Assembly (NCBI GenBank): GCA_903822595.1 | Contig: CAIJPS010000002.1 | Coordinates: 1-64,000, forward strand | DNA from: an uncultured Chlorobiaceae bacterium | GTDB lineage: Bacteria; Bacteroidota; Chlorobiia; Chlorobiales; Chlorobiaceae | DNA length: 64,000 nucleotides | Direction of reading: 5' to 3' | Part shown: positions 1-64,000 of the stretch, in pieces | Layout: each line of letters starts with the position of its first letter | Position numbering within the stretch: position 1 is the stretch's first letter | The notes under the pieces: model-generated | Told to the model about the DNA's origin: nothing | Databases searched by the model: none | What the model saw: the letters and a program-made list of their open reading frames with translations, nothing else | Translations under genes and position numbers: made by a program

Positions 1-623
<623 letters not shown>

Positions 624-641
624 AAAACGGAGTACAAGCAC

Positions 642-998
642 ATGTTAATGATCAGAACAATCGTCAGACCGGAAAAGGTATATGAGGTGATGCAGGGACT
701 GCTCGATGCAGGATTCCCGGCTGTAACGAAAATCTCGGTTGTCGGACGAGGCAAGCAGCGCGGTCTGCGCGTTGGCGATGTGGTCTATGACGAAATACCC
801 AAAGAGATGCTCTTCGTTGTGGTACCCGACAATGACAAGGATTTCGTGATACGAGCCATCATGGAGAATGCAAAGTCAGGCCCGGAAGGAAAGTTCGGTG
901 ATGGCAAGATCTTTATTTCAAGCGTAGAGGAGGTTTACACCATAAGCTCCGGTGAAAAAGAAACTGATCCAATGCTTGCGTCAGCAAAGGAGGCTTGA
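642..998 (+). CDS. nifI1: NifI1, PII-family nitrogenase regulator
   Basis: A 118-residue GlnB/PII-like protein. NifI1 and NifI2 form a complex that binds the MoFe protein and switches nitrogenase off after ammonium addition, relieved by 2-oxoglutarate and ATP (known from methanogens). Visible PII features are the N-terminal strand MLMIRTIVRPEKVYEV, the variable T-loop region around GRGKQRGLRVGD, and the FGDGKIFISSVEEVY motif near residues 86-101, which matches the PII C-terminal signature. It starts 18 bp after nifH with GGAG upstream, and its stop codon directly abuts the nifI2 ATG. Location between nifH and nifD is diagnostic for NifI as opposed to GlnB/GlnK. Confidence 0.95.
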   Translation: MLMIRTIVRPEKVYEVMQGLLDAGFPAVTKISVVGRGKQRGLRVGDVVYDEIPKEMLFVVVPDNDKDFVIRAIMENAKSGPEGKFGDGKIFISSVEEVYTISSGEKETDPMLASAKEA

Positions 999-1376
999 AT
1001 GAAAGAGATCATTTCAGTTATACGGATCAACAAGGTGAATGCAACGAAGAAAGCGCTTGTCGATGCAGGTATTCCGGCATTCACCGCTACCGGCAGGGTG
1101 ATGGGTCGCGGCAAGGGTCAGATTCATTATGATATTCTCAATGGCGCTGCAGAAGGTCACCCTGAAGCCATTGCCCAGCTTGGCAATGCCCCGAGACTTG
1201 TTGCAAAAAGGATTCTTACCGTCGTTGTCCCGGATGAATTGTGCCAGAGTGCAATCGATACGATCATCAAGGCCAACCAGACAGGTAAACCCGGTGACGG
1301 CAAGATCTTTGTAACGCCGATTGTCGAAACCATAAGGGTCAGAACCAGCGAACAGGGTGATGAAGCGCTGAACTAA
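999..1376 (+). CDS. nifI2: NifI2, PII-family nitrogenase regulator
   Basis: A 125-residue PII-like protein, partner of NifI1 in post-translational control of nitrogenase. It has the MKEIISVIRINKV N-terminal strand, a T-loop longer than that of NifI1 (about residues 37-65, including YDILNGAAEGHPEA), and GDGKIFVTPIVETIRVRT at the C-terminal signature. The longer T-loop is the known difference between NifI2 and NifI1. The ATG follows the nifI1 stop with no gap, and the ribosome-binding site AAGGAGG lies inside the last codons of nifI1, so the two are probably translationally coupled. nifD follows after 38 bp. Confidence 0.95.
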   Translation: MKEIISVIRINKVNATKKALVDAGIPAFTATGRVMGRGKGQIHYDILNGAAEGHPEAIAQLGNAPRLVAKRILTVVVPDELCQSAIDTIIKANQTGKPGDGKIFVTPIVETIRVRTSEQGDEALN

Positions 1377-1414
1377 CAGAGCAATATTTAAAAGGTGTAA
1401 ACGGAGAGAGCTAC

Positions 1415-3049
1415 ATGGAGGCGAACATACATTTTCCAGATCCTTCCAAAGTCAGGGAGGAGTTGATACAAAAATACCCGACCAAGGTCGCGAAAAAACG
1501 GGCAAAGTCGATTATTGTCAATGACCCGCAAATCATTCCTGAAGTACAGGCAAACGTGCGTACCGTTCCGGGAATTATCACACAGCGTGGCTGCTCTTAT
1601 GCGGGATGTAAAGGTGTGGTGCTCGGGCCTACCCGCGATATCGTCAACATCGTGCATGGCCCTATCGGCTGCAGCTTCTATGCCTGGTTGACCCGCCGTA
1701 ACCAGACCAAGCCCGAGTCATTGATGGACGAGAACTATATCCCCTACTGTTTTTCAACTGACATGCAGGAGGAGAATATCGTCTTCGGTGGAGAAAAGAA
1801 GCTGAAAATTGCAATTCAGGAGGCTTATGACCTCTTTCATCCGAAATCGATTGCCATATTCTCGACTTGTCCGGTTGGTCTGATTGGTGATGACGTTCAT
1901 GCAGCCTCACGAGAGATGAAGGAGAAGCTTGGAGACTGCAACGTTTTCGGTTTCAGTTGCGAAGGGTACAGGGGCGTAAGCCAGTCGGCAGGCCACCACA
2001 TTGCCAACAACGGTGTGTTCAAGCACATGGTAGGCCGCAATAACACTCCAAGCGTGGGCAAGTTCAAGCTGAACCTGCTTGGTGAATACAACATCGGTGG
2101 CGATGCTTTTGAGATTGAACGCATTTTCGAAAAGGTCGGCATCACTCTGGTTGCCTCTTTCAGCGGCAACTCAACGGTCGGCCAAATTGAAAACGCCCAC
2201 ACAGCAGATCTTAACGTGATCCTCTGTCACCGTTCCATCAACTATATGGGTGATATGATGGAGACGAAGTACGGTATCCCCTGGATGAAGGTCAACTTCG
2301 TTGGCGCCGAATCGACCGCAAAGTCGCTCCGCAAAATTGCCGAATACTTTGGCGACGAGGAACTCAAGGCAAAGGTCGAAGAGGTGATTGCCGAGGAGAC
2401 ACCGAAGGTAAAAGCTGTCATTGAGGAGATACTGCCGAGAACGAAAGGCAAAACGGCCATGCTCTTTGTCGGTGGATCACGTGCCCACCACTACCAGGAT
2501 CTTTTTGCCGAGCTTGGCATGACAACGGTGGCCGCGGGGTATGAGTTTGCTCACCGCGATGACTATGAAGGGCGTCACGTACTGCCGAGCATCAAGATTG
2601 ATGCTGACAGCAAGAACATTGAAGAGCTGAAAGTGGTAGCAGATCCGGAACTGTACAATCCGAGGAAAACCGAAGCGGAACTTGAAGCACTGAAGGAGAA
2701 GGGGCTGGAGATCAACGGCTATGAGGGTATGATGAAGCAGATGACCAGGAAGTCGCTGGTTGTTGATGACCTCAGCCACTATGAGTCTGAAAAGCTGATC
2801 GAGATTTACAAGCCGGATATTTTCTGCGCCGGTATCAAGGAGAAGTATGTGGTTCAGAAAATGGGTATTCCGCTCAAACAGCTTCACAGCTACGACTACG
2901 GCGGTCCCTACACTGGCTTTGAGGGAGCGGTAAACTTCTACAAAGACATTGACCGCATGGTGAACAACCCGGTATGGAAACTGATCAAAGCGCCATGGGA
3001 AAAAGCCGGAAACGGTGCAGGACTTGCAGCCAGTTACGTGACACAGTAA
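1415..3049 (+). CDS. nifD: Nitrogenase MoFe protein alpha chain NifD
   Basis: Alpha subunit of dinitrogenase; with NifK it carries the P-cluster, and alone the FeMo-cofactor where N2 is reduced. P-cluster cysteines are at C60 (RGCSYAGCKG), C86 (HGPIGC) and C152 (FSTCPVG). FeMo-co ligands are C271 (CHRSINY) and H491 (QLHSYDYGG). At 544 residues it is about 50 longer than the Azotobacter protein; the extra stretch lies at about residues 410-455 (ELYNPRKTEAELEALKEK region), the position of the insertion known in clostridial NifD, and moves the cofactor histidine from 442 to 491. C65 next to the first P-cluster cysteine is also a clostridial-type feature. Fourth structural-type gene of the operon; nifK follows after 29 bp. 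Confidence 0.97.
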   Translation: MEANIHFPDPSKVREELIQKYPTKVAKKRAKSIIVNDPQIIPEVQANVRTVPGIITQRGCSYAGCKGVVLGPTRDIVNIVHGPIGCSFYAWLTRRNQTKPESLMDENYIPYCFSTDMQEENIVFGGEKKLKIAIQEAYDLFHPKSIAIFSTCPVGLIGDDVHAASREMKEKLGDCNVFGFSCEGYRGVSQSAGHHIANNGVFKHMVGRNNTPSVGKFKLNLLGEYNIGGDAFEIERIFEKVGITLVASFSGNSTVGQIENAHTADLNVILCHRSINYMGDMMETKYGIPWMKVNFVGAESTAKSLRKIAEYFGDEELKAKVEEVIAEETPKVKAVIEEILPRTKGKTAMLFVGGSRAHHYQDLFAELGMTTVAAGYEFAHRDDYEGRHVLPSIKIDADSKNIEELKVVADPELYNPRKTEAELEALKEKGLEINGYEGMMKQMTRKSLVVDDLSHYESEKLIEIYKPDIFCAGIKEKYVVQKMGIPLKQLHSYDYGGPYTGFEGAVNFYKDIDRMVNNPVWKLIKAPWEKAGNGAGLAASYVTQ

Positions 3050-3078
3050 TGAACATGGAAAACGGAGATTATTGAATT

Positions 3079-4461
3079 ATGCTATTAAGACACACATCTA
3101 AAGAGGTTAAAGAGCGTGAAGGGCTGACGATCAACCCTGCGAAAACATGCCAGCCAATCGGCGCCATGTATGCAGCGCTCGGTATTCATGGCTGTCTGCC
3201 TCACAGCCATGGCTCACAGGGGTGCTGCTCCTATCACCGCAGTACCCTGACCCGCCACTACAAAGAGCCTGTTATGGCGGCAACAAGTTCGTTCACCGAA
3301 GGTGCTTCAGTTTTCGGCGGCCAGGCAAACCTTCTTGCGGCCATCGAGACCATCTTTTCGGTCTATGAGCCTGATATCATTGCGGTGCACTCGACCTGCC
3401 TCTCTGAAACCATTGGTGATGACTTGCAGCAGATCACGAGAAAAGCAAAAGATGACGGCAAAATTCCTGAAGGAAAGCATGTCATTTTTGCCAGCACACC
3501 GAGCTTTATCGGATCGCACGTTACCGGTTATGCCAATATGGTCACGGGTATTGCCACCCAGTTTGCCGTCTCCAGTGGTGTTAAAAAGCACCAGTTCAAC
3601 ATTATTGCCGGCTGGATGGAGCCTTCCGACATGCGCGAAATCAAGCGTCTTTCGAAAGAGCTTGGTGTCAAGATTGTGCTGTTCCCCGACACTTCGGATG
3701 TGCTTGACGCTCCGCAGACCGGAAAACATGTGTTTTACCCGAAGGGCGGCACAACAAGAGAAGAGCTGATAAGCGCTGGCGACAGCCTCTCTTCGCTTGC
3801 TCTTGGATCGATCAGTGCAGAACCGGCGGCAATTGCCCTTGAGAAGAGCTGCAAGGTGCCCTTTGAAACGCTCGACATACCCATCGGCCTCTCTGCAACC
3901 GATCGCTTCATTATGGCACTCAGCCAGGTTGCCGGAGTAAAGGTACCTGATGAGATTACGGCTGAGAGGGGTCGTCTGGTTGATGTGATGGCCGATATGG
4001 AACAGTATCTCTACGGCAAGAGAGTGGCGCTCTTCGGCGATCCGGATCAGCTTCTTCCGCTCACCGAGTTCCTGCTCGATCTGAACATGAAACCGGTTCA
4101 TATCGTCAGCGGCACACCCGGTCAGCGCTTTGAGAAACAGATGCGCCAGCTTCTTGATGCACGTTCACCGGAAACAAACTTCCGCAACGGGCTTCAGGCC
4201 GACATGTTCCTGCTGCACCAGTGGATGAAGAATGAACCGGTTGACCTGCTGATCGGCAATACTTATGGCAAGTACATGGCACGTGATGAAGATGTTCCGT
4301 TTATCCGGTTCGGCTTCCCGATTCTTGATCGTATCGGACACAGCTACTTCCCGAGTGTCGGGTACAGCGGTGGGTTGAGATTGGTTGAAAAACTTCTCAA
4401 TGCACTGATGGATCGCCAGGATCGTGACGCACTTGAAGAAAAGTTTGAACTGGTCATGTAA
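3079..4461 (+). CDS. nifK: Nitrogenase MoFe protein beta chain NifK
   Basis: Beta subunit of dinitrogenase, 460 residues. It provides the other P-cluster ligands: the cysteines in CQPIGAMYAALGIHGCLP, in HGSQGCCSYHR, and in STCLSETIGDD. It is shorter than Azotobacter NifK (523) because it lacks the ~50-residue N-terminal extension, as in other group II/III nitrogenases; that loss matches the extra segment in the NifD partner. Start ATG at 3079 has ACGGAGAT upstream. It sits 29 bp after nifD and 39 bp before nifE. Confidence 0.97.
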   Translation: MLLRHTSKEVKEREGLTINPAKTCQPIGAMYAALGIHGCLPHSHGSQGCCSYHRSTLTRHYKEPVMAATSSFTEGASVFGGQANLLAAIETIFSVYEPDIIAVHSTCLSETIGDDLQQITRKAKDDGKIPEGKHVIFASTPSFIGSHVTGYANMVTGIATQFAVSSGVKKHQFNIIAGWMEPSDMREIKRLSKELGVKIVLFPDTSDVLDAPQTGKHVFYPKGGTTREELISAGDSLSSLALGSISAEPAAIALEKSCKVPFETLDIPIGLSATDRFIMALSQVAGVKVPDEITAERGRLVDVMADMEQYLYGKRVALFGDPDQLLPLTEFLLDLNMKPVHIVSGTPGQRFEKQMRQLLDARSPETNFRNGLQADMFLLHQWMKNEPVDLLIGNTYGKYMARDEDVPFIRFGFPILDRIGHSYFPSVGYSGGLRLVEKLLNALMDRQDRDALEEKFELVM

Positions 4462-4500
4462 GAGTAAACAGCAATAAATTTTATGTAAGGGGTAGAAGCT

Positions 4501-5862
4501 ATGGAACAGATCACGATTCTCGAAGGACGGCAGAAGCAGATCTTCGAAAAGAAAAAAGGGGTGGCGCAACCCGATATCGCCTGCGACACTTCAAGCCTTT
4601 CGGGATCGGTCAGCCAGCGCGCCTGCGTCTTCTGCGGTTCCCGAGTGGTGCTCTATCCCATAGCCGATGCCATTCATGTTGTTCATGGACCTATCGGGTG
4701 TGCCGCCTATACGTGGGACATCCGTGGGGCTGTCTCTTCAGGGCCTGAATTACACCGGTTAAGCTTTTCGACCGACCTTCAGGAGATGGATGTCATTTAC
4801 GGTGGTGAAAAAAAGCTCTACCACTCGCTGATTGAGCTGATTGAGCAGTACAAGCCCAAGGCAGCCTTTATCTACTCGACCTGCATTGTCGGCCTTATCG
4901 GTGACGACATCGAGGCTGTCTGCAAAAAAGTGGCGAAAGAGAGCGGCATTCCGGTCCTGCCGGTTCATTCCGAAGGGTTCAAGGGCACCAAAAAGGATGG
5001 CTACAAGGCCGCCTGCCATGCCCTGATGAAGCTGATCGGCACGGGATCAACCGAGGAGATCAGCAAGTACAGTATCAACATCCTTGGCGAATTCAACCTT
5101 GCCGGGGAGGCGTGGATTATCAGGAAGTACTATGAAAAAATGGGTATCGAGGTTGTCGCAACCCTGACGGGTGACGGACGTATCGATGCGGTACGGCGGG
5201 CACATGGGGCGACGCTCAACGTTGTGCAGTGCTCAGGATCAATGACCTGGCTTGCAAAAGAGATGGAGGAGAAATATGGCATTCCCTATATCAGGGTATC
5301 CTACTTCGGTATTGAGGATATGTCGAAATCGCTCTACGATGTCGCAAAATATTTCCCTGACCGCCCCGAAATTATGGAGGCGGCAAAAGCGGTGGTGAGT
5401 GAGGAGGTGAAAAGCCTCTATCCTTCACTGCAAAAGTTTAAAAAGGCGCTGACGGGGAAGAAGGCGGCCATCTATGTCGGTGGCGCATTCAAAACCTTCT
5501 CGCTTATCAAGGCACTGCGTTCAATCGGCATGTCGGTCGTGCTTGCCGGTTCACAGACTGGCAACAAGGATGATTATGCTCGTTTGAAAGAGATGTGCGA
5601 TGAGGGAACGGTGATTGTGGACGACTCCAACCCCGTCGAGCTCTCGAAATTTATTCTTGAAAAAGAGGCCGACCTGCTTATAGGAGGGGTCAAGGAGCGC
5701 CCGATAGCCTTCAAACTTGGTATCGGATTTTGCGATCACAACCATGAGAGGAAGATCCCTCTGGCCGGATTTGTCGGTATGTATAATTTTGCACTGGAGG
5801 TCTATCAATCGGTCATGAGCCCGGTATGGCAGTTCGCTCCACGAAAAGGAGGTACCCTATGA
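4501..5862 (+). CDS. nifE: FeMo-cofactor scaffold protein NifE
   Basis: NifE pairs with NifN in an alpha2beta2 scaffold on which the NifB-co precursor matures to FeMo-cofactor. It is a NifD paralogue of 453 residues. The cluster-binding cysteines are seen in RACVFCGSRVVLYP, HGPIGCAAYTWD and STCIVGLIGDD, and the body shows GEFNLAGEAWIIRKYYE and CSGSMTWLAKEMEEKYG, both NifE-like. The FeMo-co histidine region of NifD is replaced by FCDHNHERKIPLAGF, typical of NifE. The stop codon overlaps the start of nifN (ATGA), implying coupled translation. Confidence 0.96.
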   Translation: MEQITILEGRQKQIFEKKKGVAQPDIACDTSSLSGSVSQRACVFCGSRVVLYPIADAIHVVHGPIGCAAYTWDIRGAVSSGPELHRLSFSTDLQEMDVIYGGEKKLYHSLIELIEQYKPKAAFIYSTCIVGLIGDDIEAVCKKVAKESGIPVLPVHSEGFKGTKKDGYKAACHALMKLIGTGSTEEISKYSINILGEFNLAGEAWIIRKYYEKMGIEVVATLTGDGRIDAVRRAHGATLNVVQCSGSMTWLAKEMEEKYGIPYIRVSYFGIEDMSKSLYDVAKYFPDRPEIMEAAKAVVSEEVKSLYPSLQKFKKALTGKKAAIYVGGAFKTFSLIKALRSIGMSVVLAGSQTGNKDDYARLKEMCDEGTVIVDDSNPVELSKFILEKEADLLIGGVKERPIAFKLGIGFCDHNHERKIPLAGFVGMYNFALEVYQSVMSPVWQFAPRKGGTL

Positions 5863-7211
5863 AACACGCAAAAACAGCAACACAGAACGCCTGCAAGCTC
5901 TGCAACCCGCTTGGTGCATGCCTTGCATTCCGCGGGATTGAGAACTGCGTACCGTTCCTGCACGGTTCACAGGGGTGCGCAACCTATATACGGCGTTATC
6001 TGATCAGCCATTACAAAGAGCCGATCGATATCGCTTCATCCAACTTTCATGAAGAGAGTGCTGTGTTTGGTGGCAGCCATAACCTGAAAATCGGACTGAA
6101 AAACGTCTCCGATCAATATAAACCGAAGGTTATCGGGGTAGCGACCACCTGCCTGAGCGAGACCATCGGCGATGATGTTCCCGGAATTTTGCGGGAGTAT
6201 AAGAAAGAGTTCAAGAACGGAACACCAATGCCGATTTTGATTCATGCTTCAACGCCAAGCTACCAGGGCAGCCACATCGACGGCTTTCATGCCGCAGTAA
6301 GGGCAACCGTCAAAACCCTGGCCGAGAAAGGCGAGGAGCAGAGTCTGATCAACCTCTTTCCGAACATGGTATCGCCAGCCGACCTGCGCTACCTGAAGGA
6401 GATATTTGCAGATTTCCAGGCTCCCTTGATGCTGCTGCCGGACTATTCCCAGACCATGGACGGCGGCCCGTGGGGCGAGTATCATCGTATACCCCCAGGC
6501 GGAACTCCGGCAAGTGCTATTGTTTCGGCAGGCAGTGCGTCAGCAAGCATAGAGTTCGGCTCAACTCTTGAAGCATCGAAATCAGCGGCAGGCTATCTCG
6601 AAGAGGCGTTCGACGTCCCGAGATATCACCTCTCCCTGCCCATCGGCATCAAGGAGAGCGACAAGTTTTTCAGTCTGCTCGAAACACTGACAGGCAGGCC
6701 GAGGCCCGAAAAATATGAGGATGAACGGCGCCGCCTGATTGACGCTTATGCTGACGGCCATAAATATGTTTTTGAAAAAAAGGTGATCCTCTACGGAGAA
6801 GAAGACCTCGTAGTCGCCATGACGGCATTTCTCACAGAAATCGGCATGACCCCCGTACTCTGTGCATCGGGAGGAAAAAGCGGCCTTCTGAAAAAACGGA
6901 TCAAGGAGCTTATCCCCAATATGGAGGAGCTGGATATCAAGGTTCGTGAAGGCGTTGACTTTGTCGATATCGAAGATGAAGCCAAAGTGCTGAAACCTGA
7001 TTTTCTGATTGGCAACAGCAAAGGCTATACCATGTCGAGAAAAAACAAGATACCGCTGCTCCGTCTCGGCTTCCCGATTCACGATCGGTTCGGAGGTCAG
7101 AGAATGCACCATCTGGGGTACCGGGGCACCCAGGAACTTTTTGACCGGATCGTCAACACCGTTATCGAACAGCGGCAGAATGCTTCATCAATCGGTTATA
7201 CTTATATGTAA
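5859..7211 (+). CDS. nifN: FeMo-cofactor scaffold protein NifN
   Basis: NifK paralogue that forms the scaffold complex with NifE. The N-terminus shows CKLCNPLGACLAFRGIENC and HGSQGCATYIRRY, and later TTCLSETIGDDVPG, in the order expected of NifN. The frame is open back to an ATG at 5826, but I place the start at 5859: an AAAAGGAGGT ribosome-binding site lies at 5844-5853, and this ATG overlaps the nifE stop as ATGA. That gives 450 residues. The C-terminal part (RLGFPIHDRFGGQR, then LGYRGTQELFDRI) is NifK/NifN-like. nifB follows after 12 bp. Confidence 0.94.
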   Translation: MKHAKTATQNACKLCNPLGACLAFRGIENCVPFLHGSQGCATYIRRYLISHYKEPIDIASSNFHEESAVFGGSHNLKIGLKNVSDQYKPKVIGVATTCLSETIGDDVPGILREYKKEFKNGTPMPILIHASTPSYQGSHIDGFHAAVRATVKTLAEKGEEQSLINLFPNMVSPADLRYLKEIFADFQAPLMLLPDYSQTMDGGPWGEYHRIPPGGTPASAIVSAGSASASIEFGSTLEASKSAAGYLEEAFDVPRYHLSLPIGIKESDKFFSLLETLTGRPRPEKYEDERRRLIDAYADGHKYVFEKKVILYGEEDLVVAMTAFLTEIGMTPVLCASGGKSGLLKKRIKELIPNMEELDIKVREGVDFVDIEDEAKVLKPDFLIGNSKGYTMSRKNKIPLLRLGFPIHDRFGGQRMHHLGYRGTQELFDRIVNTVIEQRQNASSIGYTYM

Positions 7212-7223
7212 AGGGAGGATATC

Positions 7224-8495
7224 ATGACACTGAAAATCGCAAACCACCCCTGTTTCAACGATGCGTCGCGCCACAAGTTCGGGCGTATCCACCTCCCCAT
7301 TGCACCAAAATGCAATATCCAGTGCAACTACTGCAACCGGAAATTCGATTGCATGAACGAAAACCGTCCCGGTGTGACGAGCAAGATATTGTCGCCGCTG
7401 CAGGCCATGCACTATCTGGATCAGGCAATGGTGCTCTCGCCAAACATTGCTGTTGTGGGTATTGCCGGTCCTGGAGATCCCTTCGCCAACCCGGATGAAA
7501 CCATGGAAACCCTTCGGCTGGTTCGGGCAAAGTATCCCGAGATGCTGCTCTGTGTGGCAACCAATGGACTCGACCTGTTACCTTATATCGATGAGCTTGC
7601 GAAGTTGCAGGTGAGCCATGTGACCATTACCATCAATGCCATAGACCCTGTCATCGGATCGGAAATCTATGCATGGGTGAGGTATAACAAAAAAATGTAC
7701 CGTGACCTTGATGCCGCTAAACTGCTGATCGACAGGCAGCTTGAAGCCTTGAAAAAACTCAAGGAGGTGGGGGTCACGGCTAAAGTAAACTCCATTATTA
7801 TTCCGGGCATCAACGATACGCACGTCATTGAGGTCGCCAGGAAAGTTGCTGAACTGGGAGCCGATATCCTGAACTGTATGCCGTACTACAGCACAACTGA
7901 GACCGTATTTGAAAACATTGCTGAACCGGCTCTGGAGCTGGTTAGTGAAATACAAAATGCGACAAGCCAGTATCTGCCGCAGATGAAACACTGCGCACGG
8001 TGCCGCGCCGATGCAGTCGGCATTATCGGCGAAATCAACAGCGAAGAGATGATGCAAAAGCTTGCTGAAGCTGCAGCACTGCCGAAAAACCCCGTTGAAT
8101 TCCGCCCCTATATTGCCGTCAGCAGTATGGAGGGGGTTCTGATAAACCAGCACCTCGGCGAAGCGGAACGCTTCCTGATTTATGGCATGGACGATACAGG
8201 AGAATGCATGTTGATCGATTCGAGAACTGCTCCTCCCGCTGGTGGTGGTAAAGAGCGTTGGGAAGCACTGGCCGATACCCTGAATGACTGCCGGGCACTG
8301 CTCGTCAACGGAGCTGGTGACTCTCCTAAAAAAGTCATGATGGCAAAAGGGATTGAGGTACTGGTGCTTGAGGGTGTCATCGAGGAGGCCGTCTATGGGA
8401 TCTTTAATGGACAGGATCTGAAACATCTGATGAAAAGCAGCCAGATCCACGCCTGTGGATCAAGCTGCAGCGGCACCGGCGGTGGATGCGGGTAG
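7224..8495 (+). CDS. nifB: NifB-NifX fusion, radical SAM FeMo-cofactor biosynthesis protein
   Basis: NifB makes NifB-co ([8Fe-9S-C]), the core of FeMo-cofactor, by radical SAM chemistry that inserts the central carbide. The SAM-cluster motif CNIQCNYCNRKFDC has C30, C34 and C37, and GIAGPGDPFANP is the conserved NifB motif. A second cysteine pair (HCARCRADAVG, about residues 255-265) supplies an additional cluster ligand region. From about residue 295 to 405 follows a NifX/NafY-like domain (VLINQHLGEAERFLIYG and a later EAVYGIFNG), so this is the two-domain NifB known in several anaerobes; no separate nifX is seen. The last residues are Gly/Ser/Cys rich (HACGSSCSGTGGGCG), a possible metal-binding tail. 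GGGAGG precedes the ATG. Confidence 0.96.
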   Translation: MTLKIANHPCFNDASRHKFGRIHLPIAPKCNIQCNYCNRKFDCMNENRPGVTSKILSPLQAMHYLDQAMVLSPNIAVVGIAGPGDPFANPDETMETLRLVRAKYPEMLLCVATNGLDLLPYIDELAKLQVSHVTITINAIDPVIGSEIYAWVRYNKKMYRDLDAAKLLIDRQLEALKKLKEVGVTAKVNSIIIPGINDTHVIEVARKVAELGADILNCMPYYSTTETVFENIAEPALELVSEIQNATSQYLPQMKHCARCRADAVGIIGEINSEEMMQKLAEAAALPKNPVEFRPYIAVSSMEGVLINQHLGEAERFLIYGMDDTGECMLIDSRTAPPAGGGKERWEALADTLNDCRALLVNGAGDSPKKVMMAKGIEVLVLEGVIEEAVYGIFNGQDLKHLMKSSQIHACGSSCSGTGGGCG

Positions 8496-8561
8496 CGAAA
8501 AGCAATTGATAACAGAGATTGGAGAATCAGGATATTTATTAACATTCACGAATAAAACATC

Positions 8562-8870
8562 ATGGACAAACCAAAACATCACATTCTTGTTTGCGCAAGT
8601 TTCCGTGCACAGGGAACACCACAGGGTATCTGCCATAAAAAAGAGTCGCTCAGCCTGATTCCCTACATCGAAAGCGAGCTTTCCGATCGCGGCATGACCG
8701 ACGTTACCGTCTCGGCCACAGGCTGCCTCAACCTCTGCGAGAAAGGGCCTGTGCTTGTTGTCTATCCCGAAAGCTTCTGGTACGGCGAAATTGACAGCGA
8801 GGACAAAATCGATGAAATCCTTGACGCTCTTGAGGAGGGTGAAGCCTGCGAAGAGCATCTGATAAACTGA
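8562..8870 (+). CDS. Thioredoxin-like [2Fe-2S] ferredoxin
   Basis: A 102-residue ferredoxin of the clostridial/Shethna type, with a thioredoxin fold and not the plant-type fold. The four cluster cysteines are C11 (HILVCASFR), C24 (GICHKK), C55 and C59 (GCLNLCEKG), and YGEIDSEDKIDEIL is the usual C-terminal motif. Proteins of this family are commonly encoded in nif operons, where the Azotobacter homologue interacts with or protects nitrogenase; whether this one does that or donates electrons cannot be read from sequence. It lies 66 bp after nifB and directly before a strong terminator, so it is the last gene of the operon. Confidence 0.92.
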   Translation: MDKPKHHILVCASFRAQGTPQGICHKKESLSLIPYIESELSDRGMTDVTVSATGCLNLCEKGPVLVVYPESFWYGEIDSEDKIDEILDALEEGEACEEHLIN

Positions 8871-8880
8871 TTATCCAGAT

Positions 8881-8927
8881 TGTCGTACTGTCTTTTACAT
8901 CAGGAAGACAGTACGACATATTTTTTA
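8881..8927 (+). terminator. Rho-independent terminator of the nif operon
   Basis: A perfect 14-bp stem: TGTCGTACTGTCTT at 8881-8894 pairs with AAGACAGTACGACA at 8905-8918 around a 10-nt loop, followed by TATTTTTTA. It begins 11 bp after the ferredoxin stop codon and closes the nif transcript. It also separates that transcript from the molybdate-controlled region just downstream. Confidence 0.92.
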
Positions 8928-8930
8928 CTC

Positions 8931-8958
8931 ATCGTTATATCTTTTTATATATAGCGAA
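8931..8958. promoter_or_regulatory. ModE-type operator, copy 1
   Basis: A 28-bp imperfect palindrome with half-sites ATCGTTATATC and TATATAGCGAA separated by 6 bp. The Escherichia coli ModE site has the same layout of 11-bp halves around a 6-bp spacer, with halves close to ATCGCTATATA and TATATAACGAT. It lies 4 bp past the T-run of the nif terminator and 225 bp before modA. ModE with bound molybdate would be expected to repress uptake genes here; no modE gene is in the window. Confidence 0.6.
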
Positions 8959-9064
8959 CATTAAACTCCAAAGAAACACACTTGACTGAACATGAATACT
9001 CTCTCAGTCAAAGACATTGGCAACATGCGTCCAACTATCTGACCGGGGAAATATTTTTTTAATC

Positions 9065-9092
9065 ATCGTTATATATATCGAGAAATAACGAT
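9065..9092. promoter_or_regulatory. ModE-type operator, copy 2
   Basis: A second 28-bp imperfect palindrome with half-sites ATCGTTATATA and GAAATAACGAT and a 6-bp spacer. The left half is a near-perfect ModE half-site, and the right half matches the consensus at 9 of 11 positions by eye. It lies 91 bp before the modA start. The two copies are 134 bp apart, start to start, in the same intergenic region, which points to genuine molybdate-responsive control of modA. Confidence 0.65.
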
Positions 9093-9136
9093 TCCTTTTT
9101 CCTGCCAACACCTGTTCTTTCTCTCGATTACACCTT

Positions 9137-9166
9137 CCCGGCGTTTCTCCGACGCCGGGTTTTTAA
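9137..9166 (+). terminator. Terminator-like hairpin in the modA leader
   Basis: CCCGGCGT at 9137-9144 pairs with ACGCCGGG at 9152-9159 across a 7-nt loop and is followed at once by TTTTTAAA. This is the shape of an intrinsic terminator, yet it lies only 17 bp before the modA ATG and downstream of both ModE boxes. It could be an attenuator controlling modA, or the end of a short untranslated RNA from this region. No competing antiterminator stem was identified with confidence. Confidence 0.55.
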
Positions 9167-9183
9167 ACACAAAAACAACGACC

Positions 9184-9945
9184 ATGAAAAAAACAATGAT
9201 GCCTGCGATGCGGATGATATTCATCCTGACGATTACCCTGCTGACGACGACTATACCGGCAAGTGCCGGAGAACTGAACCTTTCGGTTGCAGCAAGCCTT
9301 AAAGAGGTGATCAATGAACTGACCGCCGGGTACACGGCAAAACACCCTGCCACCACTTTTCTGAAAAATTTCGGAGCGTCCGGAACACTTGCCGGTCAAA
9401 TTGAAAATGGCGCTCCTGCTGACCTGTTTATTGCAGCAAACAACCAGTGGATGGATTATCTCAAAGACAAAAAACTTGTCGATGGAGCCACCGAAAAGAA
9501 CTTTGCCTATAACGCCCTTGTTTTTGCAGGAACAACCACGAAAAAAGTCTCCTCAATCAACGATTTACCAAAACTGGACAAGATTGCCATAGGAAGCCCG
9601 AAAAGTGTACCGGCGGGTGAATACGCCATGGCTGCCATAACAAAAGCGGGTATTGAAGAGAAACTTTCCGGCAAACTGGTCATGGCCAAAGATGTCCGCG
9701 AATGCCTCATGTACGCCGAACTCGGTGAAGTCGACGGTGCTTTTGTCTACAAGACGGATGCACGGCTGGCCAAAAAAGCAAACGTGCTGTTTACCGTTCC
9801 GCAAAAGCTCTATCCCCGTGTCACCTATCCAATGGCTCTGACTGTCAAAGCCGCCCAAAACGGTGAAGCAAAGGCCTTCCTTACTTATCTTCAGGGCAAG
9901 GAGGCCAAATCAGTTCTCGGCAAGTTCGGCTTTATGCTGAAATAA
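9184..9945 (+). CDS. modA: Molybdate ABC transporter substrate-binding protein ModA
   Basis: Periplasmic molybdate/tungstate-binding protein of 253 residues that delivers the oxyanion to a ModBC permease. Residues 1-28 form a Sec signal peptide: a charged MKK start, a hydrophobic core FILTITLLTTTI, and a cleavage site after ASA28. The mature part shows the ModA motifs LSVAASLKEV, FGASGTLAGQIENGAPAD and GSPKSVPAGEYA, which carry the oxyanion-contacting serines, and later VDGAFVYKTDA. No clear Shine-Dalgarno sequence precedes the ATG. modB and modC do not follow; a terminator does, so this is a single-gene unit. Placement beside nif suits the molybdenum demand of nitrogenase, and two ModE-like sites upstream imply molybdate control. 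Confidence 0.93.
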   Translation: MKKTMMPAMRMIFILTITLLTTTIPASAGELNLSVAASLKEVINELTAGYTAKHPATTFLKNFGASGTLAGQIENGAPADLFIAANNQWMDYLKDKKLVDGATEKNFAYNALVFAGTTTKKVSSINDLPKLDKIAIGSPKSVPAGEYAMAAITKAGIEEKLSGKLVMAKDVRECLMYAELGEVDGAFVYKTDARLAKKANVLFTVPQKLYPRVTYPMALTVKAAQNGEAKAFLTYLQGKEAKSVLGKFGFMLK

Positions 9946-10064
9946 TAATGCTGCACTTGACACTGGACGCCGAAAAACAGCCATAGCATAGAGCTGATGC
10001 CATAGCAGTTAACTCCGCAGCAGGCATATCGGCAATGAACTTTTATTGCTGACAGCTTCAATAA

Positions 10065-10097
10065 AAACAACCGAAGAAATTCGGTTGTTTTTTGTTT
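10065..10097 (+). terminator. Rho-independent terminator downstream of modA
   Basis: AAACAACCGA at 10065-10074 pairs with TCGGTTGTTT at 10081-10090 around a 6-nt loop, and the T-run continues to about 10097. It lies 120 bp after the modA stop codon and isolates modA as its own transcript. Confidence 0.85.
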
Positions 10098-10712
10098 GAT
10101 GTCCGGAATGATTTCCCGGGAAAAGGAAGGGCTTCCACTAAAAGAAAAAGTGCAACAAAAAGAATCATGGCTGATGCAGCAGTTCCGCAAGATGTCATGA
10201 CAAGAGCAAGTTGAACGATCTTCCAATATTGACAACTACCGATACGGCCACTCCTGACAGGCTATTACGCAGGTAAGCGGCTTAATGGTGTTCAATGCTT
10301 TTACCGTCATCACGGTTTCAGAAGTAAACAGATTGTTTTATCCTGAAAATAAATTATTATTACTGTACATTCGGCGCATTTTCTATAAGCGCCGCAAATA
10401 AAGTAACAGCAGTCCCCGGGATTTCCCCGAATTCCATTTTTCCCTGAAGTATCGATTTTTTTTTAATCTGTTATCTCTTTTTCTCGTTCTGCAGCGAGAA
10501 AAAGAAGGCCGTGATGATGATGCGAATTGTTACTTCGAAGGGACACTCTTCTCATCCCATGCCTTCAGTTCGTCAACAGGTTGATACCATGGTGCTTACA
10601 GCCCTGACTCGACAAAATGTCAGAAAAAGAATTCCCTGTATGAACAACGCATTATCATAACTTGGCAGTAAGGAAACAATCATCAAATGTAAAATAAAGA
10701 GGAGGAACAGCT
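10098..10712. other. Intergenic region with a hairpin and one possible small ORF
   Basis: This 615-bp stretch holds no long reading frame. A 12-bp palindrome TTTCCCGGGAAA lies at 10112-10123. A longer hairpin has CTTTTTCTCG at 10477-10486 pairing with CGAGAAAAAG at 10495-10504 around an 8-nt loop; it has no T-run on either side, so I do not call it a terminator. It ends 9 bp before the start of a 48-codon frame. The rest is AT-rich and shows nothing further that I can support. Confidence 0.5.
10514..10660 (+). CDS. Possible small protein of 48 residues
   Basis: An open frame beginning with three consecutive ATG codons (10514, 10517, 10520) after AGAAGG, ending at TAA 10658-10660. The product is basic and soluble, starting MMMRIVTSKGHSSHP and ending RIPCMNNALS. 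I recognise no family. It precedes the 10713 gene in the same direction by 52 bp. A frame this short can arise by chance; the purine-rich site and the hairpin just upstream are the only support. Confidence 0.22.
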   Translation: MMMRIVTSKGHSSHPMPSVRQQVDTMVLTALTRQNVRKRIPCMNNALS

Positions 10713-11078
10713 ATGGAACCGTATCAACGTGCCGTTGAAATAGTGGTGCCCAATACTTATGGCGGGGAAAACGCTTTTATCAGTGTGCCGAATGACAGGC
10801 GCCTTGTCATCGAACATATTTCCGGAGAGGGTTTTTGTCCCTTTGGGCAAAAGCTGCTGTTCGGTATTAAATGTACGGCAAATGGCAACGAGGTCAGACA
10901 CTACCTGGGTTCACACACCATAGGAAATTTCGGCGCCGTCGACTATTATTGGTTTACCGGATTGGTAAAATTCTATGCTGACCCGGGCTCATCAGTAATG
11001 CTGAGGGTTGATCGTGATATTGCCAAAGATGAAGCGAAGGCTCGAATGACCCTCTCCGGTTATCTGGAATGGCCATGA
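10713..11078 (+). CDS. Hypothetical protein, 121 residues
   Basis: Not recognised. A strong ribosome-binding site, AGAGGAGGAACAG, precedes the ATG, so I take the gene as real. The product looks soluble and beta-rich, with alternating hydrophobic residues (AVEIVVPNTY, RRLVIEHISG, GIKCTANGNEV, SSVMLRVDRD), no signal peptide and no membrane segment. The end, MTLSGYLEWP, is compact. A sandwich or jelly-roll fold is plausible but is inference. The similarly sized 11178 gene follows after 99 bp in the same direction. Confidence 0.6.
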   Translation: MEPYQRAVEIVVPNTYGGENAFISVPNDRRLVIEHISGEGFCPFGQKLLFGIKCTANGNEVRHYLGSHTIGNFGAVDYYWFTGLVKFYADPGSSVMLRVDRDIAKDEAKARMTLSGYLEWP

Positions 11079-11177
11079 TGGGCTCAGCATATTCACCGGA
11101 TATGCACTGTTGCTGGATGATGCCGAACACAAGAGCTTGAATGCAAATCCTTTCCAACTTTAACAACAGAGGGTATT

Positions 11178-11504
11178 ATGGCGACGCACTTCGGAAAAAT
11201 CGATAACTATTATACCAATATGTTAGCCCCCAAGGGGTTTGCTGGTAAAAGGCTGATGAATTTTACAGGCAGTTTCGGAAAAGCCATTGTATGGTTTATC
11301 CCGAACGGCAGTCCCCTTCCGGACAACAAAAAACACCCGGAAGAAAACGTATTTGACGTTTACTATCAAATAGATGACTGGGCAGCGATCATCGACATAT
11401 TGCGGAATGAAAACCCTGTGTACTTCAACTTCAATGATGCGAGCAATACCGCTCAGATGTATACAGGAAATGAACCTGTTGGGGAGGAAGAACATGCGCC
11501 TTAA
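11178..11504 (+). CDS. Hypothetical protein, 108 residues
   Basis: Not recognised. AGAGGG lies upstream of the ATG. The sequence is soluble and rich in aromatic and polar residues (HFGKIDNYYTNML, KAIVWFIPNGSPLP, VDVYYQ-like FDVYYQIDDWA) with an acidic tail (NEPVGEEEHAP). No cysteines, signal or membrane segment is visible. It lies 99 bp after the 10713 gene and may be co-transcribed with it; function unknown. Confidence 0.6.
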   Translation: MATHFGKIDNYYTNMLAPKGFAGKRLMNFTGSFGKAIVWFIPNGSPLPDNKKHPEENVFDVYYQIDDWAAIIDILRNENPVYFNFNDASNTAQMYTGNEPVGEEEHAP

Positions 11505-11784
11505 AAAATAAAAGCAAATCAAACATATCGGGGATTTTCAGCAGTTGCCATGATGACCGTCGAACACTCGAGCCAAGGCGTTCCGGGAGAGCCGAATCTC
11601 ATTTCATCAAGATCTGCGAAAGATCCTTCATCATGATCAAGCCTGAAAATTCCTGGTATGGCGTCCATCATCGTGCTCGGTTGGCAGGCCAAACCTTAGC
11701 GCATAATTCTGCCTGGACTCTGAAGAATAAAACATCTGTCACCCCAAAAAAATTTCTTACCTGTAAACCGGACGAAAGCAACTC

Positions 11785-12111
11785 ATGAAATACTTGTTTG
11801 CGCCAAATACGATGAACGAATCGCGCGAAGTTTACCTGCTTAAGAACCTTCTCGAAACTGAAGAGATTCCCTGCTGCATCCGAAACGAACACCTCTCAAT
11901 TGCTGCGGGTGAGCTTTCGCCTCAGGAATGCCTCCCGGCACTGTGGGTTTTAAATGACGCCGACTATTCCAGAGCCTGCGAGATAGTTGATGCATGGCGA
12001 AGTTCACCGGTTAAAACTCAACCCCAATGGATTTGCCCTGATTGCGGCGAAACAATTGAAGGTCAATTCAGTTCATGCTGGAAGTGCGGAAAGCAACGAA
12101 AAGAAGCGTGA
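11785..12111 (+). CDS. DUF2007-like protein with C-terminal zinc ribbon
   Basis: A 108-residue protein. The first part (LKNLLETEEIPCCIRNEHLS, then ALWVLNDADYSRACEIVD) follows the DUF2007 pattern, a small ferredoxin-like alpha/beta domain annotated as a putative signal-transducing or PII-like fold. The end contains two CxxC pairs (WICPDCGETIEG and SSCWKCGKQRK), a zinc-ribbon arrangement often attached to this domain. The shape suggests a small regulatory or protein-interaction role, but no function is established for the family. No clear ribosome-binding site. It converges on the RNB gene with a 12-bp gap. Confidence 0.7.
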   Translation: MKYLFAPNTMNESREVYLLKNLLETEEIPCCIRNEHLSIAAGELSPQECLPALWVLNDADYSRACEIVDAWRSSPVKTQPQWICPDCGETIEGQFSSCWKCGKQRKEA

Positions 12112-12123
12112 CAATACAGGGCT

Positions 12124-13587
12124 TTACATTCTTTCGAAATCGATAAATCCACGTTCGACATCTGCCAGAACAAGTTTTACCTGAATCTGCTGACCAACCT
12201 TTATTTTCCCGATATTCCTCATCAGCCAGCCTTCGGCAGGCAGAGTCAACAATCTCACCCAGGTACCCTTATCGGAATGGCCGGTAACGATGGCATCAAA
12301 ATGAGAACCAATCATCGGGCCCAGCAATAAAGCGGCTTCCGACTTGCTCACACGGCGTTCCACTTTCCGGGCGGCATCCTCCTGACGGGTACAATGCGCA
12401 GCCAAATATTCCAGCTCATCAACGCCATAGGGGGCAGGACTATTGGAGAGAATTGCTTTCATCATTCTCAACGTTATTAAATCAGGAAACCGTCTGTTTG
12501 GAGCGGTCGAATGCGTATAGTCGCGCTCAGCGAGGCCGAAATGCCCAATAGCCTTCTGTCCGGGGACTTCTACCACATATTCCCCTGAACCCATCAGCTT
12601 GATAATAATCAGCGAGAGGTCAGGAAAACGCAAGGGGTCGGCCTTATGTCGTGCAGCCAGAAATCCCTCGAGCGCCGCTGCGTCAGGCTCACCGGGCAGG
12701 GCATAGCCATATTCACTTGCCACAGCTACAATTCGCATCCATCGCTCAGGTGACTTTACAACCCTGCGAAACGACGCAACACCTTTGTCAGCCAGAAAAT
12801 TTGCGGTACAGGCATTGGTGGCAATCATGAACTCTTCGATTAACTGCCGCGCCCGATTCTGTTCCTGCTGTTCTATTGCAACCACCCGTTCGCCTTCAAA
12901 AACCGCATGAGGCTGAAACGTCTGAAACTGAAGAGAACCTTTTCTATACCTGCGCAACCGTAATTTTTGCGCCACCTCATCCTGACAGCGCAACTGCTGC
13001 TCCATACCCGGCACCACCAATGCGGCTTGCGGCAGTTTGCTTTCACCTTCAATCCAGGCAGAGACTGCGTCATACGCAAGCTTAGACTTATTCCTTACCA
13101 ATGCCCGTTCAACCGTTGAGCTGATCACCCGGCCATGAGCGTCTACCTTCATAATGGTGACCAGCGCAAGACGGTTTTCATCAGGATTAAGAGAGGTCAG
13201 ATCGGTCGAAAGAGGCAGTGGCAACATTGGAAAAATGTGGGCCGACGTATAGACAGAGGTGGTATTGTTCTGAGCATGATTATCAACGGGTGACCCTTTT
13301 TTCACCAGGGCATCAACATCAGCTACGGCCACATAAATGATGACCGACAAGTCAGCCTGCGCTTCACATGCGGTTAACTGATCAAGGTCAAGAGAGTCAT
13401 CGTTGTCAATTGAGCACCAGAGCAATGAAGTAAGATCAAGAATATCCAAACCACTCTCATGACCTGGCCCGATAATTGATGCTATCTGTTTCTCAGCCTG
13501 GAGTGAAAAATCCGGCTCCAGTCCATGCTGCAGCATAGCATTGAAAGCGATGTGAACAATATCAGACTTGCCAAATTTTCTATGCAT
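12124..13587 (-). CDS. RNB-domain exoribonuclease (RNase II/R family)
   Basis: A 3'-5' exoribonuclease of the RNB family, 487 residues from the ATG at 13587. The catalytic acidic motif is IDNDDSLDLDQL, matching the DxxxxxDxDD metal-site pattern. It is followed by the conserved ITSVY-type loop (NTTSVYTSAHIFPMLP), and by HSTAPNRRFPDLITLR, the RNB signature HxTSPxRRYxDL. A short S1-like C-terminal domain ends in VERGFIDFERM. It lacks the N-terminal cold-shock domains of RNase R, so it is closer to the short RNB proteins of plastid/cyanobacterial type. The frame extends to a TTG at 13656, but GGGAG sits just before the ATG at 13587, so I prefer that start. Confidence 0.85.
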   Translation of the reverse strand: MHRKFGKSDIVHIAFNAMLQHGLEPDFSLQAEKQIASIIGPGHESGLDILDLTSLLWCSIDNDDSLDLDQLTACEAQADLSVIIYVAVADVDALVKKGSPVDNHAQNNTTSVYTSAHIFPMLPLPLSTDLTSLNPDENRLALVTIMKVDAHGRVISSTVERALVRNKSKLAYDAVSAWIEGESKLPQAALVVPGMEQQLRCQDEVAQKLRLRRYRKGSLQFQTFQPHAVFEGERVVAIEQQEQNRARQLIEEFMIATNACTANFLADKGVASFRRVVKSPERWMRIVAVASEYGYALPGEPDAAALEGFLAARHKADPLRFPDLSLIIIKLMGSGEYVVEVPGQKAIGHFGLAERDYTHSTAPNRRFPDLITLRMMKAILSNSPAPYGVDELEYLAAHCTRQEDAARKVERRVSKSEAALLLGPMIGSHFDAIVTGHSDKGTWVRLLTLPAEGWLMRNIGKIKVGQQIQVKLVLADVERGFIDFERM

Positions 13588-13942
13588 GCCACTCCCGGGA
13601 TAGTTAAAAATCTGAACAACACTGAATTTCACCTCTCGAACATAACACGCTTCCAAATGAGCCTCTTCGATTGTTGAAGGAGTTCGTCAGAGACCCGGCC
13701 GTATCCAGATCTGATGAGCGGCATAATCCTCGAGCTTGAGTGCCATGGAGAGCAATTAAGCTGTGGATTGCATTCAGCCATTGCGTTCAAAGATCAACAA
13801 ATTCCCCCACTATCCACAATGATTTTTGCCCTTTCCTCTGCTGAATACCTTGATATTTGAACAAACGCACAGCGCCCCGTATCTTGTGGTATTGGGTGCT
13901 TTGCAACAGTACCATCCAATAATGTTAAACCGGGAGGAAACC

Positions 13943-14419
13943 ATGCAGAACGCTAACTCGGAGTTGATCGAAGCTGCCAGAAAGAAGTTTTCGAAGTTCA
14001 GGGATCTTCGTGCACAGTACGGAGAAAAACAGGCCTGGGAAACCATGCTCGAAGGGTTCCCAGAGCTGCAGAAAGAGCGCATGGGCCCGCTGCTTGCAAT
14101 GCCGACCCTCATCGAAGGGTTCAGGCTGTCCATCCCCATTTTCAAAACGATCGGTATGGAGATGGAAGCCGTGGACATCTCGAACAGAGATATAGACGCT
14201 GCCCTCGAAATACAGAAGGTCTGCCCCTTCCTGGAGGTATGCAGGGAATTCGGGCTCGATATACCCTGCCATGTCATCTGCGAACTCGATATGGACGCGA
14301 CTCGCAGGGCGTTCCCGGAGATGAAAGGCGAAATCCTCTGCCGTCAGGCTCTCGGCAGCCCCGTCTGCGTCTTCAAATACGAACGCCCGGCGAAACAGGA
14401 AGCAGAAACAGCCCTATGA
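13943..14419 (+). CDS. Conserved Cys-containing protein, possibly L-2-amino-thiazoline-4-carboxylate hydrolase-like
   Basis: A 158-residue soluble protein starting at the ATG preceded by CGGGAGGAAA; the upstream extension of the frame has no such site. The C-terminal half carries regularly spaced cysteines: CPFLEVCREFGLDIPC, then HVICELDMD, EILCRQALGSPVC. This pattern recalls the L-2-amino-thiazoline-4-carboxylic acid hydrolase-like family and metal-binding V4R-type domains, but I cannot confirm either. The stop codon overlaps the start of the membrane hydroxylase gene as ATGA, so the two are translationally coupled and probably act together. Confidence 0.7.
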   Translation: MQNANSELIEAARKKFSKFRDLRAQYGEKQAWETMLEGFPELQKERMGPLLAMPTLIEGFRLSIPIFKTIGMEMEAVDISNRDIDAALEIQKVCPFLEVCREFGLDIPCHVICELDMDATRRAFPEMKGEILCRQALGSPVCVFKYERPAKQEAETAL

Positions 14420-15210
14420 CAGAAATTTTTTTTTCCTTACCCGACCTCCGTATCTTCTCGTACGGCACCACTATTGCCGTGGGAGTGCTGCTCTGGATCA
14501 TCGAGGGCCTCTTCCCTTTTTTTTCCGGGCAGAAGCGCCGCAGCCTCCATGCAAAGCTCAACCTCTCTGTGGCTGCTCTCAACTTGCTGATCCTGCTCCC
14601 TTCGGCCTTACTCATGGCATTCATGCTCGGCTGGTCCAAAAACGCCTGGCCAGGAATCGGGATGCTGGCCCTTCCTCCCGCTCTCGAAGCCATCGTGATC
14701 ATCCTGCTCATCGACCTGTGGATGTACGTCTGGCATCGTCTCAACCATGAAACAGCATTTCTCTGGAGATTTCACTCCGTACACCACAGCGACACCACCC
14801 TCGATGTCACAACCAGTTGGCGGTTCCATTTTCTGGAGATCCTGCTCTCGGAACTCCTGCGGCTCCCCCTCTTCATGCTGATGGGTGCAGGGATCGAACA
14901 CCTGCTGCTCTACTCGCTTTTCATGACACCGGTCATCGAATTCCACCACAGCAACGTCTCCATTTCGCCCACTCTGGATCGTCTGGCCCGTCTCATCATC
15001 CCCTCCCCCATGATGCACCGCCTGCACCACTCGAGGCTCAGGAGCGAACACGACTCCAACTACGGAAGCATGCTCTCCTTCTGGGACCGTCTTTTCGGCA
15101 GCTTCCAGATGAGAGACAATCTCGAAGGACTCCGACTCGGTCTCGACCATGAAAGCGACTCCGACAAGCAACAACTCTTCGCCCTGCTCTTCAGACCTTT
15201 CCGCCCATAG
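14416..15210 (+). CDS. Fatty acid hydroxylase / sterol desaturase family membrane protein
   Basis: A 264-residue integral membrane di-iron oxygenase-type protein. The histidine clusters that bind the two irons are WHRLNHE, FHSVHHSD, EFHHSN and MHRLHHS, in the order of the fatty-acid-hydroxylase superfamily. Hydrophobic segments lie at about residues 15-35, 45-70, 80-100 and 140-165. The frame is open upstream, but the ATG at 14416 overlaps the previous stop codon and gives a normal N-terminus. The family hydroxylates or desaturates lipids, carotenoids or sterols, usually with O2; in an anaerobe the real substrate and oxidant are open questions. It is coupled to the 13943 gene. Confidence 0.82.
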   Translation: MTEIFFSLPDLRIFSYGTTIAVGVLLWIIEGLFPFFSGQKRRSLHAKLNLSVAALNLLILLPSALLMAFMLGWSKNAWPGIGMLALPPALEAIVIILLIDLWMYVWHRLNHETAFLWRFHSVHHSDTTLDVTTSWRFHFLEILLSELLRLPLFMLMGAGIEHLLLYSLFMTPVIEFHHSNVSISPTLDRLARLIIPSPMMHRLHHSRLRSEHDSNYGSMLSFWDRLFGSFQMRDNLEGLRLGLDHESDSDKQQLFALLFRPFRP

Positions 15211-15238
15211 CACGCAACCAGCGGAAATCACGATGTCG

Positions 15239-15703
15239 TCACCGACGCCATTCGACCATCATTCCCCAGATCGGATCATACCCGTGAATATCATCCGTCG
15301 TACCTGACACATTGACGAGCGGCTTACCCTCATTATACCAGCGAAAGAGGCCACCTCGCAGGTTGCGACAACTCTTCGCCCCCGCCTGCCCGCAGGCACT
15401 CTCCACCCGCGCAAGCAGTTCTGAGCTGCGCTGGCCGATCGAACAATAAAAGACAAGGTCACGCCCCGCCAGTAAGGCGGCGAAGCGAGCCGTAAAGTCA
15501 CCCGGGCCGGTATCCGGATCGACACGCACGGCAGTTGCAATCCTGCTCTTCTCGAACTCCCCGGCGGTTCGAACGTCAAACAGCAACGGCGGTTCCGGCC
15601 CGACAAGCAGCGCAGCCAGTTCGTCAGTTGCCAGGTTTTCCACCCGGTGCGTACGCTCGATCATCATGATTGCGGCATCGAGCAGCCAGTCGGGACCAAA
15701 CAT
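15239..15703 (-). CDS. Rhodanese-like sulfurtransferase domain protein
   Basis: A single rhodanese domain of 154 residues. The catalytic loop is YCSIGQRSSEL, with the persulfide-forming cysteine followed by a six-residue loop closed by arginine; LLFDVRTAGEFEKSRI is the conserved N-terminal motif (usually DVR-x-x-E-F) and NLRGGLFRWYNEGKPL the C-terminal one. Single-domain rhodaneses move sulfane sulfur between carriers. The cytoplasmic location follows from the lack of a signal peptide. An internal ATG at codon 13 or 14 could be the true start, since the domain begins shortly after. Confidence 0.88.
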   Translation of the reverse strand: MFGPDWLLDAAIMMIERTHRVENLATDELAALLVGPEPPLLFDVRTAGEFEKSRIATAVRVDPDTGPGDFTARFAALLAGRDLVFYCSIGQRSSELLARVESACGQAGAKSCRNLRGGLFRWYNEGKPLVNVSGTTDDIHGYDPIWGMMVEWRR

Positions 15704-15772
15704 CTCTATAACAGGTTATTTCGCAAATCTGCGCCGAACCCGGATCTCAGGCGGAGCGTCAGGCCATAATTG

Positions 15773-16402
15773 TCAACATCCCTGTGCCAGGGAGGTAAGA
15801 TACCGGTGGGTATAGAGTTTGTCAACTCTTGAGAGTTCCCTCAGTTGGTCGAAGAAAATCGTTGATATCCCGTATTGCCGGCGAATCCGGTCGATCATTG
15901 ACATCCACAAATGCGCAGTCATCTCCGCATCCGCCAGCGCACGGTGAAACTTTCCGGCCTGCCGGATGGCGGCATGTGACACCAGTGTCTGCAACTTATG
16001 GTTCGGAGAATCCTGATAAATCCTTCTTGACACGAGCAGAGAGCAGCAACAGGCCCCTTCATATACCCGTTTAGCCCGTTTCAGCTCATAATCCAGAAAA
16101 CGGCGGTCGAATGACGCATTGTGCGCCACGATATTATGACCGGCTATAAACTCCGAAAACTCAGCCATCACCTCTTCACAGCAAGGCTGGTCTTTCAGCA
16201 TCTCATTGGTAATACCGGTATAATCCTCGATAAACCGGCTGATCCTAAAACCGGGATTCATCAGCTTTTGAAAGCGATCGACAATCACTCCATGCTCGAC
16301 AAGCACCGCACCGATCTCGATAGCCCGATCACCATACGCCGGAGACAGGCCCGTTGTCTCGAAATCCAGCACCACCACACTGTCCGCCAACGACCGTTGC
16401 AT
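15773..16402 (-). CDS. DEDDh 3'-5' exonuclease (DNA polymerase III epsilon-like)
   Basis: A 209-residue exonuclease of the DnaQ superfamily. The four metal-binding acids and the histidine are visible: D13 and E15 in VLDFETTGL, the Asp in [10 protein letters not shown], and HRALADAE with the DEDDh histidine and last aspartate. [17 protein letters not shown] is the conserved segment after ExoI. There is no C-terminal polymerase-binding extension or UvrC fusion. It may proofread or act in nucleic acid turnover; whether it is the replicative epsilon subunit cannot be decided here. Confidence 0.88.
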
Positions 16403-16740
16403 TCAATAATTACCAATTATCATTACACTAGGAGAGGGTAGCCGTCAATTGCTTTTTCGTCCTCTGCAACTATCAACTCCGGCTGATGTCAAAAACCATT
16501 GCAATGCAAGCATGCCCCTGCATTGGAAAGATCAATGTCGCCAAAACAAGAGAGACAACAAACAAAATATTCCAAGGGATTGAGGCTCCGTATACTGAAA
16601 GACACAGCAATCGCTTTCAAGCAACTGATCCAGTACAATGCGGTAATTTTCAAATTCACGCTCGGCACGGGCTCTGGCAATCAATGGATGCCAGGATGCA
16701 TGAAGCAATAACCTTATTTTACTCTAATCAGGAGAGTGTG
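16403..16740. other. Intergenic region with no supported feature
   Basis: These 338 bp lie between the exonuclease and a small membrane protein gene, both on the reverse strand. Short frames are present on both strands, but none has a convincing ribosome-binding site or a recognisable product. No terminator with a T-run and no repeat was seen. Confidence 0.5.
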
Positions 16741-16959
16741 CTAATGATCTAACGTTACTGATTCAGAACGCGAAGTTGAGCAATCATGACCATCTTTCGC
16801 GTCCTTTGAGCGAGGATCAGATGCAACAAACAGAAGGGCCCCAACAGCCGGGGACAAGAAAAAACAACAGAAAAAATATCCCCAGAAACCAAATTTCCTG
16901 TTTCTGCCAAGGATGGCAATCAGAAGACAGAGCGCAAAATAAAGCAAAGTTATAGCCAT
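16741..16959 (-). CDS. Small membrane protein, two predicted transmembrane helices
   Basis: A 72-residue protein with a first hydrophobic segment ITLLYFALCLLIAILG, a short basic turn GRNRKFGFWG, and a second segment SPAVGALLFVAS, then a polar charged tail. Helix-GRNRK-GFW-helix is a pattern I have seen in small conserved membrane proteins of Bacteroidetes/Chlorobi, which supports a real gene; no function is known. AGGAAAG lies upstream of the ATG at 16959. A GTG at 16986 would add nine residues. Confidence 0.55.
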   Translation of the reverse strand: MAITLLYFALCLLIAILGRNRKFGFWGYFFCCFFLSPAVGALLFVASDPRSKDAKDGHDCSTSRSESVTLDH

Positions 16960-17030
16960 ATCACATTTCTTTCCTGTTGAATTCACAGTAAGAGGGCAAA
17001 ATCAGCTTACCGTTACGGTATCTCTTCACA

Positions 17031-17079
17031 CTCAAGAAAGCGCAAAAAAAACAGTGACTTTCTTCTGCGCTTTCTTGAG
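17031..17079. repeat. Perfect 14-bp inverted repeat, possible terminator
   Basis: CTCAAGAAAGCGCA at 17031-17044 pairs with TGCGCTTTCTTGAG at 17066-17079 around a 21-nt loop. It lies 25 bp beyond the stop of the reverse-strand DUF697 gene, where a terminator is expected. There is no T-run after the stem on either strand; the poly-A/T tract is inside the loop. The stem is too long to be chance, but its role as a terminator is only probable. Confidence 0.5.
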
Positions 17080-17104
17080 ATCCATATAAATTTTCTAAAG
17101 CAAA

Positions 17105-17641
17105 TCAGTTAGCCTCGCTTATCGGTCCATCTTTTTTCAAGTCCGCAGCAACCTTTTTCCCTTTATTGAACTGCTCTGCAAAATAGTCCTTTACCTTGGC
17201 TGGATCCATGTCAAGAAAAGTGCCGCCTGATTCAAAATGCTGGACAAAAACCTTGTAAATCGCATAGGTTGATGCCCCTGCAATAACCGGCATGGTAACC
17301 GCGCCTGTAGACTGACCGATCAGTGGAATACATTTGATCAAACTGGCAAGGGTTCCCCCCAAGGCTACGGGAATGAAACCACCCAATAATGTTGTGATCA
17401 CTGATTTCCCAAGATCTCTTCTGAATGGAACGCCATATTCAGACGAAATCGTTCTGATCATATCAAGCTGTACGCCAACCAGAGCAACCATATCAATTAT
17501 TGGTAATGGAAAAAGCCCTATTCCCATTGCTGTCAGAATGTGATTCCTCGCATGTTTTCCAACGCGCTCATCACGATCCAGTGTATCATTCACACTTTCA
17601 CCCACCACTTCTGCTGTGGTTTCAGTTGTGTTCTCTTTCAT
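17105..17641 (-). CDS. DUF697-like membrane-associated protein
   Basis: A 178-residue protein with a charged N-terminal stretch (about 1-28), then hydrophobic segments ILTAMGIGLFPLPIIDMVAL, VITTLLGGFIPVALGGTLAS and AVTMPVIAGASTYAIYKVF, and a lysine-rich tail. The DUF697 (YcjF-type) pattern, with the PLPIIDMVAL motif, QLDMIRTISSEYG and a Gly-rich second helix pair, is clear. Members often occur with GTPases or as stress-linked membrane proteins; no GTPase is adjacent here. AAGGAGATTACTT precedes the ATG. Confidence 0.75.
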   Translation of the reverse strand: MKENTTETTAEVVGESVNDTLDRDERVGKHARNHILTAMGIGLFPLPIIDMVALVGVQLDMIRTISSEYGVPFRRDLGKSVITTLLGGFIPVALGGTLASLIKCIPLIGQSTGAVTMPVIAGASTYAIYKVFVQHFESGGTFLDMDPAKVKDYFAEQFNKGKKVAADLKKDGPISEAN

Positions 17642-17768
17642 AAGTAATCTCCTTTAGTTAAGTAGCGGTGTAAAGTTGATTGCACTTATTACATATAATT
17701 CACACTTTCCCAAAGATAGCAAAATAAACCCCATTTAAAGAAAATATCGTATTGGATCACGAAGCATC

Positions 17769-18917
17769 CTATTGAACCAGTACTGGAGCCCCATGATGAA
17801 TCATATAAAGGTATAATGGCTTTTCTTCAAGATTTCCGGAGCTGTCAAACTTATATCTTCCGTTGGCACCATTAAATGCATCCGAATACCGGATGGCGTA
17901 GGAAATGTCAAGGGAGTTACGTGAACCGGTGAACTTGATCGCTTTTGCAAGAATATGGAGAGCGTCGTATCCTTGCGCTGCCCAGGTGTCCGGGTATCTG
18001 CCATAACGCGCAAAAAACTTTCTCACAAATAACTGATTTTCAGGGCTCGGGTCATGCGGGTTATAAAAATCGAAAAACATTGCGCCGTCATATGCAGAGC
18101 CGGCATGTGCGCGCATTTCCGGAGTATTGCTGAAAGCTCCGATAACGGGAGTTTTCAAACCGACCTTGCGGGCCATGCGCAAAAAATCGCCGGCAATCGG
18201 TTCAATACCGCTGAAAAAGATAACATCGGCATCAACTAATTTCAGATCGTTGACCAGCAACCGGAAATCAACATTTGTACGGGAATATGACCACCGATAG
18301 ACAACATCAGCATTCAATTGATCAAGACCTACCTGATACTGATATGCCAGATCTTCACCGTAGGCATCCTCCTCCCATAGCACCGCGATTTTTCGATAGC
18401 CGTGATCTATCGTCATTCTGGCAAGTTTCATTGCGATCAGGTCGCTTGACAGAATGCTGCGATTGATATAGCTGAATCCATGTGAGGTCATATCGGTATT
18501 GTTGGCTCCTATCATAAGATGCAGCAAACGACTTGACTCATAGATCGAGGAGGCCCTGATTGCAGGGCCGTCATCATAATATCCCAAAACCGCGCTCATA
18601 TCAGGAATGTTTGCGAACTCTTTCGCAATATTTTTATTCCTGTTAGCGTCAAACGCATCGTCCCGTTCAATCAAGCGAAGCGTGTATGTGCCGGCAAGCT
18701 TGCGGGAATTGATTTCTTCAAGAGCCAAATGAATTCCATCGGCCATGCCATCCCGATTTACGGAAAATGGCCAGCAAACGCCAATAATAACCTTATCCGA
18801 GGGTTTGTTCAGGACAGCAAATCTGCGGGCCCCCATTTCTTCATAAGAGCCAAATTGTGAAGAAACAAGAACTACGAGCAATAAGAAGGCAACTGCCCAA
18901 AAAATCTTTTTCTTCAT
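17769..18917 (-). CDS. Periplasmic amino-acid-type ligand-binding protein (LivJ-like)
   Basis: A 382-residue type I periplasmic-binding-fold protein. Residues 1-20 form a signal or anchor (MKKKIFWAVAFLLLVVLVSS). The family pattern is seen in VIIGVCWPFSVNRDG, GIHLALEEIN, VLGYYDDGPAIRASSIYE, KIAVLWEEDAYGEDLAYQYQ and TWAAQGYDALHILAKAI. The ligand could be an amino acid, amide or other small molecule. No permease or ATPase genes are adjacent; instead it follows a SPFH-domain membrane protein by 3 bp in the same operon, so it may serve as a sensor or partner and not as part of a transporter. Confidence 0.85.
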   Translation of the reverse strand: MKKKIFWAVAFLLLVVLVSSQFGSYEEMGARRFAVLNKPSDKVIIGVCWPFSVNRDGMADGIHLALEEINSRKLAGTYTLRLIERDDAFDANRNKNIAKEFANIPDMSAVLGYYDDGPAIRASSIYESSRLLHLMIGANNTDMTSHGFSYINRSILSSDLIAMKLARMTIDHGYRKIAVLWEEDAYGEDLAYQYQVGLDQLNADVVYRWSYSRTNVDFRLLVNDLKLVDADVIFFSGIEPIAGDFLRMARKVGLKTPVIGAFSNTPEMRAHAGSAYDGAMFFDFYNPHDPSPENQLFVRKFFARYGRYPDTWAAQGYDALHILAKAIKFTGSRNSLDISYAIRYSDAFNGANGRYKFDSSGNLEEKPLYLYMIHHGAPVLVQ

Positions 18918-18920
18918 AGC

Positions 18921-19787
18921 TCAATCCTTGCCTAAAATGATCGGCAGACCAGATTGGCCGGAACCTATAACAACAACCTTGGCATTCGGAGATTGTGCCA
19001 GTTCGCGCGTAGCACGAATACCCTCCCATTTAAGCACCGAAACCGTCAGACTCTTGTTTACCGTATCGTTGTATGTACGAATACCTTCAGATTCAATCTG
19101 CAGACGCTCGGCTTCTTTTTGCGCAATCGAAAGGCGGTAGACATATTCACCCTCCCTTTGCTGTTGAACCATCTTCTCTTCAATAGCACGCGAAATGCTT
19201 GAAGGGAGGGTTATCGACTCAATGGGAACATCATCGATTTTCACAAAACGCGCAGCAAGATGAATCTTGGATTTTTCACTGAAAAGTAACTGGATAGCCT
19301 TTTGAGAGGTGTAGATTTCCTCGGGTTTATACTGTCCGAACAAGGTACGGACAACAGAGCGGACATCCGGTTGAATCGCTACTTTGACAAAGTCTGGCCC
19401 AACGTACTCATGGAGCATCGGAAGTGTGGCAGGATCAAGGTAATAACGTACCGTGTACTTTACCCTGACCGTAAGTCCATCGACAGTCAGCACATCGATC
19501 GAATCACTGAACTGCTGCTTGCGGATATTGTAAATGAACATTTTATTGAAGGGCAGAATCACGTGTACCCCCTCAGGATAGGCAGTATCAATAACCGTTC
19601 CCGCTCCAAGCCACCTCCATAAAACGCCTCGCTGGCCCGACTGAATCGAGATTACTGTCCTATCAAAAAAGAATATGACAACAAGAAGCAGAAGCAAAAA
19701 CGTTGAAATCAGCGGAAGGGCGTTTTGGCGAACAAAAGATTTACTGAAGGAATTGGATTTGGCGAGCCATTCGCGGAGACGTTTCAT
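18921..19787 (-). CDS. SPFH/band-7 (prohibitin-like) membrane protein
   Basis: A 288-residue protein with one N-terminal transmembrane helix (LPLISTFLLLLLVVIFFF) followed by an SPFH domain: VISIQSGQRGVLWRW, PEGVHVILPFNKMF, VKYTVRYYLDP, and VRTLFGQYKPEEIYTSQ. A helical stretch from about residue 205 (IEEKMVQQQREGEYVYRLSIAQKEAERL in two parts) is the usual band-7 coiled coil. SPFH proteins form large membrane rings or microdomains, often controlling proteases. The frame opens at an ATG at 19802, but AGGAA precedes the ATG at 19787, which I prefer. It forms an operon with the 17769 binding protein. Confidence 0.85.
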   Translation of the reverse strand: MKRLREWLAKSNSFSKSFVRQNALPLISTFLLLLLVVIFFFDRTVISIQSGQRGVLWRWLGAGTVIDTAYPEGVHVILPFNKMFIYNIRKQQFSDSIDVLTVDGLTVRVKYTVRYYLDPATLPMLHEYVGPDFVKVAIQPDVRSVVRTLFGQYKPEEIYTSQKAIQLLFSEKSKIHLAARFVKIDDVPIESITLPSSISRAIEEKMVQQQREGEYVYRLSIAQKEAERLQIESEGIRTYNDTVNKSLTVSVLKWEGIRATRELAQSPNAKVVVIGSGQSGLPIILGKD

Positions 19788-20147
19788 TACGGAGTTCCTC
19801 ATATTTCATGTAGCCAAACACCACTTCCGCAGAATGTGTACATACAAGCAGACATAAAACAAGCTTCAACAGATGTGTTACCCATCACTGATGGTTCAAA
19901 CTTGAACCCGGTAAAGCTTTAACGATTCATTATAAAGAAAAATAATTACAAATAAAATTCTCCACTTTCATTTGGATTGCAATTATGTTACTTTTGATTG
20001 AGGGTGGGTATCTTTTTATGCTAAGAGTTACATTGATTGGTAAAATTTGACTTTTGGATTCTGTTGCTACGTAACCAATTGAATTCCTCGTTTATGCCCC
20101 CGGAAAAAAAAATCAGCACCCCTTCCTGCAATTCAATCAAGGCCACG

Positions 20148-21386
20148 ATGCCTTCAAGAACGCAGTTCCAGTATATTTCACACAGACCTGCATGCCCTGA
20201 ATTGAAGGGATTTTTACCGCTGAAAATCGATAGCCGCCAGCTCGCCGATCTTGGTCTTGACTATGAGATTACTCCGGAGGTTGCCTCCCAGCTTGTAATT
20301 GGTTCAGAATGGTTTACAAAACTCTACGAAAACAATAACCTGACTGCCGGTGACCATTACCAGGAAAGCCTGACAGATATTAACCAGGCACTTGAGATTC
20401 ACAACTATACCGGACTCTGTCCAACCAATGTTCTGGAGGTCTCTCCATCTGTAGGGTCGTGTGCAGTTGCATGCCAGTACTGCCTGGTGACTGATGGCAA
20501 TCATGTAAAACCAATTACTGTCTTTACAAACTACGCAGAGCGATTGGCGAACTCTCTTGAGCACAATCGCCTGAAACCCCTCTTTTACTACTTTTCACCA
20601 AAAACCGAAGCGTTTTCCGAACCACACCTTTTCAACGGTATAGCGCACGATATCCTGCGAACCTTTGTTCGCCATTTTGAGAAATATCCCGATTCTCCGG
20701 TGCGGATTTTCATCGCGACCAAGGCTGGTCCAAAGCACTTGCAGGTAACCCACAAAGGAGACTCCCTTTTCTCTTTGATGAGCCAGATTGCATCAAAAAT
20801 TCAACTGAACGGCAGTATCGGCATTATGCCCCGGTACCTTCGTGAAGTACTTGAACCAAATGCCGCATCGATTGGGGAACGCCTTGACACACTGGTTCAA
20901 TGCAGGGAACTCGGCTTATTTGCCGAGTCGGTTCTCTGTCAGCCTTTGATGCTCCCTTACCTGACCGATGAAAATATCGACCAGTACATGTCGCTTCTGG
21001 CATCCGCCGGTGTCCGCAACATCAAACCTGAATTTCTGACTACAGAAATACGCAACTTAGTGTTACTCGCAAACTACATCAACTACTTTGATCCCGAGCT
21101 CATTGGTGAATTTTTCCACCCGTATCTGTCGTACAAGAATCAGAACCATATCAAACAGCGCTCAAGACTCGCACCTGAACGTTCTGTTTGTGTTGAGTAT
21201 CTCGAGAAGATTCGGAACTCCACGGAGAAGTATGGTATAACAATCAGTATATGCAACTGGGTAAAACAGGAGCTGAGTACGAACGCTGAATGGGTTCGCC
21301 ACATTGATCAGGCATCAGCAGCAAACGGTTACCGCTGCCTTGGCTATCAGACAGGTTTATTCCCTGAGAAGAACGGCACTCTGTGA
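20148..21386 (+). CDS. Radical SAM protein (spore photoproduct lyase / COG1533-like)
   Basis: A radical SAM enzyme of about 412 residues. The cluster motif is CAVACQYC (C105, C109, C112 from this start), and YYFSPKTEAFSEP followed by VRIFIATKAGPKHL recalls the SplB/COG1533 branch; that placement is tentative. Starts are possible at TTG 20037, ATG 20094 and ATG 20148; only the last has AAGG at proper spacing. The stop lies 6 bp before the giant NRPS gene on the same strand, so the two are almost certainly co-transcribed. A tailoring step on an amino acid or on the peptide is the natural guess, but a substrate cannot be read from sequence. A region of about 360 bp before it separates it from the reverse-strand SPFH gene. 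Confidence 0.78.
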   Translation: MPSRTQFQYISHRPACPELKGFLPLKIDSRQLADLGLDYEITPEVASQLVIGSEWFTKLYENNNLTAGDHYQESLTDINQALEIHNYTGLCPTNVLEVSPSVGSCAVACQYCLVTDGNHVKPITVFTNYAERLANSLEHNRLKPLFYYFSPKTEAFSEPHLFNGIAHDILRTFVRHFEKYPDSPVRIFIATKAGPKHLQVTHKGDSLFSLMSQIASKIQLNGSIGIMPRYLREVLEPNAASIGERLDTLVQCRELGLFAESVLCQPLMLPYLTDENIDQYMSLLASAGVRNIKPEFLTTEIRNLVLLANYINYFDPELIGEFFHPYLSYKNQNHIKQRSRLAPERSVCVEYLEKIRNSTEKYGITISICNWVKQELSTNAEWVRHIDQASAANGYRCLGYQTGLFPEKNGTL

Positions 21387-21392
21387 GATCGC

Positions 21393-24300
21393 ATGCATTA
21401 TCAGCAGAAAATACATGACTGTTTCAAAATATCTGCGAGAAGGCAACCATCGGCTCCCGCGATTATTAGCGATGACGTGCTCCTCACCTATGCTGAACTG
21501 GACGCTGCTTCCGAAAAGCTGGCCATCGAACTGCAAACCAGGGGCATCAAGATCGAGGAATCGATCGGGGTTCTTACGGAACGATCGGCAGATCTCCCGG
21601 CAGCATTCCTTGCGATACTGAAAGCTGGCGGAGTCTATGTTCCCATGGCCGCAGACCTGCCTGCCGACCGGCTGGCAAACATGGCTGAACAGGCAGGTAT
21701 TCGCCTCCTGATTGTTCTTGACGGCATTGAAATTCCTCCCGCACTCAGAGAAAGCGTCTTGAGCAATGGCAGCAGCAAACTGAGTGAAGCCGTCATCCGA
21801 CCGGAAGAATTGTCTGCAGGGAACACCGGAGCATCCACCCTTGACGAGAGAAAAAGCCGCCTGACAACTCTCGCGGCCATTCTGTTCACCTCCGGCTCTT
21901 CCGGCACTCCGAAAGGTGTTACCTTGACACATACCGCCTGCATCAATATGGCACACGGTCATATTGACGCACAAGGCATCACGAGTAAAGACCGCATTTT
22001 ACTCTCCTCTTCGCCGGTGTTTATCCTTGGTTTCCGAACACTCTGCATTCCCCTGATTTCAGGTTCAGCCTTTGTCCCGGTAAGGCGGTCAATAATCGAC
22101 AATCCTGACCGCCTGCTTGAACTGATGAGCCGTCATAAAGTCTCGATTGCTCTGTTTACACCTTCATACCTGCATCTGCTGAATGGGGCCGTACCAAAAG
22201 GACTTCGCTGCATCATGACTGCTGGCGAACTGCCGAACGCCGATGATGCACGGCATTACGCCCGGCATGTCGACTATTGGAATATCTACGGAGCAACTGA
22301 GGTCTGCGGCACGATCTGCATGCATCATGTCGATCCCGATGAGCAGGGCCTCGTTCTGAGCGGCAGGCCGTTTGCCGATACTGAGGTCTATCTGCTTGAT
22401 GCAGATGGCAATGAGGTGCCTGAAGGCGAGATCGGGGAGGTTCATGTTATTGGAACCGGTGTTTCTCCAGGGTATCTGAAGCAACCTGAACTCAATGCAG
22501 AATATTTTATTGAAACTCGTTATGGACGCGCATTTCGCTCTCATGACCTTGCCAGATGGAACAGCAACAATGAGCTTGAGACACTTGGCCGATCAGACAA
22601 TGCGGTCAAAATTTCCGGACAGGCAGTCTCTCTCGATGAGATTGAGCTGGCGCTGCAGCGGCATCCCGCTATAAAAACAGCAAAGTCAGTACACCTTAAA
22701 GGTCGTATTTTCGCTTTTGTGGAGTATCAGGAGTCAAGAGAAAAAGAAGCGGTAAACTGGCGTGAATTTCTTCAGAGGAGACTCCCCTCATACATGATTC
22801 CGGTCCATTTTACCGTACTGGACAAGATACCGCTAAATTCTGCAGGCAAGGCTGATCAAAAGGCCCTTCAGGCGATTGCAGAAGAGCTCTTCCATAACGG
22901 CTCAATTGAACAGGGTGATTCAACTCCTCCAGTGGGCCCGCTTGAGCTGGCAATAGCTGCCATATGGGAAGAGCTCCTTGATATCCGCCCGATCATGAGG
23001 GAGCAAAACTTCTTCGCCGCAGGAGGAACGAGTCTGCTTGCCATTGCGGTAAGCCAGAGATTGCATCTGCTTGGGTATAATGTACCGGTTCAGATGGTGC
23101 TGAGTGCGCTGAACGTGAGAGCGCTTGCCGAACATATTGCATCGATTGAGCACGAGCCTGACTCCCACCTGAACCGTGATCTTTCAGTTTCGAATATAGC
23201 AACGGTCGATCAGGAGGATTTCTGGATCGCTTCGGAAATCGGTCTGGCTGCGGCAGCATCCCACATTGTGCGCTTTCTGCGTGTTCACGGCAAGCCGTAT
23301 GCTCCAGTTGCATGGCAATCAGCCTGGATCAGACTGCTTGATCGCCATGCCGCACTGCGCACGGCGTTTTATGCAGACGAAAAGAACAGAATTCGATGGA
23401 AGAGTGTTTCGTCCGGTGAACTCTCCCGCCATGCAGCGCTGCGCATCGATCATTGCAGCTCCATGGAAGAAGCCCGCAACATAGCCGCACGCTGGGGAAA
23501 CGAACGGTTTCTGCTTATCGATCCCCCGCTTGCCAGGGCAGGCATTGTCCAAATTGAAGAGCGAAATGAAACACTGTTCTGGTTTGTGCTCCATCACTCC
23601 CTGGTGGACGGGGCATCGGCCCGACTGATACAGGATGATCTGCTTGCCCTGCTTGGCGGCAGGCAATTGCCACCGGCACCAAACGGCGTCGCCATGGCCA
23701 GCAGCGCTGAACAGCACTACCTCAATTCCAAACGGGCCGAACATGACCGCAGGTTCTGGATGAGATGCTTTGACACTCTCGCTGCTCGCGGCAGCGGAGC
23801 CTTCAGCGAATATGTAACGGATCGCCAGCGCCCGTCATTGCCCGGCAAACGAGGTTCTGAGCCTCTTGTCGAGCAGCTTGACGGCGGAACGGTTCAAACG
23901 CTTGGCCGGTTGGCAAAAAGCCGTGGAATCGGACTGCACGCTCTGCTGCTTGCCATTCTTGCATCAGAAATCCGACGACGCAGCGGAGTAAGTGACCTTA
24001 TGGTCGGAAGCGGCATAACCATTCGCCCTGCAGGAGGAGAACGTGCTGTCGGACATTTCGTCAACCTTCTTCCCGTTATTCTTTTGAAGGATGGTGACCT
24101 CCCCTTCTCGGAGCATCTGCTCAACACCCAGTCAGCACTCACCGAAACGGTTGAACATGCCGCATATCCTTCAGGGATGCTCTACCGCGAGTTCCGGCAA
24201 TGCCATCCCGACCTTCGCCCACGAGCCCGCACGTCACTTTTCGACATCGCCCTGACAGCGATTCCTTCCCGGACCATCAGTGACCCGCAGAGCGAAATCA

Positions 24301-27300
24301 CTCTGGAGCCACTTTCCCTTTCCGGAGAACTTGAGCACCCTGCTGCCGGTCTCGATTTGTCGTTCAGTCATGAGCCCTCTTCTGACAGCGGTGGAGGACT
24401 GAATCTGCTTTTGAGCTGGAATTCGGATGTGTGCTCAATCGAGAGTGCCCGTGCATGGCTCTCTTCCTTCGCCGCATGGGCTCGATGGCTGGCCGAAGAA
24501 CCTGAAAGAATCCATCAACCTCTTCCTCCGCTGCTTCCCTCTGAAATGGAGCTTCTGCAGAAATGGGAACAGGGAAAGAAGGAGCTGCGCCCCGATCAGC
24601 GCGCCCATGAACTTTTCGAAGCGCTCGTTGATCTCCATCCGGATCGCCCGGCACTCATCAGCCGGGAGCACTCTGCAACCTTTCGCAAAATCGATTCACT
24701 GGCAAACGGCCTTGCTGCCTGCCTCATGAATCGCGGAGTTGTTCGCGGCACTACCGTTGGAGTGCTTGCTTCAGGCCCCGAAAATCTTCCGGCCACAGTG
24801 CTCGCAATTTGGAAAGCAGGGGGAGCCTACCTGCCTCTTGCCTTCGATATCCCGGCAGCTCGACTGGCCTCAATGGCTAAAGATGCCGGCGCAAAACACC
24901 TTATCGTCCTTGACAGGCTCACACCTCCCCCGCTTCTGTGCAGCGAGATTGACACCATCATCTTTCAGGAAGAGTGTGCCGAATCAGAGCTGCGCCCAAA
25001 GAGGGATGGATCAACGGATGATATCGCCTACATCATCTATACATCGGGCACGACCGGCACTCCAAAGGGTGTTCCTGTCACACATGCTGCATACATCAAT
25101 ACAATACTTGGAGTTGCAGAAAGGATAGGGCTTCGTGACAATGACCGTATCGCCCTGGTTTCAACCATCAGTTTTGATGCCTCTCTCTGGGAGATCGGTC
25201 ACGGGCTCTTGAACGGGATCACCCTGGTACCGATATCACCTTCCCTTCGGGAAGACCCCTGGCAGATGAAGCCATACTACCATGAACTCGGTGTCACCAT
25301 TGCCTTCCATACGCCATCATACCTGAGAGTCAGCGAAAAACTTCCATTCGAGGGGCTGCGAATTCTGCTCATGGGAGGAGAAGCTCCGAACCATCAGGAT
25401 GTCAGCCTGTACGCTGGCCGGCTCGCATTCTGGAACTTTTATGGTCCGACCGAAGCGACCATTGTGGTTTCAGGCGGACTCATACTGAGTGATCACGATC
25501 CGGAAAAGCCCCTGAATGTAGGCTCTCCGCTGCCCAACATGAGAATTTCAATCCGCCGTGATGACGGTTCACCCGTCCCGCCCTGCGTCCAGGGTGAACT
25601 CTGGCTCGGTGGTATGGGTATTACTCACGGATATCTCAACCAGCCTGAACCGTGTGCCCGACACTTTGTTGATACACCTGAAGCTCTTTTCTACCGATCA
25701 GGAGACTATGGCCGCTGGAGTGCAGAGGGTCAAGTCGAGATCAGCGGACGAATCGATCAGCAGATCAAGTTGAACGGTCAGCGCGTTGAGCTGGGTGAAA
25801 TTGAACAGAAACTCTGCAAGCATCCTTCCGTGGTCAATGCTACGGTGCTTGCCGATGAGCTTCAGAACGGAGTCAAGATACTCAGGGCTTTTGTTCAACC
25901 CGAAAACATGGCTTCGTTTTCCCAGGCTCATCTCCTGGAATTTCTTACCGAACACCTCTCTCTGCACATGGTTCCGGCCTCCATCATGCCGGTTGCAGTA
26001 ATTCCTTTAACCCCTTCAGGAAAAGTTGACCGGGAGGTACTGTTCAAACATGCGAAGGAATTGCAGAAAAACACTGACCGCCAGATGCCCCTGAATCCGC
26101 TTGAAAAGCGGGTTGCCGACATCTGGGCTGATGTGCTTGGCCACACTGTTGCACGCAACGACAATTTCTTTGCACTCGGAGGCAACAGTCTGCTCGCCGT
26201 AACGCTGGCACATCGTGCCAGCGAAGCTCTTCGACAGTCGGTATCGGCCCGCTCGCTCTTCGCAGCTCCGACACTGTCGGCATTTGTTGAAAATATCAGT
26301 TCTGTGGCCGCCATATCCCTCCAGGAAACCATCGATCAGGAAACTGATCTTGCCTCAGAAGGAGAAAAGGAGTTCTGGATTGCTCAGTCGGCCGGGCTTG
26401 ACACCCGGAACTTCATTATTCCGGTACACTATCTCATCAATCAAGAGGTGACTGCCGAACGCCTGCAAAAAGCATGGGACATCCTTGTAAAGCGCCATGC
26501 GGGTTTACGCGCCTTTTTTAAAGATGATGAATCAGGCCTGTTGAGACGGCGGTTAGCGCCAGAAATCGACTGGACGCTTGAATCATCAGTTGCGTACTCT
26601 ACTGTAGATGCCATTGCCTTGATAAGGGAACGCCAGTTCTCCTCCCTCTCGATGAGTGCAACACCGCTCTGGCGGGCAGGTATCGTTGAGGCAGAAAAGG
26701 GAAAAAAACGTTTTTTCTGGCTTGCCCTTCATCATTCGATTGGTGACGGACAATCAATTGGAACACTTTTCAATGAACTGGCCATTCTGCTTGACGGAGG
26801 TACGCTCTCCCCTCTCTCTCCTGGCGGAATGGTATTTGCTTCACGCGAGTACGCCTACTTGGCCTCCAAAGAAGCGCAGCATGACGGCCGCTACTGGGAA
26901 AACCTGCTGAACCGGGTGCCGGATTCCGCCTTCGAGGAGTGGCCTCTTGACATAGCCCGTTCATCGAGGAGCACACCCGGGAGCCATCGTTTTGAACTGT
27001 TGCTTGATGGGCGAACGTCAGAGAGTCTCAAAACCCTTGCACGTATTCACCACTCGACTCTCCATTCACTGATACTGACGCTTCTTGCTCTGGAAGCAGG
27101 CCGACGCACCGCCCGGAGCAATATCATGATCGGCACCACCGCCTCCGTCAGGGAGAGTGCATCCGACTTTCAAGTAATCGGCTACGGTGTAAACATGCTG
27201 CCGCTGCATCTGATTCCTGAACGTCACCGCACATTCGGGAAGCTTCTGCAATCAACACAACAAAGCCTTGCCGAAGCACTGCAGCATGCACGCCTGCCCT

Positions 27301-30300
27301 TTGCCCATATTTACCATGCATCCTGGAATAAACGTCCGGAACTGCGCAATCCTCTGCGCTATCCCCTTTTCGATATTGTCGTAACCGAAAATCCCGGAGG
27401 CCGCAAAAATGGTGCCGCCCGTTTCTTCACAAGCGCCGAAAGGACTATAGGCCCCATAAGCTACGAATCCACCTGCGCATCTCCTGGCCAGGACATGGTA
27501 CTCATCCACGAAAACCTCGAAGGTGGAGAACTCCTTCTGCAATGGCATGTCAATGCAGCAATCTACACAGAGCAAACAGCCCGGTTCTGGCTGGAATCTC
27601 TGACGGGATGGGCTCGCTGGCTTGCAGAAAAACCTGAACGTGCGGCAGAACCACTTCCGTATCTCCTGCCGGAAGAAACACGGATGCTTGCCTCATGGCA
27701 GCAGGGTGAGATCGTAGAACGACCTCGTCTGCGTTTTCACGAACTCTTTGAAAGGATTGCTGACCAGCCGGATCAGGCTGACAGGCCTGCAGTAATAACA
27801 CCTGACCGCAGACTCTCCTACCGCTCTCTTGATGAGGAGGCTAACACCATTGCGCACAATCTTTTGCAGCGTGGAGCCGCCCGCGGAAGTGTTGTCGCTG
27901 TTCTTGCTGGCCGCTCATCGCAGCTTCCGGCAGCACTATTGGGCATCTGGAAATCAGGCGCCACCTATCTGCCGCTATCAATGGAGCTTCCCCCGGAACG
28001 AATGAGTTTTATGGCCACTGACGGCGGAGTATCCCACCTCATCGTCCTTGACGGCATTGCCGTACCCGAAGAGCTTGACAGGATTGTTTCCGACCCGCTG
28101 CGGCCGGAAGAGTTGCCGGAACCGTTTCGGCGGCAATACTCAAAAAGAGCCTTTAGCGACGGACAACCCGACGATATCGCCTATATACTTTACACCTCAG
28201 GCTCTACAGGCAAGCCGAAAGGCACCTTGATTGCTCATGACAGCCTGGTGAACATGGTACTTGGTGCCGCCGGGATCCTGGAGTTCCAGGCCGATGACCG
28301 CTCACTCCTGTTCGCATCCCCATCGTTCGACGTTTCCCTGTCCGACATCGGGGTGCCGCTCGCCTCTGGTGCGGCAATCTGCCCTCTCCCAAAAAACATC
28401 ATTGAGTCGCCACAACGTTTTCTTGATTTCCTGCAGGAAATGCGTATCACCGTGGCCGACATTACACCAACCTATCTCGGACTCCTGGAAGGGGCAAAAC
28501 TCCCCGCCACTCTGCGTGTTCTGGTCACAGGAGGCGAAGCCCCGGCTCCGGAAGATGTAAAAAGATACGCGCATCATCTGAACTATTTCAACGCCTACGG
28601 CCCCACTGAGAACACCATTACCAGCACAATGGGCCTCCTGAAAGTTGATGAACGGCGTTTTCTGACTGCAGGCAGGCCGCTACCGAATACCAGCGTCACT
28701 ATCTGCAATGATGAAGGTTATGCACTGGCGCCGGGAGTAACCGGAGAAATCTGGCTGGGAGGAGTCGGCATCAGTCAGGGTTATTTGAACCGCCCTGAAC
28801 TCACGGCAGCAAGTTTCATGGAGAGCCCCCATGGCCGTCTCTACCGTACCGGCGATCTTGGTCGCTGGCAAGCTGATGGAACTCTTGAAATCATTGGTCG
28901 GATTGACGATCAGGTGAAGATGAACGGAATCCGAATCGAATTAGGCGAAATAGAGTATGCTTTGACTGCGCACCCCGCAATCTCGCAGGCTGTGGTTCTT
29001 CTTGACGAACAGCAAAGAGGTGCAAAGAGTTTGTGGGGTGTTGTCCGCCTCAAGCCGGGAGAGCAAATGCCTGAAATGGCAGAATGGAAAACCTTCCTGA
29101 TGGAACGACTGCCTTCCCACATGATTCCGTCCGGAGTAATTTCGGTATTATCCATTCCCTTGATGGTATCAGGAAAGGTTGATCGGATGGCTCTTCTTGA
29201 TTTACTCGATGTTCATCCGTCCAGCACGGGGCAGACTCCTCCACAGGATGAACTGGAGCAATGCATTGCCGGGATATGGGCCGACTTGTTGGAACGAAGT
29301 CCTATCCACCGCGAAGACAATTTTTTTGCACTGGGCGGTCACAGCCTGCTGGCGATTGCTGTTGCCCATCGTCTCGAAAAGCAACTCGGTCACGAGGTCC
29401 CCGCCCGTGAACTTTTTGCCGAACCGACACTCGCGGGTTTTTCTGAAAGAGTTCGTGAACTGCAGACCGGAGAGAGTGTCGATGACCTCCTCTCTGATCT
29501 TGCAACAGAAGGACAGCGTGAGTTCTGGACAGCCGAGCAGGCCGGCCTCGAAACCAGCGGTTTCAATATTCCCCTGACGCTTGTGCTGCACGGTGAAGTT
29601 CCAGAGGCAGAACGCTGGACAGATGCATGGAATAAAATAATCCATCGACACGATGCACTGCGTACAGGATTTTGCGAAGATGGATCCGGTATCCTGCGGC
29701 GGGTGGTTGCAGAACAGGTTGATGCAACTCTGGAATATCAGTTCGCCTCCTCTTTTGATGAGGCGCTTTCCCGGATCAAAAGAGGCCAGAGTGATCCCTT
29801 TTACATGGGCAACCCTGGTCTATGGCGTGCAGGATTGACCAGAATAGCCGAAAGCAGTCAGACCATTTTTTGGTTTGTCATGCATCATGCTGTCGGCGAC
29901 GGAATTTCGCTTGGCATCCTCATCGAAGAACTCTCTGCACTGCTCAAAGGCGCGGTTCTCGCTCCGCTGAACTTCGGATTCGACCGGTCGGCAGCTCGAG
30001 AAGCGGCCTATATGGAAAGCAAAACTGCTCAGATTGATGCAGAATACTGGCAATTCATCATCGGCGAACTTGTCAAGAAATCCCCTGATGCCCTTGATGA
30101 ATGGCCTCTCGACAAATTGCGTCCAAACGTGCGCTCCGTTTCCTCTCCCGGAAGTCATTGCTTCCGTACCTGTCTCGATCCTGCAACAGCCAATGTGCTG
30201 CGTTCCCTTGCAAAAAAAAACAGGGCAACACTCCATGCCCTGATGCTCACACTCCTCGGACTCGAAGTGCGACGCCGCACAGGTCGAACCCGTTTTCTGC

Positions 30301-33300
30301 TTGGCACAGCCGCCTCAGTCCGGCAGTCCGATGCGGAAATGCGAATCATCGGATACTTTATCAACATGCTCCCTCTTGCCTGCCATGCGCATGAGTCAGC
30401 TACGATCGATACTGCGCTGCAGGACATGCAGCAGCATCTGGCAGAAGCCCTCCAGCACTCAAGATACCCTTTTGCACGCATCTACCGCGATTTTCGCCAG
30501 CTTCAACTACGGGTCGGGCATCCGGGGCGATATCCGCTCTTTGATCTTGCCGTTACTGAAAATCCGGCGCTTACGGTCACCGCTGAAACGAATCCCGGTT
30601 TCAGCGCTGCTTCGGCTCCTCCTGAGCCCGACGTTACAAGCTACGAACTGAGGCGAAATGCTCCGGCACAGGATATGGTGCTGGTGCATGAGGGGATGGG
30701 TAATGGAGGACTTGTTATCACCTGGTATGTCAATGCCGCACTGTACACAAAGGATACTGCCCTTACATGGTTCGATACACTGATCGGCTGGATGCGGTTT
30801 TTCAGCAAAAATCCAAACAACTCGGCGCTTCCTCCTCCGCGAATGCTCCCTGAAGAGGAAAAGCTGCTTGAGTGCTGGCAGAAAGGTCCGCTCCGCACCT
30901 GGCCAGTAAGCACCTTTCCAGGACTTTTTGAGCGGATTGCTTCTCTCTATCCAAACAGGCCAGCATTGATCACCGACAATAGTGTTCAGAGCTTTGAAAT
31001 GATCAATAAACGCTCTGATGCTCTGGCGCATGCCATACTGAAACACAATGTGCAGCGGGGTGAAACCGTCGGAGTTCTGACGGAACGCTCAACCTCACTT
31101 CCTGAAACAGTCCTTGCTATCTGGAAAGCAGGCGCATGCTATCTTCCACTGACAGCCGATCTGCCTGCTGAACGGCTTGCATTCATGGTCAGGGACAGTG
31201 CCCTTCGCAACATCATTGCGCTGGACGCTCTGGTCGTTCCATCTCAGCTCTGCAGTGATAACCTCATCATCCTGCGCCCTGAAGAGCTACTCACCGAGAC
31301 GCTCGATTCACCGGTTATCAATAGCGCAATCACCCCTGACGATCCGGCCTATATCATCTATACATCAGGTTCCACGGGTCTTCCCAAGGGGGTCGTACTC
31401 TCCCATAAAGGGCTACTTAATCTCGGTCTGGGGGAATGTGAAATTTTTGGTCTTCGAAATGATGACCGGGTAATGCAGATCTCTTCTCCATCATTCGACT
31501 TGTGGATCAGCGATCTGGCCATAACATGGTCCGCCGGTGCGGCCCTGGTCCCTGTCACGCGCGAAGAGATGAATGACATCTCCGGTATGCAGAGGCTGAT
31601 CCGTCGCCGGGGTGTCACCATCGCCACGATGTCACCATCCTATCTTCGCCTCTTTGAACAGGCAGATTTTCCTGGTCTGCGGTTGATCATGACAGTCGGA
31701 GAACCGCCTGTTACCGATGATTTCCGCTACTACGCGGCAAGGCTTTCATACATGAATGGTTATGGTCCCACCGAAAATACAGCGGCTACTTCAGTCGGCC
31801 AAATTCTTCATGATGCAGAGCAGATCCACGCCGGTCGTCCTCTGTCCAACACCACAGTTTATATCGTCGATGAAAACGGCAAGCCCTCTCCACCGGGTGT
31901 CACGGGTGAAATCCGGGTTGGGGGCACGGGCGTGGCCATTGGCTACCTGAATCGACCGGATCTGACTGCTGCGGCATTCGTATATATAAACGGAGAAAGA
32001 CTTTACAGAACCGGTGATTTCGGACGATGGCTCCGGACAGGTGACCTTCAAATTCTCGGCAGATCGGATACCCAGGTAAAATTGCGCGGCCAGCGTGTCG
32101 AACTCGGCGAGATTGAGCATCGCCTTGCATCCTGGCCGGGCATACAACAGGCGGTTGCCATCGTTGAAACGCGACCGGACCAAAGCCAGATTCTCCGTTC
32201 ATTCGTCACCATGGCTGCCGGAACAGCAATGCCGGAGTATGGTGAGTGGGTCTCCTATCTGTCGGCAACACTTCCTTCCTATATGGTTCCAGCATCCATA
32301 GTCAGCCTCGCGGCCATACCGCTCACGGCGGCAGGCAAAATAGATCGTCAGACACTGCTTAAAACTCTTGATGAAACCGAAAGCTCTCCGACTCAAGCCA
32401 TAGCTGATACAAACGGTTATGCACTGCGAACACCGCCGCAGAACACTATTGAAAAAAGGATTTCGCACGTATGGTCTGAACAGCTCAAGAAACCGCTTCC
32501 CGCCCGCGAAGATCATTTCTTTGAGCTCGGCGGTGACAGTCTGAGCGCCATCGCTGTTATAAACCGTCTCGGTCGAGAGTTTGACTGCAAAGTCAACAAC
32601 CTGTACGAGCATCCCGTATTATCTGATTTCGCCCTTTTCTGCCATCCCCGTCCTGATCATCTGCGGGAACTGCTCGGAAGACTCTGCATGCAATACAGCA
32701 ACTCTGACTCCATTCAGCAAGATGCGGAGCATGAACGCGAAAATGCCCTGCAGGCGCAGCGGGCACTCTATGAAGCAAGGATGCGCTCCGAACGGAATCG
32801 TGATCTTATTCGACAACGCCCCCGCCGTCACGTACTTCTTACTGGCGCAACCGGTTATCTTGGAAGTTACCTCCTGCGAGAACTTCTTGCCGACAACTTG
32901 ATTCATGTAACCGTGTCAGTGCGCAGCAAAGAGAACCTTGAAGGACGCGCCCGACTTGCACGGGTGCTCTCGGGATACTTCGGAAATGATGCCGGCCAGA
33001 CCATGCTTGACAATCCCCGGCTTACCGTTCTGTCCAGCGACCTGCGGCATCCACAACTGCTTCTTTCACAAAGCGATTACGGAAAACTTGCTAAAAGTAT
33101 CGATACCATCTATCACTGTGCTGCCAATGTAAACCATATCGGTCACTACCGGGATTTTCTTGCTGACAATGTGGCCGCAACACGCCATCTTCTGTCGCTT
33201 GCAACACGACAAAAAGAAACCACAACTGATTTTCATTTTATCTCCACGCTTTCAGTATCAGCCAGCGCATTGTTGGGCGATTTCAAGCTCTTTACGGAGT

Positions 33301-33944
33301 ACGACTCTCCTCCCCAGGTTCCGGATGACAACTATTATATCCGAACCAAACAGGAGGCTGAACGACTGGTTATGGAATACCGCACGGAGCTACAAAACAG
33401 CTCTATTTATCGAGTGGGAAACATCTCCTTTGCCTCGGAAGGATCGCGGCTGCAGCAGAACATCAAAGATAATGCCTTTTTCCGCCAGCTTGCCGCATTC
33501 ATGCGCCTTGGTGTCGTGCCTGCCGATCAACCCGCATCGCTCTGCCATGTCGATCTGGTTGCCCGCTCGATTATTGCGCTCTCTTCCAGAGAATCACTGA
33601 CTAATGAGATTCACCATATTGAGACCTCTCGCCGTGACTCTCTTGCAACGCTGATGCTCTCAGCCAACGGGATGAACGATAAAATCAGGGCATGCAGCTT
33701 CGGAGAATTTCTGAAACGGCTGCGTGACGCAGTTAACGAACCGAAAATGGAGTCTGCAGTTGCAGAGACCGTTGAGAATTACGCATTTCAATCCGACAGC
33801 TCCGTCATGACGCGTCGACAGAGAGTTGTAATCGCCTCAGACAGGACGCAGCGTCTGCTGGATCATTTCGGCATCATCTGGCCCACAATACCAAAGGAAG
33901 GAGTTAATGCGCTCATGAACATGGCAATGACGGTTAACGACTGA
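21393..33944 (+). CDS. Nonribosomal peptide synthetase, A-T-C-A-T-C-A-T-C-A-T-reductase (4183 aa)
   Basis: A four-module NRPS. A1 about 10-500, T1 Ser547; C1 with HHSLVDG at 734; A2 about 1070-1560 (Asp1262), T2 Ser1599; C2 HHSIGDG at 1780; A3 about 2115-2600 (Asp2313), T3 Ser2651; C3 HHAVGDG at 2831; A4 about 3176-3650 (Asp3369), T4 Ser3716; a terminal thioester reductase from about 3800 with GATGYLGSYLL and the YIRTK catalytic pair at 3982/3986. The reductase predicts release as an aldehyde or alcohol. By-eye pocket codes: A1 ILRLMAIGTK (no Asp235), A2 DAWFLGFIVK (8/10 to the Leu code DAWFLGNVVK), A3 DVSDVGAITK (7/10 to the Arg code DVADIGAIDK, weak), A4 DLSTMVGAAK (no match known to me). 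C domains lack a typical C1 motif (they begin like EKEFWIAQSAG). Upstream lies a radical SAM gene at 6 bp; downstream an epimerase and exporters. Confidence 0.93.
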   Translation: MHYQQKIHDCFKISARRQPSAPAIISDDVLLTYAELDAASEKLAIELQTRGIKIEESIGVLTERSADLPAAFLAILKAGGVYVPMAADLPADRLANMAEQAGIRLLIVLDGIEIPPALRESVLSNGSSKLSEAVIRPEELSAGNTGASTLDERKSRLTTLAAILFTSGSSGTPKGVTLTHTACINMAHGHIDAQGITSKDRILLSSSPVFILGFRTLCIPLISGSAFVPVRRSIIDNPDRLLELMSRHKVSIALFTPSYLHLLNGAVPKGLRCIMTAGELPNADDARHYARHVDYWNIYGATEVCGTICMHHVDPDEQGLVLSGRPFADTEVYLLDADGNEVPEGEIGEVHVIGTGVSPGYLKQPELNAEYFIETRYGRAFRSHDLARWNSNNELETLGRSDNAVKISGQAVSLDEIELALQRHPAIKTAKSVHLKGRIFAFVEYQESREKEAVNWREFLQRRLPSYMIPVHFTVLDKIPLNSAGKADQKALQAIAEELFHNGSIEQGDSTPPVGPLELAIAAIWEELLDIRPIMREQNFFAAGGTSLLAIAVSQRLHLLGYNVPVQMVLSALNVRALAEHIASIEHEPDSHLNRDLSVSNIATVDQEDFWIASEIGLAAAASHIVRFLRVHGKPYAPVAWQSAWIRLLDRHAALRTAFYADEKNRIRWKSVSSGELSRHAALRIDHCSSMEEARNIAARWGNERFLLIDPPLARAGIVQIEERNETLFWFVLHHSLVDGASARLIQDDLLALLGGRQLPPAPNGVAMASSAEQHYLNSKRAEHDRRFWMRCFDTLAARGSGAFSEYVTDRQRPSLPGKRGSEPLVEQLDGGTVQTLGRLAKSRGIGLHALLLAILASEIRRRSGVSDLMVGSGITIRPAGGERAVGHFVNLLPVILLKDGDLPFSEHLLNTQSALTETVEHAAYPSGMLYREFRQCHPDLRPRARTSLFDIALTAIPSRTISDPQSEITLEPLSLSGELEHPAAGLDLSFSHEPSSDSGGGLNLLLSWNSDVCSIESARAWLSSFAAWARWLAEEPERIHQPLPPLLPSEMELLQKWEQGKKELRPDQRAHELFEALVDLHPDRPALISREHSATFRKIDSLANGLAACLMNRGVVRGTTVGVLASGPENLPATVLAIWKAGGAYLPLAFDIPAARLASMAKDAGAKHLIVLDRLTPPPLLCSEIDTIIFQEECAESELRPKRDGSTDDIAYIIYTSGTTGTPKGVPVTHAAYINTILGVAERIGLRDNDRIALVSTISFDASLWEIGHGLLNGITLVPISPSLREDPWQMKPYYHELGVTIAFHTPSYLRVSEKLPFEGLRILLMGGEAPNHQDVSLYAGRLAFWNFYGPTEATIVVSGGLILSDHDPEKPLNVGSPLPNMRISIRRDDGSPVPPCVQGELWLGGMGITHGYLNQPEPCARHFVDTPEALFYRSGDYGRWSAEGQVEISGRIDQQIKLNGQRVELGEIEQKLCKHPSVVNATVLADELQNGVKILRAFVQPENMASFSQAHLLEFLTEHLSLHMVPASIMPVAVIPLTPSGKVDREVLFKHAKELQKNTDRQMPLNPLEKRVADIWADVLGHTVARNDNFFALGGNSLLAVTLAHRASEALRQSVSARSLFAAPTLSAFVENISSVAAISLQETIDQETDLASEGEKEFWIAQSAGLDTRNFIIPVHYLINQEVTAERLQKAWDILVKRHAGLRAFFKDDESGLLRRRLAPEIDWTLESSVAYSTVDAIALIRERQFSSLSMSATPLWRAGIVEAEKGKKRFFWLALHHSIGDGQSIGTLFNELAILLDGGTLSPLSPGGMVFASREYAYLASKEAQHDGRYWENLLNRVPDSAFEEWPLDIARSSRSTPGSHRFELLLDGRTSESLKTLARIHHSTLHSLILTLLALEAGRRTARSNIMIGTTASVRESASDFQVIGYGVNMLPLHLIPERHRTFGKLLQSTQQSLAEALQHARLPFAHIYHASWNKRPELRNPLRYPLFDIVVTENPGGRKNGAARFFTSAERTIGPISYESTCASPGQDMVLIHENLEGGELLLQWHVNAAIYTEQTARFWLESLTGWARWLAEKPERAAEPLPYLLPEETRMLASWQQGEIVERPRLRFHELFERIADQPDQADRPAVITPDRRLSYRSLDEEANTIAHNLLQRGAARGSVVAVLAGRSSQLPAALLGIWKSGATYLPLSMELPPERMSFMATDGGVSHLIVLDGIAVPEELDRIVSDPLRPEELPEPFRRQYSKRAFSDGQPDDIAYILYTSGSTGKPKGTLIAHDSLVNMVLGAAGILEFQADDRSLLFASPSFDVSLSDIGVPLASGAAICPLPKNIIESPQRFLDFLQEMRITVADITPTYLGLLEGAKLPATLRVLVTGGEAPAPEDVKRYAHHLNYFNAYGPTENTITSTMGLLKVDERRFLTAGRPLPNTSVTICNDEGYALAPGVTGEIWLGGVGISQGYLNRPELTAASFMESPHGRLYRTGDLGRWQADGTLEIIGRIDDQVKMNGIRIELGEIEYALTAHPAISQAVVLLDEQQRGAKSLWGVVRLKPGEQMPEMAEWKTFLMERLPSHMIPSGVISVLSIPLMVSGKVDRMALLDLLDVHPSSTGQTPPQDELEQCIAGIWADLLERSPIHREDNFFALGGHSLLAIAVAHRLEKQLGHEVPARELFAEPTLAGFSERVRELQTGESVDDLLSDLATEGQREFWTAEQAGLETSGFNIPLTLVLHGEVPEAERWTDAWNKIIHRHDALRTGFCEDGSGILRRVVAEQVDATLEYQFASSFDEALSRIKRGQSDPFYMGNPGLWRAGLTRIAESSQTIFWFVMHHAVGDGISLGILIEELSALLKGAVLAPLNFGFDRSAAREAAYMESKTAQIDAEYWQFIIGELVKKSPDALDEWPLDKLRPNVRSVSSPGSHCFRTCLDPATANVLRSLAKKNRATLHALMLTLLGLEVRRRTGRTRFLLGTAASVRQSDAEMRIIGYFINMLPLACHAHESATIDTALQDMQQHLAEALQHSRYPFARIYRDFRQLQLRVGHPGRYPLFDLAVTENPALTVTAETNPGFSAASAPPEPDVTSYELRRNAPAQDMVLVHEGMGNGGLVITWYVNAALYTKDTALTWFDTLIGWMRFFSKNPNNSALPPPRMLPEEEKLLECWQKGPLRTWPVSTFPGLFERIASLYPNRPALITDNSVQSFEMINKRSDALAHAILKHNVQRGETVGVLTERSTSLPETVLAIWKAGACYLPLTADLPAERLAFMVRDSALRNIIALDALVVPSQLCSDNLIILRPEELLTETLDSPVINSAITPDDPAYIIYTSGSTGLPKGVVLSHKGLLNLGLGECEIFGLRNDDRVMQISSPSFDLWISDLAITWSAGAALVPVTREEMNDISGMQRLIRRRGVTIATMSPSYLRLFEQADFPGLRLIMTVGEPPVTDDFRYYAARLSYMNGYGPTENTAATSVGQILHDAEQIHAGRPLSNTTVYIVDENGKPSPPGVTGEIRVGGTGVAIGYLNRPDLTAAAFVYINGERLYRTGDFGRWLRTGDLQILGRSDTQVKLRGQRVELGEIEHRLASWPGIQQAVAIVETRPDQSQILRSFVTMAAGTAMPEYGEWVSYLSATLPSYMVPASIVSLAAIPLTAAGKIDRQTLLKTLDETESSPTQAIADTNGYALRTPPQNTIEKRISHVWSEQLKKPLPAREDHFFELGGDSLSAIAVINRLGREFDCKVNNLYEHPVLSDFALFCHPRPDHLRELLGRLCMQYSNSDSIQQDAEHERENALQAQRALYEARMRSERNRDLIRQRPRRHVLLTGATGYLGSYLLRELLADNLIHVTVSVRSKENLEGRARLARVLSGYFGNDAGQTMLDNPRLTVLSSDLRHPQLLLSQSDYGKLAKSIDTIYHCAANVNHIGHYRDFLADNVAATRHLLSLATRQKETTTDFHFISTLSVSASALLGDFKLFTEYDSPPQVPDDNYYIRTKQEAERLVMEYRTELQNSSIYRVGNISFASEGSRLQQNIKDNAFFRQLAAFMRLGVVPADQPASLCHVDLVARSIIALSSRESLTNEIHHIETSRRDSLATLMLSANGMNDKIRACSFGEFLKRLRDAVNEPKMESAVAETVENYAFQSDSSVMTRRQRVVIASDRTQRLLDHFGIIWPTIPKEGVNALMNMAMTVND

Positions 33945-34025
33945 TGAGCAGATAAGGCCTGTCCTTCGTTGAGAAAAGAATAAAACTCATGATACAAAAC
34001 GTCGGAACAATTCTGAACGAGCGCC

Positions 34026-35261
34026 ATGAAATCAATAGAAAAAATAGATTATCTCCCTATTCAGAAATGGTTTATGCAGAGATCGCTAACAGATAGGAGT
34101 CGCTTTAACCACTCTTTTCTGATCCGTGTCAATCAGCCGCTCGACAAGAAAAGAGTACAGGACTCGCTGGAGAAACTGTGTCGTCTGCATGGGATGCTGA
34201 GGGCTGTCTTTCCTGCCGGGGGCAAGTGCTTTCTGAAAGAAAGTCTCTCCATTGAAGTAAAGGAACTCGATATCCGCGAAAAAAATGAAGCTGAGCTATT
34301 TGAAGAACTGGCCCGATGGCAAAGCGGGTTTGATCTGGAAAGCGGGTATCTCTGGCAAAGCGGTATCTTGCGAGGCTATAAAGATGGGAGCGAACGGCTC
34401 TATCTGGCGGCACACCACATGATTATTGATGCAGCGAGCTGGTCGATAATCCGTGAAGACCTGCAAAGACTCTATGATGGCGAAGTGACAGAAAACAGGA
34501 GTGGAAGTTACCGGGAGTGGGTTGACGCTGTCAAATCCTATACCGTGACCGCCGCAGACGAAGAAAAAGCCTACTGGGAAGAATCAATACATGAACAGCA
34601 GCAGCAAAAGTCTCTCTGGAAAGAACTTGCGGAAAAGGATAACAGCCGGTTACGACATACCAGAGTTGAGTTTTCACAGGAGATCGTCAGGAAGGTGGTG
34701 CCGCAAAATCATGAGGCGAACCATTTCGATATCAACGAAGTACTGCTGAGCGGATTAGCTTATGCACTTCATGAGGTTAGCGGCGAAAAAAACAACTGGA
34801 TAACGCTCGAAAAACATGGACGTGACGGTATAAAGAGGCCCGTTGATGTAAGTCGGACGATAGGATGGTTCACAACACTCTTTCCGGTTTGCCTGACTGT
34901 CGGCGATAGCATCGGAGAGACACTCATCGGCAATCGTGAGCGGTTAAGAGCAATCCCCGGCAAGGGAACAGGATATGGAGCATTATATGGCTATGACAAC
35001 ATGCCCTGCATCCTTTTTAATTATCTCGAAAAACTGATCGGGACAGACGAGAGCAACTGGCAGATCCGCATTGAAGAGGCAAGCGGCGAAAGCATGAGTC
35101 CTGATAACCGGTTTGACAATATCGTCGACATCAATGGATTGGGCAGAGAAGGGAAAGCTGGGCTTTGGGTTGAAAGCTGTCTGAAAGAGGAGAATCACCA
35201 ACTCCTGTGCGAGGCTTTCAAAAGAAACGTCGAAGCTGTCGCCTATTATGTTCATCGGTAA
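34026..35261 (+). CDS. Stand-alone NRPS epimerization domain
   Basis: A 411-residue free-standing domain of the condensation superfamily with epimerization-type motifs: AAHHMIIDAASWSII, with H130 and the Asp of HHxxxD but Ala in place of Gly; EKHGRDG near residue 262 (family EGHGRE); DVSRTIGWFTTLFP; and GTGYGALYGYD (family GxGYG). No carrier or adenylation domain is attached. E domains are normally fused after a T domain and convert the bound L-residue to a D/L mixture; this one must act in trans on a T domain, most likely of the 21393 synthetase 81 bp upstream. The Glu to Asp change at the catalytic EGHGRE motif should be checked for activity. It could otherwise be a non-catalytic remnant. 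Confidence 0.82.
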   Translation: MKSIEKIDYLPIQKWFMQRSLTDRSRFNHSFLIRVNQPLDKKRVQDSLEKLCRLHGMLRAVFPAGGKCFLKESLSIEVKELDIREKNEAELFEELARWQSGFDLESGYLWQSGILRGYKDGSERLYLAAHHMIIDAASWSIIREDLQRLYDGEVTENRSGSYREWVDAVKSYTVTAADEEKAYWEESIHEQQQQKSLWKELAEKDNSRLRHTRVEFSQEIVRKVVPQNHEANHFDINEVLLSGLAYALHEVSGEKNNWITLEKHGRDGIKRPVDVSRTIGWFTTLFPVCLTVGDSIGETLIGNRERLRAIPGKGTGYGALYGYDNMPCILFNYLEKLIGTDESNWQIRIEEASGESMSPDNRFDNIVDINGLGREGKAGLWVESCLKEENHQLLCEAFKRNVEAVAYYVHR

Positions 35262-35477
35262 ATGATGAGCGGTTCAATGCGTATCATCATAAGGGAATCT
35301 GAGTTTTTTTTCAGTAATTAATATACGAAGAGCTCCATCAGGATCGGGTGCCGCACAAGGATCCGGAATTCCGCGTGTAGCAGAGTTATCGAGGACTTTT
35401 TGTACGAATTTCAATAGCGATGGCGTTTATTCAGCATAAGTGGTGCGAATTGCCGTCCTAATAACAAGGAGAGAGTA

Positions 35478-37127
35478 TTGCATCTGATCCGTCTCCTGAA
35501 ATTGATCGGTGGTAACCCTTTACGGAAGCTTCTTGCATTTGCTTCAGCATCGGCACTGAGCACTACCCTTGTGCTTTCAGTGGTTACCTTCGCTGCCCAG
35601 CAAATCGACAAAACCAAAGAAGAGTTCGTTAATGTGCCGCTTGCGGTGCTCTTTCTGCTCTGCCTGGTGACCTATATTGTCTTTGAAAGCCGCCTGGTTG
35701 AGCGGTTTGCTTCTGATATCGAAGAAGCCATCGACCTGCTGCGCATGAAGCTGATCGGTCGGCTGCGTCATGCGGATCTCTGGCAACTGGAGCATTTCGG
35801 CCAGAGCCGCCTGTTCGCCAACATTACCCAGAGCTGCAAGGTCGTTTCATCGAACTCTCAATACCTTGCCCTGACAACCCGTTCGATCATCCAGATCGCG
35901 ATGATACTCATCTATATCGCGACGGTTTCGATGATCTCATGCCTGATGTTAACAGCTTTGCTCGCAGTTGCATCGACGGCCTACTATCGCCTTGGGCTAT
36001 CTCTGGAGAGATGCCAGGAAAGCCTGGCTGAGGATGAGGGGAAACTTTTTGAATGCGTCTCTGACCTGCTCGACGGATTCAAGGAACAGCGGCTCTGCAG
36101 CCGCAGAAGCCAGGCTCTGGGTGAAGAATTCAACAAGCTCTCCCGGCACACGGTTACATCGCGCAGCGAACTGCATCGGCAAAGCTGGCAGCAGTTTGTG
36201 TTTGGCGAAACCATGTTCAACCTGATGCTTGGGCTTGTGGTTTTTGTCATACCGGTTTACTCCCCCTCTGTAAGAACCGAACTGGTAAAGATATCTGCAG
36301 CGGTACTCTTCATGGTTCCTCCTGTATTCGGACTGATGCAATCCCTTACGGTCCTTCGTGCAGCCAAAGCTGCCGCAGGCCGTATGATGGAGCTGGACAG
36401 TGAACTCGTCAACATTGTGGAGCTCTGCAGTGAAGATCCTGAGCAACAAGTGCCCGCCGAGTTCAACGAGATAAGGATGGCTGATATGGTATTTGCCTAT
36501 CCGGCTCCCGGTGGAGAAATACCCTTCACTCTCGGTACTCTCAACCTCAGCATCAAAAGGGGTGAAGTGCTTTTCATAACCGGCGGCAACGGTTCAGGAA
36601 AATCGAGCTTGATCAAACTTCTGACCGGGCTCTATCATCCGCATCACGGGAGGCTCCTTCAGGACGACAAGGTTATCAGCTCACCCCAGTTTGCCGGTTA
36701 TCGTTCGCTCATGGCACCGGTTTTCTCCGACTTCCATCTTTTTATGCACCTTTACGGCCTTGGAGAGGTTGACCGCACTGAAGCAGAAGAACTGCTTCGC
36801 TGGATGGAGATGGATAGTGTAGTCGGTATGGAGGGAAACCAGTTTACTCGCACAAAGCTTTCGACCGGGCAACGCAAACGTCTGGCCCTTGTTGCGGCAC
36901 TGCTTGAGAAAAAACCGATTCTGATTCTTGATGAATGGGCCGCTGACCAGGACGCATATTTCCGGCATAAATTCTACCGCGAAATTCTGCCAGAACTCAA
37001 GCGGCGCGGAATGACCATTATTGCCGTGACGCACGATGACCGCTATTTTGACGCTGCTGACCGCCGTCTCCATCTTGAGTACGGCTGGCTGACAGAACTG
37101 CACGCCAACAGGAAGGAGACAATATGA
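35478..37127 (+). CDS. Cyclic-peptide-type ABC exporter, fused permease and ATPase (PvdE/SyrD-like)
   Basis: A 549-residue half-exporter: about six transmembrane helices in the first 330 residues, then a nucleotide-binding domain with Walker A GGNGSGKSS (from about 369), signature LSTGQRKRLALV (about 461), Walker B PILILDEWAADQD (about 481) and the H-loop THDDRYF. The DEWAADQD motif is characteristic of the PvdE/SyrD group that exports peptidic siderophores and lipopeptides from NRPS clusters. The start is a TTG at 35478 with AAGGAGAG upstream, an acceptable alternative start. The stop overlaps the ATG of the next half-transporter (ATGA). Confidence 0.9.
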   Translation: MHLIRLLKLIGGNPLRKLLAFASASALSTTLVLSVVTFAAQQIDKTKEEFVNVPLAVLFLLCLVTYIVFESRLVERFASDIEEAIDLLRMKLIGRLRHADLWQLEHFGQSRLFANITQSCKVVSSNSQYLALTTRSIIQIAMILIYIATVSMISCLMLTALLAVASTAYYRLGLSLERCQESLAEDEGKLFECVSDLLDGFKEQRLCSRRSQALGEEFNKLSRHTVTSRSELHRQSWQQFVFGETMFNLMLGLVVFVIPVYSPSVRTELVKISAAVLFMVPPVFGLMQSLTVLRAAKAAAGRMMELDSELVNIVELCSEDPEQQVPAEFNEIRMADMVFAYPAPGGEIPFTLGTLNLSIKRGEVLFITGGNGSGKSSLIKLLTGLYHPHHGRLLQDDKVISSPQFAGYRSLMAPVFSDFHLFMHLYGLGEVDRTEAEELLRWMEMDSVVGMEGNQFTRTKLSTGQRKRLALVAALLEKKPILILDEWAADQDAYFRHKFYREILPELKRRGMTIIAVTHDDRYFDAADRRLHLEYGWLTELHANRKETI

Positions 37128-38764
37128 GACTTTTCAAGGCTGTTTTGCGGGAAATACCGGAAAATCTCAAGCCGCTCCTCTTTATGAACATTTTGTCTGC
37201 GATTGCAACGATGTCGCTTGTTGCTCTGGTTTCAACCGCTGCAAAAGAGGGCGGTACCGGCCAGATCAGCGGTCGTCTCATGCTGATGTTTGCCATAACG
37301 GTTACCCTCTATCATGTAACACACATCTATACCCTTGTAACGGCATCAGCCGATACCGAGCGCCTGATACACAAACTTCGCACGGATCTGTTCGACCTTA
37401 TCCGACGTACCGATCTGGTGACCATAGAAAAGATCGGTCACGCAACTCTTCAGGGTGTACTGACACAGGATACGCAGATTTTGGCCGAGGTACTGCCCAT
37501 GCTGGTAATCGGATTCCAGCAGGCTGTCATGCTGCTTTTCCTGGCAGCCTACCTTGCCTGGCTCTCCCCGGTTGCCTGTTTCCTCGCATTCGGTCTTGCC
37601 GGTTTAACCGTAGCCATACGTTTTTCGCGTGTCAAGGCGTTGCGCACCATGATGCAGGCGGCTGACGAAGCTGAAAAAAGGGTTTTCGATGGCCTTACCG
37701 AACTTCTGCATGGATTCAAAGAGATCAGGATGAACGGATTGCGTGCTGACGATGTGACCCGCACTCTTGCAGAAGCCTCCGATGAGTCCCGCACAACCAA
37801 CTCACTCCTGAAAGCTCAATGGGGCCGGAATTATGCTGTTATCGAAGCAATGCTTTTTTCACTGGTTGGATTGATGGTTTTTGTTGTACCATTGTGGGTT
37901 GCCGGCTTTCATGCCGTGATACTTCCGACAACCATTGCTGTACTCTTTATTTCCGGCCCAGTGAGTACCGTCTCTTTTGTCACCCCCCTTGTTACCAAAG
38001 CAGAACTGGCACTTGAAAATATTGACCTTGTCAAACAAAGACTCTCTTCTGCAGCAAAGGACATCTCCTGCGAAGAGAGTGGTTCTCTTGACAATTCACC
38101 ACTTATGATTGGCCTGAAAGATGCACAACTCTCTTTCCTTGATGCGAAAGGAGTCTCACTGTTCAAAATCGGAACGATTAATGCGGAGTTTCATGCCGGT
38201 CAGATCACCATGATTACCGGGGGCAACGGATCCGGCAAATCAAGTCTGCTTCGCATGCTTACAGGCCTCATTCCGCTTGACACAGGTGCTCTTGTTGCCG
38301 ATGGCGTCGAACTTATGACAGAGCAGATGCAGGACTACAGAAACCAGTTCTCTGCGATCTTCTCCGACTTTCACCTCTCCCGGCGCCTCACCTTTATTGA
38401 TAAGCTGAATCCTGAAAGGGTACGCATGATGCTGGAGCAGTTTGGCATGCAGGACAAAGTGAAGGTGAACAATGGACAGTTCAGTACCATAGATCTCTCT
38501 TCAGGACAACGCAAACGCCTGGCTCTTATTGTTGCGGAACTTGAAGATAAACCAATCATAGTGCTTGACGAATGGGCTGCTGACCAGGACCCTCACTTTC
38601 GGCAAATCTTCTACGAAGAAATCCTGCCAGACCTCAAGGCACGGAACAAGATCATTATCTGTGTGACACACGATGATCGATGGTTCCACCTTGCCGACAA
38701 AATGTACCGGATGAATGAAGGAACAATAGAAGAGAGTGAGAAAACAATAAACGGGAAAGTGTAA
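37124..38764 (+). CDS. Second PvdE/SyrD-like ABC exporter half
   Basis: A 546-residue paralogue of the preceding gene: membrane domain of about 320 residues, Walker A GGNGSGKSS (about 366), signature LSSGQRKRLALI (about 457), Walker B PIIVLDEWAADQD (about 478), and VTHDDRWF. Both halves keep all ATPase motifs, so a heterodimer with two active sites is likely. The ATGA overlap with the upstream gene makes equal expression plausible. It lies between the two NRPS sets, 35 bp before the 38800 synthetase, so it could serve either product. Confidence 0.9.
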   Translation: MRLFKAVLREIPENLKPLLFMNILSAIATMSLVALVSTAAKEGGTGQISGRLMLMFAITVTLYHVTHIYTLVTASADTERLIHKLRTDLFDLIRRTDLVTIEKIGHATLQGVLTQDTQILAEVLPMLVIGFQQAVMLLFLAAYLAWLSPVACFLAFGLAGLTVAIRFSRVKALRTMMQAADEAEKRVFDGLTELLHGFKEIRMNGLRADDVTRTLAEASDESRTTNSLLKAQWGRNYAVIEAMLFSLVGLMVFVVPLWVAGFHAVILPTTIAVLFISGPVSTVSFVTPLVTKAELALENIDLVKQRLSSAAKDISCEESGSLDNSPLMIGLKDAQLSFLDAKGVSLFKIGTINAEFHAGQITMITGGNGSGKSSLLRMLTGLIPLDTGALVADGVELMTEQMQDYRNQFSAIFSDFHLSRRLTFIDKLNPERVRMMLEQFGMQDKVKVNNGQFSTIDLSSGQRKRLALIVAELEDKPIIVLDEWAADQDPHFRQIFYEEILPDLKARNKIIICVTHDDRWFHLADKMYRMNEGTIEESEKTINGKV

Positions 38765-38799
38765 ACCGGCAATCTGCAAATAAACAGTAGCGATCGACC

Positions 38800-41700
38800 A
38801 TGATATCGATTACAGATCTGCTCGCCGAACTGGCTGCATTAGACATTCAGCTCAGGGTTGAAGATGGCTTGTTGCATTTCAATGCTCCTGAAGGTGTTTT
38901 TCATGATGAAATCCGTAAAAAAGTTCTGGCCGTAAAACCCGATTTGATTGCATTTCTGCAACAGGAAAGTGGTGCCGCGGTTATCGATGAATCACCGTTA
39001 ACAGATACCGAACGCCGCCTTGCTGCTCTGTGGCGTGAATTTCTTAAATGTGACAAAATTAGAGCTAAAGACGATTTTTTCATTCTCGGAGGACACAGCC
39101 TGCTCTTGATGCGTCTGGTTCTCAGAATTGAATCAGCAGGATTGGGGAAAATTGATCTTTCGCAAGCAATAAAGGCAAGAACTCTTGAAAAAATGGCAGG
39201 AGTGCTTGATGAGGCCGCCAATACACCACCTGCTTTGGAGGTCTGTGAACCGTCCCTGTCAGAATTGCCGTTATCGTCCCTTCAGCTCTTCAGCTCTTCA
39301 CTCACCGGGCTCAGCGATCCTTATCTCCGCGACAGCTCTCTTGCACGGTTATGGCAAAGAGCTGCCAAGCGTTACAGCGAACTGACTGCCATTGTCTATC
39401 GCAATGAAATCTTCACCTATCAGGAGCTTGATGTCTGGTCTTCAACTCTCGCAGCAGCACTTTTTGCTTCAGGAGTGAGAGAAGGCTCCACTGTCGCACT
39501 GGCTGCGACACGAAACGCATCATCAATTGCAGCCATCATTGGCATACTTAAATGTGGAGCGGTCTATCTCCCTCTGGATGACAAGATGCCCCACATATTG
39601 GTAGAGAAGCTGTTGAAATTCTGTGATGCACACTGGATAATTGTCGATCAGGATGGCCTCGAAAGGTATTCAAAGCTTAAGGAGATTCAACTCCTCGAAA
39701 TAAACAAACTGAACACTCTTTCATCCGGCTCAATACTGCCGGATATTCCCGAACAATGTGGCCATAAACCAGCGTATATCATGTTTACCTCTGGTTCAAC
39801 AGGTGAACCAAAGGGAGTAATTATTCCCCACCGCGCTGTTGCTCGCCTCGCGCTCAACAAAAAAGTTATTGCACTTCAACCGGGTGACGGTATGGCGCAG
39901 ACTGCTCCGCTTGCTTTTGATGCATCAACCCTTGAGATCTGGGCGACACTGCTCTCAGGAGCTCGTCTGGTATTCATTGAAGAGAGCTTTCTCTGGCAGT
40001 CGGAGAGACTTGGAAATTTCCTTGCCGAAAAAGGGGTCACTGCCATGTGGCTGACCGCCTCACTCGTCAACCGGATTGCCGACCTCTCTGCACAAGCCTT
40101 CGCTCCTCTCCGGGTTCTCTTGACGGGCGGTGAAGTCTTAAGTGCCCATCATCTTAAAACCGTGATGAAGGCCTGCCCTGATCTTCAGATCTTCAACGGT
40201 TACGGCCCAACCGAAAACACGACATTCACTACCCTCCATGCCGTGACAGCCGGTGATCTGGTAACTGACTCAGTTCCTATTGGCCGTCCCATTGACAACA
40301 CACAGGTCTATGTGCTTGACGAGGCCTTGCAGCCCGTCAATATTGGTGTTATTGGTGAATTATACGCAGGCGGTGACGGCCTCGCGATCGGCTATGCCGG
40401 ACGAAAGGATCTTACCGATCAAGCATTCCTCACGCTGCCCGATCAGCCCGAAATACGAATCTACCGCACCGGTGATCTGGCCCGGTGGCGAATGGACGGC
40501 ATCCTCGAATTTTGTGGTCGGAAAGACGGTCAAATCAAATTGCGCGGACATCGTATTGAAACCAGCGCAATAGAAGCTGTGCTTTCTGACTGCCACGGGG
40601 TTAAGGAGGCTGTGGTGATGGTTGATGGCGAAGGGGAATCAAGAGAGCTGGTCGCATTTTTCACTGCACAGCACAACGATGAAATGCTCTTGCGACACCA
40701 CCTTGCTGAACGGCTTCCCATCTACATGATGCCAGCACGCTTTATCTGGCTTGATGAGTTCAAAGTCAACAGTAACGGCAAAAAAGATCGTACGCTCCTC
40801 AGCAAGATCCTGATCAGAAACCAGGAAGAGACTCCTCTTTCATTCGGTCAGGAACGGCTCTGGATAGTACAGCAAATCACACCCGACATACCTCTCTATA
40901 ATGTACCTCTTGCCTTTGCCATAGAAGGAGAGCTGGATTGTGCGGCACTCAACCGCGCCATTTTCGCTCTCGAAAAGCGCCACAAGTCACTCCGTTCTCT
41001 TATGCGGCCAGCAGACGATACCAATCCGAACATTCGTCATCAACTGCTGCCTCCCGGAGATCTCGTACCCCACATCGTTGATCTCAGTTCATCCCGGGAT
41101 CCTGAAGAGGCCGCAATAAAAGCCATAGCAACTGAAACAGTTCGTCCGTTCCGTCTGGAGGCTGAAATCCCTGCAAGAATCTTTCTCTTCAGACTTGGTG
41201 AACAACAATGGCTGTTTTTCATGGTCATCCACCATATTGCCTGTGATGGATGGAGTTTAGATATTCTTCTGCATGATCTTGCAGCACTCTATGCAGTTGA
41301 GAGAGGGGAAACAGACCACCAGCTTTCACCCATCAGGTACCGGTTTGCTGATTATGTCGATGTCCAGAAGAGCTTTCTGAAAAGCGAACATGGCCAACAA
41401 CTCCTGTTTCGAAGATGCAAACGGTTGACTCCACCTCCGGAACCGCTTGATTTTCCGATCGACCATATTCGACCTCTGAATCGCAGTTATGCCGGTCAGA
41501 CTCTTCACGTCCCTTTCGAAGCATCACTCAGTCAGGGTATTGACCAACTGGCACAAGATGCCGCCGTCACACCCTTTGTTCTCCTGCTGGCAATCGTCGA
41601 ACTGCTCCTGTACCGCATTTCCGGTCATGGAAGAAACGGAAATTTTGCCGTAGGCGCCTTGACATCCGGCAGAGTTAGCGCTGAGATGAGTGACCTCATC

Positions 41701-43956
41701 GGTTTTTTTGTCAATACCGTGGTGATTCCCTGCCATATCAAACCAGAAGAGACGTTTATTGAGCACCTGGCCTCTGTCAGTGAGGAGTGGCAGGCTGCAC
41801 TCTCCGATCAACAGTGCCCATTCGCTCAACTTGTTGAGCGAATGAATATACCGAGAACGCTCTCCAGAAATCCACTCTTTGATGTTCTTGTGGTCTGGCA
41901 GGATCTGCTTCCGGAACCCCCCGACCTGCCGGGGCTGAAAACCCGGCCGGTTGAAACCAGCCTGCCGTTTGCAAAATTTGACCTTTCATTCAACTTTGTG
42001 AAAAATGAGAAAACCATTGAACTTTTTCTTGAATTTTCCAGAGAGCTTTTTGAAGAAGAGACAATCGCCAGAATGGTTCAGCGGCTCCAATCACTTCTTT
42101 CTGCTCTTGTTGACAACCCGCTTGAAACGGTTGCAGAGCTGGATATCTGGATTCCGGGAGAAAAACATCAGGTCATTGAGGAGTTTAATAACACCACGCT
42201 TTCTCTGCCGACTCGCCGTGCCATAACAGAACCTTTTCTGGACACAGCAATTCTTCATGATGCTCTTCCAGCAGTACTCTCTGAGGATAGGTTCGTACAG
42301 AATTATCGCTCTTTTGCACGCCGGGCTGGAGCCATTGCCGCATTGCTTTTAAAAAACGGCGTTCAGCGTGGAGAACATGTTGTTTTACTGCTGCCACGCT
42401 CATCTGAAATGCTTGCCGCAATTTTTGGAATACTCATGGCGGGCGCGGTCTACGTCCCACTTGATCCGACTCACCCTCCACTGCGTCTTTGCGAAACACT
42501 CAAAGATCTTCAGCAACCCTTTGTGTTATGTGATCGATCACTGCCGGAACAACTTGCTCTTTGCTGCCGTCGTATCACTCTCCCGGATCCCGCAGAGGAA
42601 GCAGAACCGGTTTCGCTTGCCTCTCCTGATGATCTGGCCTATATCATCTTTACCTCCGGGTCAACCGGAAAACCCAAAGGGGTAATGATTGAGCATCACG
42701 CCGTACTCAACCGCATCCTCTGGATGCAAAAGACATTTCCGATCGGGCCGGGAGATGTGGTTTTGCAGAAAACGCCGGTAACCTTCGACGTTTCGATCTG
42801 GGAACTCTTCTGGTGGTCATGGACTGGAGCAGCCGTAGCCATGCTCAAACCGGGTGATGAAAAAAATCCGGAAGCACTGGCCGATGCTATCCAGCAACAT
42901 CGAGTCACCATCATCCATTTTGTGCCAGCAATGCTTGCAGTTTTCCTTGACAAGATTGAGAATGGTCGAGTTGACTGCGGTCGTATAGCAAGCCTGCGGC
43001 TTGTTTTTGTCAGTGGAGAAGCACTTGACGCAACGGTTGTGGAACGCTTCAACAGGCTCATTTTTGATCGTCACGGCACTGAGCTTCATAATCTCTATGG
43101 ACCGACGGAAGCGACTGTCGATGTAAGCTGGCAACCTGTTTCCCCATGGCCAACAAAAACAGCCCCACCCATCGGCCGTCCCATAGCCAACACCTTGATG
43201 TACATTCTTGATGAACATCACCGCCCACTGCCGATCGGAATCTCCGGAGAAATTGCAATTAGTGGCGTGCAGGTGGCACGCGGTTATCTGAACCGGCCGG
43301 AACTCACCGCCGAACGCTTTATTGCCGACCCCTTCAAACCAAAACTCCGGATGTATCTTACCGGTGACCTTGGTCGATGGACAACTGACGGAAAAATCGA
43401 ATACCTCGGACGCTCTGACTGGCAGGTAAAAATTCGCGGCCAGCGTATTGAGCCCTGTGAAATCGAACAGACACTTGAGCATTACGGCCAGATCACACGG
43501 GCAGTCGTTGTTGCAGCAGAAAACCAGGGGCTAACCGAACTTCATGCATGGATACAATGCGAAGTGACTCCTGATAGAGCAGCTATTCGGAATTTCCTCA
43601 GGGAACATCTTCCAGAAAGTATGATCCCTGCACGTTTTTTTCCGATTAAACAGCTTCCTCAAACTGCGAACGGAAAACTTGACCGTCAACTGCTTGCGAA
43701 GCAATCACAAGCAATTCTTGCAGCTCCGTCAGACCGCAAAACTGGGAAAGGTGATCATAAACAGGTTGCCCTGACCTCCGGCTTTACGCTTGACGAGGCA
43801 ACTGAAAGCCTGAAACTCACTCTTGGCTTCAATCCAGCAATGATCTCCGCGTATGATTCGGATACGCTCGCCAGAAGGTATTTCGCCATGCTTCAGGAGA
43901 TAGTCAATCAAGCTTCTGATACAGAGGCACCTGGAAAAATTAATTTTACAGCGTAA
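38800..43956 (+). CDS. NRPS with TubC-like dock, T-A-C-A and a condensation-domain tail (1718 aa)
   Basis: Residues 1-50 match a TubC N-terminal docking domain (LLAELAALDIQLRVEDGLL), followed by T (Ser100, LGGHSLL), A1 about 180-670 (Asp374), C about 690-1110 (HHIACDG at 811), and A2 about 1150-1635 (Asp1330). T comes before A in the first unit, and A2 has no T after it. By-eye codes are DALWLGGTFK (8/10 to Val, DAFWIGGTFK) and DVWHFSLVDK (8/10 to Ser, DVWHLSLIDK). Residues about 1652-1712 are not a carrier; they resemble the last part of a C domain (LKLTLGFNPAMIS, TLARRYFAMLQEIV). The upstream partner for the dock and the carrier for A2 must be other proteins; the A-less T at the start of the 48218 protein is the best candidate for the latter. 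Confidence 0.9.
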   Translation: MISITDLLAELAALDIQLRVEDGLLHFNAPEGVFHDEIRKKVLAVKPDLIAFLQQESGAAVIDESPLTDTERRLAALWREFLKCDKIRAKDDFFILGGHSLLLMRLVLRIESAGLGKIDLSQAIKARTLEKMAGVLDEAANTPPALEVCEPSLSELPLSSLQLFSSSLTGLSDPYLRDSSLARLWQRAAKRYSELTAIVYRNEIFTYQELDVWSSTLAAALFASGVREGSTVALAATRNASSIAAIIGILKCGAVYLPLDDKMPHILVEKLLKFCDAHWIIVDQDGLERYSKLKEIQLLEINKLNTLSSGSILPDIPEQCGHKPAYIMFTSGSTGEPKGVIIPHRAVARLALNKKVIALQPGDGMAQTAPLAFDASTLEIWATLLSGARLVFIEESFLWQSERLGNFLAEKGVTAMWLTASLVNRIADLSAQAFAPLRVLLTGGEVLSAHHLKTVMKACPDLQIFNGYGPTENTTFTTLHAVTAGDLVTDSVPIGRPIDNTQVYVLDEALQPVNIGVIGELYAGGDGLAIGYAGRKDLTDQAFLTLPDQPEIRIYRTGDLARWRMDGILEFCGRKDGQIKLRGHRIETSAIEAVLSDCHGVKEAVVMVDGEGESRELVAFFTAQHNDEMLLRHHLAERLPIYMMPARFIWLDEFKVNSNGKKDRTLLSKILIRNQEETPLSFGQERLWIVQQITPDIPLYNVPLAFAIEGELDCAALNRAIFALEKRHKSLRSLMRPADDTNPNIRHQLLPPGDLVPHIVDLSSSRDPEEAAIKAIATETVRPFRLEAEIPARIFLFRLGEQQWLFFMVIHHIACDGWSLDILLHDLAALYAVERGETDHQLSPIRYRFADYVDVQKSFLKSEHGQQLLFRRCKRLTPPPEPLDFPIDHIRPLNRSYAGQTLHVPFEASLSQGIDQLAQDAAVTPFVLLLAIVELLLYRISGHGRNGNFAVGALTSGRVSAEMSDLIGFFVNTVVIPCHIKPEETFIEHLASVSEEWQAALSDQQCPFAQLVERMNIPRTLSRNPLFDVLVVWQDLLPEPPDLPGLKTRPVETSLPFAKFDLSFNFVKNEKTIELFLEFSRELFEEETIARMVQRLQSLLSALVDNPLETVAELDIWIPGEKHQVIEEFNNTTLSLPTRRAITEPFLDTAILHDALPAVLSEDRFVQNYRSFARRAGAIAALLLKNGVQRGEHVVLLLPRSSEMLAAIFGILMAGAVYVPLDPTHPPLRLCETLKDLQQPFVLCDRSLPEQLALCCRRITLPDPAEEAEPVSLASPDDLAYIIFTSGSTGKPKGVMIEHHAVLNRILWMQKTFPIGPGDVVLQKTPVTFDVSIWELFWWSWTGAAVAMLKPGDEKNPEALADAIQQHRVTIIHFVPAMLAVFLDKIENGRVDCGRIASLRLVFVSGEALDATVVERFNRLIFDRHGTELHNLYGPTEATVDVSWQPVSPWPTKTAPPIGRPIANTLMYILDEHHRPLPIGISGEIAISGVQVARGYLNRPELTAERFIADPFKPKLRMYLTGDLGRWTTDGKIEYLGRSDWQVKIRGQRIEPCEIEQTLEHYGQITRAVVVAAENQGLTELHAWIQCEVTPDRAAIRNFLREHLPESMIPARFFPIKQLPQTANGKLDRQLLAKQSQAILAAPSDRKTGKGDHKQVALTSGFTLDEATESLKLTLGFNPAMISAYDSDTLARRYFAMLQEIVNQASDTEAPGKINFTA

Positions 43957-43970
43957 CAGAATCGTCGCAC

Positions 43971-46900
43971 ATGAAAATCGCAGACTTCATTTTTGATGAT
44001 CCATCATCAGCCGTTGCCTCGGGGGCTCTTAACGCTGAATCGTCCACGTGTTCAGGCAACATTGCTTCACGTTTTTCCATAATCGCAGCACGTCATCCCT
44101 TGCGCACTGCGGTTGTTGATGAAGAGGGCTCAATGACCTACGCAGAACTGAATGAGCTTTCAGACCGAATAGCTCACCTCTTGCGTCATCAACAGCTTCA
44201 GCCGGAGAGCCGTGTTGGCGTCATGATGGGACGAAGTCGCTTCTATATTGCGGCTCTTTTCGGAGTCATAAAAGCCGGTTGTGTCTATCTCCCGATTGAT
44301 CCTACACTGCCCCTCGAACGTCGCAGCAGACTTCTTTCAATTGCCAATGCGAAAGCTCTCATTACCTCTGCCGACAGTGCTGGCGACATGCAACGGCTGG
44401 AGTGGCTCAATTCCGGGTTGCAATTCAGTCTCACACTTGACTGTGACGATGTTGACTCTCTGGTTGAAACACCAGGAGAACTGATGTCCACTGAACTTTG
44501 GGATCATATTGCCGGTGAGGCCGCCAATGACATTGACGCCGGGGGATGGAAAAGCGCATTTACCGGACTTCCGATAACTCCATCAGCAATGGAGACATTC
44601 GGTGCAAATGCATGCAATAAAATTGCACCCTGCCTCAAGCCAGGAGCCCGTGTACTGGAAATCGGCTGTGCATCCGGCTTTACCATGCGCCACACGGCTC
44701 CTCTTGCCGCATCTTATCTTGCCACTGACCTCTCAAGGCACAACGCCGAGCGGGTCGAAGTTATTGCACGCAATCTTGGTCTGCAACAGGTTAGCAGTCG
44801 TCAACTGGCTGCTCATGACATTGACATTCTGCCCGAAGGAAGTTTCGATCTTATTGTAATGAACAGCGTGATTGAAAGTTTTCCGGGTTATGGCTATCTC
44901 CGCAATGTGCTCGACAAGTTGGTAAACCTGCTGGCTCCGGGGGGAGTTTTGTTTCTCGGTAATCTGTGGGATCTTGAACGTCAGGAAATCTATCTGGCCG
45001 ACCTCGCAAAATTTGCCAGAGAACACGCTGGCGAGGGTTATTCTACCCGAAGCAATTTGAACGGCAGTTTTTTTGTCTCATTCGCCTTTTTCCAGGACTG
45101 GGCTGCACGGCGTATTGAACGGCCATCAATTAAGCGCTCACCAATTGATGCTCCCGGCTTTGATCCGGCACCCTACTCTTTTGACGTTATTATCAGCTTT
45201 GACAAACTCGGCGAGGGAATCGCATCAAATGAGAGAAAAACTCCTCTGCATTTTGATCGCAGAGCACTGGTTCCTGAGAACCCCGTTCAACCCTCGGCAG
45301 AGATCAGTTCGTCTCAAGGGGCCTATATCATATTTACAAGCGGTTCAAGCGGACAACCAAAAGGAGTGCTTGTTGAACATGGATCGGTCATCAATCTGAT
45401 CCATGCGATTGAAGAAGAAATCTATACACCGCTCTTAATGAGGATTGACGCTGAGTTCCTGAACATCAGTTGTTGTTTCTCTTTCTCTTTTGATGGTTCT
45501 ATTCATCAAATCTTCACCCCCCTGCTTAATGGTCATACCCTGCATCTGCCAAATGAGGATACTCGGCAGGACCCTGAACGTTTACATCGTTTTTTTGAGT
45601 CGCACGAACTGCATGTCGTCGATGCCACACCAAGCCTTTTTGCACTCCTGCTTGACTATTGGCAGGAGAGAGGAATCGGCAGTTCAGCGATCTGTTTCAT
45701 CCTCGGTGGTGAGACGTTCAGCACAAAGCTTCCGGAACGGTTGTACGCTCTCCCGGGCACTCTCAACAGTGAGATATGGAATGCCTACGGGCCTACAGAG
45801 TGCTGTGTGAACGCCTGCCACTACAGGTTAACTTCAACCAACTGGCATGAAATTTTACCGCCACCAATCGGCAGGCCTATGTCGGGTATTGACATCAAAC
45901 TCTGTGATAAGTCCGGCAGGTTACTGCCAGTCGGGATACCCGGTCAAATCTTGATCGGCGGTGCAGGAGTAGCCCGTGAATACATCAACGAACCTGAACT
46001 GACAGCTCGTCACTTTCTCGTGGATGAAGATGGCAAACGATGGTACTGTACCGGTGATATCGCTCGCTGGATTGAGACCGGCCTCCTGCAATTCATAGGT
46101 CGGGAGGATCGGCAGGTCAAAATACGCGGCTACCGTATAGAACTCTCTGAAATCGAATCTGCGATGCTTGCCTCTCCCCTTGTTCGTCAGGTCGCCGTAG
46201 TTGTCGCAGATCCCCGTCAGGATGGAGACCGCATCCTGGTTGCCTGGGTTGTTGCAAGCCCCGGCTTTGATGCCGTACGTTGCCGCGCTGATCTTGATCT
46301 GCATCTCCCCGCATGGATGATGCCAACATTGATTGTTGAGATTGATGAACTGCCTATCAACAGCAATGGCAAACTTGATGAGCACCGTCTGCCATCACTG
46401 CACAAAAAAGAGCTGTCGAATTCGAATGCACAAATGCAAATTCCCTTTAGCCGGGATACAGAACGCAAGCTTGCTGAATTGTGGCAGAAGCTTCTTGATG
46501 TGCCTATCAACTCTGCTGAGGATGATTTTTTTATGCTTGGAGGTCACAGTGTTCTTGGAATACGGCTTGTTTCTCTCATTGAAACCGGATTCGGTGTAAA
46601 ACTGCCTCTTGCCGAGCTTTTTACCTCAACAACAATAGCCCGGATGGCCGATCGGATAGAAGCAAAACAGGCTGCCTTCAAATGGCATTCCGTTGTTGCT
46701 GTAAATCCCTTCGGTGAAAGAACGCCCTTGGTCTGCTTTCATCCGGCGGGAGGCAATGTACTTTGCTATAAAGCGCTTGCTGATGCTCTTGGCCGTGAGT
46801 GGCCGATGTACATGGTTCAGTCCTCGGGACTTGAAGCCGGGCAGTCGCTGCAGCCATCAGTGGAATTGATGGTCACCGGATATCTGCCTGAATTACAGGA

Positions 46901-47495
46901 GATAATCCAGGATCGGCCGATCATACTGCTTGGATGGAGCTTTGGCGGTTTGCTGGCCTGGGAGGCAGCAGAGCGGTTACGAAAGTTCGGAACAAAAATT
47001 GAACGTGTTATTCTTCTTGACAGTATAGCCTCGCCCGATCCGATACGAAGCATCCTGCAAAAGGATGAGGCTGATTTTATTGCCTCAATGTTCGATGAAA
47101 TGGGACTCGGAAGCGCTGAATATTTACGCACGTTGACTCCTGACGAACGCCTCGACAGAATTATTCAACAGGTACGCAGCAATGACTATCTGCCCGAAGG
47201 TCTTGATCGTCAGCATATGCGTCGTCTTCTTGCTCTTTTCCAGAATAACGGTCTGGCTGCACTGCGTTACCAACCTCGAAAAAGTGAGGAGCGGATACTC
47301 CTCATTCGCCCGAAGCTTGCATCCAGCCAGGCACCGGGTATTCCAGGTGACGACTATAACGGCTGGGCCCAACTTTGCAACAATGGAGTGAAATTATGCT
47401 GGATCGATGGAACACACGGTCAGATGCTGATCCATCCTTTTGTTCAACGGTTGGCAGACCATATCCGCAATTATACAGAGCAGATAAAGGAATGA
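43971..47495 (+). CDS. NRPS termination module: A domain interrupted by a methyltransferase, T, thioesterase (1174 aa)
   Basis: The A domain runs from about residue 25 but is split after the AGCVYLPIDPT (a2) motif near 102. Residues about 140-440 hold a SAM methyltransferase (VLEIGCASGFT around E230, then MNSVIESFPGYGYLR and LAPGGVLFLGNLWD). The A domain resumes at IIFTSGSSGQPKG (a3), with Asp508 and the SNGKLDEH a10 motif near 798. T has Ser860. The thioesterase has GWSFGG with S990, LLDSIAS, and GTHGQM with H1149, so hydrolysis or cyclization is expected. By-eye pocket code DGHDIGAVNK has no match I know. There is no C domain, so one must act in trans. TE here versus reductase in the first NRPS argues for two products. 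Confidence 0.9.
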   Translation: MKIADFIFDDPSSAVASGALNAESSTCSGNIASRFSIIAARHPLRTAVVDEEGSMTYAELNELSDRIAHLLRHQQLQPESRVGVMMGRSRFYIAALFGVIKAGCVYLPIDPTLPLERRSRLLSIANAKALITSADSAGDMQRLEWLNSGLQFSLTLDCDDVDSLVETPGELMSTELWDHIAGEAANDIDAGGWKSAFTGLPITPSAMETFGANACNKIAPCLKPGARVLEIGCASGFTMRHTAPLAASYLATDLSRHNAERVEVIARNLGLQQVSSRQLAAHDIDILPEGSFDLIVMNSVIESFPGYGYLRNVLDKLVNLLAPGGVLFLGNLWDLERQEIYLADLAKFAREHAGEGYSTRSNLNGSFFVSFAFFQDWAARRIERPSIKRSPIDAPGFDPAPYSFDVIISFDKLGEGIASNERKTPLHFDRRALVPENPVQPSAEISSSQGAYIIFTSGSSGQPKGVLVEHGSVINLIHAIEEEIYTPLLMRIDAEFLNISCCFSFSFDGSIHQIFTPLLNGHTLHLPNEDTRQDPERLHRFFESHELHVVDATPSLFALLLDYWQERGIGSSAICFILGGETFSTKLPERLYALPGTLNSEIWNAYGPTECCVNACHYRLTSTNWHEILPPPIGRPMSGIDIKLCDKSGRLLPVGIPGQILIGGAGVAREYINEPELTARHFLVDEDGKRWYCTGDIARWIETGLLQFIGREDRQVKIRGYRIELSEIESAMLASPLVRQVAVVVADPRQDGDRILVAWVVASPGFDAVRCRADLDLHLPAWMMPTLIVEIDELPINSNGKLDEHRLPSLHKKELSNSNAQMQIPFSRDTERKLAELWQKLLDVPINSAEDDFFMLGGHSVLGIRLVSLIETGFGVKLPLAELFTSTTIARMADRIEAKQAAFKWHSVVAVNPFGERTPLVCFHPAGGNVLCYKALADALGREWPMYMVQSSGLEAGQSLQPSVELMVTGYLPELQEIIQDRPIILLGWSFGGLLAWEAAERLRKFGTKIERVILLDSIASPDPIRSILQKDEADFIASMFDEMGLGSAEYLRTLTPDERLDRIIQQVRSNDYLPEGLDRQHMRRLLALFQNNGLAALRYQPRKSEERILLIRPKLASSQAPGIPGDDYNGWAQLCNNGVKLCWIDGTHGQMLIHPFVQRLADHIRNYTEQIKE

Positions 47496-47497
47496 AT

Positions 47498-48196
47498 ATG
47501 CTTGATCGCCATACCATCCGGCTATGGACGCATGAGTTTCGGGAAGTAACAAATTCTCCTCCACGGTGGCTTGCACTTCTTGATGAAAAAGAGCGGATGC
47601 ATTGCAGGCTGTTCCGACAGGAAAAAGACCGTATTGCCTATGCGGCGGCACATGCCCTGCTCCGCATGGCACTCAGCCGGACTTTGGAGCTGCCGCCAGC
47701 AGCCCTGATTATCGATCATGACAGGATGGGAAAACCTTTCCTCAATATGCCTGGCTGCATGGGTATGGCTATCACACTCTCTCATACTTCAGGCATGGTT
47801 GCTGTCGCTCTCAGTCAGGCAGGGAGTATCGGTGTCGATGTCGAGGCCATTAATCGCAAAAATATTCCTCATAATAATTTATCAGCGTATGGCCTGAGCC
47901 ATGAAGAGATTGCAATGCTTGCATCGCTCTCTTTTCATGAACGCTGTGAAGCATTTATCGATTTTTGGACAGCACGCGAAGCTGTGGCAAAAGCTGACGG
48001 ACGGGGTCTTTCACTTCCGTTCTCTGACATAAGGATTGATCTCTCAATGAACAAAGCCACTATTCATGAGAACGGGCCATCGCCCTCCTCTCACTGGACG
48101 CTGTGGCGTGAACAACCCTCCTCTCTTTACCGACTGGCACTGGCCTGGCCGCAGGGAAAAGGAGCATTCACAAGAATGAACGAACAACTTATTTGA
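47498..48196 (+). CDS. Sfp-type 4'-phosphopantetheinyl transferase
   Basis: Converts apo carrier (T) domains to the holo form by adding the CoA phosphopantetheine arm; all ten T domains of this locus need it. The signature motifs are SIGVDVEAI (Mg-binding acids) and FWTAREAVAKADGRGL, where the family usually has W-x-x-K-E-A; here Lys is Arg. IDHDRMGKPFL and LSHTSGMVAVAL are also Sfp-like. The frame is open far upstream inside the previous gene, but AAAGGA lies 6 bp before the ATG at 47498, which gives 232 residues, the usual size. An ATG at 47492 overlapping the TE gene stop is the alternative. Confidence 0.9.
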   Translation: MLDRHTIRLWTHEFREVTNSPPRWLALLDEKERMHCRLFRQEKDRIAYAAAHALLRMALSRTLELPPAALIIDHDRMGKPFLNMPGCMGMAITLSHTSGMVAVALSQAGSIGVDVEAINRKNIPHNNLSAYGLSHEEIAMLASLSFHERCEAFIDFWTAREAVAKADGRGLSLPFSDIRIDLSMNKATIHENGPSPSSHWTLWREQPSSLYRLALAWPQGKGAFTRMNEQLI

Positions 48197-48217
48197 ACGT
48201 GCATACGCATACCTACC

Positions 48218-51200
48218 ATGACTACTGAATCGCACGAATTCTGGCGCACACTCCTTGCTGAGCTTCCCTCACTACGGTTCTCTGCAGATAGTCCATACCT
48301 GTCATCAAGCGCCTGCACTAACGAACCTATCGTCATTGAGCATCTTTTTGACAGCGTTCAAACCCGTCGTCTCAGCGCGTTTGCTGAAACACATGGCATC
48401 ACGTTCAGTTCGCTGCTTCTGGCGGTACATATGAAGGTATTGTCAATGCAGATTCCTGGTCGGCGATTCGTGACCGGTATAAAGGTAAACGCAGCCGAGG
48501 ATGAAAACCCGCTGCCTCTGGTTTTTGATGCGGCAAGCCAGCATGAAAGCTGGAGTGATCTTGCACGCCATATCTCTCTTCTCGAAGAGTCGAGTCGTCA
48601 ACATAGCGAGGATATGACCCTTGATGAACTGGAAGCTCTTTGCACTCGATCCCCACTCTTTGACACCCTTTTTTCTTTTAATCAGAGCCTCCCGGACAAG
48701 CCTGCAGAAAACCTTCAACGTGATCTTGAAGCCAGAATTCATGCATTGTGGCAAGCACTTCTGCCCGGCGCTGAGTTCAGTGTTGATGACGGATTTTTTG
48801 ATGCAGGGGGCAATTCACTGCTGCTTGTTCGTCTGCATGAAAAGCTTGAATCCCATTGGCCCGGAGTCTTCAGTGTTGCCCGCCTTTTTTCAGTTACGAC
48901 AATTGCCGCTCAGGCCCGCTGTATTCAGGAAAAAAACGAAAAGAAAGATCGTAATCTTACCCACACGACAAAGGATCGAGTAACAAAAACACCCGGCCAT
49001 ATTGCAATTGTTGGCATTGGAGTCTCTCTTCCAGGAGCAACAACACTGGAAGCATGCTGGCATGATGTCGCAAATGGTATTGATAAAGTCAGCTCGATAC
49101 CTGAGGATCGATTCAAGGAGAGCGTCACCATGCTCAATGCCCTCGAAAGAACGATCCCGGAACAGTTTCAGGAAGCCGCCTGGCTTGAGCAGATTTTCAA
49201 TTTTGATCCTGAACGTTTTCGCCTCTCACCTGCGGATGCCGCCCTTGTTCACCCCGAGCAGAGGCTTTTTCTTGAAACTGCGCTGATGGCCCTTGAAGAT
49301 GCCGGTTATGGAGGCAAGTCGCTGGACAATGAAAAGATCGGAACCTTTGTCGCAACAAGTCAAGGTGCGGTCTGGACCGATTATGCTTTGAGGGTACTAC
49401 CCGAGCGGGCCGAACAGCTCTTTATCAACAATGTACCCTCCAATGTCGCTACCCGTCTCTCTTTTCTGCATAACTGGCGCGGACCGGCAACCCTTGTCGA
49501 TACGGCATGTTCATCAGCACTGACCGCAGTACATCTGGCCTGTCAGGCACTCATCAGCGGCGAATGCACTGCCGCACTGGCCGGAGGCGCCAGATTAATG
49601 CTGATACCGCACTCATCGGCAGCACGCTTCACCATCGAATCATCAACTGCCAGAACCCATGCGTTTGACGAAAGTGCTGACGGCACCGGTTCAGGAGAGG
49701 GATCAGTTGTCTTTTTACTGAAAACCCTTGAACAGGCAAAATCAGATGGCGATGCAGTGCATGCACTGATTCTGGGAACGGCAATCAACCAGGACGGAGC
49801 TTCAACCGGAATGGCTGCTCCAAATCCGGCAGCACAGTCAGAGGTAATTACCGCAGCGGCGGTCAAAGCCGGCGTGCCGCTTGCATCCATCTCCTATATT
49901 GAGGCACACGGCACAGGTACCCATCTCGGTGATCCTGTCGAAATTGAGGGTATCAACCTTGCTTTTTCCAGGCAGAGCAGTGAAACCGGTTTTGCCCTTA
50001 TCGGTTCAGGAAAAGGTAACTATGGCCATCTTGACTCCTGTGCAGGTGCTCTTGGACTGCTTCGCGCAGTATTATGCCTGAAAAACGACCAGGCGCCACC
50101 ACAGCCATTTTTCTGCTGCGCGAACCCCCGGATCAATTTTTCCAACTCTCCGGTACGGGTTAGCAGTGAGCTGCTTTCGCTGCCTGATCGTGGCAACGCG
50201 CGCCGCGCCGGAGTCAGCTCTTTCGGACTAAGCGGAATAAATGTCCATGCCATTATTGAGGCTCCGCCACCAGTTACTCACATCCCGGCGACCATGTATT
50301 CCGGATGGACTGTGATCGGCCTCTCAGCCGCAACCAGGGAGTTGCTCCTTAACTCGGCAGCTTCGCTTCTGTCACTGATCCATCTGAGACCTGATTATCC
50401 GCTTGCAAATATTGCCTATACCCTCAATACTGGCCGTGATACACTATCGGAACGATTTGTTGTCTGGGTGCAAAACCGGGAGGAGCTGCTCACTGCACTT
50501 GACTCTTTTCTCAAGGGAGAAAAACTCCAGAGAGCAATAACGGGTTCCGCAGGACGCCGTCAGAGGCAGCAATCAAAACCCCCTGTTTCAGCTCTTGCTT
50601 CTGATGAGCCATCAGCACGCCTTGCTGCCGAATCCTGGGCTGAGGGTGCCGAGCTTGTGTGGCCTCAGGAGCAGCAGGTCAGCCGTCTTCACCTTTCTCC
50701 CTCCCCCCTGCAAAGGATCAGGTGCCATCCTGATCCTCACAGAGAGAGTGCCGTACACCCCATAAAACCAATACCTCTCCAGGTACCGATTGATACTCCT
50801 GATGGGATACGTTATCCTCTCGATGTTCACGATCCTGCTTTCTGGCCTGTCAGCGAACACAGACTCGGAGGAGTTCCGACCCTTGTCGGGATGGGGCTGT
50901 TACCTCTTCTTGCCGATACACTTGACGCAAGCAGTGGGAAATTCCTGCCATTTGCCATCAAGGAGATCTCCTGGCTGCGTCCTCTTCAGACCCCCTCGAT
51001 CAAGGCGGGAAGCGTCAGCCTGCTCATCACTGACCCTGAAGCAAAAGAGCAGCATGCAATACTTGGAGGAAAAACAGTTGACGGAACCTGGAAAAATTTT
51101 GCCGAGGCAACCTTGTGCAAACTTCCGTCCGTACCGCCTCCGGCGCTCAAAGCTGAAGAGTTACAAGAGAGAAGAGGCAAACTTATTCCAACCAGTGTTC

Positions 51201-54200
51201 GCCTGAGTGAAGCAACTGGAGAAGTCAACGTCAGCAACAGATGGAACTGCCTGATTGCAAAAGGAGATAACGGCAATGAACTCACCGCTCACCTTGAGCT
51301 GCCCGATAACGGTTTTGAAAGCAGAAATTTGCAGAACCTTCATCCCGGAGTTCTCGACACCGCCGTAAGCATTGTTCTGGATCGTGCCGGGCTCATACCT
51401 GCAAGTTGCGCCGAAGTGTTTCTCTGGCTGCCACTGCCGAAAAAGGTGTTTGTCTCCGCCGTTCGGAACCCCATGGCGGATGGAGGAGTTACCGCCGACG
51501 TGAATCTCTATGATATGGAGAGCGGTGCGCTCTGTATCTCATTTAAAATGATGCGTTTTATAGTTTCGGCAAAGAACACGGAGATACAAAAAAATCCGAT
51601 AAAGGTGACCGTCGTACCCTCATTTCCTGTATGGGTCGCTGATCAGACAGCAAGCAGGAGTCTCTCTCCTCTTCCTGCGCTTGTTGTCATTGGTGAGGGT
51701 GATTTTTTCCGAAGAGTAACCGATCACCCGATAGTCAAAAAAAGTCTTGTTGCATCATGCAATTCAACAGCACTCACTGATACCGTAACAAGGGCTATAG
51801 CTGACGGCATTGTACAACACGTTCTCTTTCTGCCAGCACCGGGCGAGGATGCCGGAATCCGCACCCTCGTCACTCTTCGCTCTCTTATAAAGAACATGCA
51901 TCAACCCCTGCAGCTTCTGGCGGCAGGGTCCGGGGCCTATTTAATGACAACCAAATCCGACTCTTTCATGACAGGCCCCTACACGGCACTTGTAGCAGGG
52001 CTTGTTAACGTCGCAGCATGTGACGAGGCGATGCTTTCGACCAGATATCTGGAACTGGAAAAAGAGGCGCCGATTGAGGCTCTACTTCAGGAAATCGAAT
52101 CAGGCAACAACCATACGCAATCACCGGTATTGATCGATCAATCCGGCAGACGCTTTAAGCGCAGCTTCGCTCCCCTTTCCGATTTTCCTGCACCGGCAGC
52201 AACACTCTGGCCGGGCTCTGGCTGTTGTGTCATCAGCGGCGGTACCGGCGGACTTGCACTGCTGCTCGCCGAGGAGCTTGCTTCCGGAGGCAGAGTGTCG
52301 CTTGCACTGCTCTCCCGCCACCCTCTCGAACAGAGTAACGACAGTGACTCACAAAGACGTCTTGAACGACTGGAGGCGCTCAGCAGGAAAGGCATTACGT
52401 TCCGCCACTGGTGCGTCGACGTCACTGACCTTGAAAAACTCTCCGCTGTACTCAACGATGTACGCAATGTACTTGGCCCAATCACGGCAGTGGTTCACCA
52501 TGCCGGTCTCGGTGAGAGTCGTATTCTCATTAACGAAACCCCGGAATCGTTTACAGCGTCAACCGCAGCCAAGGTGAAGGGTGCACACAATCTTGATCTG
52601 CTCACTCGCAACGACCCAATCGCAGCGTTTATTCTTGCAGGTTCGTTGAGCGCACTTGAGTATCGTGCCGGAACAGGTGCCTATGCAGCAGCAAATCTCT
52701 TTCTTGATGCCTTTGCCCTCTGGCGACTCAGTGAGGGGCGACCGGCACAGTGCATAGAGTGGTGTCAGATCGGAGAAATGGGAATGGCATCCAGAATCCT
52801 CGACGGTAAATTGGACGAGTACAGTCTGACCCCCAAAGAGGTTGTTCTCAATTGGCGAACAGCACTTGCCTCAGGAGCACCTCAGGTTGCCCTGCTCTAC
52901 GACGAAAAAACTGATAAGAAAACAGAGGCCGTAGCTTCAACTTCAGAACAATCCAAAACACTGGAAAAGGCTTTGGCAGAGATTTGGGCAGAGATACTCG
53001 GCTATGAAAGCATTGAATTCGATGACGACTTCTATGCTCTCGGAGGGGATTCAATGTCAGGAATCGATATTATTGATCGCATCATCAAAGATCTCGGTCA
53101 TCCGGTTACCTTCACCGATCTCGTTGAGTCCGGCACAGTCACGATGCTGGCTGAACGGCTGCGCCGCCAGGCTCAGACTGCAAACAGTGCGGCAAACTCG
53201 CGCAACATCCAGCTCCCCACAACCGCTCCGGAAAAGAGTCGCTATCCCCTGAGCTGGGAACAAATGGCACTTATTCAAGCCCAGATGGCGGCAGAAAAGA
53301 GCATCGCATATAACTTGCCGAACATACTCTCGCTGCCACCCGACTGCAACGCAGATCGGCTTGAATCGGCCCTTAACGCCCTTATGGCGCATCACGAAAT
53401 CCTCCGCACCCGTTTTCATTTCAATGGCATCGAACCAGAAATGGAGATACTCTCCGAAGTGCGGATACAACTGAAACGCATTTGCCCGATAAATGGAATA
53501 ACTTCTGATTTCTGTCGCAACTGGGTTCATCCCTTTGACCTTGAAACGGCTCCCCCGGTACGCTTCGAACTGGTCGAGAAACCTGACGGCACACCGCAAG
53601 CCCTCCTTTTCGATATCCATCACACTCTTGCCGACGGTCTCAGCCTTGAATTGCTCACAAGCGATCTTGGTAACCTCTATGCAGGAAAAAACCTGCCCCC
53701 ACTCGCCTTGCAGCTCAAGGATTACGCATGGTGGAGTCGCAAGGGGGCGGGAATCGAAGCTGTGGAAAGAGCAAAACTCTATTGGCTGGATCGTTTTTCT
53801 TTACCTCTGCCGGTACTTGATCTGCCTTCTGATCGTCCTCGGCCGGCATTTCATAAGTGGCAGTGCGGCAGCGTTGCCTTCAGTCTGCCAGAGAAGAGTG
53901 TAGAGGCCTTGCGCCGATATGCTGCAACACACAGCACCACACCCTTTACCGTCGTACTCTCTGCCTGGGCAGCACTGCTGGCCCGATATTGCCGTAATGA
54001 GGATCTGGTTATTTCCGTTCCGGTAGATGCAAGGGAGAGTCTCGGCGCAACAGGAGTACCTGGCATGATGGTATCACTTCTTCCATTGCGATTTTCCTTC
54101 CACGATAACGAGTCGGTAGAGAGTTTCATCCGAGGCGTCCATACTGACCTTGCAGATGCGATGCGCCATCGTGCATGCCCGCTCGGAATGCTTCTTGAAG

Positions 54201-57200
54201 CGCTTGCCCCACCGGCAGCACCTGAACGAACGCTGCTCTCTGAGGTGACCCTTTCATACATGAACTATGCTGAAAGTAAAGGGGGAGATCGTGACGATAA
54301 AGAGGCGTTCCGTCTTACGGGTATCGAACGCGGCGACGGAAAGAACGATATCTCCATCTTTATGCGAGATCTCCCCGATCAGATAAGCGTCGTCTGTGAA
54401 TACTATTCCGCCATGTATGATCAAGAGCGCATTGAACGCATGGGAGAACACTTCTCCGTTCTGCTTGATGCACTGCTGGAATCGCATACCGACACGAAAC
54501 TCTCCATGCTTCCTTTGCTCACAGTGGAAGAAGAGAGCTGGCTTGAAGGGGCTGGAAACGCCATGGATTATCAAGTGCAGAGAAGGGGTAATCTCTTTGC
54601 TCATTTCGCTGCAACAGTACAACAACAGAATAACTCCATTGCCGTCTGCGATAACAGGGAGCGACTCAGCTACAGCGATTTATTGTACCGTGCTGGCGGC
54701 ATTGCAGAGTACCTCTCTGAGACCGGTGTTTGCGAAGGTGATATTGTCGCCCTGCACATCGAACGAAGTTGTACCGCCGTAGCCACAATTCTTGGAATCA
54801 ATGCCGTCGGTGCCTGTTATCTGCCTCTTGATCCATCGTATCCACCGCTCCGTATTGCATTGATACTTGCTGATGCACAATGCCGGGTAGTGATTGCTGA
54901 CGCAGCCGGTCGCAAGGCATTGGCTGAAGCTGCCTTGATGGAGCAAAATGAAGCCGGAACAAAGGCTGACGGCGATGTACCGATTCAATATGTGACAATT
55001 GATGCAGAAAAGATGGCTCTGCTCTGCACTCCCCCCCCCGCAACGAACCGTGGGGATGACCTGCTTGCATACCTTATGTACACCTCCGGCTCCACAGGTA
55101 TACCTAAAGGGGTAAGGATCTTCGAACACTCGATCATCCACCTCGTCATTTATGACAACTATATAACATTCAAGCCAACAGACCGCATACTTCAGGTTGC
55201 ATCTTTTGCGTTTGATCTTTCAACCTATGACCTCTGGGGCGCGCTTCTCAACGGAAGCCAGCTCTTCATTTCTGATCGTAACGACATTCTTGATCCGATG
55301 GCTCTCGCAGAAAATCTGAAGCGACTGAACATCAGCGTCATCGCAATGCCTACCGGCCTCTTTCACCGGCAGGCAGAAGTAATGCCTGAAAGTTTTTCCA
55401 CCCTCAGGGCGGTCATTGCCGGCGGAGAGGCCATGAGTACGGAGCTTATGCGCAGAGTCATGAAAGCCTCTCCTGAAACCGCATTTTTCAATGGTTACGG
55501 CCCAACTGAAAACACAACATTTACAACTGTCCATAAAGTCTGTCATCAGGATCTGAAAAAAGAGAGTTTGCCCGTCGGCCGTCCAATCCCTCAAACCATA
55601 GTGCGAGTGCTCGACCAGAACGATAAAAAAGTCCCGATCGGTATATGGGGTGACATTGTTACAGGCGGTGAAGGGATTGCAGATGGCTATCTGAACCGTC
55701 CGGAGCTGACGGTTGAGAGATTTTTTTATGGAGAGGACGGTATCTATTATTATCGGACAGGTGACCTTGGACGATGGAGACGGGATGGTATTCTTGAATT
55801 CGGAGGACGCAAGGATGGTCAAATCAAACTAAGAGGCTTCCGTATCGAACCGGGTGAAATTGAGGAGGCACTTTTACAACACCCTTCAGTAGCCGGAGCT
55901 GCGGTTCTCTTTCGACGGGAAACAGGTGAGCTCATTGCCTGTTTACTGACCAGGAATGAAGCACTTGAGGCTACCGAACTTCGTTCCTGGCTTATGCATC
56001 GCATTCCATCCTATATGGTGCCTGCCCGCTTCATCAGACTCACTCACCTGCCAGTCAATTCCAATGGCAAACTTGACCGCATCCAGCTCAATCTGGACGC
56101 GAATAACGGAGAGATCATATCCGACAGTAATGCCACGTCCGGAGGATTGCCTTCAGGCGAAACCGAAAAGATGGTCGCTGAGGTTTTTTCCGAAATCTTC
56201 CAGCATCCTGTAGAAAATCGCAACGTGAGTTTTCTTGACCTTGGCGGTCACAGCCTCATCATCATCAAGGCCATCAACCGTATCGCCCAGCGTTCAGGCA
56301 TCCGGCTCACCATAAACAACTTTTTTGCCACTCCCACCGTCGCCGGGCTTGCCTCATGCATTGAGACTGGCAAACACCATGATGCTGGAGAGCTCAGGAT
56401 TCCCCGCGCTCCGGAAACCGCATTTCCTTTTGCCAGCCACGCTGAAGAGCGGCTCTATCTGGTAAACAGTCTTGATGCGACTTCCGCTGCCTACAACATG
56501 ACCTTCTTTTTCCGTGCAGGAACCGATTTTAATGCCGATACGCTTCATGAGGCACTTCTGGCGCTTGTTGAGCGTCATGAATCTCTTCGTACCGGATTCG
56601 AAGAACGAGATGGCATAATTGTTCGTCAAATCGAACCTGTCGAGGCGATCACCATCGGATGGAGTGAAGATGATCTGAGCAGGTATGCCAACCCGTCAGT
56701 CGAAGCGCTCCGGTTAACGGAAAAGGAGGTTTCGCAACCCTTCAATCTCAATAAACCTCCGCTGCTGCGCGTCAGAGTGATACGCATTTCAAAAGAGCAG
56801 ACACTCATTCTCATCATAACGCACCACATCGTTAATGACGGCTGGTCATCACGTGTTTTTTTACGTGAATTGCAGCAGTCGTATTCCGCTGCAGCAAAAG
56901 GAAGCAGGGCCAAATTCCCCCCGTTGCCTATCACAGTTCGCGATTATGCGCTTTGGCAGCGAACCCGAGACTGGTCAGAGACAGCAAGCTGGTGGAAAAA
57001 CACCCTGGAGGGTGCTCCTGGACGGATTGAACTTCCCTGTGATCGACCTCTGCCTGATGTCCCTACGAACAAGGGTGCCATCTTAAAAAAAGAGCTGCCA
57101 CAGGAGACCGCCGAGGCGCTTAAGCAGATTGCTCTCCACAACGGCGTGAGCATGGCTGCGCTGGGGCTGGCCCTTTTTTCCGCCCTTCTCTTTCGCCTGA

Positions 57201-57757
57201 CCCGCCAGAACGAACTGGTCATCGGCATGGGTGTTGCAGGACGCGACAGCGCTGAACTGGAAGGTCTGATCGGTTTTTTTGTCAATGTTTTGCCCATCCG
57301 CATCAAACTGGATCAGGAGAGTGAGTTTGACAGCCTTCTGAACGTTGTTCACAAGACGCTTATGGAAGCCCTCGAGCATCGTGATTATCCCTTCGACTGC
57401 CTGATACGGGATCTGGCGCCAAAACGTACCGGAAACCGGCAGCCTCTTATCAATGTGGTCTTTGAGTACCAGCGGTTTGAACCGGTCAACACGGCACTCA
57501 TTTTTCCTCCGGCTCCGGATATCAGTGTATCTTTTGCCCGTTCACTGGAAGAAGTAATTTATTCAAAAACCGCCAAGCACGACTTGCTCCTCTTTTATGT
57601 TGACCAAGAAAAACATACCGCGCTGATGATCGAATACGATACCGATATTTTCGATACGCTGACCATCGAACGATGGCTATCCTATTTCATTCAATTAGCC
57701 CACCATCTCTGCATCGAAAATTCAGCAGCGGCTGGTTCCGGGAGTGAAAAGCCATGA
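48218..57757 (+). CDS. Hybrid NRPS-PKS: partial C, T, KS-DH-KR, T, C-A-T-C, no acyltransferase (3179 aa)
   Basis: Residues 1-160 are a fragment of a condensation domain: the later lobe only, without HHxxxDG, ending near PLFDTLFSFNQ. T follows (Ser200) with no A domain. KS about 260-690: Cys431 (DTACSSA), His564 (EAHGTGT), His604 (NYGHLDS), all intact. DH about 835-1120: H881 (EHRLGGVP) and D1047 (HPGVLDTAV). KR about 1330-1550: GGTGGLALLLAEEL and Tyr1489. T Ser1612. C HHTLADG at 1801. A Asp2333, by-eye code DLYAIGGTFK (no match known). T Ser2679. A complete terminal C, HHIVNDG at 2869. No AT lies between KS and DH, so malonyl must come from a trans-acting AT. KR plus DH predicts a two-carbon unit with a double bond. 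The stop overlaps the next NRPS start (ATGA). Confidence 0.92.
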   Translation: MTTESHEFWRTLLAELPSLRFSADSPYLSSSACTNEPIVIEHLFDSVQTRRLSAFAETHGITFSSLLLAVHMKVLSMQIPGRRFVTGIKVNAAEDENPLPLVFDAASQHESWSDLARHISLLEESSRQHSEDMTLDELEALCTRSPLFDTLFSFNQSLPDKPAENLQRDLEARIHALWQALLPGAEFSVDDGFFDAGGNSLLLVRLHEKLESHWPGVFSVARLFSVTTIAAQARCIQEKNEKKDRNLTHTTKDRVTKTPGHIAIVGIGVSLPGATTLEACWHDVANGIDKVSSIPEDRFKESVTMLNALERTIPEQFQEAAWLEQIFNFDPERFRLSPADAALVHPEQRLFLETALMALEDAGYGGKSLDNEKIGTFVATSQGAVWTDYALRVLPERAEQLFINNVPSNVATRLSFLHNWRGPATLVDTACSSALTAVHLACQALISGECTAALAGGARLMLIPHSSAARFTIESSTARTHAFDESADGTGSGEGSVVFLLKTLEQAKSDGDAVHALILGTAINQDGASTGMAAPNPAAQSEVITAAAVKAGVPLASISYIEAHGTGTHLGDPVEIEGINLAFSRQSSETGFALIGSGKGNYGHLDSCAGALGLLRAVLCLKNDQAPPQPFFCCANPRINFSNSPVRVSSELLSLPDRGNARRAGVSSFGLSGINVHAIIEAPPPVTHIPATMYSGWTVIGLSAATRELLLNSAASLLSLIHLRPDYPLANIAYTLNTGRDTLSERFVVWVQNREELLTALDSFLKGEKLQRAITGSAGRRQRQQSKPPVSALASDEPSARLAAESWAEGAELVWPQEQQVSRLHLSPSPLQRIRCHPDPHRESAVHPIKPIPLQVPIDTPDGIRYPLDVHDPAFWPVSEHRLGGVPTLVGMGLLPLLADTLDASSGKFLPFAIKEISWLRPLQTPSIKAGSVSLLITDPEAKEQHAILGGKTVDGTWKNFAEATLCKLPSVPPPALKAEELQERRGKLIPTSVRLSEATGEVNVSNRWNCLIAKGDNGNELTAHLELPDNGFESRNLQNLHPGVLDTAVSIVLDRAGLIPASCAEVFLWLPLPKKVFVSAVRNPMADGGVTADVNLYDMESGALCISFKMMRFIVSAKNTEIQKNPIKVTVVPSFPVWVADQTASRSLSPLPALVVIGEGDFFRRVTDHPIVKKSLVASCNSTALTDTVTRAIADGIVQHVLFLPAPGEDAGIRTLVTLRSLIKNMHQPLQLLAAGSGAYLMTTKSDSFMTGPYTALVAGLVNVAACDEAMLSTRYLELEKEAPIEALLQEIESGNNHTQSPVLIDQSGRRFKRSFAPLSDFPAPAATLWPGSGCCVISGGTGGLALLLAEELASGGRVSLALLSRHPLEQSNDSDSQRRLERLEALSRKGITFRHWCVDVTDLEKLSAVLNDVRNVLGPITAVVHHAGLGESRILINETPESFTASTAAKVKGAHNLDLLTRNDPIAAFILAGSLSALEYRAGTGAYAAANLFLDAFALWRLSEGRPAQCIEWCQIGEMGMASRILDGKLDEYSLTPKEVVLNWRTALASGAPQVALLYDEKTDKKTEAVASTSEQSKTLEKALAEIWAEILGYESIEFDDDFYALGGDSMSGIDIIDRIIKDLGHPVTFTDLVESGTVTMLAERLRRQAQTANSAANSRNIQLPTTAPEKSRYPLSWEQMALIQAQMAAEKSIAYNLPNILSLPPDCNADRLESALNALMAHHEILRTRFHFNGIEPEMEILSEVRIQLKRICPINGITSDFCRNWVHPFDLETAPPVRFELVEKPDGTPQALLFDIHHTLADGLSLELLTSDLGNLYAGKNLPPLALQLKDYAWWSRKGAGIEAVERAKLYWLDRFSLPLPVLDLPSDRPRPAFHKWQCGSVAFSLPEKSVEALRRYAATHSTTPFTVVLSAWAALLARYCRNEDLVISVPVDARESLGATGVPGMMVSLLPLRFSFHDNESVESFIRGVHTDLADAMRHRACPLGMLLEALAPPAAPERTLLSEVTLSYMNYAESKGGDRDDKEAFRLTGIERGDGKNDISIFMRDLPDQISVVCEYYSAMYDQERIERMGEHFSVLLDALLESHTDTKLSMLPLLTVEEESWLEGAGNAMDYQVQRRGNLFAHFAATVQQQNNSIAVCDNRERLSYSDLLYRAGGIAEYLSETGVCEGDIVALHIERSCTAVATILGINAVGACYLPLDPSYPPLRIALILADAQCRVVIADAAGRKALAEAALMEQNEAGTKADGDVPIQYVTIDAEKMALLCTPPPATNRGDDLLAYLMYTSGSTGIPKGVRIFEHSIIHLVIYDNYITFKPTDRILQVASFAFDLSTYDLWGALLNGSQLFISDRNDILDPMALAENLKRLNISVIAMPTGLFHRQAEVMPESFSTLRAVIAGGEAMSTELMRRVMKASPETAFFNGYGPTENTTFTTVHKVCHQDLKKESLPVGRPIPQTIVRVLDQNDKKVPIGIWGDIVTGGEGIADGYLNRPELTVERFFYGEDGIYYYRTGDLGRWRRDGILEFGGRKDGQIKLRGFRIEPGEIEEALLQHPSVAGAAVLFRRETGELIACLLTRNEALEATELRSWLMHRIPSYMVPARFIRLTHLPVNSNGKLDRIQLNLDANNGEIISDSNATSGGLPSGETEKMVAEVFSEIFQHPVENRNVSFLDLGGHSLIIIKAINRIAQRSGIRLTINNFFATPTVAGLASCIETGKHHDAGELRIPRAPETAFPFASHAEERLYLVNSLDATSAAYNMTFFFRAGTDFNADTLHEALLALVERHESLRTGFEERDGIIVRQIEPVEAITIGWSEDDLSRYANPSVEALRLTEKEVSQPFNLNKPPLLRVRVIRISKEQTLILIITHHIVNDGWSSRVFLRELQQSYSAAAKGSRAKFPPLPITVRDYALWQRTRDWSETASWWKNTLEGAPGRIELPCDRPLPDVPTNKGAILKKELPQETAEALKQIALHNGVSMAALGLALFSALLFRLTRQNELVIGMGVAGRDSAELEGLIGFFVNVLPIRIKLDQESEFDSLLNVVHKTLMEALEHRDYPFDCLIRDLAPKRTGNRQPLINVVFEYQRFEPVNTALIFPPAPDISVSFARSLEEVIYSKTAKHDLLLFYVDQEKHTALMIEYDTDIFDTLTIERWLSYFIQLAHHLCIENSAAAGSGSEKP

Positions 57758-60700
57758 ATAATCCACTTGAGCGGATACCTCAGCGTTATCCGCTTTCATC
57801 GGTTCAGTATGACATCTGGTTCGACCACTGCCTCTTTCCGGATACACCGCTTTACAACGTTGGATGCTACAGCCAGATCAATGGAGAGCTCGACCTGCAT
57901 CTTTTCAGACAGGCAATAACGCTGCTCGTAAAGGAAAACGATGCGCTGCGCATGGTGTTGACCGAGCGGGACAACACTCCTTTCCAATCATTTCCAGACA
58001 TGGATGATGTCAACATCACTCTTGTTGACTGTTCCATTGAGCGCGACCCGCAACAAAGCGCTGTCCGACACATCCTGAACATCCATAATCAACCGTTCCG
58101 GATTTTAGAAGAGCCCCTTTTCCGCAACAGCCTTTACAAACTTTCGGAATACCGCTATTTCTGGTCGCACGTCTATCACCATATCGCTGTCGATGGTCGG
58201 GCAATAGGTCTTGTTGCCCATCGCGTTGCAGCACATTACAACGCCCTCTTGAACGGTCGCCCACTCCCCTTCAGGCCGGAAATTTCATACCGTAACTTCC
58301 TCCATCACGATGCCTCGGCCCCTGACCCGGACAAGCTTGAGGGTCACCGTCAATACTGGCAAAAAAAATTCACCCCGCTGCCCGCCCCCCTCTTTTCTGC
58401 TCGAAACAGATACAGCGTGTGCACGGAAGCAGTTCCTGGTGGGGTTCTCATCGGACATCTTCCCCGCAAACAATATGACCGACTTGGGAGACTGGCCGAA
58501 TTGCATTCCGTCTCCCTCTTCCACGTGATGATCGGGATTCTCTATGTCTACTTCACCAGAGCGCAGGAACAGGATGAGTGTATCATCGGATTACCGGTAT
58601 TGAACAGGAACTCGCCAGCGTTCAAAAAAACCATAGGCCTCTTCGTCAGTATTATTCCTGAACGATTCAGCTATGGCAATGAGATCAGCTTTACCGAGCT
58701 GATCAAGGCGGTCTCAAGAACCTTGAGGCAGAGCTATCGCCATCAACGCCTCCCGGTAAGCGAGATCAATCGTCTGTCAGGAGTGTTACAGAAAGGCAGA
58801 AAAAGATTATTTGACCTCGGCTTCTCTCTGGAAAAAGAGGATTATTCGTTTAGTTTCGGATCCACTCCCGTCGGTGAAACCATCTGGAATATTCATAATT
58901 TTGAACAGATTCCTCTCGTCATATTTATGCTGGATTTCTCCGAAAACAAGGAGATCCAGTTTGATTTATGCTACAACCAGGCCTATTTTGATGCGCCTGA
59001 AATAGAGTGCATACAGGCTCGACTACTGCATTTGATTGAAGCGGTAGTTGCCAACCCTGAAAAGCGGATCAGCAATCTTGATATTTTGCCGCCCGCTGAA
59101 AAAGAACAGTTACTCATCAACTGGAACGCCACAGATGCGCCTCTGCCGGAAAAATCGCTCCATCAACTCTTCGAATCTCATGCCGCCGGAAGAGCGGAGG
59201 CTACTGCCCTGGTTTTTCAAAACATGAGGCTAAGTTACGCTGATCTCAATGCAAGAGCCAATCAGTTGGCACACGCCATGATTGCACTCCGCACAGAGCA
59301 TGATGCCCCGATCGCCATTGCGCTGGATCGCTCTGCGGAGATGATTGTCGCGGTGATAGCCGTACTCAAGGCCGGTGGATGCTATCTGCCCCTTGATCCC
59401 TCCTATCCTGCCGAACGTCTCGCCTTCATGCTTGAAGATTCTGGCGCAAAACTGCTCATCACACGCCAATCGCTACTCAATAAATTGCCGTTTACCGCAG
59501 CTCATACCCTTTGCATTGATTCCGATCAGACATCTATCGCATCACGAGCGAAAAATAATCCCGATCTTGCCCTCAGCCAGCAGCAACTCGCCTATATCAT
59601 CTACACCTCAGGCTCCACCGGTGTTCCAAAAGGGGTGGCTATTACACATCGCGGGCTGAGCAATATGGCATTGGCCCAGATCACCGCCTTCGGTGTGACC
59701 TCAAGAAGCAGGGTGCTGCAGTTTGCCTCCTTCAGCTTCGACGCATCAGTTTCAGAGATTGCAATGGTCCTTTGTTCCGGAGCAGAACTGCATCTGCCGG
59801 ATGAAGAGCAACGCTTTCCGGGGCCATCGTTGCTGCACTATCTTGATGCTGCGGCCATCACCCATCTGACCCTGCCGCCGACAGCTCTTGCCCTCCTGCC
59901 CCGGAAACCGTTACCGGCCCTGGAGGTTCTTGTCGTAGCCGGCGAACCATGTCCCCCGGCTCAGGCCTCCTTCTGGTCGAAAGGACGACGATTCTTCAAC
60001 GCCTATGGTCCGACCGAAACAACGGTCTGCGCCACCATTGCTGAGTGCAGCCACGACGACATCCTGACTGACGTGCCTCTTCTGGTCGGCAGACCCATAG
60101 CAAACACAAAACTCTACGTGCTTGACCGCAATCTGCAGCCAACCCCGACAGGCACAGCCGGAGAACTGCATATCGGCGGCATCGGTCTGGCAAGAGAATA
60201 TCTGAACCGTCCCGAACTCACGGCGGAAAAGTTCATTCCTGATCCGTTCTCCATTGAGCCCGGTGCCCGACTCTATAAAAGCGGCGACCTCGTCCGCTAT
60301 CGGGCGGACGGCAACCTTGAATTTCTCGGTCGTCTCGACCATCAGGTCAAGATCCGCGGATTTCGCATTGAACCAGGTGAAATAGAATCGGCACTCACCG
60401 CCCATCCATCAATCCACTCTGCCGTGGTCATTGCCCGAAGAGATGCGTCCAGTCAGCAACACCTTATAGCCTACCTTGTGACACGTGACTTGCGGCCCAC
60501 GATCACAGAGCTCCGGAGCATACTCAAAGGCACGCTTCCTGATTACATGCTACCCTCAGCTTTTGTTTTTCTGGAATCAATGCCACTGACAGCCAACGGC
60601 AAAGTCGACAGAAAATTGCTTCCCGAACCGGACTGCATGCCAGCCAATAATTCCGCCGCACCCCCGCACGATGATATTGAAGAACTGCTTGTGGACCTCT

Positions 60701-62418
60701 GGGCCAAGGCGCTACATCAGAAAAACTGCGGCATTCATGACAACTTTTTCGAGCTGGGCGGAGAGTCACTCTCTGCCGCCAGATTCACGGCCATTCTCCG
60801 GGATGCGGCAGGCATCAGCATACCAGTCCGCTGGATTTTTGAAGCTCCCACACCCGTTGAACTTGCAGAACGAATCCGCTCATTCGACCAGAACACCGAA
60901 CAGCTTCTTCCAATTCCTGTCAACAGCATTCTTCCCGACACGAGCAGAATAACTCCCGATCTTCTTCCCCTGATTCACCTTTCGCAGGCAGAGATCGATC
61001 ACATTCTGACAACTGTTGAAGGCGGAGCCGGCAACATACAGGATATCTATCCCCTGACACCGCTCCAGGAAGGCATGTACTTTCATTCCAGGTTGCAAAA
61101 AAATGGTGACTCCTACATGAGTCGTCATCTTTTTGCAGTTGACTGCCTTGCTCGTGCCGATATCTTTACGGCTGCCCTGCAGTCTGTTATTGAGCGCCAT
61201 GACATGCTCAGGACATCAATTGTATGGGGCCCGCTGCCTGAACCGGTTCAGATTGTCTGGCGTCATGCCCCGCTGATTGTTGAGCAGCTTGATTTCCATG
61301 AAAGTAATGGATTGATTGCCAATCAGTTAATGAACTCTTTTCCGCGCCATAACCGTCTCGATCTGGAACGTCCACCCTTGCTTCGGATAGCACTTGCACA
61401 GGATGGTGAGCGCTGGCTGATGCTTCTTGTCTCTCACCATCTGATAATGGATTACACAACGCTGATCGTGATGCTTGATGAGATAACTGCACATATTGAT
61501 GGAACACTCGAGCGCCTTCGGGCACCAGTACCCTTCCGCAATTTCATTGCCCAACTACACGAAAGAAATACATCTGGGAGTTCAGAACCGTTTTTCCGCG
61601 AAATGCTAAGTGATATTAAAAACCCTACCGCTCCATTCGGACTGCTTGATGTAAACGGTGACGGCTCAACAATCGTGGAATCGCATCGGGAGCTCTCAAT
61701 AGATTTTACCCTCCGGCTTCGCGCGGCGGCTCGTCACGTCAGTGCGACGCCAGCCGCCATCTGCCATCTTGCCTGGGCACTCCTTCTTTCCCGCTGCTGC
61801 GGTCAAAAAGAAATTGTTTTCGGCACCGTACTGACAGGACGCATGCATGGAGGAACCGGAGTCGAGCGTGCAGTCGGCATCTTCATCAACACACTCCCCC
61901 TTCGCCTGACATGCGATGCGCAAACGGTTGCCGAAACTCTTCGACAGACCCAGCATCGCCTTCTTGCGCTCATACGTCACGAATATGCCTCCCTCAGCAT
62001 GGCTCAGCGCTGCAGTGCAGTTCCAGCCTCGATGCCACTGTTCACATCACTGCTGAACTATCGGCATACAGCCAAAAAAAATGATGCTGCATTCCGCCTT
62101 GAAGGAGTTGAACTGCTCAGGCATAGTGAAGGAGAAAGCAATTATCCGGTCGGGCTCTCCATCGATGATTTTGGCGAGGGACTTGACCTGACTGTTCAGA
62201 TTGACGCATCAATTGATCCTGAATGGATTTGCAACATCATGCAATCTGCCCTCGAAGTTCTTGTCAAGGCTCTCGAAGAGGCTCCCGAAACGCCAATTGC
62301 AGAATTGGAGCTCTTCACCCCGGAAGAAAAGCAAACAGTACCCTGCCAGCACATCGGTACCTCACAGCCTCAAATGACCAATGCCACGACTCACCAACGT
62401 GAAAGCGGCACACTTTAA
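57754..62418 (+). CDS. NRPS C-A-T-C, tyrosine-type module (1554 aa)
   Basis: C about 10-430 (HHIAVDG at 142), A about 460-960 (Asp663, a10 TANGKVDRKLL), T Ser1005 (LGGESLS), then a second C-superfamily domain about 1080-1520. The by-eye pocket code is DASTVAAVCK, identical to the classical Tyr code, so Tyr or a close aromatic is likely. The final C begins YPLTPLQEGM, typical of C domains that follow an E domain or accept D-residues, and its active-site motif is HHLIMDY at 1228: both His and Asp are kept but the Gly is Tyr. It has no A-T behind it, so it probably works with another protein, best the C-less A-T-TE of the 43971 gene. It is the last gene of the NRPS run. Confidence 0.92.
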   Translation: MNNPLERIPQRYPLSSVQYDIWFDHCLFPDTPLYNVGCYSQINGELDLHLFRQAITLLVKENDALRMVLTERDNTPFQSFPDMDDVNITLVDCSIERDPQQSAVRHILNIHNQPFRILEEPLFRNSLYKLSEYRYFWSHVYHHIAVDGRAIGLVAHRVAAHYNALLNGRPLPFRPEISYRNFLHHDASAPDPDKLEGHRQYWQKKFTPLPAPLFSARNRYSVCTEAVPGGVLIGHLPRKQYDRLGRLAELHSVSLFHVMIGILYVYFTRAQEQDECIIGLPVLNRNSPAFKKTIGLFVSIIPERFSYGNEISFTELIKAVSRTLRQSYRHQRLPVSEINRLSGVLQKGRKRLFDLGFSLEKEDYSFSFGSTPVGETIWNIHNFEQIPLVIFMLDFSENKEIQFDLCYNQAYFDAPEIECIQARLLHLIEAVVANPEKRISNLDILPPAEKEQLLINWNATDAPLPEKSLHQLFESHAAGRAEATALVFQNMRLSYADLNARANQLAHAMIALRTEHDAPIAIALDRSAEMIVAVIAVLKAGGCYLPLDPSYPAERLAFMLEDSGAKLLITRQSLLNKLPFTAAHTLCIDSDQTSIASRAKNNPDLALSQQQLAYIIYTSGSTGVPKGVAITHRGLSNMALAQITAFGVTSRSRVLQFASFSFDASVSEIAMVLCSGAELHLPDEEQRFPGPSLLHYLDAAAITHLTLPPTALALLPRKPLPALEVLVVAGEPCPPAQASFWSKGRRFFNAYGPTETTVCATIAECSHDDILTDVPLLVGRPIANTKLYVLDRNLQPTPTGTAGELHIGGIGLAREYLNRPELTAEKFIPDPFSIEPGARLYKSGDLVRYRADGNLEFLGRLDHQVKIRGFRIEPGEIESALTAHPSIHSAVVIARRDASSQQHLIAYLVTRDLRPTITELRSILKGTLPDYMLPSAFVFLESMPLTANGKVDRKLLPEPDCMPANNSAAPPHDDIEELLVDLWAKALHQKNCGIHDNFFELGGESLSAARFTAILRDAAGISIPVRWIFEAPTPVELAERIRSFDQNTEQLLPIPVNSILPDTSRITPDLLPLIHLSQAEIDHILTTVEGGAGNIQDIYPLTPLQEGMYFHSRLQKNGDSYMSRHLFAVDCLARADIFTAALQSVIERHDMLRTSIVWGPLPEPVQIVWRHAPLIVEQLDFHESNGLIANQLMNSFPRHNRLDLERPPLLRIALAQDGERWLMLLVSHHLIMDYTTLIVMLDEITAHIDGTLERLRAPVPFRNFIAQLHERNTSGSSEPFFREMLSDIKNPTAPFGLLDVNGDGSTIVESHRELSIDFTLRLRAAARHVSATPAAICHLAWALLLSRCCGQKEIVFGTVLTGRMHGGTGVERAVGIFINTLPLRLTCDAQTVAETLRQTQHRLLALIRHEYASLSMAQRCSAVPASMPLFTSLLNYRHTAKKNDAAFRLEGVELLRHSEGESNYPVGLSIDDFGEGLDLTVQIDASIDPEWICNIMQSALEVLVKALEEAPETPIAELELFTPEEKQTVPCQHIGTSQPQMTNATTHQRESGTL

Positions 62419-62435
62419 TCGCAATTCCAAGTTAA

Positions 62436-62449
62436 TAATGAATTCATTA
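62436..62449. repeat. Perfect 14-bp palindrome after the NRPS run
   Basis: TAATGAATTCATTA, 18 bp past the last NRPS stop, within the 216-bp gap to the DUF169 gene. It could be an operator for the downstream gene, but it is AT-rich and short, and no T-run follows, so it is not a terminator. No other clear signal was seen in this gap. Confidence 0.3.
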
Positions 62450-62634
62450 AGCATAGCATCAACGAAGAACTGCTACCCGGTGCCGATTACCCATCAGCCA
62501 TCCAAGTCGTTCTCATTTGTCCCGCTTTTCAGCTGGGAGGTTCTCCGTTCTTTCCGTGATGTTCATCAATTATCGTATACTGCATGCAATACCGGATGGC
62601 CCGTAACACCTCCGTAACAATTCAAAAGTGAGCC

Positions 62635-63375
62635 ATGACACCAGAGCAATTGTCGCAAACACTCGTACAGAGTGAAGAGCTGGCCTGCAATCCCATAGCA
62701 GTCAAATTTGTTACCTCGCTCAGTGACCTGCCCGAAGGGGTCAAAAAATTCGGAGCCTCTTCAGGGGAGCACGCTCCAAAATCATTTCTCTGCGCCATGT
62801 GGGGCGACTGTCTGAGGGGCGCCGGCCCTTTCTACACGACCAGAGAGCATCAGGTTTGCGGCGGCGGCGCAATAGCTGCTGGCTTCGGAAGCCTTTTGCC
62901 TTTAGAGGCTGCCGAGAAATTCATGATCGGTGACGGGAAACTGTTCGGAACAATGGATGCCCTTCGCTGCTCCCTCGCATCAACCATGCCGTTCGAAGAT
63001 GGAGAGTTTGCAGCGCAGATCGTCGGACCGCTGTCAGCCATGAATGACGATACCCTGCGGCCGGATGTGGTACTGATCGTCTGCAAGCCCTTTCAGGGAC
63101 AGCACATCCTGAGGGCTTACGGCTTCGACAGCGGCGAACTGGTTCACGGCATAGCCGGCGGATCGACCTGCGAGATGGTGTCAAGCTATGTCATGAAAAC
63201 CGGAAAACCGACGTTCACGCTTGGCGACACCGGCGGCAACGCCGGACTCGCTCTCGCACCCGATGACCTGCTTCTTGCCTTTCCGTACGACAAGCTCAAA
63301 ACAGCCGTCAGCAATCTGACGCGAATATGCCGGACATCGAGCATGCACCGGCATACCATCGTTCATGAACACTGA
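62635..63375 (+). CDS. DUF169 family protein
   Basis: A 246-residue soluble protein. The family pattern is clear: FLCAMWGDCLRGAGPFYTTR and HQVCGGGAIAAGFG with conserved cysteines, RPDVVLIVCKPFQGQ, and GIAGGSTCEMVSSYVM. DUF169 proteins are widespread in anaerobes and methanogens; the conserved cysteines suggest metal or redox chemistry, but no reaction is established. The gene lies 216 bp after the NRPS run, far enough to suggest a separate transcript, and 33 bp before an unknown gene in the same direction. Confidence 0.85.
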   Translation: MTPEQLSQTLVQSEELACNPIAVKFVTSLSDLPEGVKKFGASSGEHAPKSFLCAMWGDCLRGAGPFYTTREHQVCGGGAIAAGFGSLLPLEAAEKFMIGDGKLFGTMDALRCSLASTMPFEDGEFAAQIVGPLSAMNDDTLRPDVVLIVCKPFQGQHILRAYGFDSGELVHGIAGGSTCEMVSSYVMKTGKPTFTLGDTGGNAGLALAPDDLLLAFPYDKLKTAVSNLTRICRTSSMHRHTIVHEH

Positions 63376-63408
63376 CCAGTAACATGTGCAACAAAATTCT
63401 TTTTCCAA

Positions 63409-63825
63409 ATGCATAAAAATCAGGAAGAAAACATCGAAGCAATAACGAAGATGGCACTGCAGTTCCTCGCCGAAGCGATCGGGCAGTGTCCGACCGGCCT
63501 GGAAAGCAGCACGAACAGGGATATCGTTTTTGCCGTACTCGGCTTCCAGTATGGTGCCGTTCAGAGCGCCGCCTACGTTGCCGGTCTCGGCGAAGATGCC
63601 TCTGACGGCATCACAGCAGATGTCCTCCGGAGAATCAACGGTATGGACAAGGAAAGTCTGTCGAAATTCCTTGCCCTGATGCCGATGCTTGCAAAAAAAG
63701 AGTATCCCCCGATCGGTATCGGCGGCAAAGCCATTATCAGTTTTTACAATTCCCCCACTGAAGAGGAGAAACTGGCAACACTCTCATCGCTGCGGGAAAT
63801 TCTCCGTCAGATCGAAAAAGCGTAA
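63409..63825 (+). CDS. Hypothetical protein, 138 residues
   Basis: Not recognised with confidence. The product is soluble and mostly helical (ITKMALQFLAEAIGQC, DIVFAVLGFQYGAVQSAAYV, ADVLRRINGMDKESLSKFLALM, then a C-terminal helix LATLSSLREILRQIEK). No catalytic motif or signal stands out. The ATG at 63409 has no clear ribosome-binding site. It follows the DUF169 gene by 33 bp and likely shares its transcript; the Rossmann-fold gene at 63903 follows after 77 bp. Confidence 0.6.
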   Translation: MHKNQEENIEAITKMALQFLAEAIGQCPTGLESSTNRDIVFAVLGFQYGAVQSAAYVAGLGEDASDGITADVLRRINGMDKESLSKFLALMPMLAKKEYPPIGIGGKAIISFYNSPTEEEKLATLSSLREILRQIEKA

Positions 63826-63902
63826 ATCCTGAATCGACGTTTCCTTCGTTCTCCGTAAATTCAGTGCAGGAAACACTCGACCAATACAAAACAAGCGTGA
63901 CC

Positions 63903-64000
63903 ATGGCAAAACAGAAGGTACTCGTGGCCGGAGCTTCAGGCTATCTCGGCAGGCATGTGGTCAGGGAATTCGCCACGCGGGGCTACAGTGTGCGGGCCCT
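63903..64000 (+). CDS. NAD(P)-binding Rossmann-fold protein, 3'-truncated by window
   Basis: Only the first 32 residues are present. KVLVAGASGYLGRHVVREF contains the GxxGxxG dinucleotide-binding motif at the very N-terminus, followed by RGYSVRA, the pattern of NmrA-like and extended SDR proteins. In green sulfur bacteria such a start would suit the 8-vinyl reductase BciA of bacteriochlorophyll synthesis, but with so little sequence that is only a guess. Confidence 0.7.
   Translation, partial: MAKQKVLVAGASGYLGRHVVREFATRGYSVRA

Follow-up and report, generated by a model that had tools for sequence, protein, structure and literature searches.

The 42-kb nonribosomal peptide/polyketide locus described here is best read as two independent assembly lines, each with its own proposed product, lying in one operon of a green sulfur bacterium of the Chlorobium group; we put the probability of this reading at about 0.75. 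It builds on the domains and their order, on the distribution of the genes among related genomes, on the selection acting on them and on the positions of recombination breakpoints. To judge from its sequence, line 1 looks set to make the same reductively released peptide (X-Leu-Arg-Z) in about a quarter of the genus. We would give slightly less than even odds to a wider proposal: that bacteria of the Chlorobium group possess a dedicated system for secondary metabolism which is conserved and recombines. Its core would make an X-Leu-Arg-Z peptide not described before, ending in an aldehyde or alcohol; in some species an epimerase acting in trans would modify this peptide, as would a radical-SAM enzyme from an unnamed family with further links to NRPS genes in Clostridia and ligase-type genes in Bacteroidales.

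Green sulfur bacteria, which are not noted for nonribosomal chemistry, have been studied as photosynthetic specialists, and in an open-access library searched for Chlorobium, Chlorobia and C. ferrooxidans no report of an NRPS product of this group was found, to judge mostly by titles and abstracts. A paper on thiols of the Chlorobiaceae contains a single passage on nonribosomal peptides, which concerns other organisms (PMC6282198), and one Chlorobi strain has been listed as lacking PKS and NRPS genes (PMC4289311). A line whose specificity codes are stable across roughly a quarter of the genus, one copy of which sits in a cultured strain, makes product and role directly testable, and would also provide the unnamed radical-SAM family with a natural-product context.

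Gene content and setting of the locus

The window, that is the whole 64-kb stretch of DNA analysed, was read by ORF calling and Pfam searches between 20 and 62.4 kb, where all biosynthetic genes point in the same direction with a largest gap of 216 bp (Table 1), as the preliminary description had stated. Its domain counts were likewise recovered: nine A domains (four in the 4183-aa protein, two in the 1718-aa protein, one each in the 1174-, 3179- and 1554-aa proteins), ten T domains (4+1+1+3+1 in the same order) and eight complete C domains (3+1+2+2, the 1174-aa protein having none), besides the free E domain with its HHMIIDAASW motif, the PPTase, the two ABC exporters and the radical-SAM gene with CX3CX2C. 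The claimed KS-DH-KR set stands for KS and KR; the DH region scores 21.6 bits against PF14765, under the cut-off of 23.7. The single 42-kb locus holds as a physical stretch, which comparison splits into two assembly lines differing in distribution and recombination history. The earlier list had not included the reductase at the end of the 4183-aa protein, the thioesterase and the methyltransferase-interrupted A domain of the 1174-aa protein, the TubC docking domain of the 1718-aa protein, the half C domain that opens the 3179-aa protein or the lack of an AT. The A, T and C domains exceed their Pfam cut-offs and carry HHxxxDG and GGxS, with the exception of the final C domain of the 1554-aa protein, in which HHLIMDY replaces HHxxxDG. 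No AT domain was found in the locus by PF00698 search, and scanning the window for Rfam families and tRNAs returned nothing.

Table 1 Genes of the locus, with positions in the window
Feature	Position	Strand	Domains and remarks
Radical-SAM protein (suggested start)	20094..21386	+	CX3CX2C at residues 105-112 counted from 20148; spore-photoproduct-lyase-like fold
Line 1 NRPS, 4183 aa	21393..33944	+	A1-T-C-A2-T-C-A3-T-C-A4-T-R
Free-standing epimerization (E) domain, 411 aa	34026..35261	+	goes with line 1
ABC half-transporter (exporter 1)	35478..37127	+	TIGR01194, 276.6 bits, just under the cut-off of 286.2
ABC half-transporter (exporter 2)	37124..38764	+	TIGR01194 cyclic peptide exporter, 316.2 bits (cut-off 286.2)
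Line 2 NRPS, 1718 aa	38800..43956	+	TubC_N-T-A5(Val)-C-A6(Ser)-remnant of C-domain end
Line 2 NRPS, 1174 aa	43971..47495	+	A7 with methyltransferase between motifs A2 and A3, then T, TE
4'-phosphopantetheinyl transferase	47492..48196	+	start at ATG overlapping upstream stop; also in minimal line 1 operons
Line 2 NRPS/PKS, 3179 aa	48218..57757	+	half C-T-KS-(weak DH)-KR-T-C-A8-T-C
Line 2 NRPS, 1554 aa	57754..62418	+	C(starter?)-A9(Tyr-like)-T-C

The host genome comprises 3.04 Mb in 109 contigs, one of which, other than that of the locus, encodes the FMO antenna protein. Chlorobium ferrooxidans DSM 13031 (contig NZ_AASE01000011) carries an orthologue of the locus, and both findings support the earlier assignment to the green sulfur bacteria. 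In relatives the locus is flanked by the same DUF697, binding-protein and band-7 genes, and these three also adjoin it in C. ferrooxidans. The expectation that such genomes are usually poor in secondary metabolism finds support as far as C domains are concerned: PF00668 matches occur in 19 of 65 congeneric genomes, leaving 46 with none, and in none of the 24 genomes sampled outside the genus. Upstream of the locus, at 1415-8495 of the window, lie nifD, nifK, nifE, nifB and a NifN-like gene; G020 has its nif genes on the opposite side of the locus, so the neighbourhood has been rearranged.

Line 1 and its accessory genes

Specificity codes were read against a GrsA stretch identical to 1AMU. In line 1 they are ILRLMAIGTK for A1, DAWFLGFIVK for A2 (Leu-like), DVSDVGAITK for A3 (Arg-like) and DLSTMVGAAK for A4, and all four are nearly invariant among the carriers of this line. 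The A3 code fits an Arg consensus at nine of ten positions, and that of A2 is two residues off a common Leu code (PMC12283262); the exact unassigned codes of the locus had no match in a literature search, and several codes searched there returned a single paper. Asp235 is missing from A1, here and in all other line 1 copies in which this domain was read, and likewise in the homologue from a Prolixibacteraceae MAG. A1 would be expected to load an acid without the usual alpha-amine contact, after which the line would add a Leu-like, an Arg-like and a fourth residue.

At its C terminus the 4183-aa protein carries a thioester reductase (PF07993, 135 bits) that has both the NAD-binding motif and YxxxK, the features of a reductively released NRPS; YxxxK is present in all 13 full-length proteins inspected and GATGYLG in 11 of the 13. 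The best PDB sequence matches of this domain are the MxaA and AusA reductases, with which it shares the C-terminal position, the NAD binding and the YxxxK motif. From AusA, the aureusimine synthetase, line 1 differs by its four A domains, an A1 lacking Asp235 and the accessory E and radical-SAM genes. The best-scoring equivalog models, AusA and MxcG, both remain well below their cut-offs (for the AusA model NF047350, 1516 against 2500 bits), and single-domain NCBIfam models such as DltA and menE pass theirs on this protein only because the scores of its four A domains add up. The four-unit chain would be freed by NAD(P)H-dependent reduction as an aldehyde, or as an alcohol after a second reduction. 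Judged on the NCBIfam NRPS models, of which none reached its cut-off, no match of the locus to a characterised cluster emerged.

The free-standing E domain carries HHxxxDxxSW in common with the E domains of the gramicidin S and tyrocidine synthetases and PvdL, which are its best PDB sequence matches; here, by contrast, it forms a separate protein and reaches only 36.1 bits against the TIGR01720 cut-off of 74.2. It occurs in nine of the 65 congeneric genomes, always together with the radical-SAM gene, which is found in 12 of the 65, all 12 holding line 1 or fragments of it. Both genes stay around the line 1 NRPS gene with either type of line 2, the one in the window or its replacement (see below), and hence belong with line 1; since G010, G077 and G081 lack both, they are optional to it. 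The two enzymes may thus represent optional tailoring of the line 1 product, the two ABC half-transporters its probable export, and the PPTase, with line 2 genes around it, would be common to both lines.

Orthologues suggest that the radical-SAM gene starts near 20094 rather than at 20148. Its CX3CX2C cysteines are invariant in 20 sequences, and an AlphaFold model from the alignment of these (pLDDT 85.5) has spore photoproduct lyase as its closest PDB fold; an earlier model from eight sequences (pLDDT 44.5) was set aside in its favour. Motif and fold place the protein in the radical-SAM superfamily, PF04055 giving only 13.1 against 29.5 bits. It reaches no family cut-off, including that of TIGR03886 (19 against 437.55 bits), and, despite the shared motif and fold, it differs from spore photoproduct lyase by an identity of about 14% and by its linkage to NRPS or ligase-type genes. 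A role as supplier of the A1 substrate was considered and dropped: G010, G077 and G081, which lack the gene, keep the same type of A1.

Relatives of the radical-SAM gene were observed outside Chlorobium as well. It adjoins the line 1 NRPS homologue in the Prolixibacteraceae MAG (a short contig and possibly misbinned), and in Firmicutes/Clostridia MAGs it overlaps an NRPS gene (L071 5824-11131, L072 2-3876, L073 6120-12319), which is C-A-T-TE in L071 and L073 and a contig-edge fragment in L072; the next gene in L073 encodes a CoA-transferase III, with relatives in L071 and L072. In Bacteroidales (L061, L063, L069 and L070, each around 8.6-13.3 kb, and also L062 and L064) it lies near genes for an unannotated protein family of about 400 aa, a DegT aminotransferase and a glycosyltransferase and, in some, putative ATP-grasp genes, with no NRPS gene on the stretch compared; by eye we would guess the 400-aa family to be ATP-grasp-like.

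The four proteins of line 2

Line 2 combines a TubC_N docking domain, a KS-KR module without AT and thioesterase release (PF00975, 90 bits, at the end of the 1174-aa protein), as do other NRPS/PKS hybrids with TubC docking and AT-less KS modules. It differs from them in its weak DH, in the methyltransferase inserted between motifs A2 and A3, and in the placing of A6 and its T domain on two proteins, with remnants of C domains forming the junction. The half C domain at the start of the 3179-aa protein lacks HHxxxDG and is kept in the five other genomes aligned. No NRPS equivalog model was reached by the line 2 proteins.

The code of A9 is one that we take to specify Tyr. A7 reads DGHDIGAVNK, and A8, DLYAIGGTFK, changes between species. 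A5 matches a common Val code at all but one position (PMC12283262), and A6, DVWHFSLVDK, is a Ser code (PMC3795760). Using every complete C domain and the KS once, the proteins can be parsed into a probable order that runs from the gene at 57754 (C-A(Tyr)-T-C) over those at 38800 (TubC-T-A(Val)-C-A(Ser)) and 48218 (T-KS-KR-T-C-A8-T-C) to 43971 (A7(MT)-T-TE). The product would comprise five residues and one ketide, methylated, probably N-acylated and released by the thioesterase. The KS may be served in trans, as in trans-AT systems, by the only acyltransferase-family protein of the genome: the single PF00698 match, a 306-aa frame on contig C14 outside the locus, is presumably FabD, to go by its size.

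Distribution, mosaic history and alternative readings

Line 1 occurs in about 16 of the 65 congeneric genomes, three times in fragments (G067, G071, G087). G077 and G081 encode no C-domain protein besides it (three C domains); there the order is line 1 NRPS, exporter, exporter, PPTase, with neither radical SAM nor E nor line 2. Line 2 of the window type was counted in nine genomes, among them G026, where it is cut at a contig end, G033, where it is spread over several contigs, and G087, where it was recognised by frame lengths only; several of the relatives compared are fragmented MAGs. In G015, G032 and G069 its place is taken by two convergent proteins, one of about 3600 aa and one of 2373 aa, and fragments of this type occur in G071; by eye the two proteins read C-A-T-C-A-T-KS-KR-DH-like-T and TubC-C-A-T-KS-AT-T-TE.

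Selection was estimated by NG86, omitting comparisons at 35-39% identity, in which the best match was an NRPS protein other than the orthologue. Both lines show a dN/dS of about 0.2 wherever dS is not saturated (0.06/0.27 for the line 1 NRPS against G020, about 0.05/0.22 for line 2 against G010), and this conservation between species indicates that the genes are not a chance assembly. Towards G020, dS rises from 0.32 in exporter 2 to 1.71 in the 1718-aa gene, placing a break between exporter 2 and line 2; towards G010 it falls from 1.66 in the line 1 NRPS to 0.19 in exporter 1, placing a break between these two genes. Such sharp breaks imply that the two lines have been exchanged separately.

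These data bear directly on the reading of all nine A domains as one long assembly line for a single large peptide-polyketide. It would suit this reading that the genes share a strand, lie no more than 216 bp apart and have a single PPTase and a single pair of exporters between them; nevertheless, we consider it highly improbable, given that two chain-release domains, R and TE, sit on different proteins, that line 1 stands alone in two genomes, that line 2 is swapped for another type elsewhere and that breakpoints fall between the lines. Two independent lines remain the preferred reading, against which it counts that only one exporter passes TIGR01194, that some genomes with line 1 lack the radical-SAM and E genes, that the DH stays under its cut-off and that the last C domain of the 1554-aa protein departs from HHxxxDG. 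With a common direction and such small gaps, moreover, the two lines may be expressed together and might still work jointly.

As to function, a siderophore or other metallophore is suggested by the exporter passing TIGR01194, a family that includes pyoverdine and syringomycin exporters, and by the cultured carrier C. ferrooxidans being an iron oxidiser; the locus genes (with neighbours partly annotated) contain, however, no receptor, ferric reductase, hydroxamate or catechol gene, and we think such a product quite unlikely. Compatible with two independent lines, and a tentative though on balance doubtful idea, is that line 1 makes a secreted peptide aldehyde of the leupeptin type, which we presume its product to resemble, inhibiting proteases of competitors or predators. 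The Leu-Arg-like core with reductive release, the exporters and the purifying selection are consistent with this role, whereas the Arg-like residue would stand third and not at the reduced end.

Further NRPS genes were observed in single genomes of the genus: a 1984-aa NRPS in G032 (C171; L040 10866-16820) unlinked to the locus, one C-domain match in a 2007-aa frame of G083 (C129 38699-40003), and in G034 (C29; L047-L048), a genome without line 1, an NRPS cluster of another kind, made up of three proteins and accompanied by a PPTase-like gene.

Follow-up and report, generated by a model that had tools for sequence, protein, structure and literature searches.

A condensation-domain C-lobe split between two Chlorobium-type assembly-line proteins, a candidate docking pair for loading a carrier in trans

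INTRODUCTION

How assembly-line proteins recognize one another, and how an adenylation (A) domain finds a distant carrier (T), are central questions for enzyme engineering. The docking classes described include the beta-hairpin/SLiM, COM, four-helix bundle and DHD types, of which COM and DHD exploit a catalytic domain's surface (PMC9113145). Pieces or copies of NRPS domains are known in related settings. In the thermoactinoamide pathway an assembly-line protein starts with ThdA C*, a condensation (C) domain that is N-terminally truncated and inactive (PMC7253712), and the PCP-like adaptor of TomB in the tomaymycin pathway is a non-catalytic NRPS-domain copy that recruits a carrier from another protein (PMC11186497).

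In an intact C domain the C-terminal sheet has the strand order 7-13-12-10-8-9, strand 11 being given to the N-lobe sheet as the latch, and the floor loop between strands 8 and 9 makes the second crossover to the N-lobe (PMC9547227). Latch and floor regions have also been described for another C domain (PMC7804268). Here we examine two complementary C-domain fragments at the ends of two proteins from a Chlorobiaceae genome, which an initial annotation had read either as deletion scars or as an interface that takes an A domain to its carrier.

RESULTS

The gene cluster

The window, the whole stretch of 64,000 nucleotides that was analysed, comes from a genome of 3.04 Mb whose closest named relatives are Chlorobiaceae metagenome genomes, and Pfam and motif scans placed an NRPS/PKS cluster at 21393 to 62418 (Table 1). 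The open reading frames of the 38800 and 48218 proteins were as annotated initially.

Table 1. Features of the cluster, with positions in the window
Feature	Position	Strand	Basis
21393 protein: 4 A, 3 C, 4 T and a terminal reductase			Pfam/motif scans
Lone C/E-type protein, motif HHMIIDAASW, epimerase-like	34026-35261		
ABC transporters	35478 and 37124		Pfam/motif scans
NRPS protein TubC_N-T-A1-C-A2-b, 1718 aa	38800..43956	+	Pfam domains, ORF, homologues of 1723-1730 aa in relatives
A2 adenylation domain, without T after it	42200..43689 (bounds approximate)	+	Pfam AMP-binding 1163-1497
Fragment b, C-lobe end (strand 12, strand 13, last helix)	43756..43917	+	hhalign columns 389-445, controls; AlphaFold
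Intervening NRPS protein: A with methyltransferase inside, then T, thioesterase	43971..47495	+	Pfam
4'-phosphopantetheinyl transferase	47435..48196	+	Pfam ACPS, E 5e-16
Fragment a, C-lobe without last two strands and helix, without latch, floor loop short	48218..48706	+	Pfam, hhalign, loop lengths
Orphan carrier T (FFDAGGNSLLL), 14-16 residues past fragment a	48734..48925	+	Pfam PP-binding 173-236
Hybrid protein a-T-KS-KR-T-C-A-T-C, 3179 aa	48218..57757	+	Pfam
57754 protein: C-A-T-C			Pfam/motif scans

Several features of the cluster were recorded alongside. In the 38800 protein (TubC_N-T-A1-C-A2) a T precedes A1 at 38800-39400, the reverse of the usual A-T order. The methyltransferase of the 43971-47495 protein sits in the A domain before the A3 motif, between a2 and a3 (Pfam), the rarer insertion site among interrupted A domains. 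The KS-KR unit at 48218-57757 has no AT domain in its own protein, and Pfam found no AT in the cluster proteins scanned; it is therefore probably trans-AT. Tandem C domains face each other across the gene border at 57000-58000, with HHIVNDGWS in the C-terminal C of the 48218 protein and HHIAVDGRA in the N-terminal C of the 57754 protein, and the final C of the latter has the degenerate motif HHLIMDYTT. Two related genomes (G059 and G043; L029, L031) lack the 38800-57754 genes but encode both ABC transporters and a 21393 homologue; the cluster may therefore consist of two separable units.

Two fragments that make up one C-lobe

The fragments were compared, as family alignments, with a C profile made from 43 full C domains that the window and its relatives encode. 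Fragment a is residues 1-163, the N-terminus of the 48218 protein. Pfam Condensation matches residues 4-154 at profile positions 193-356 of 456 (E 7e-6), and in the profile-profile comparison (8 sequences) the fragment occupied columns 193-370 of 476 with a score of 90.5 (P 3e-13), the best of 60 shuffles scoring 20.5. In the 38800 tail, where fragment b lies, Pfam gave no match up to E 10. The profile-profile comparison placed b at columns 389-445 with a score of 37.2 (P 2e-5), a match that rests on seven sequences of a short fragment; the best of 200 column shuffles scored 18.8. As a native control, the best 88-residue window from the non-C parts of both proteins scored 24.3. Since the fragment scores lie far above those of shuffles and native windows, both are pieces of a C-lobe that fit end to end. 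Thus the C-domain fragments recognized initially by eye were upheld on stronger grounds than before, with both assigned to the C fold rather than to another, and the interval first given, 43753-48690, lies close to the aligned stretches (43756-43917 for b and 48233-48700 for a).

The structural models were of unequal quality. For b, AlphaFold predicted a strand at 28-35, a strand at 40-47 and a helix at 54-77, with a core pLDDT of 84-89, and the columns that are hydrophobic in all sequences follow the same strand-strand-helix pattern. A PDB profile search with b returned a single match, a designed helical protein at E 0.8, and Foldseek with the b model alone gave uninformative noise. Fragment a alone was modelled poorly (pLDDT 62, strand 10 not formed), and the fold matches of this weak model were C/Cy domains, AmbE among the top, at E 0.03-0.1 and probabilities of 0.85-0.98. 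By sequence, its best PDB match was McyA C (E 3e-7), followed by AmbE and TycC C.

The two fragments share no profile column and jointly give one C-terminal lobe. Fragment a ends after strand 10 and is followed by a T, not by an A in cis, whilst b supplies strands 12 and 13, which in the published topology lie in the middle of the sheet rather than at its edge, and the last helix. The 18 columns missing between them (371-388) fall between strands 10 and 12, and match the latch. The floor-loop segment, measured between the glycine of strand 8 and the proline of strand 9, is 14 residues long in each of the eight copies of a and 24 residues long in all 24 intact C domains that could be parsed; the conserved R and GxFVN motif of intact floor loops is missing from the shortened segment, which is 10 residues shorter. 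Measured against the Condensation family (PF00668), the C-lobe is thus present, as judged by the controlled profile matches, and the N-lobe with its HHxxxDG is absent from both fragments. By alignment, both elements that need an N-lobe, the latch and the floor loop, are gone from the split lobe. The scan of the cluster proteins found no other C tail and no other tail-less lobe; a different cluster partner for a or b was rejected, as the remaining C domains and the E-like 34026 protein have their own ends.

The unpaired A and T domains

The 38800-62418 genes encode five A and six T domains, and one T is the carrier of the KS-KR unit, leaving five non-PKS T domains. When these are paired by order, one A and one T are left over, A2 and the first T of the 48218 protein, and the initial observation that A2 lacks a T and this T lacks an A was borne out by the Pfam and motif scans. 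A2 runs into b, and the orphan T comes after a. The A2 code, read by hand, is DVWHFSLVDK, which we take to be of the serine type, and it is identical in the other genomes whose A2 was readable.

Conservation among relatives

An alignment search found fragment a in eight same-genus (Chlorobium-type) genomes and in none further among 395 genomes of the phylum. Of 150 relatives searched for the tail, the same eight carry b. This co-occurrence is weaker evidence than it looks, since the genes travel as one cluster, and the correlation of a and b distances across genomes (r 0.95) reflects shared descent only. The layout is the same in all eight: wherever a genome has both ends, b closes the 38800 protein and a opens the 48218 protein, and in one genome (G033) the two ends lie on separate contigs. 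The fragments sit at the C-terminus of one protein and the N-terminus of another from a single pathway, as a docking pair would. A local assembly error was excluded by the recurrence of the same junctions in eight genomes, where relatives carry the split and not intact domains; the intact ancestral domain was not found among the relatives, and other Chlorobium clusters carry different proteins.

Identity falls to 42-50% in the most distant pairs, between which synonymous sites are near or past saturation. The dN/dS ratios were 0.15-0.44 for a (whole length) and 0.20-0.56 for b. The core of b is conserved while the linker from A2 to b drops to 19-30% identity, and the extreme C-terminus past b is also poorly conserved. 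Compared with A2, T and KS, the fragments show lower identity and somewhat higher dN/dS; the orphan T is 80-96% identical in relatives. These ratios indicate that a and b are under purifying selection, which argues against a decaying scar, although partial decay could also give the lower identity and higher dN/dS of the fragments.

Some individual cases complete the survey. In one genome (G026; L028 1-4067) the 38800 homologue is cut inside A2 by the contig end, and neither a nor b was found there. At 43954-43971 the 38800 protein of the window is 7 codons shorter than in relatives, a CAA (L017/L018) being TAA here; this early stop falls after the last helix of b, and the relatives' gene overlaps the next gene by ATGA. 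A lobe-T lookalike on Agrobacterium plasmids was discarded, its tblastn match being an ordinary A-T overlap. An exact-peptide scan of 85,000 species, which reaches near relatives only so that distant cases may exist, returned Chlorobium-type genomes only.

DISCUSSION

A split lobe as a connector

We consider it fairly probable that the split lobe, cut at the latch, is a natural docking pair that presents A2 to the first T of the 48218 protein in trans. Fragment a would give strands 7-10 and the helices of the C-lobe, and b, contributing strands 12 and 13 and the last helix, would slot into it. The closed lobe would have no catalytic function and would act as a connector. One chain would run from A2 through a linker of about 30 residues into strand 12, the other from strand 10 through a linker of about 14 residues to T; because strands 10 and 12 are neighbours and the split falls between them, both linkers would emerge side by side, which would place A2 and T at a module-like distance, as if in one module. 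A2 could then charge the T, probably with serine, and the following KS would take over the aminoacyl starter. As the last condensation and the release seem to be carried out by the C of the 38800 protein and the T-TE of the 43971 protein, the connector would tie the end of the line back to its own start, with 48218 as the putative first protein. We give roughly even chances to the broader claim that this is a new docking class, in which a catalytic-domain lobe is cut at the latch and strand complementation clamps an end-of-line A onto the first carrier of that same line, so that its two ends are joined. Counting against docking of a with b, a C-lobe left free could use its hydrophobic notch to bind elsewhere.

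Of the two readings offered initially, the evidence favours the interface: the predicted partners complement each other exactly, have lost both crossovers to the N-lobe, evolve under purifying selection, co-occur in eight genomes and set the sole orphan A opposite the sole orphan T. A mere scar seems quite unlikely. That reading has a module C-A-T-C-A broken by deletions, leaving non-functional pieces that never meet. The positions are those that deletions would leave, b standing after A2 and ahead of the A in the following gene, as expected of a C tail, and the constraint on a and b is weaker than on the catalytic domains. Yet leftovers would have had to persist in eight species whose synonymous sites are saturated, with dN/dS still well below 1, to lose the latch and floor crossovers cleanly in every copy, and to keep the core of b but not its linker, while the orphan A and T would be useless or unassisted.

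It is also unlikely that the fragments have separate roles, a capping the starter T in the manner of C*, b packing on A2 or on the 43971 A, and A2 loading the T unaided. Truncated C* domains before starter modules are known (ThdA of thermoactinoamide, PMC7253712), and b lies directly upstream of the 43971 gene. On its own, though, a would lack two mid-sheet strands of the published topology and b would be merely strand-strand-helix with a poorly conserved extreme C-terminus past it, and the complementarity of the two would be a coincidence. That the split lobe docks the proteins to pass on the chain or to shape the assembly as a whole, and not to let A2 load the T, appears very improbable. In its favour, docking pairs usually serve transfer between successive proteins, and the 38800 and 43971 proteins end the NRPS line with a TE; the first T of the 48218 protein, however, would need another A, none being free in the cluster.

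The phrase 'split condensation domain' was not found in the open-access literature, and a natural split-domain connector of this sort seems not to have been described before. If the docking pair is real, a natural and probably tight split lobe without N-lobe contacts would be a ready-made connector, able to set A and T domains of different proteins at a module-like distance, and a broken module would have been turned into an interface rather than lost.

Comparison with known systems

By Pfam the fragments belong to no described docking family, a matching only Condensation and b nothing up to the E value given above, and the 38800 protein already carries an ordinary TubC_N docking domain at the end opposite to b. 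Like NRPS/PKS docking domains, a and b match each other across two proteins, b closing its protein and a opening its own; unlike them, they are two parts of one catalytic-fold lobe, and their putative job is A-to-T loading, not chain transfer. McyA and AmbE, dehydrating/modAA C domains that a resembles in sequence, are complete two-lobed enzymes with HHxxxDG, whereas a has no N-lobe. Fragment a shares with ThdA C* that it is an N-terminally truncated C domain opening an assembly-line protein; C*, however, stands directly before an A in the same starter module (PMC7253712), whereas here a is followed by a T, and both the A and the end of the lobe belong to a different protein. Like the TomB adaptor, the split lobe is a non-catalytic NRPS-domain copy with a putative role in carrier recruitment across proteins, but that adaptor is a whole, unsplit PCP-like fold that brings a T to a C domain, and is not a device for loading a T from an A.
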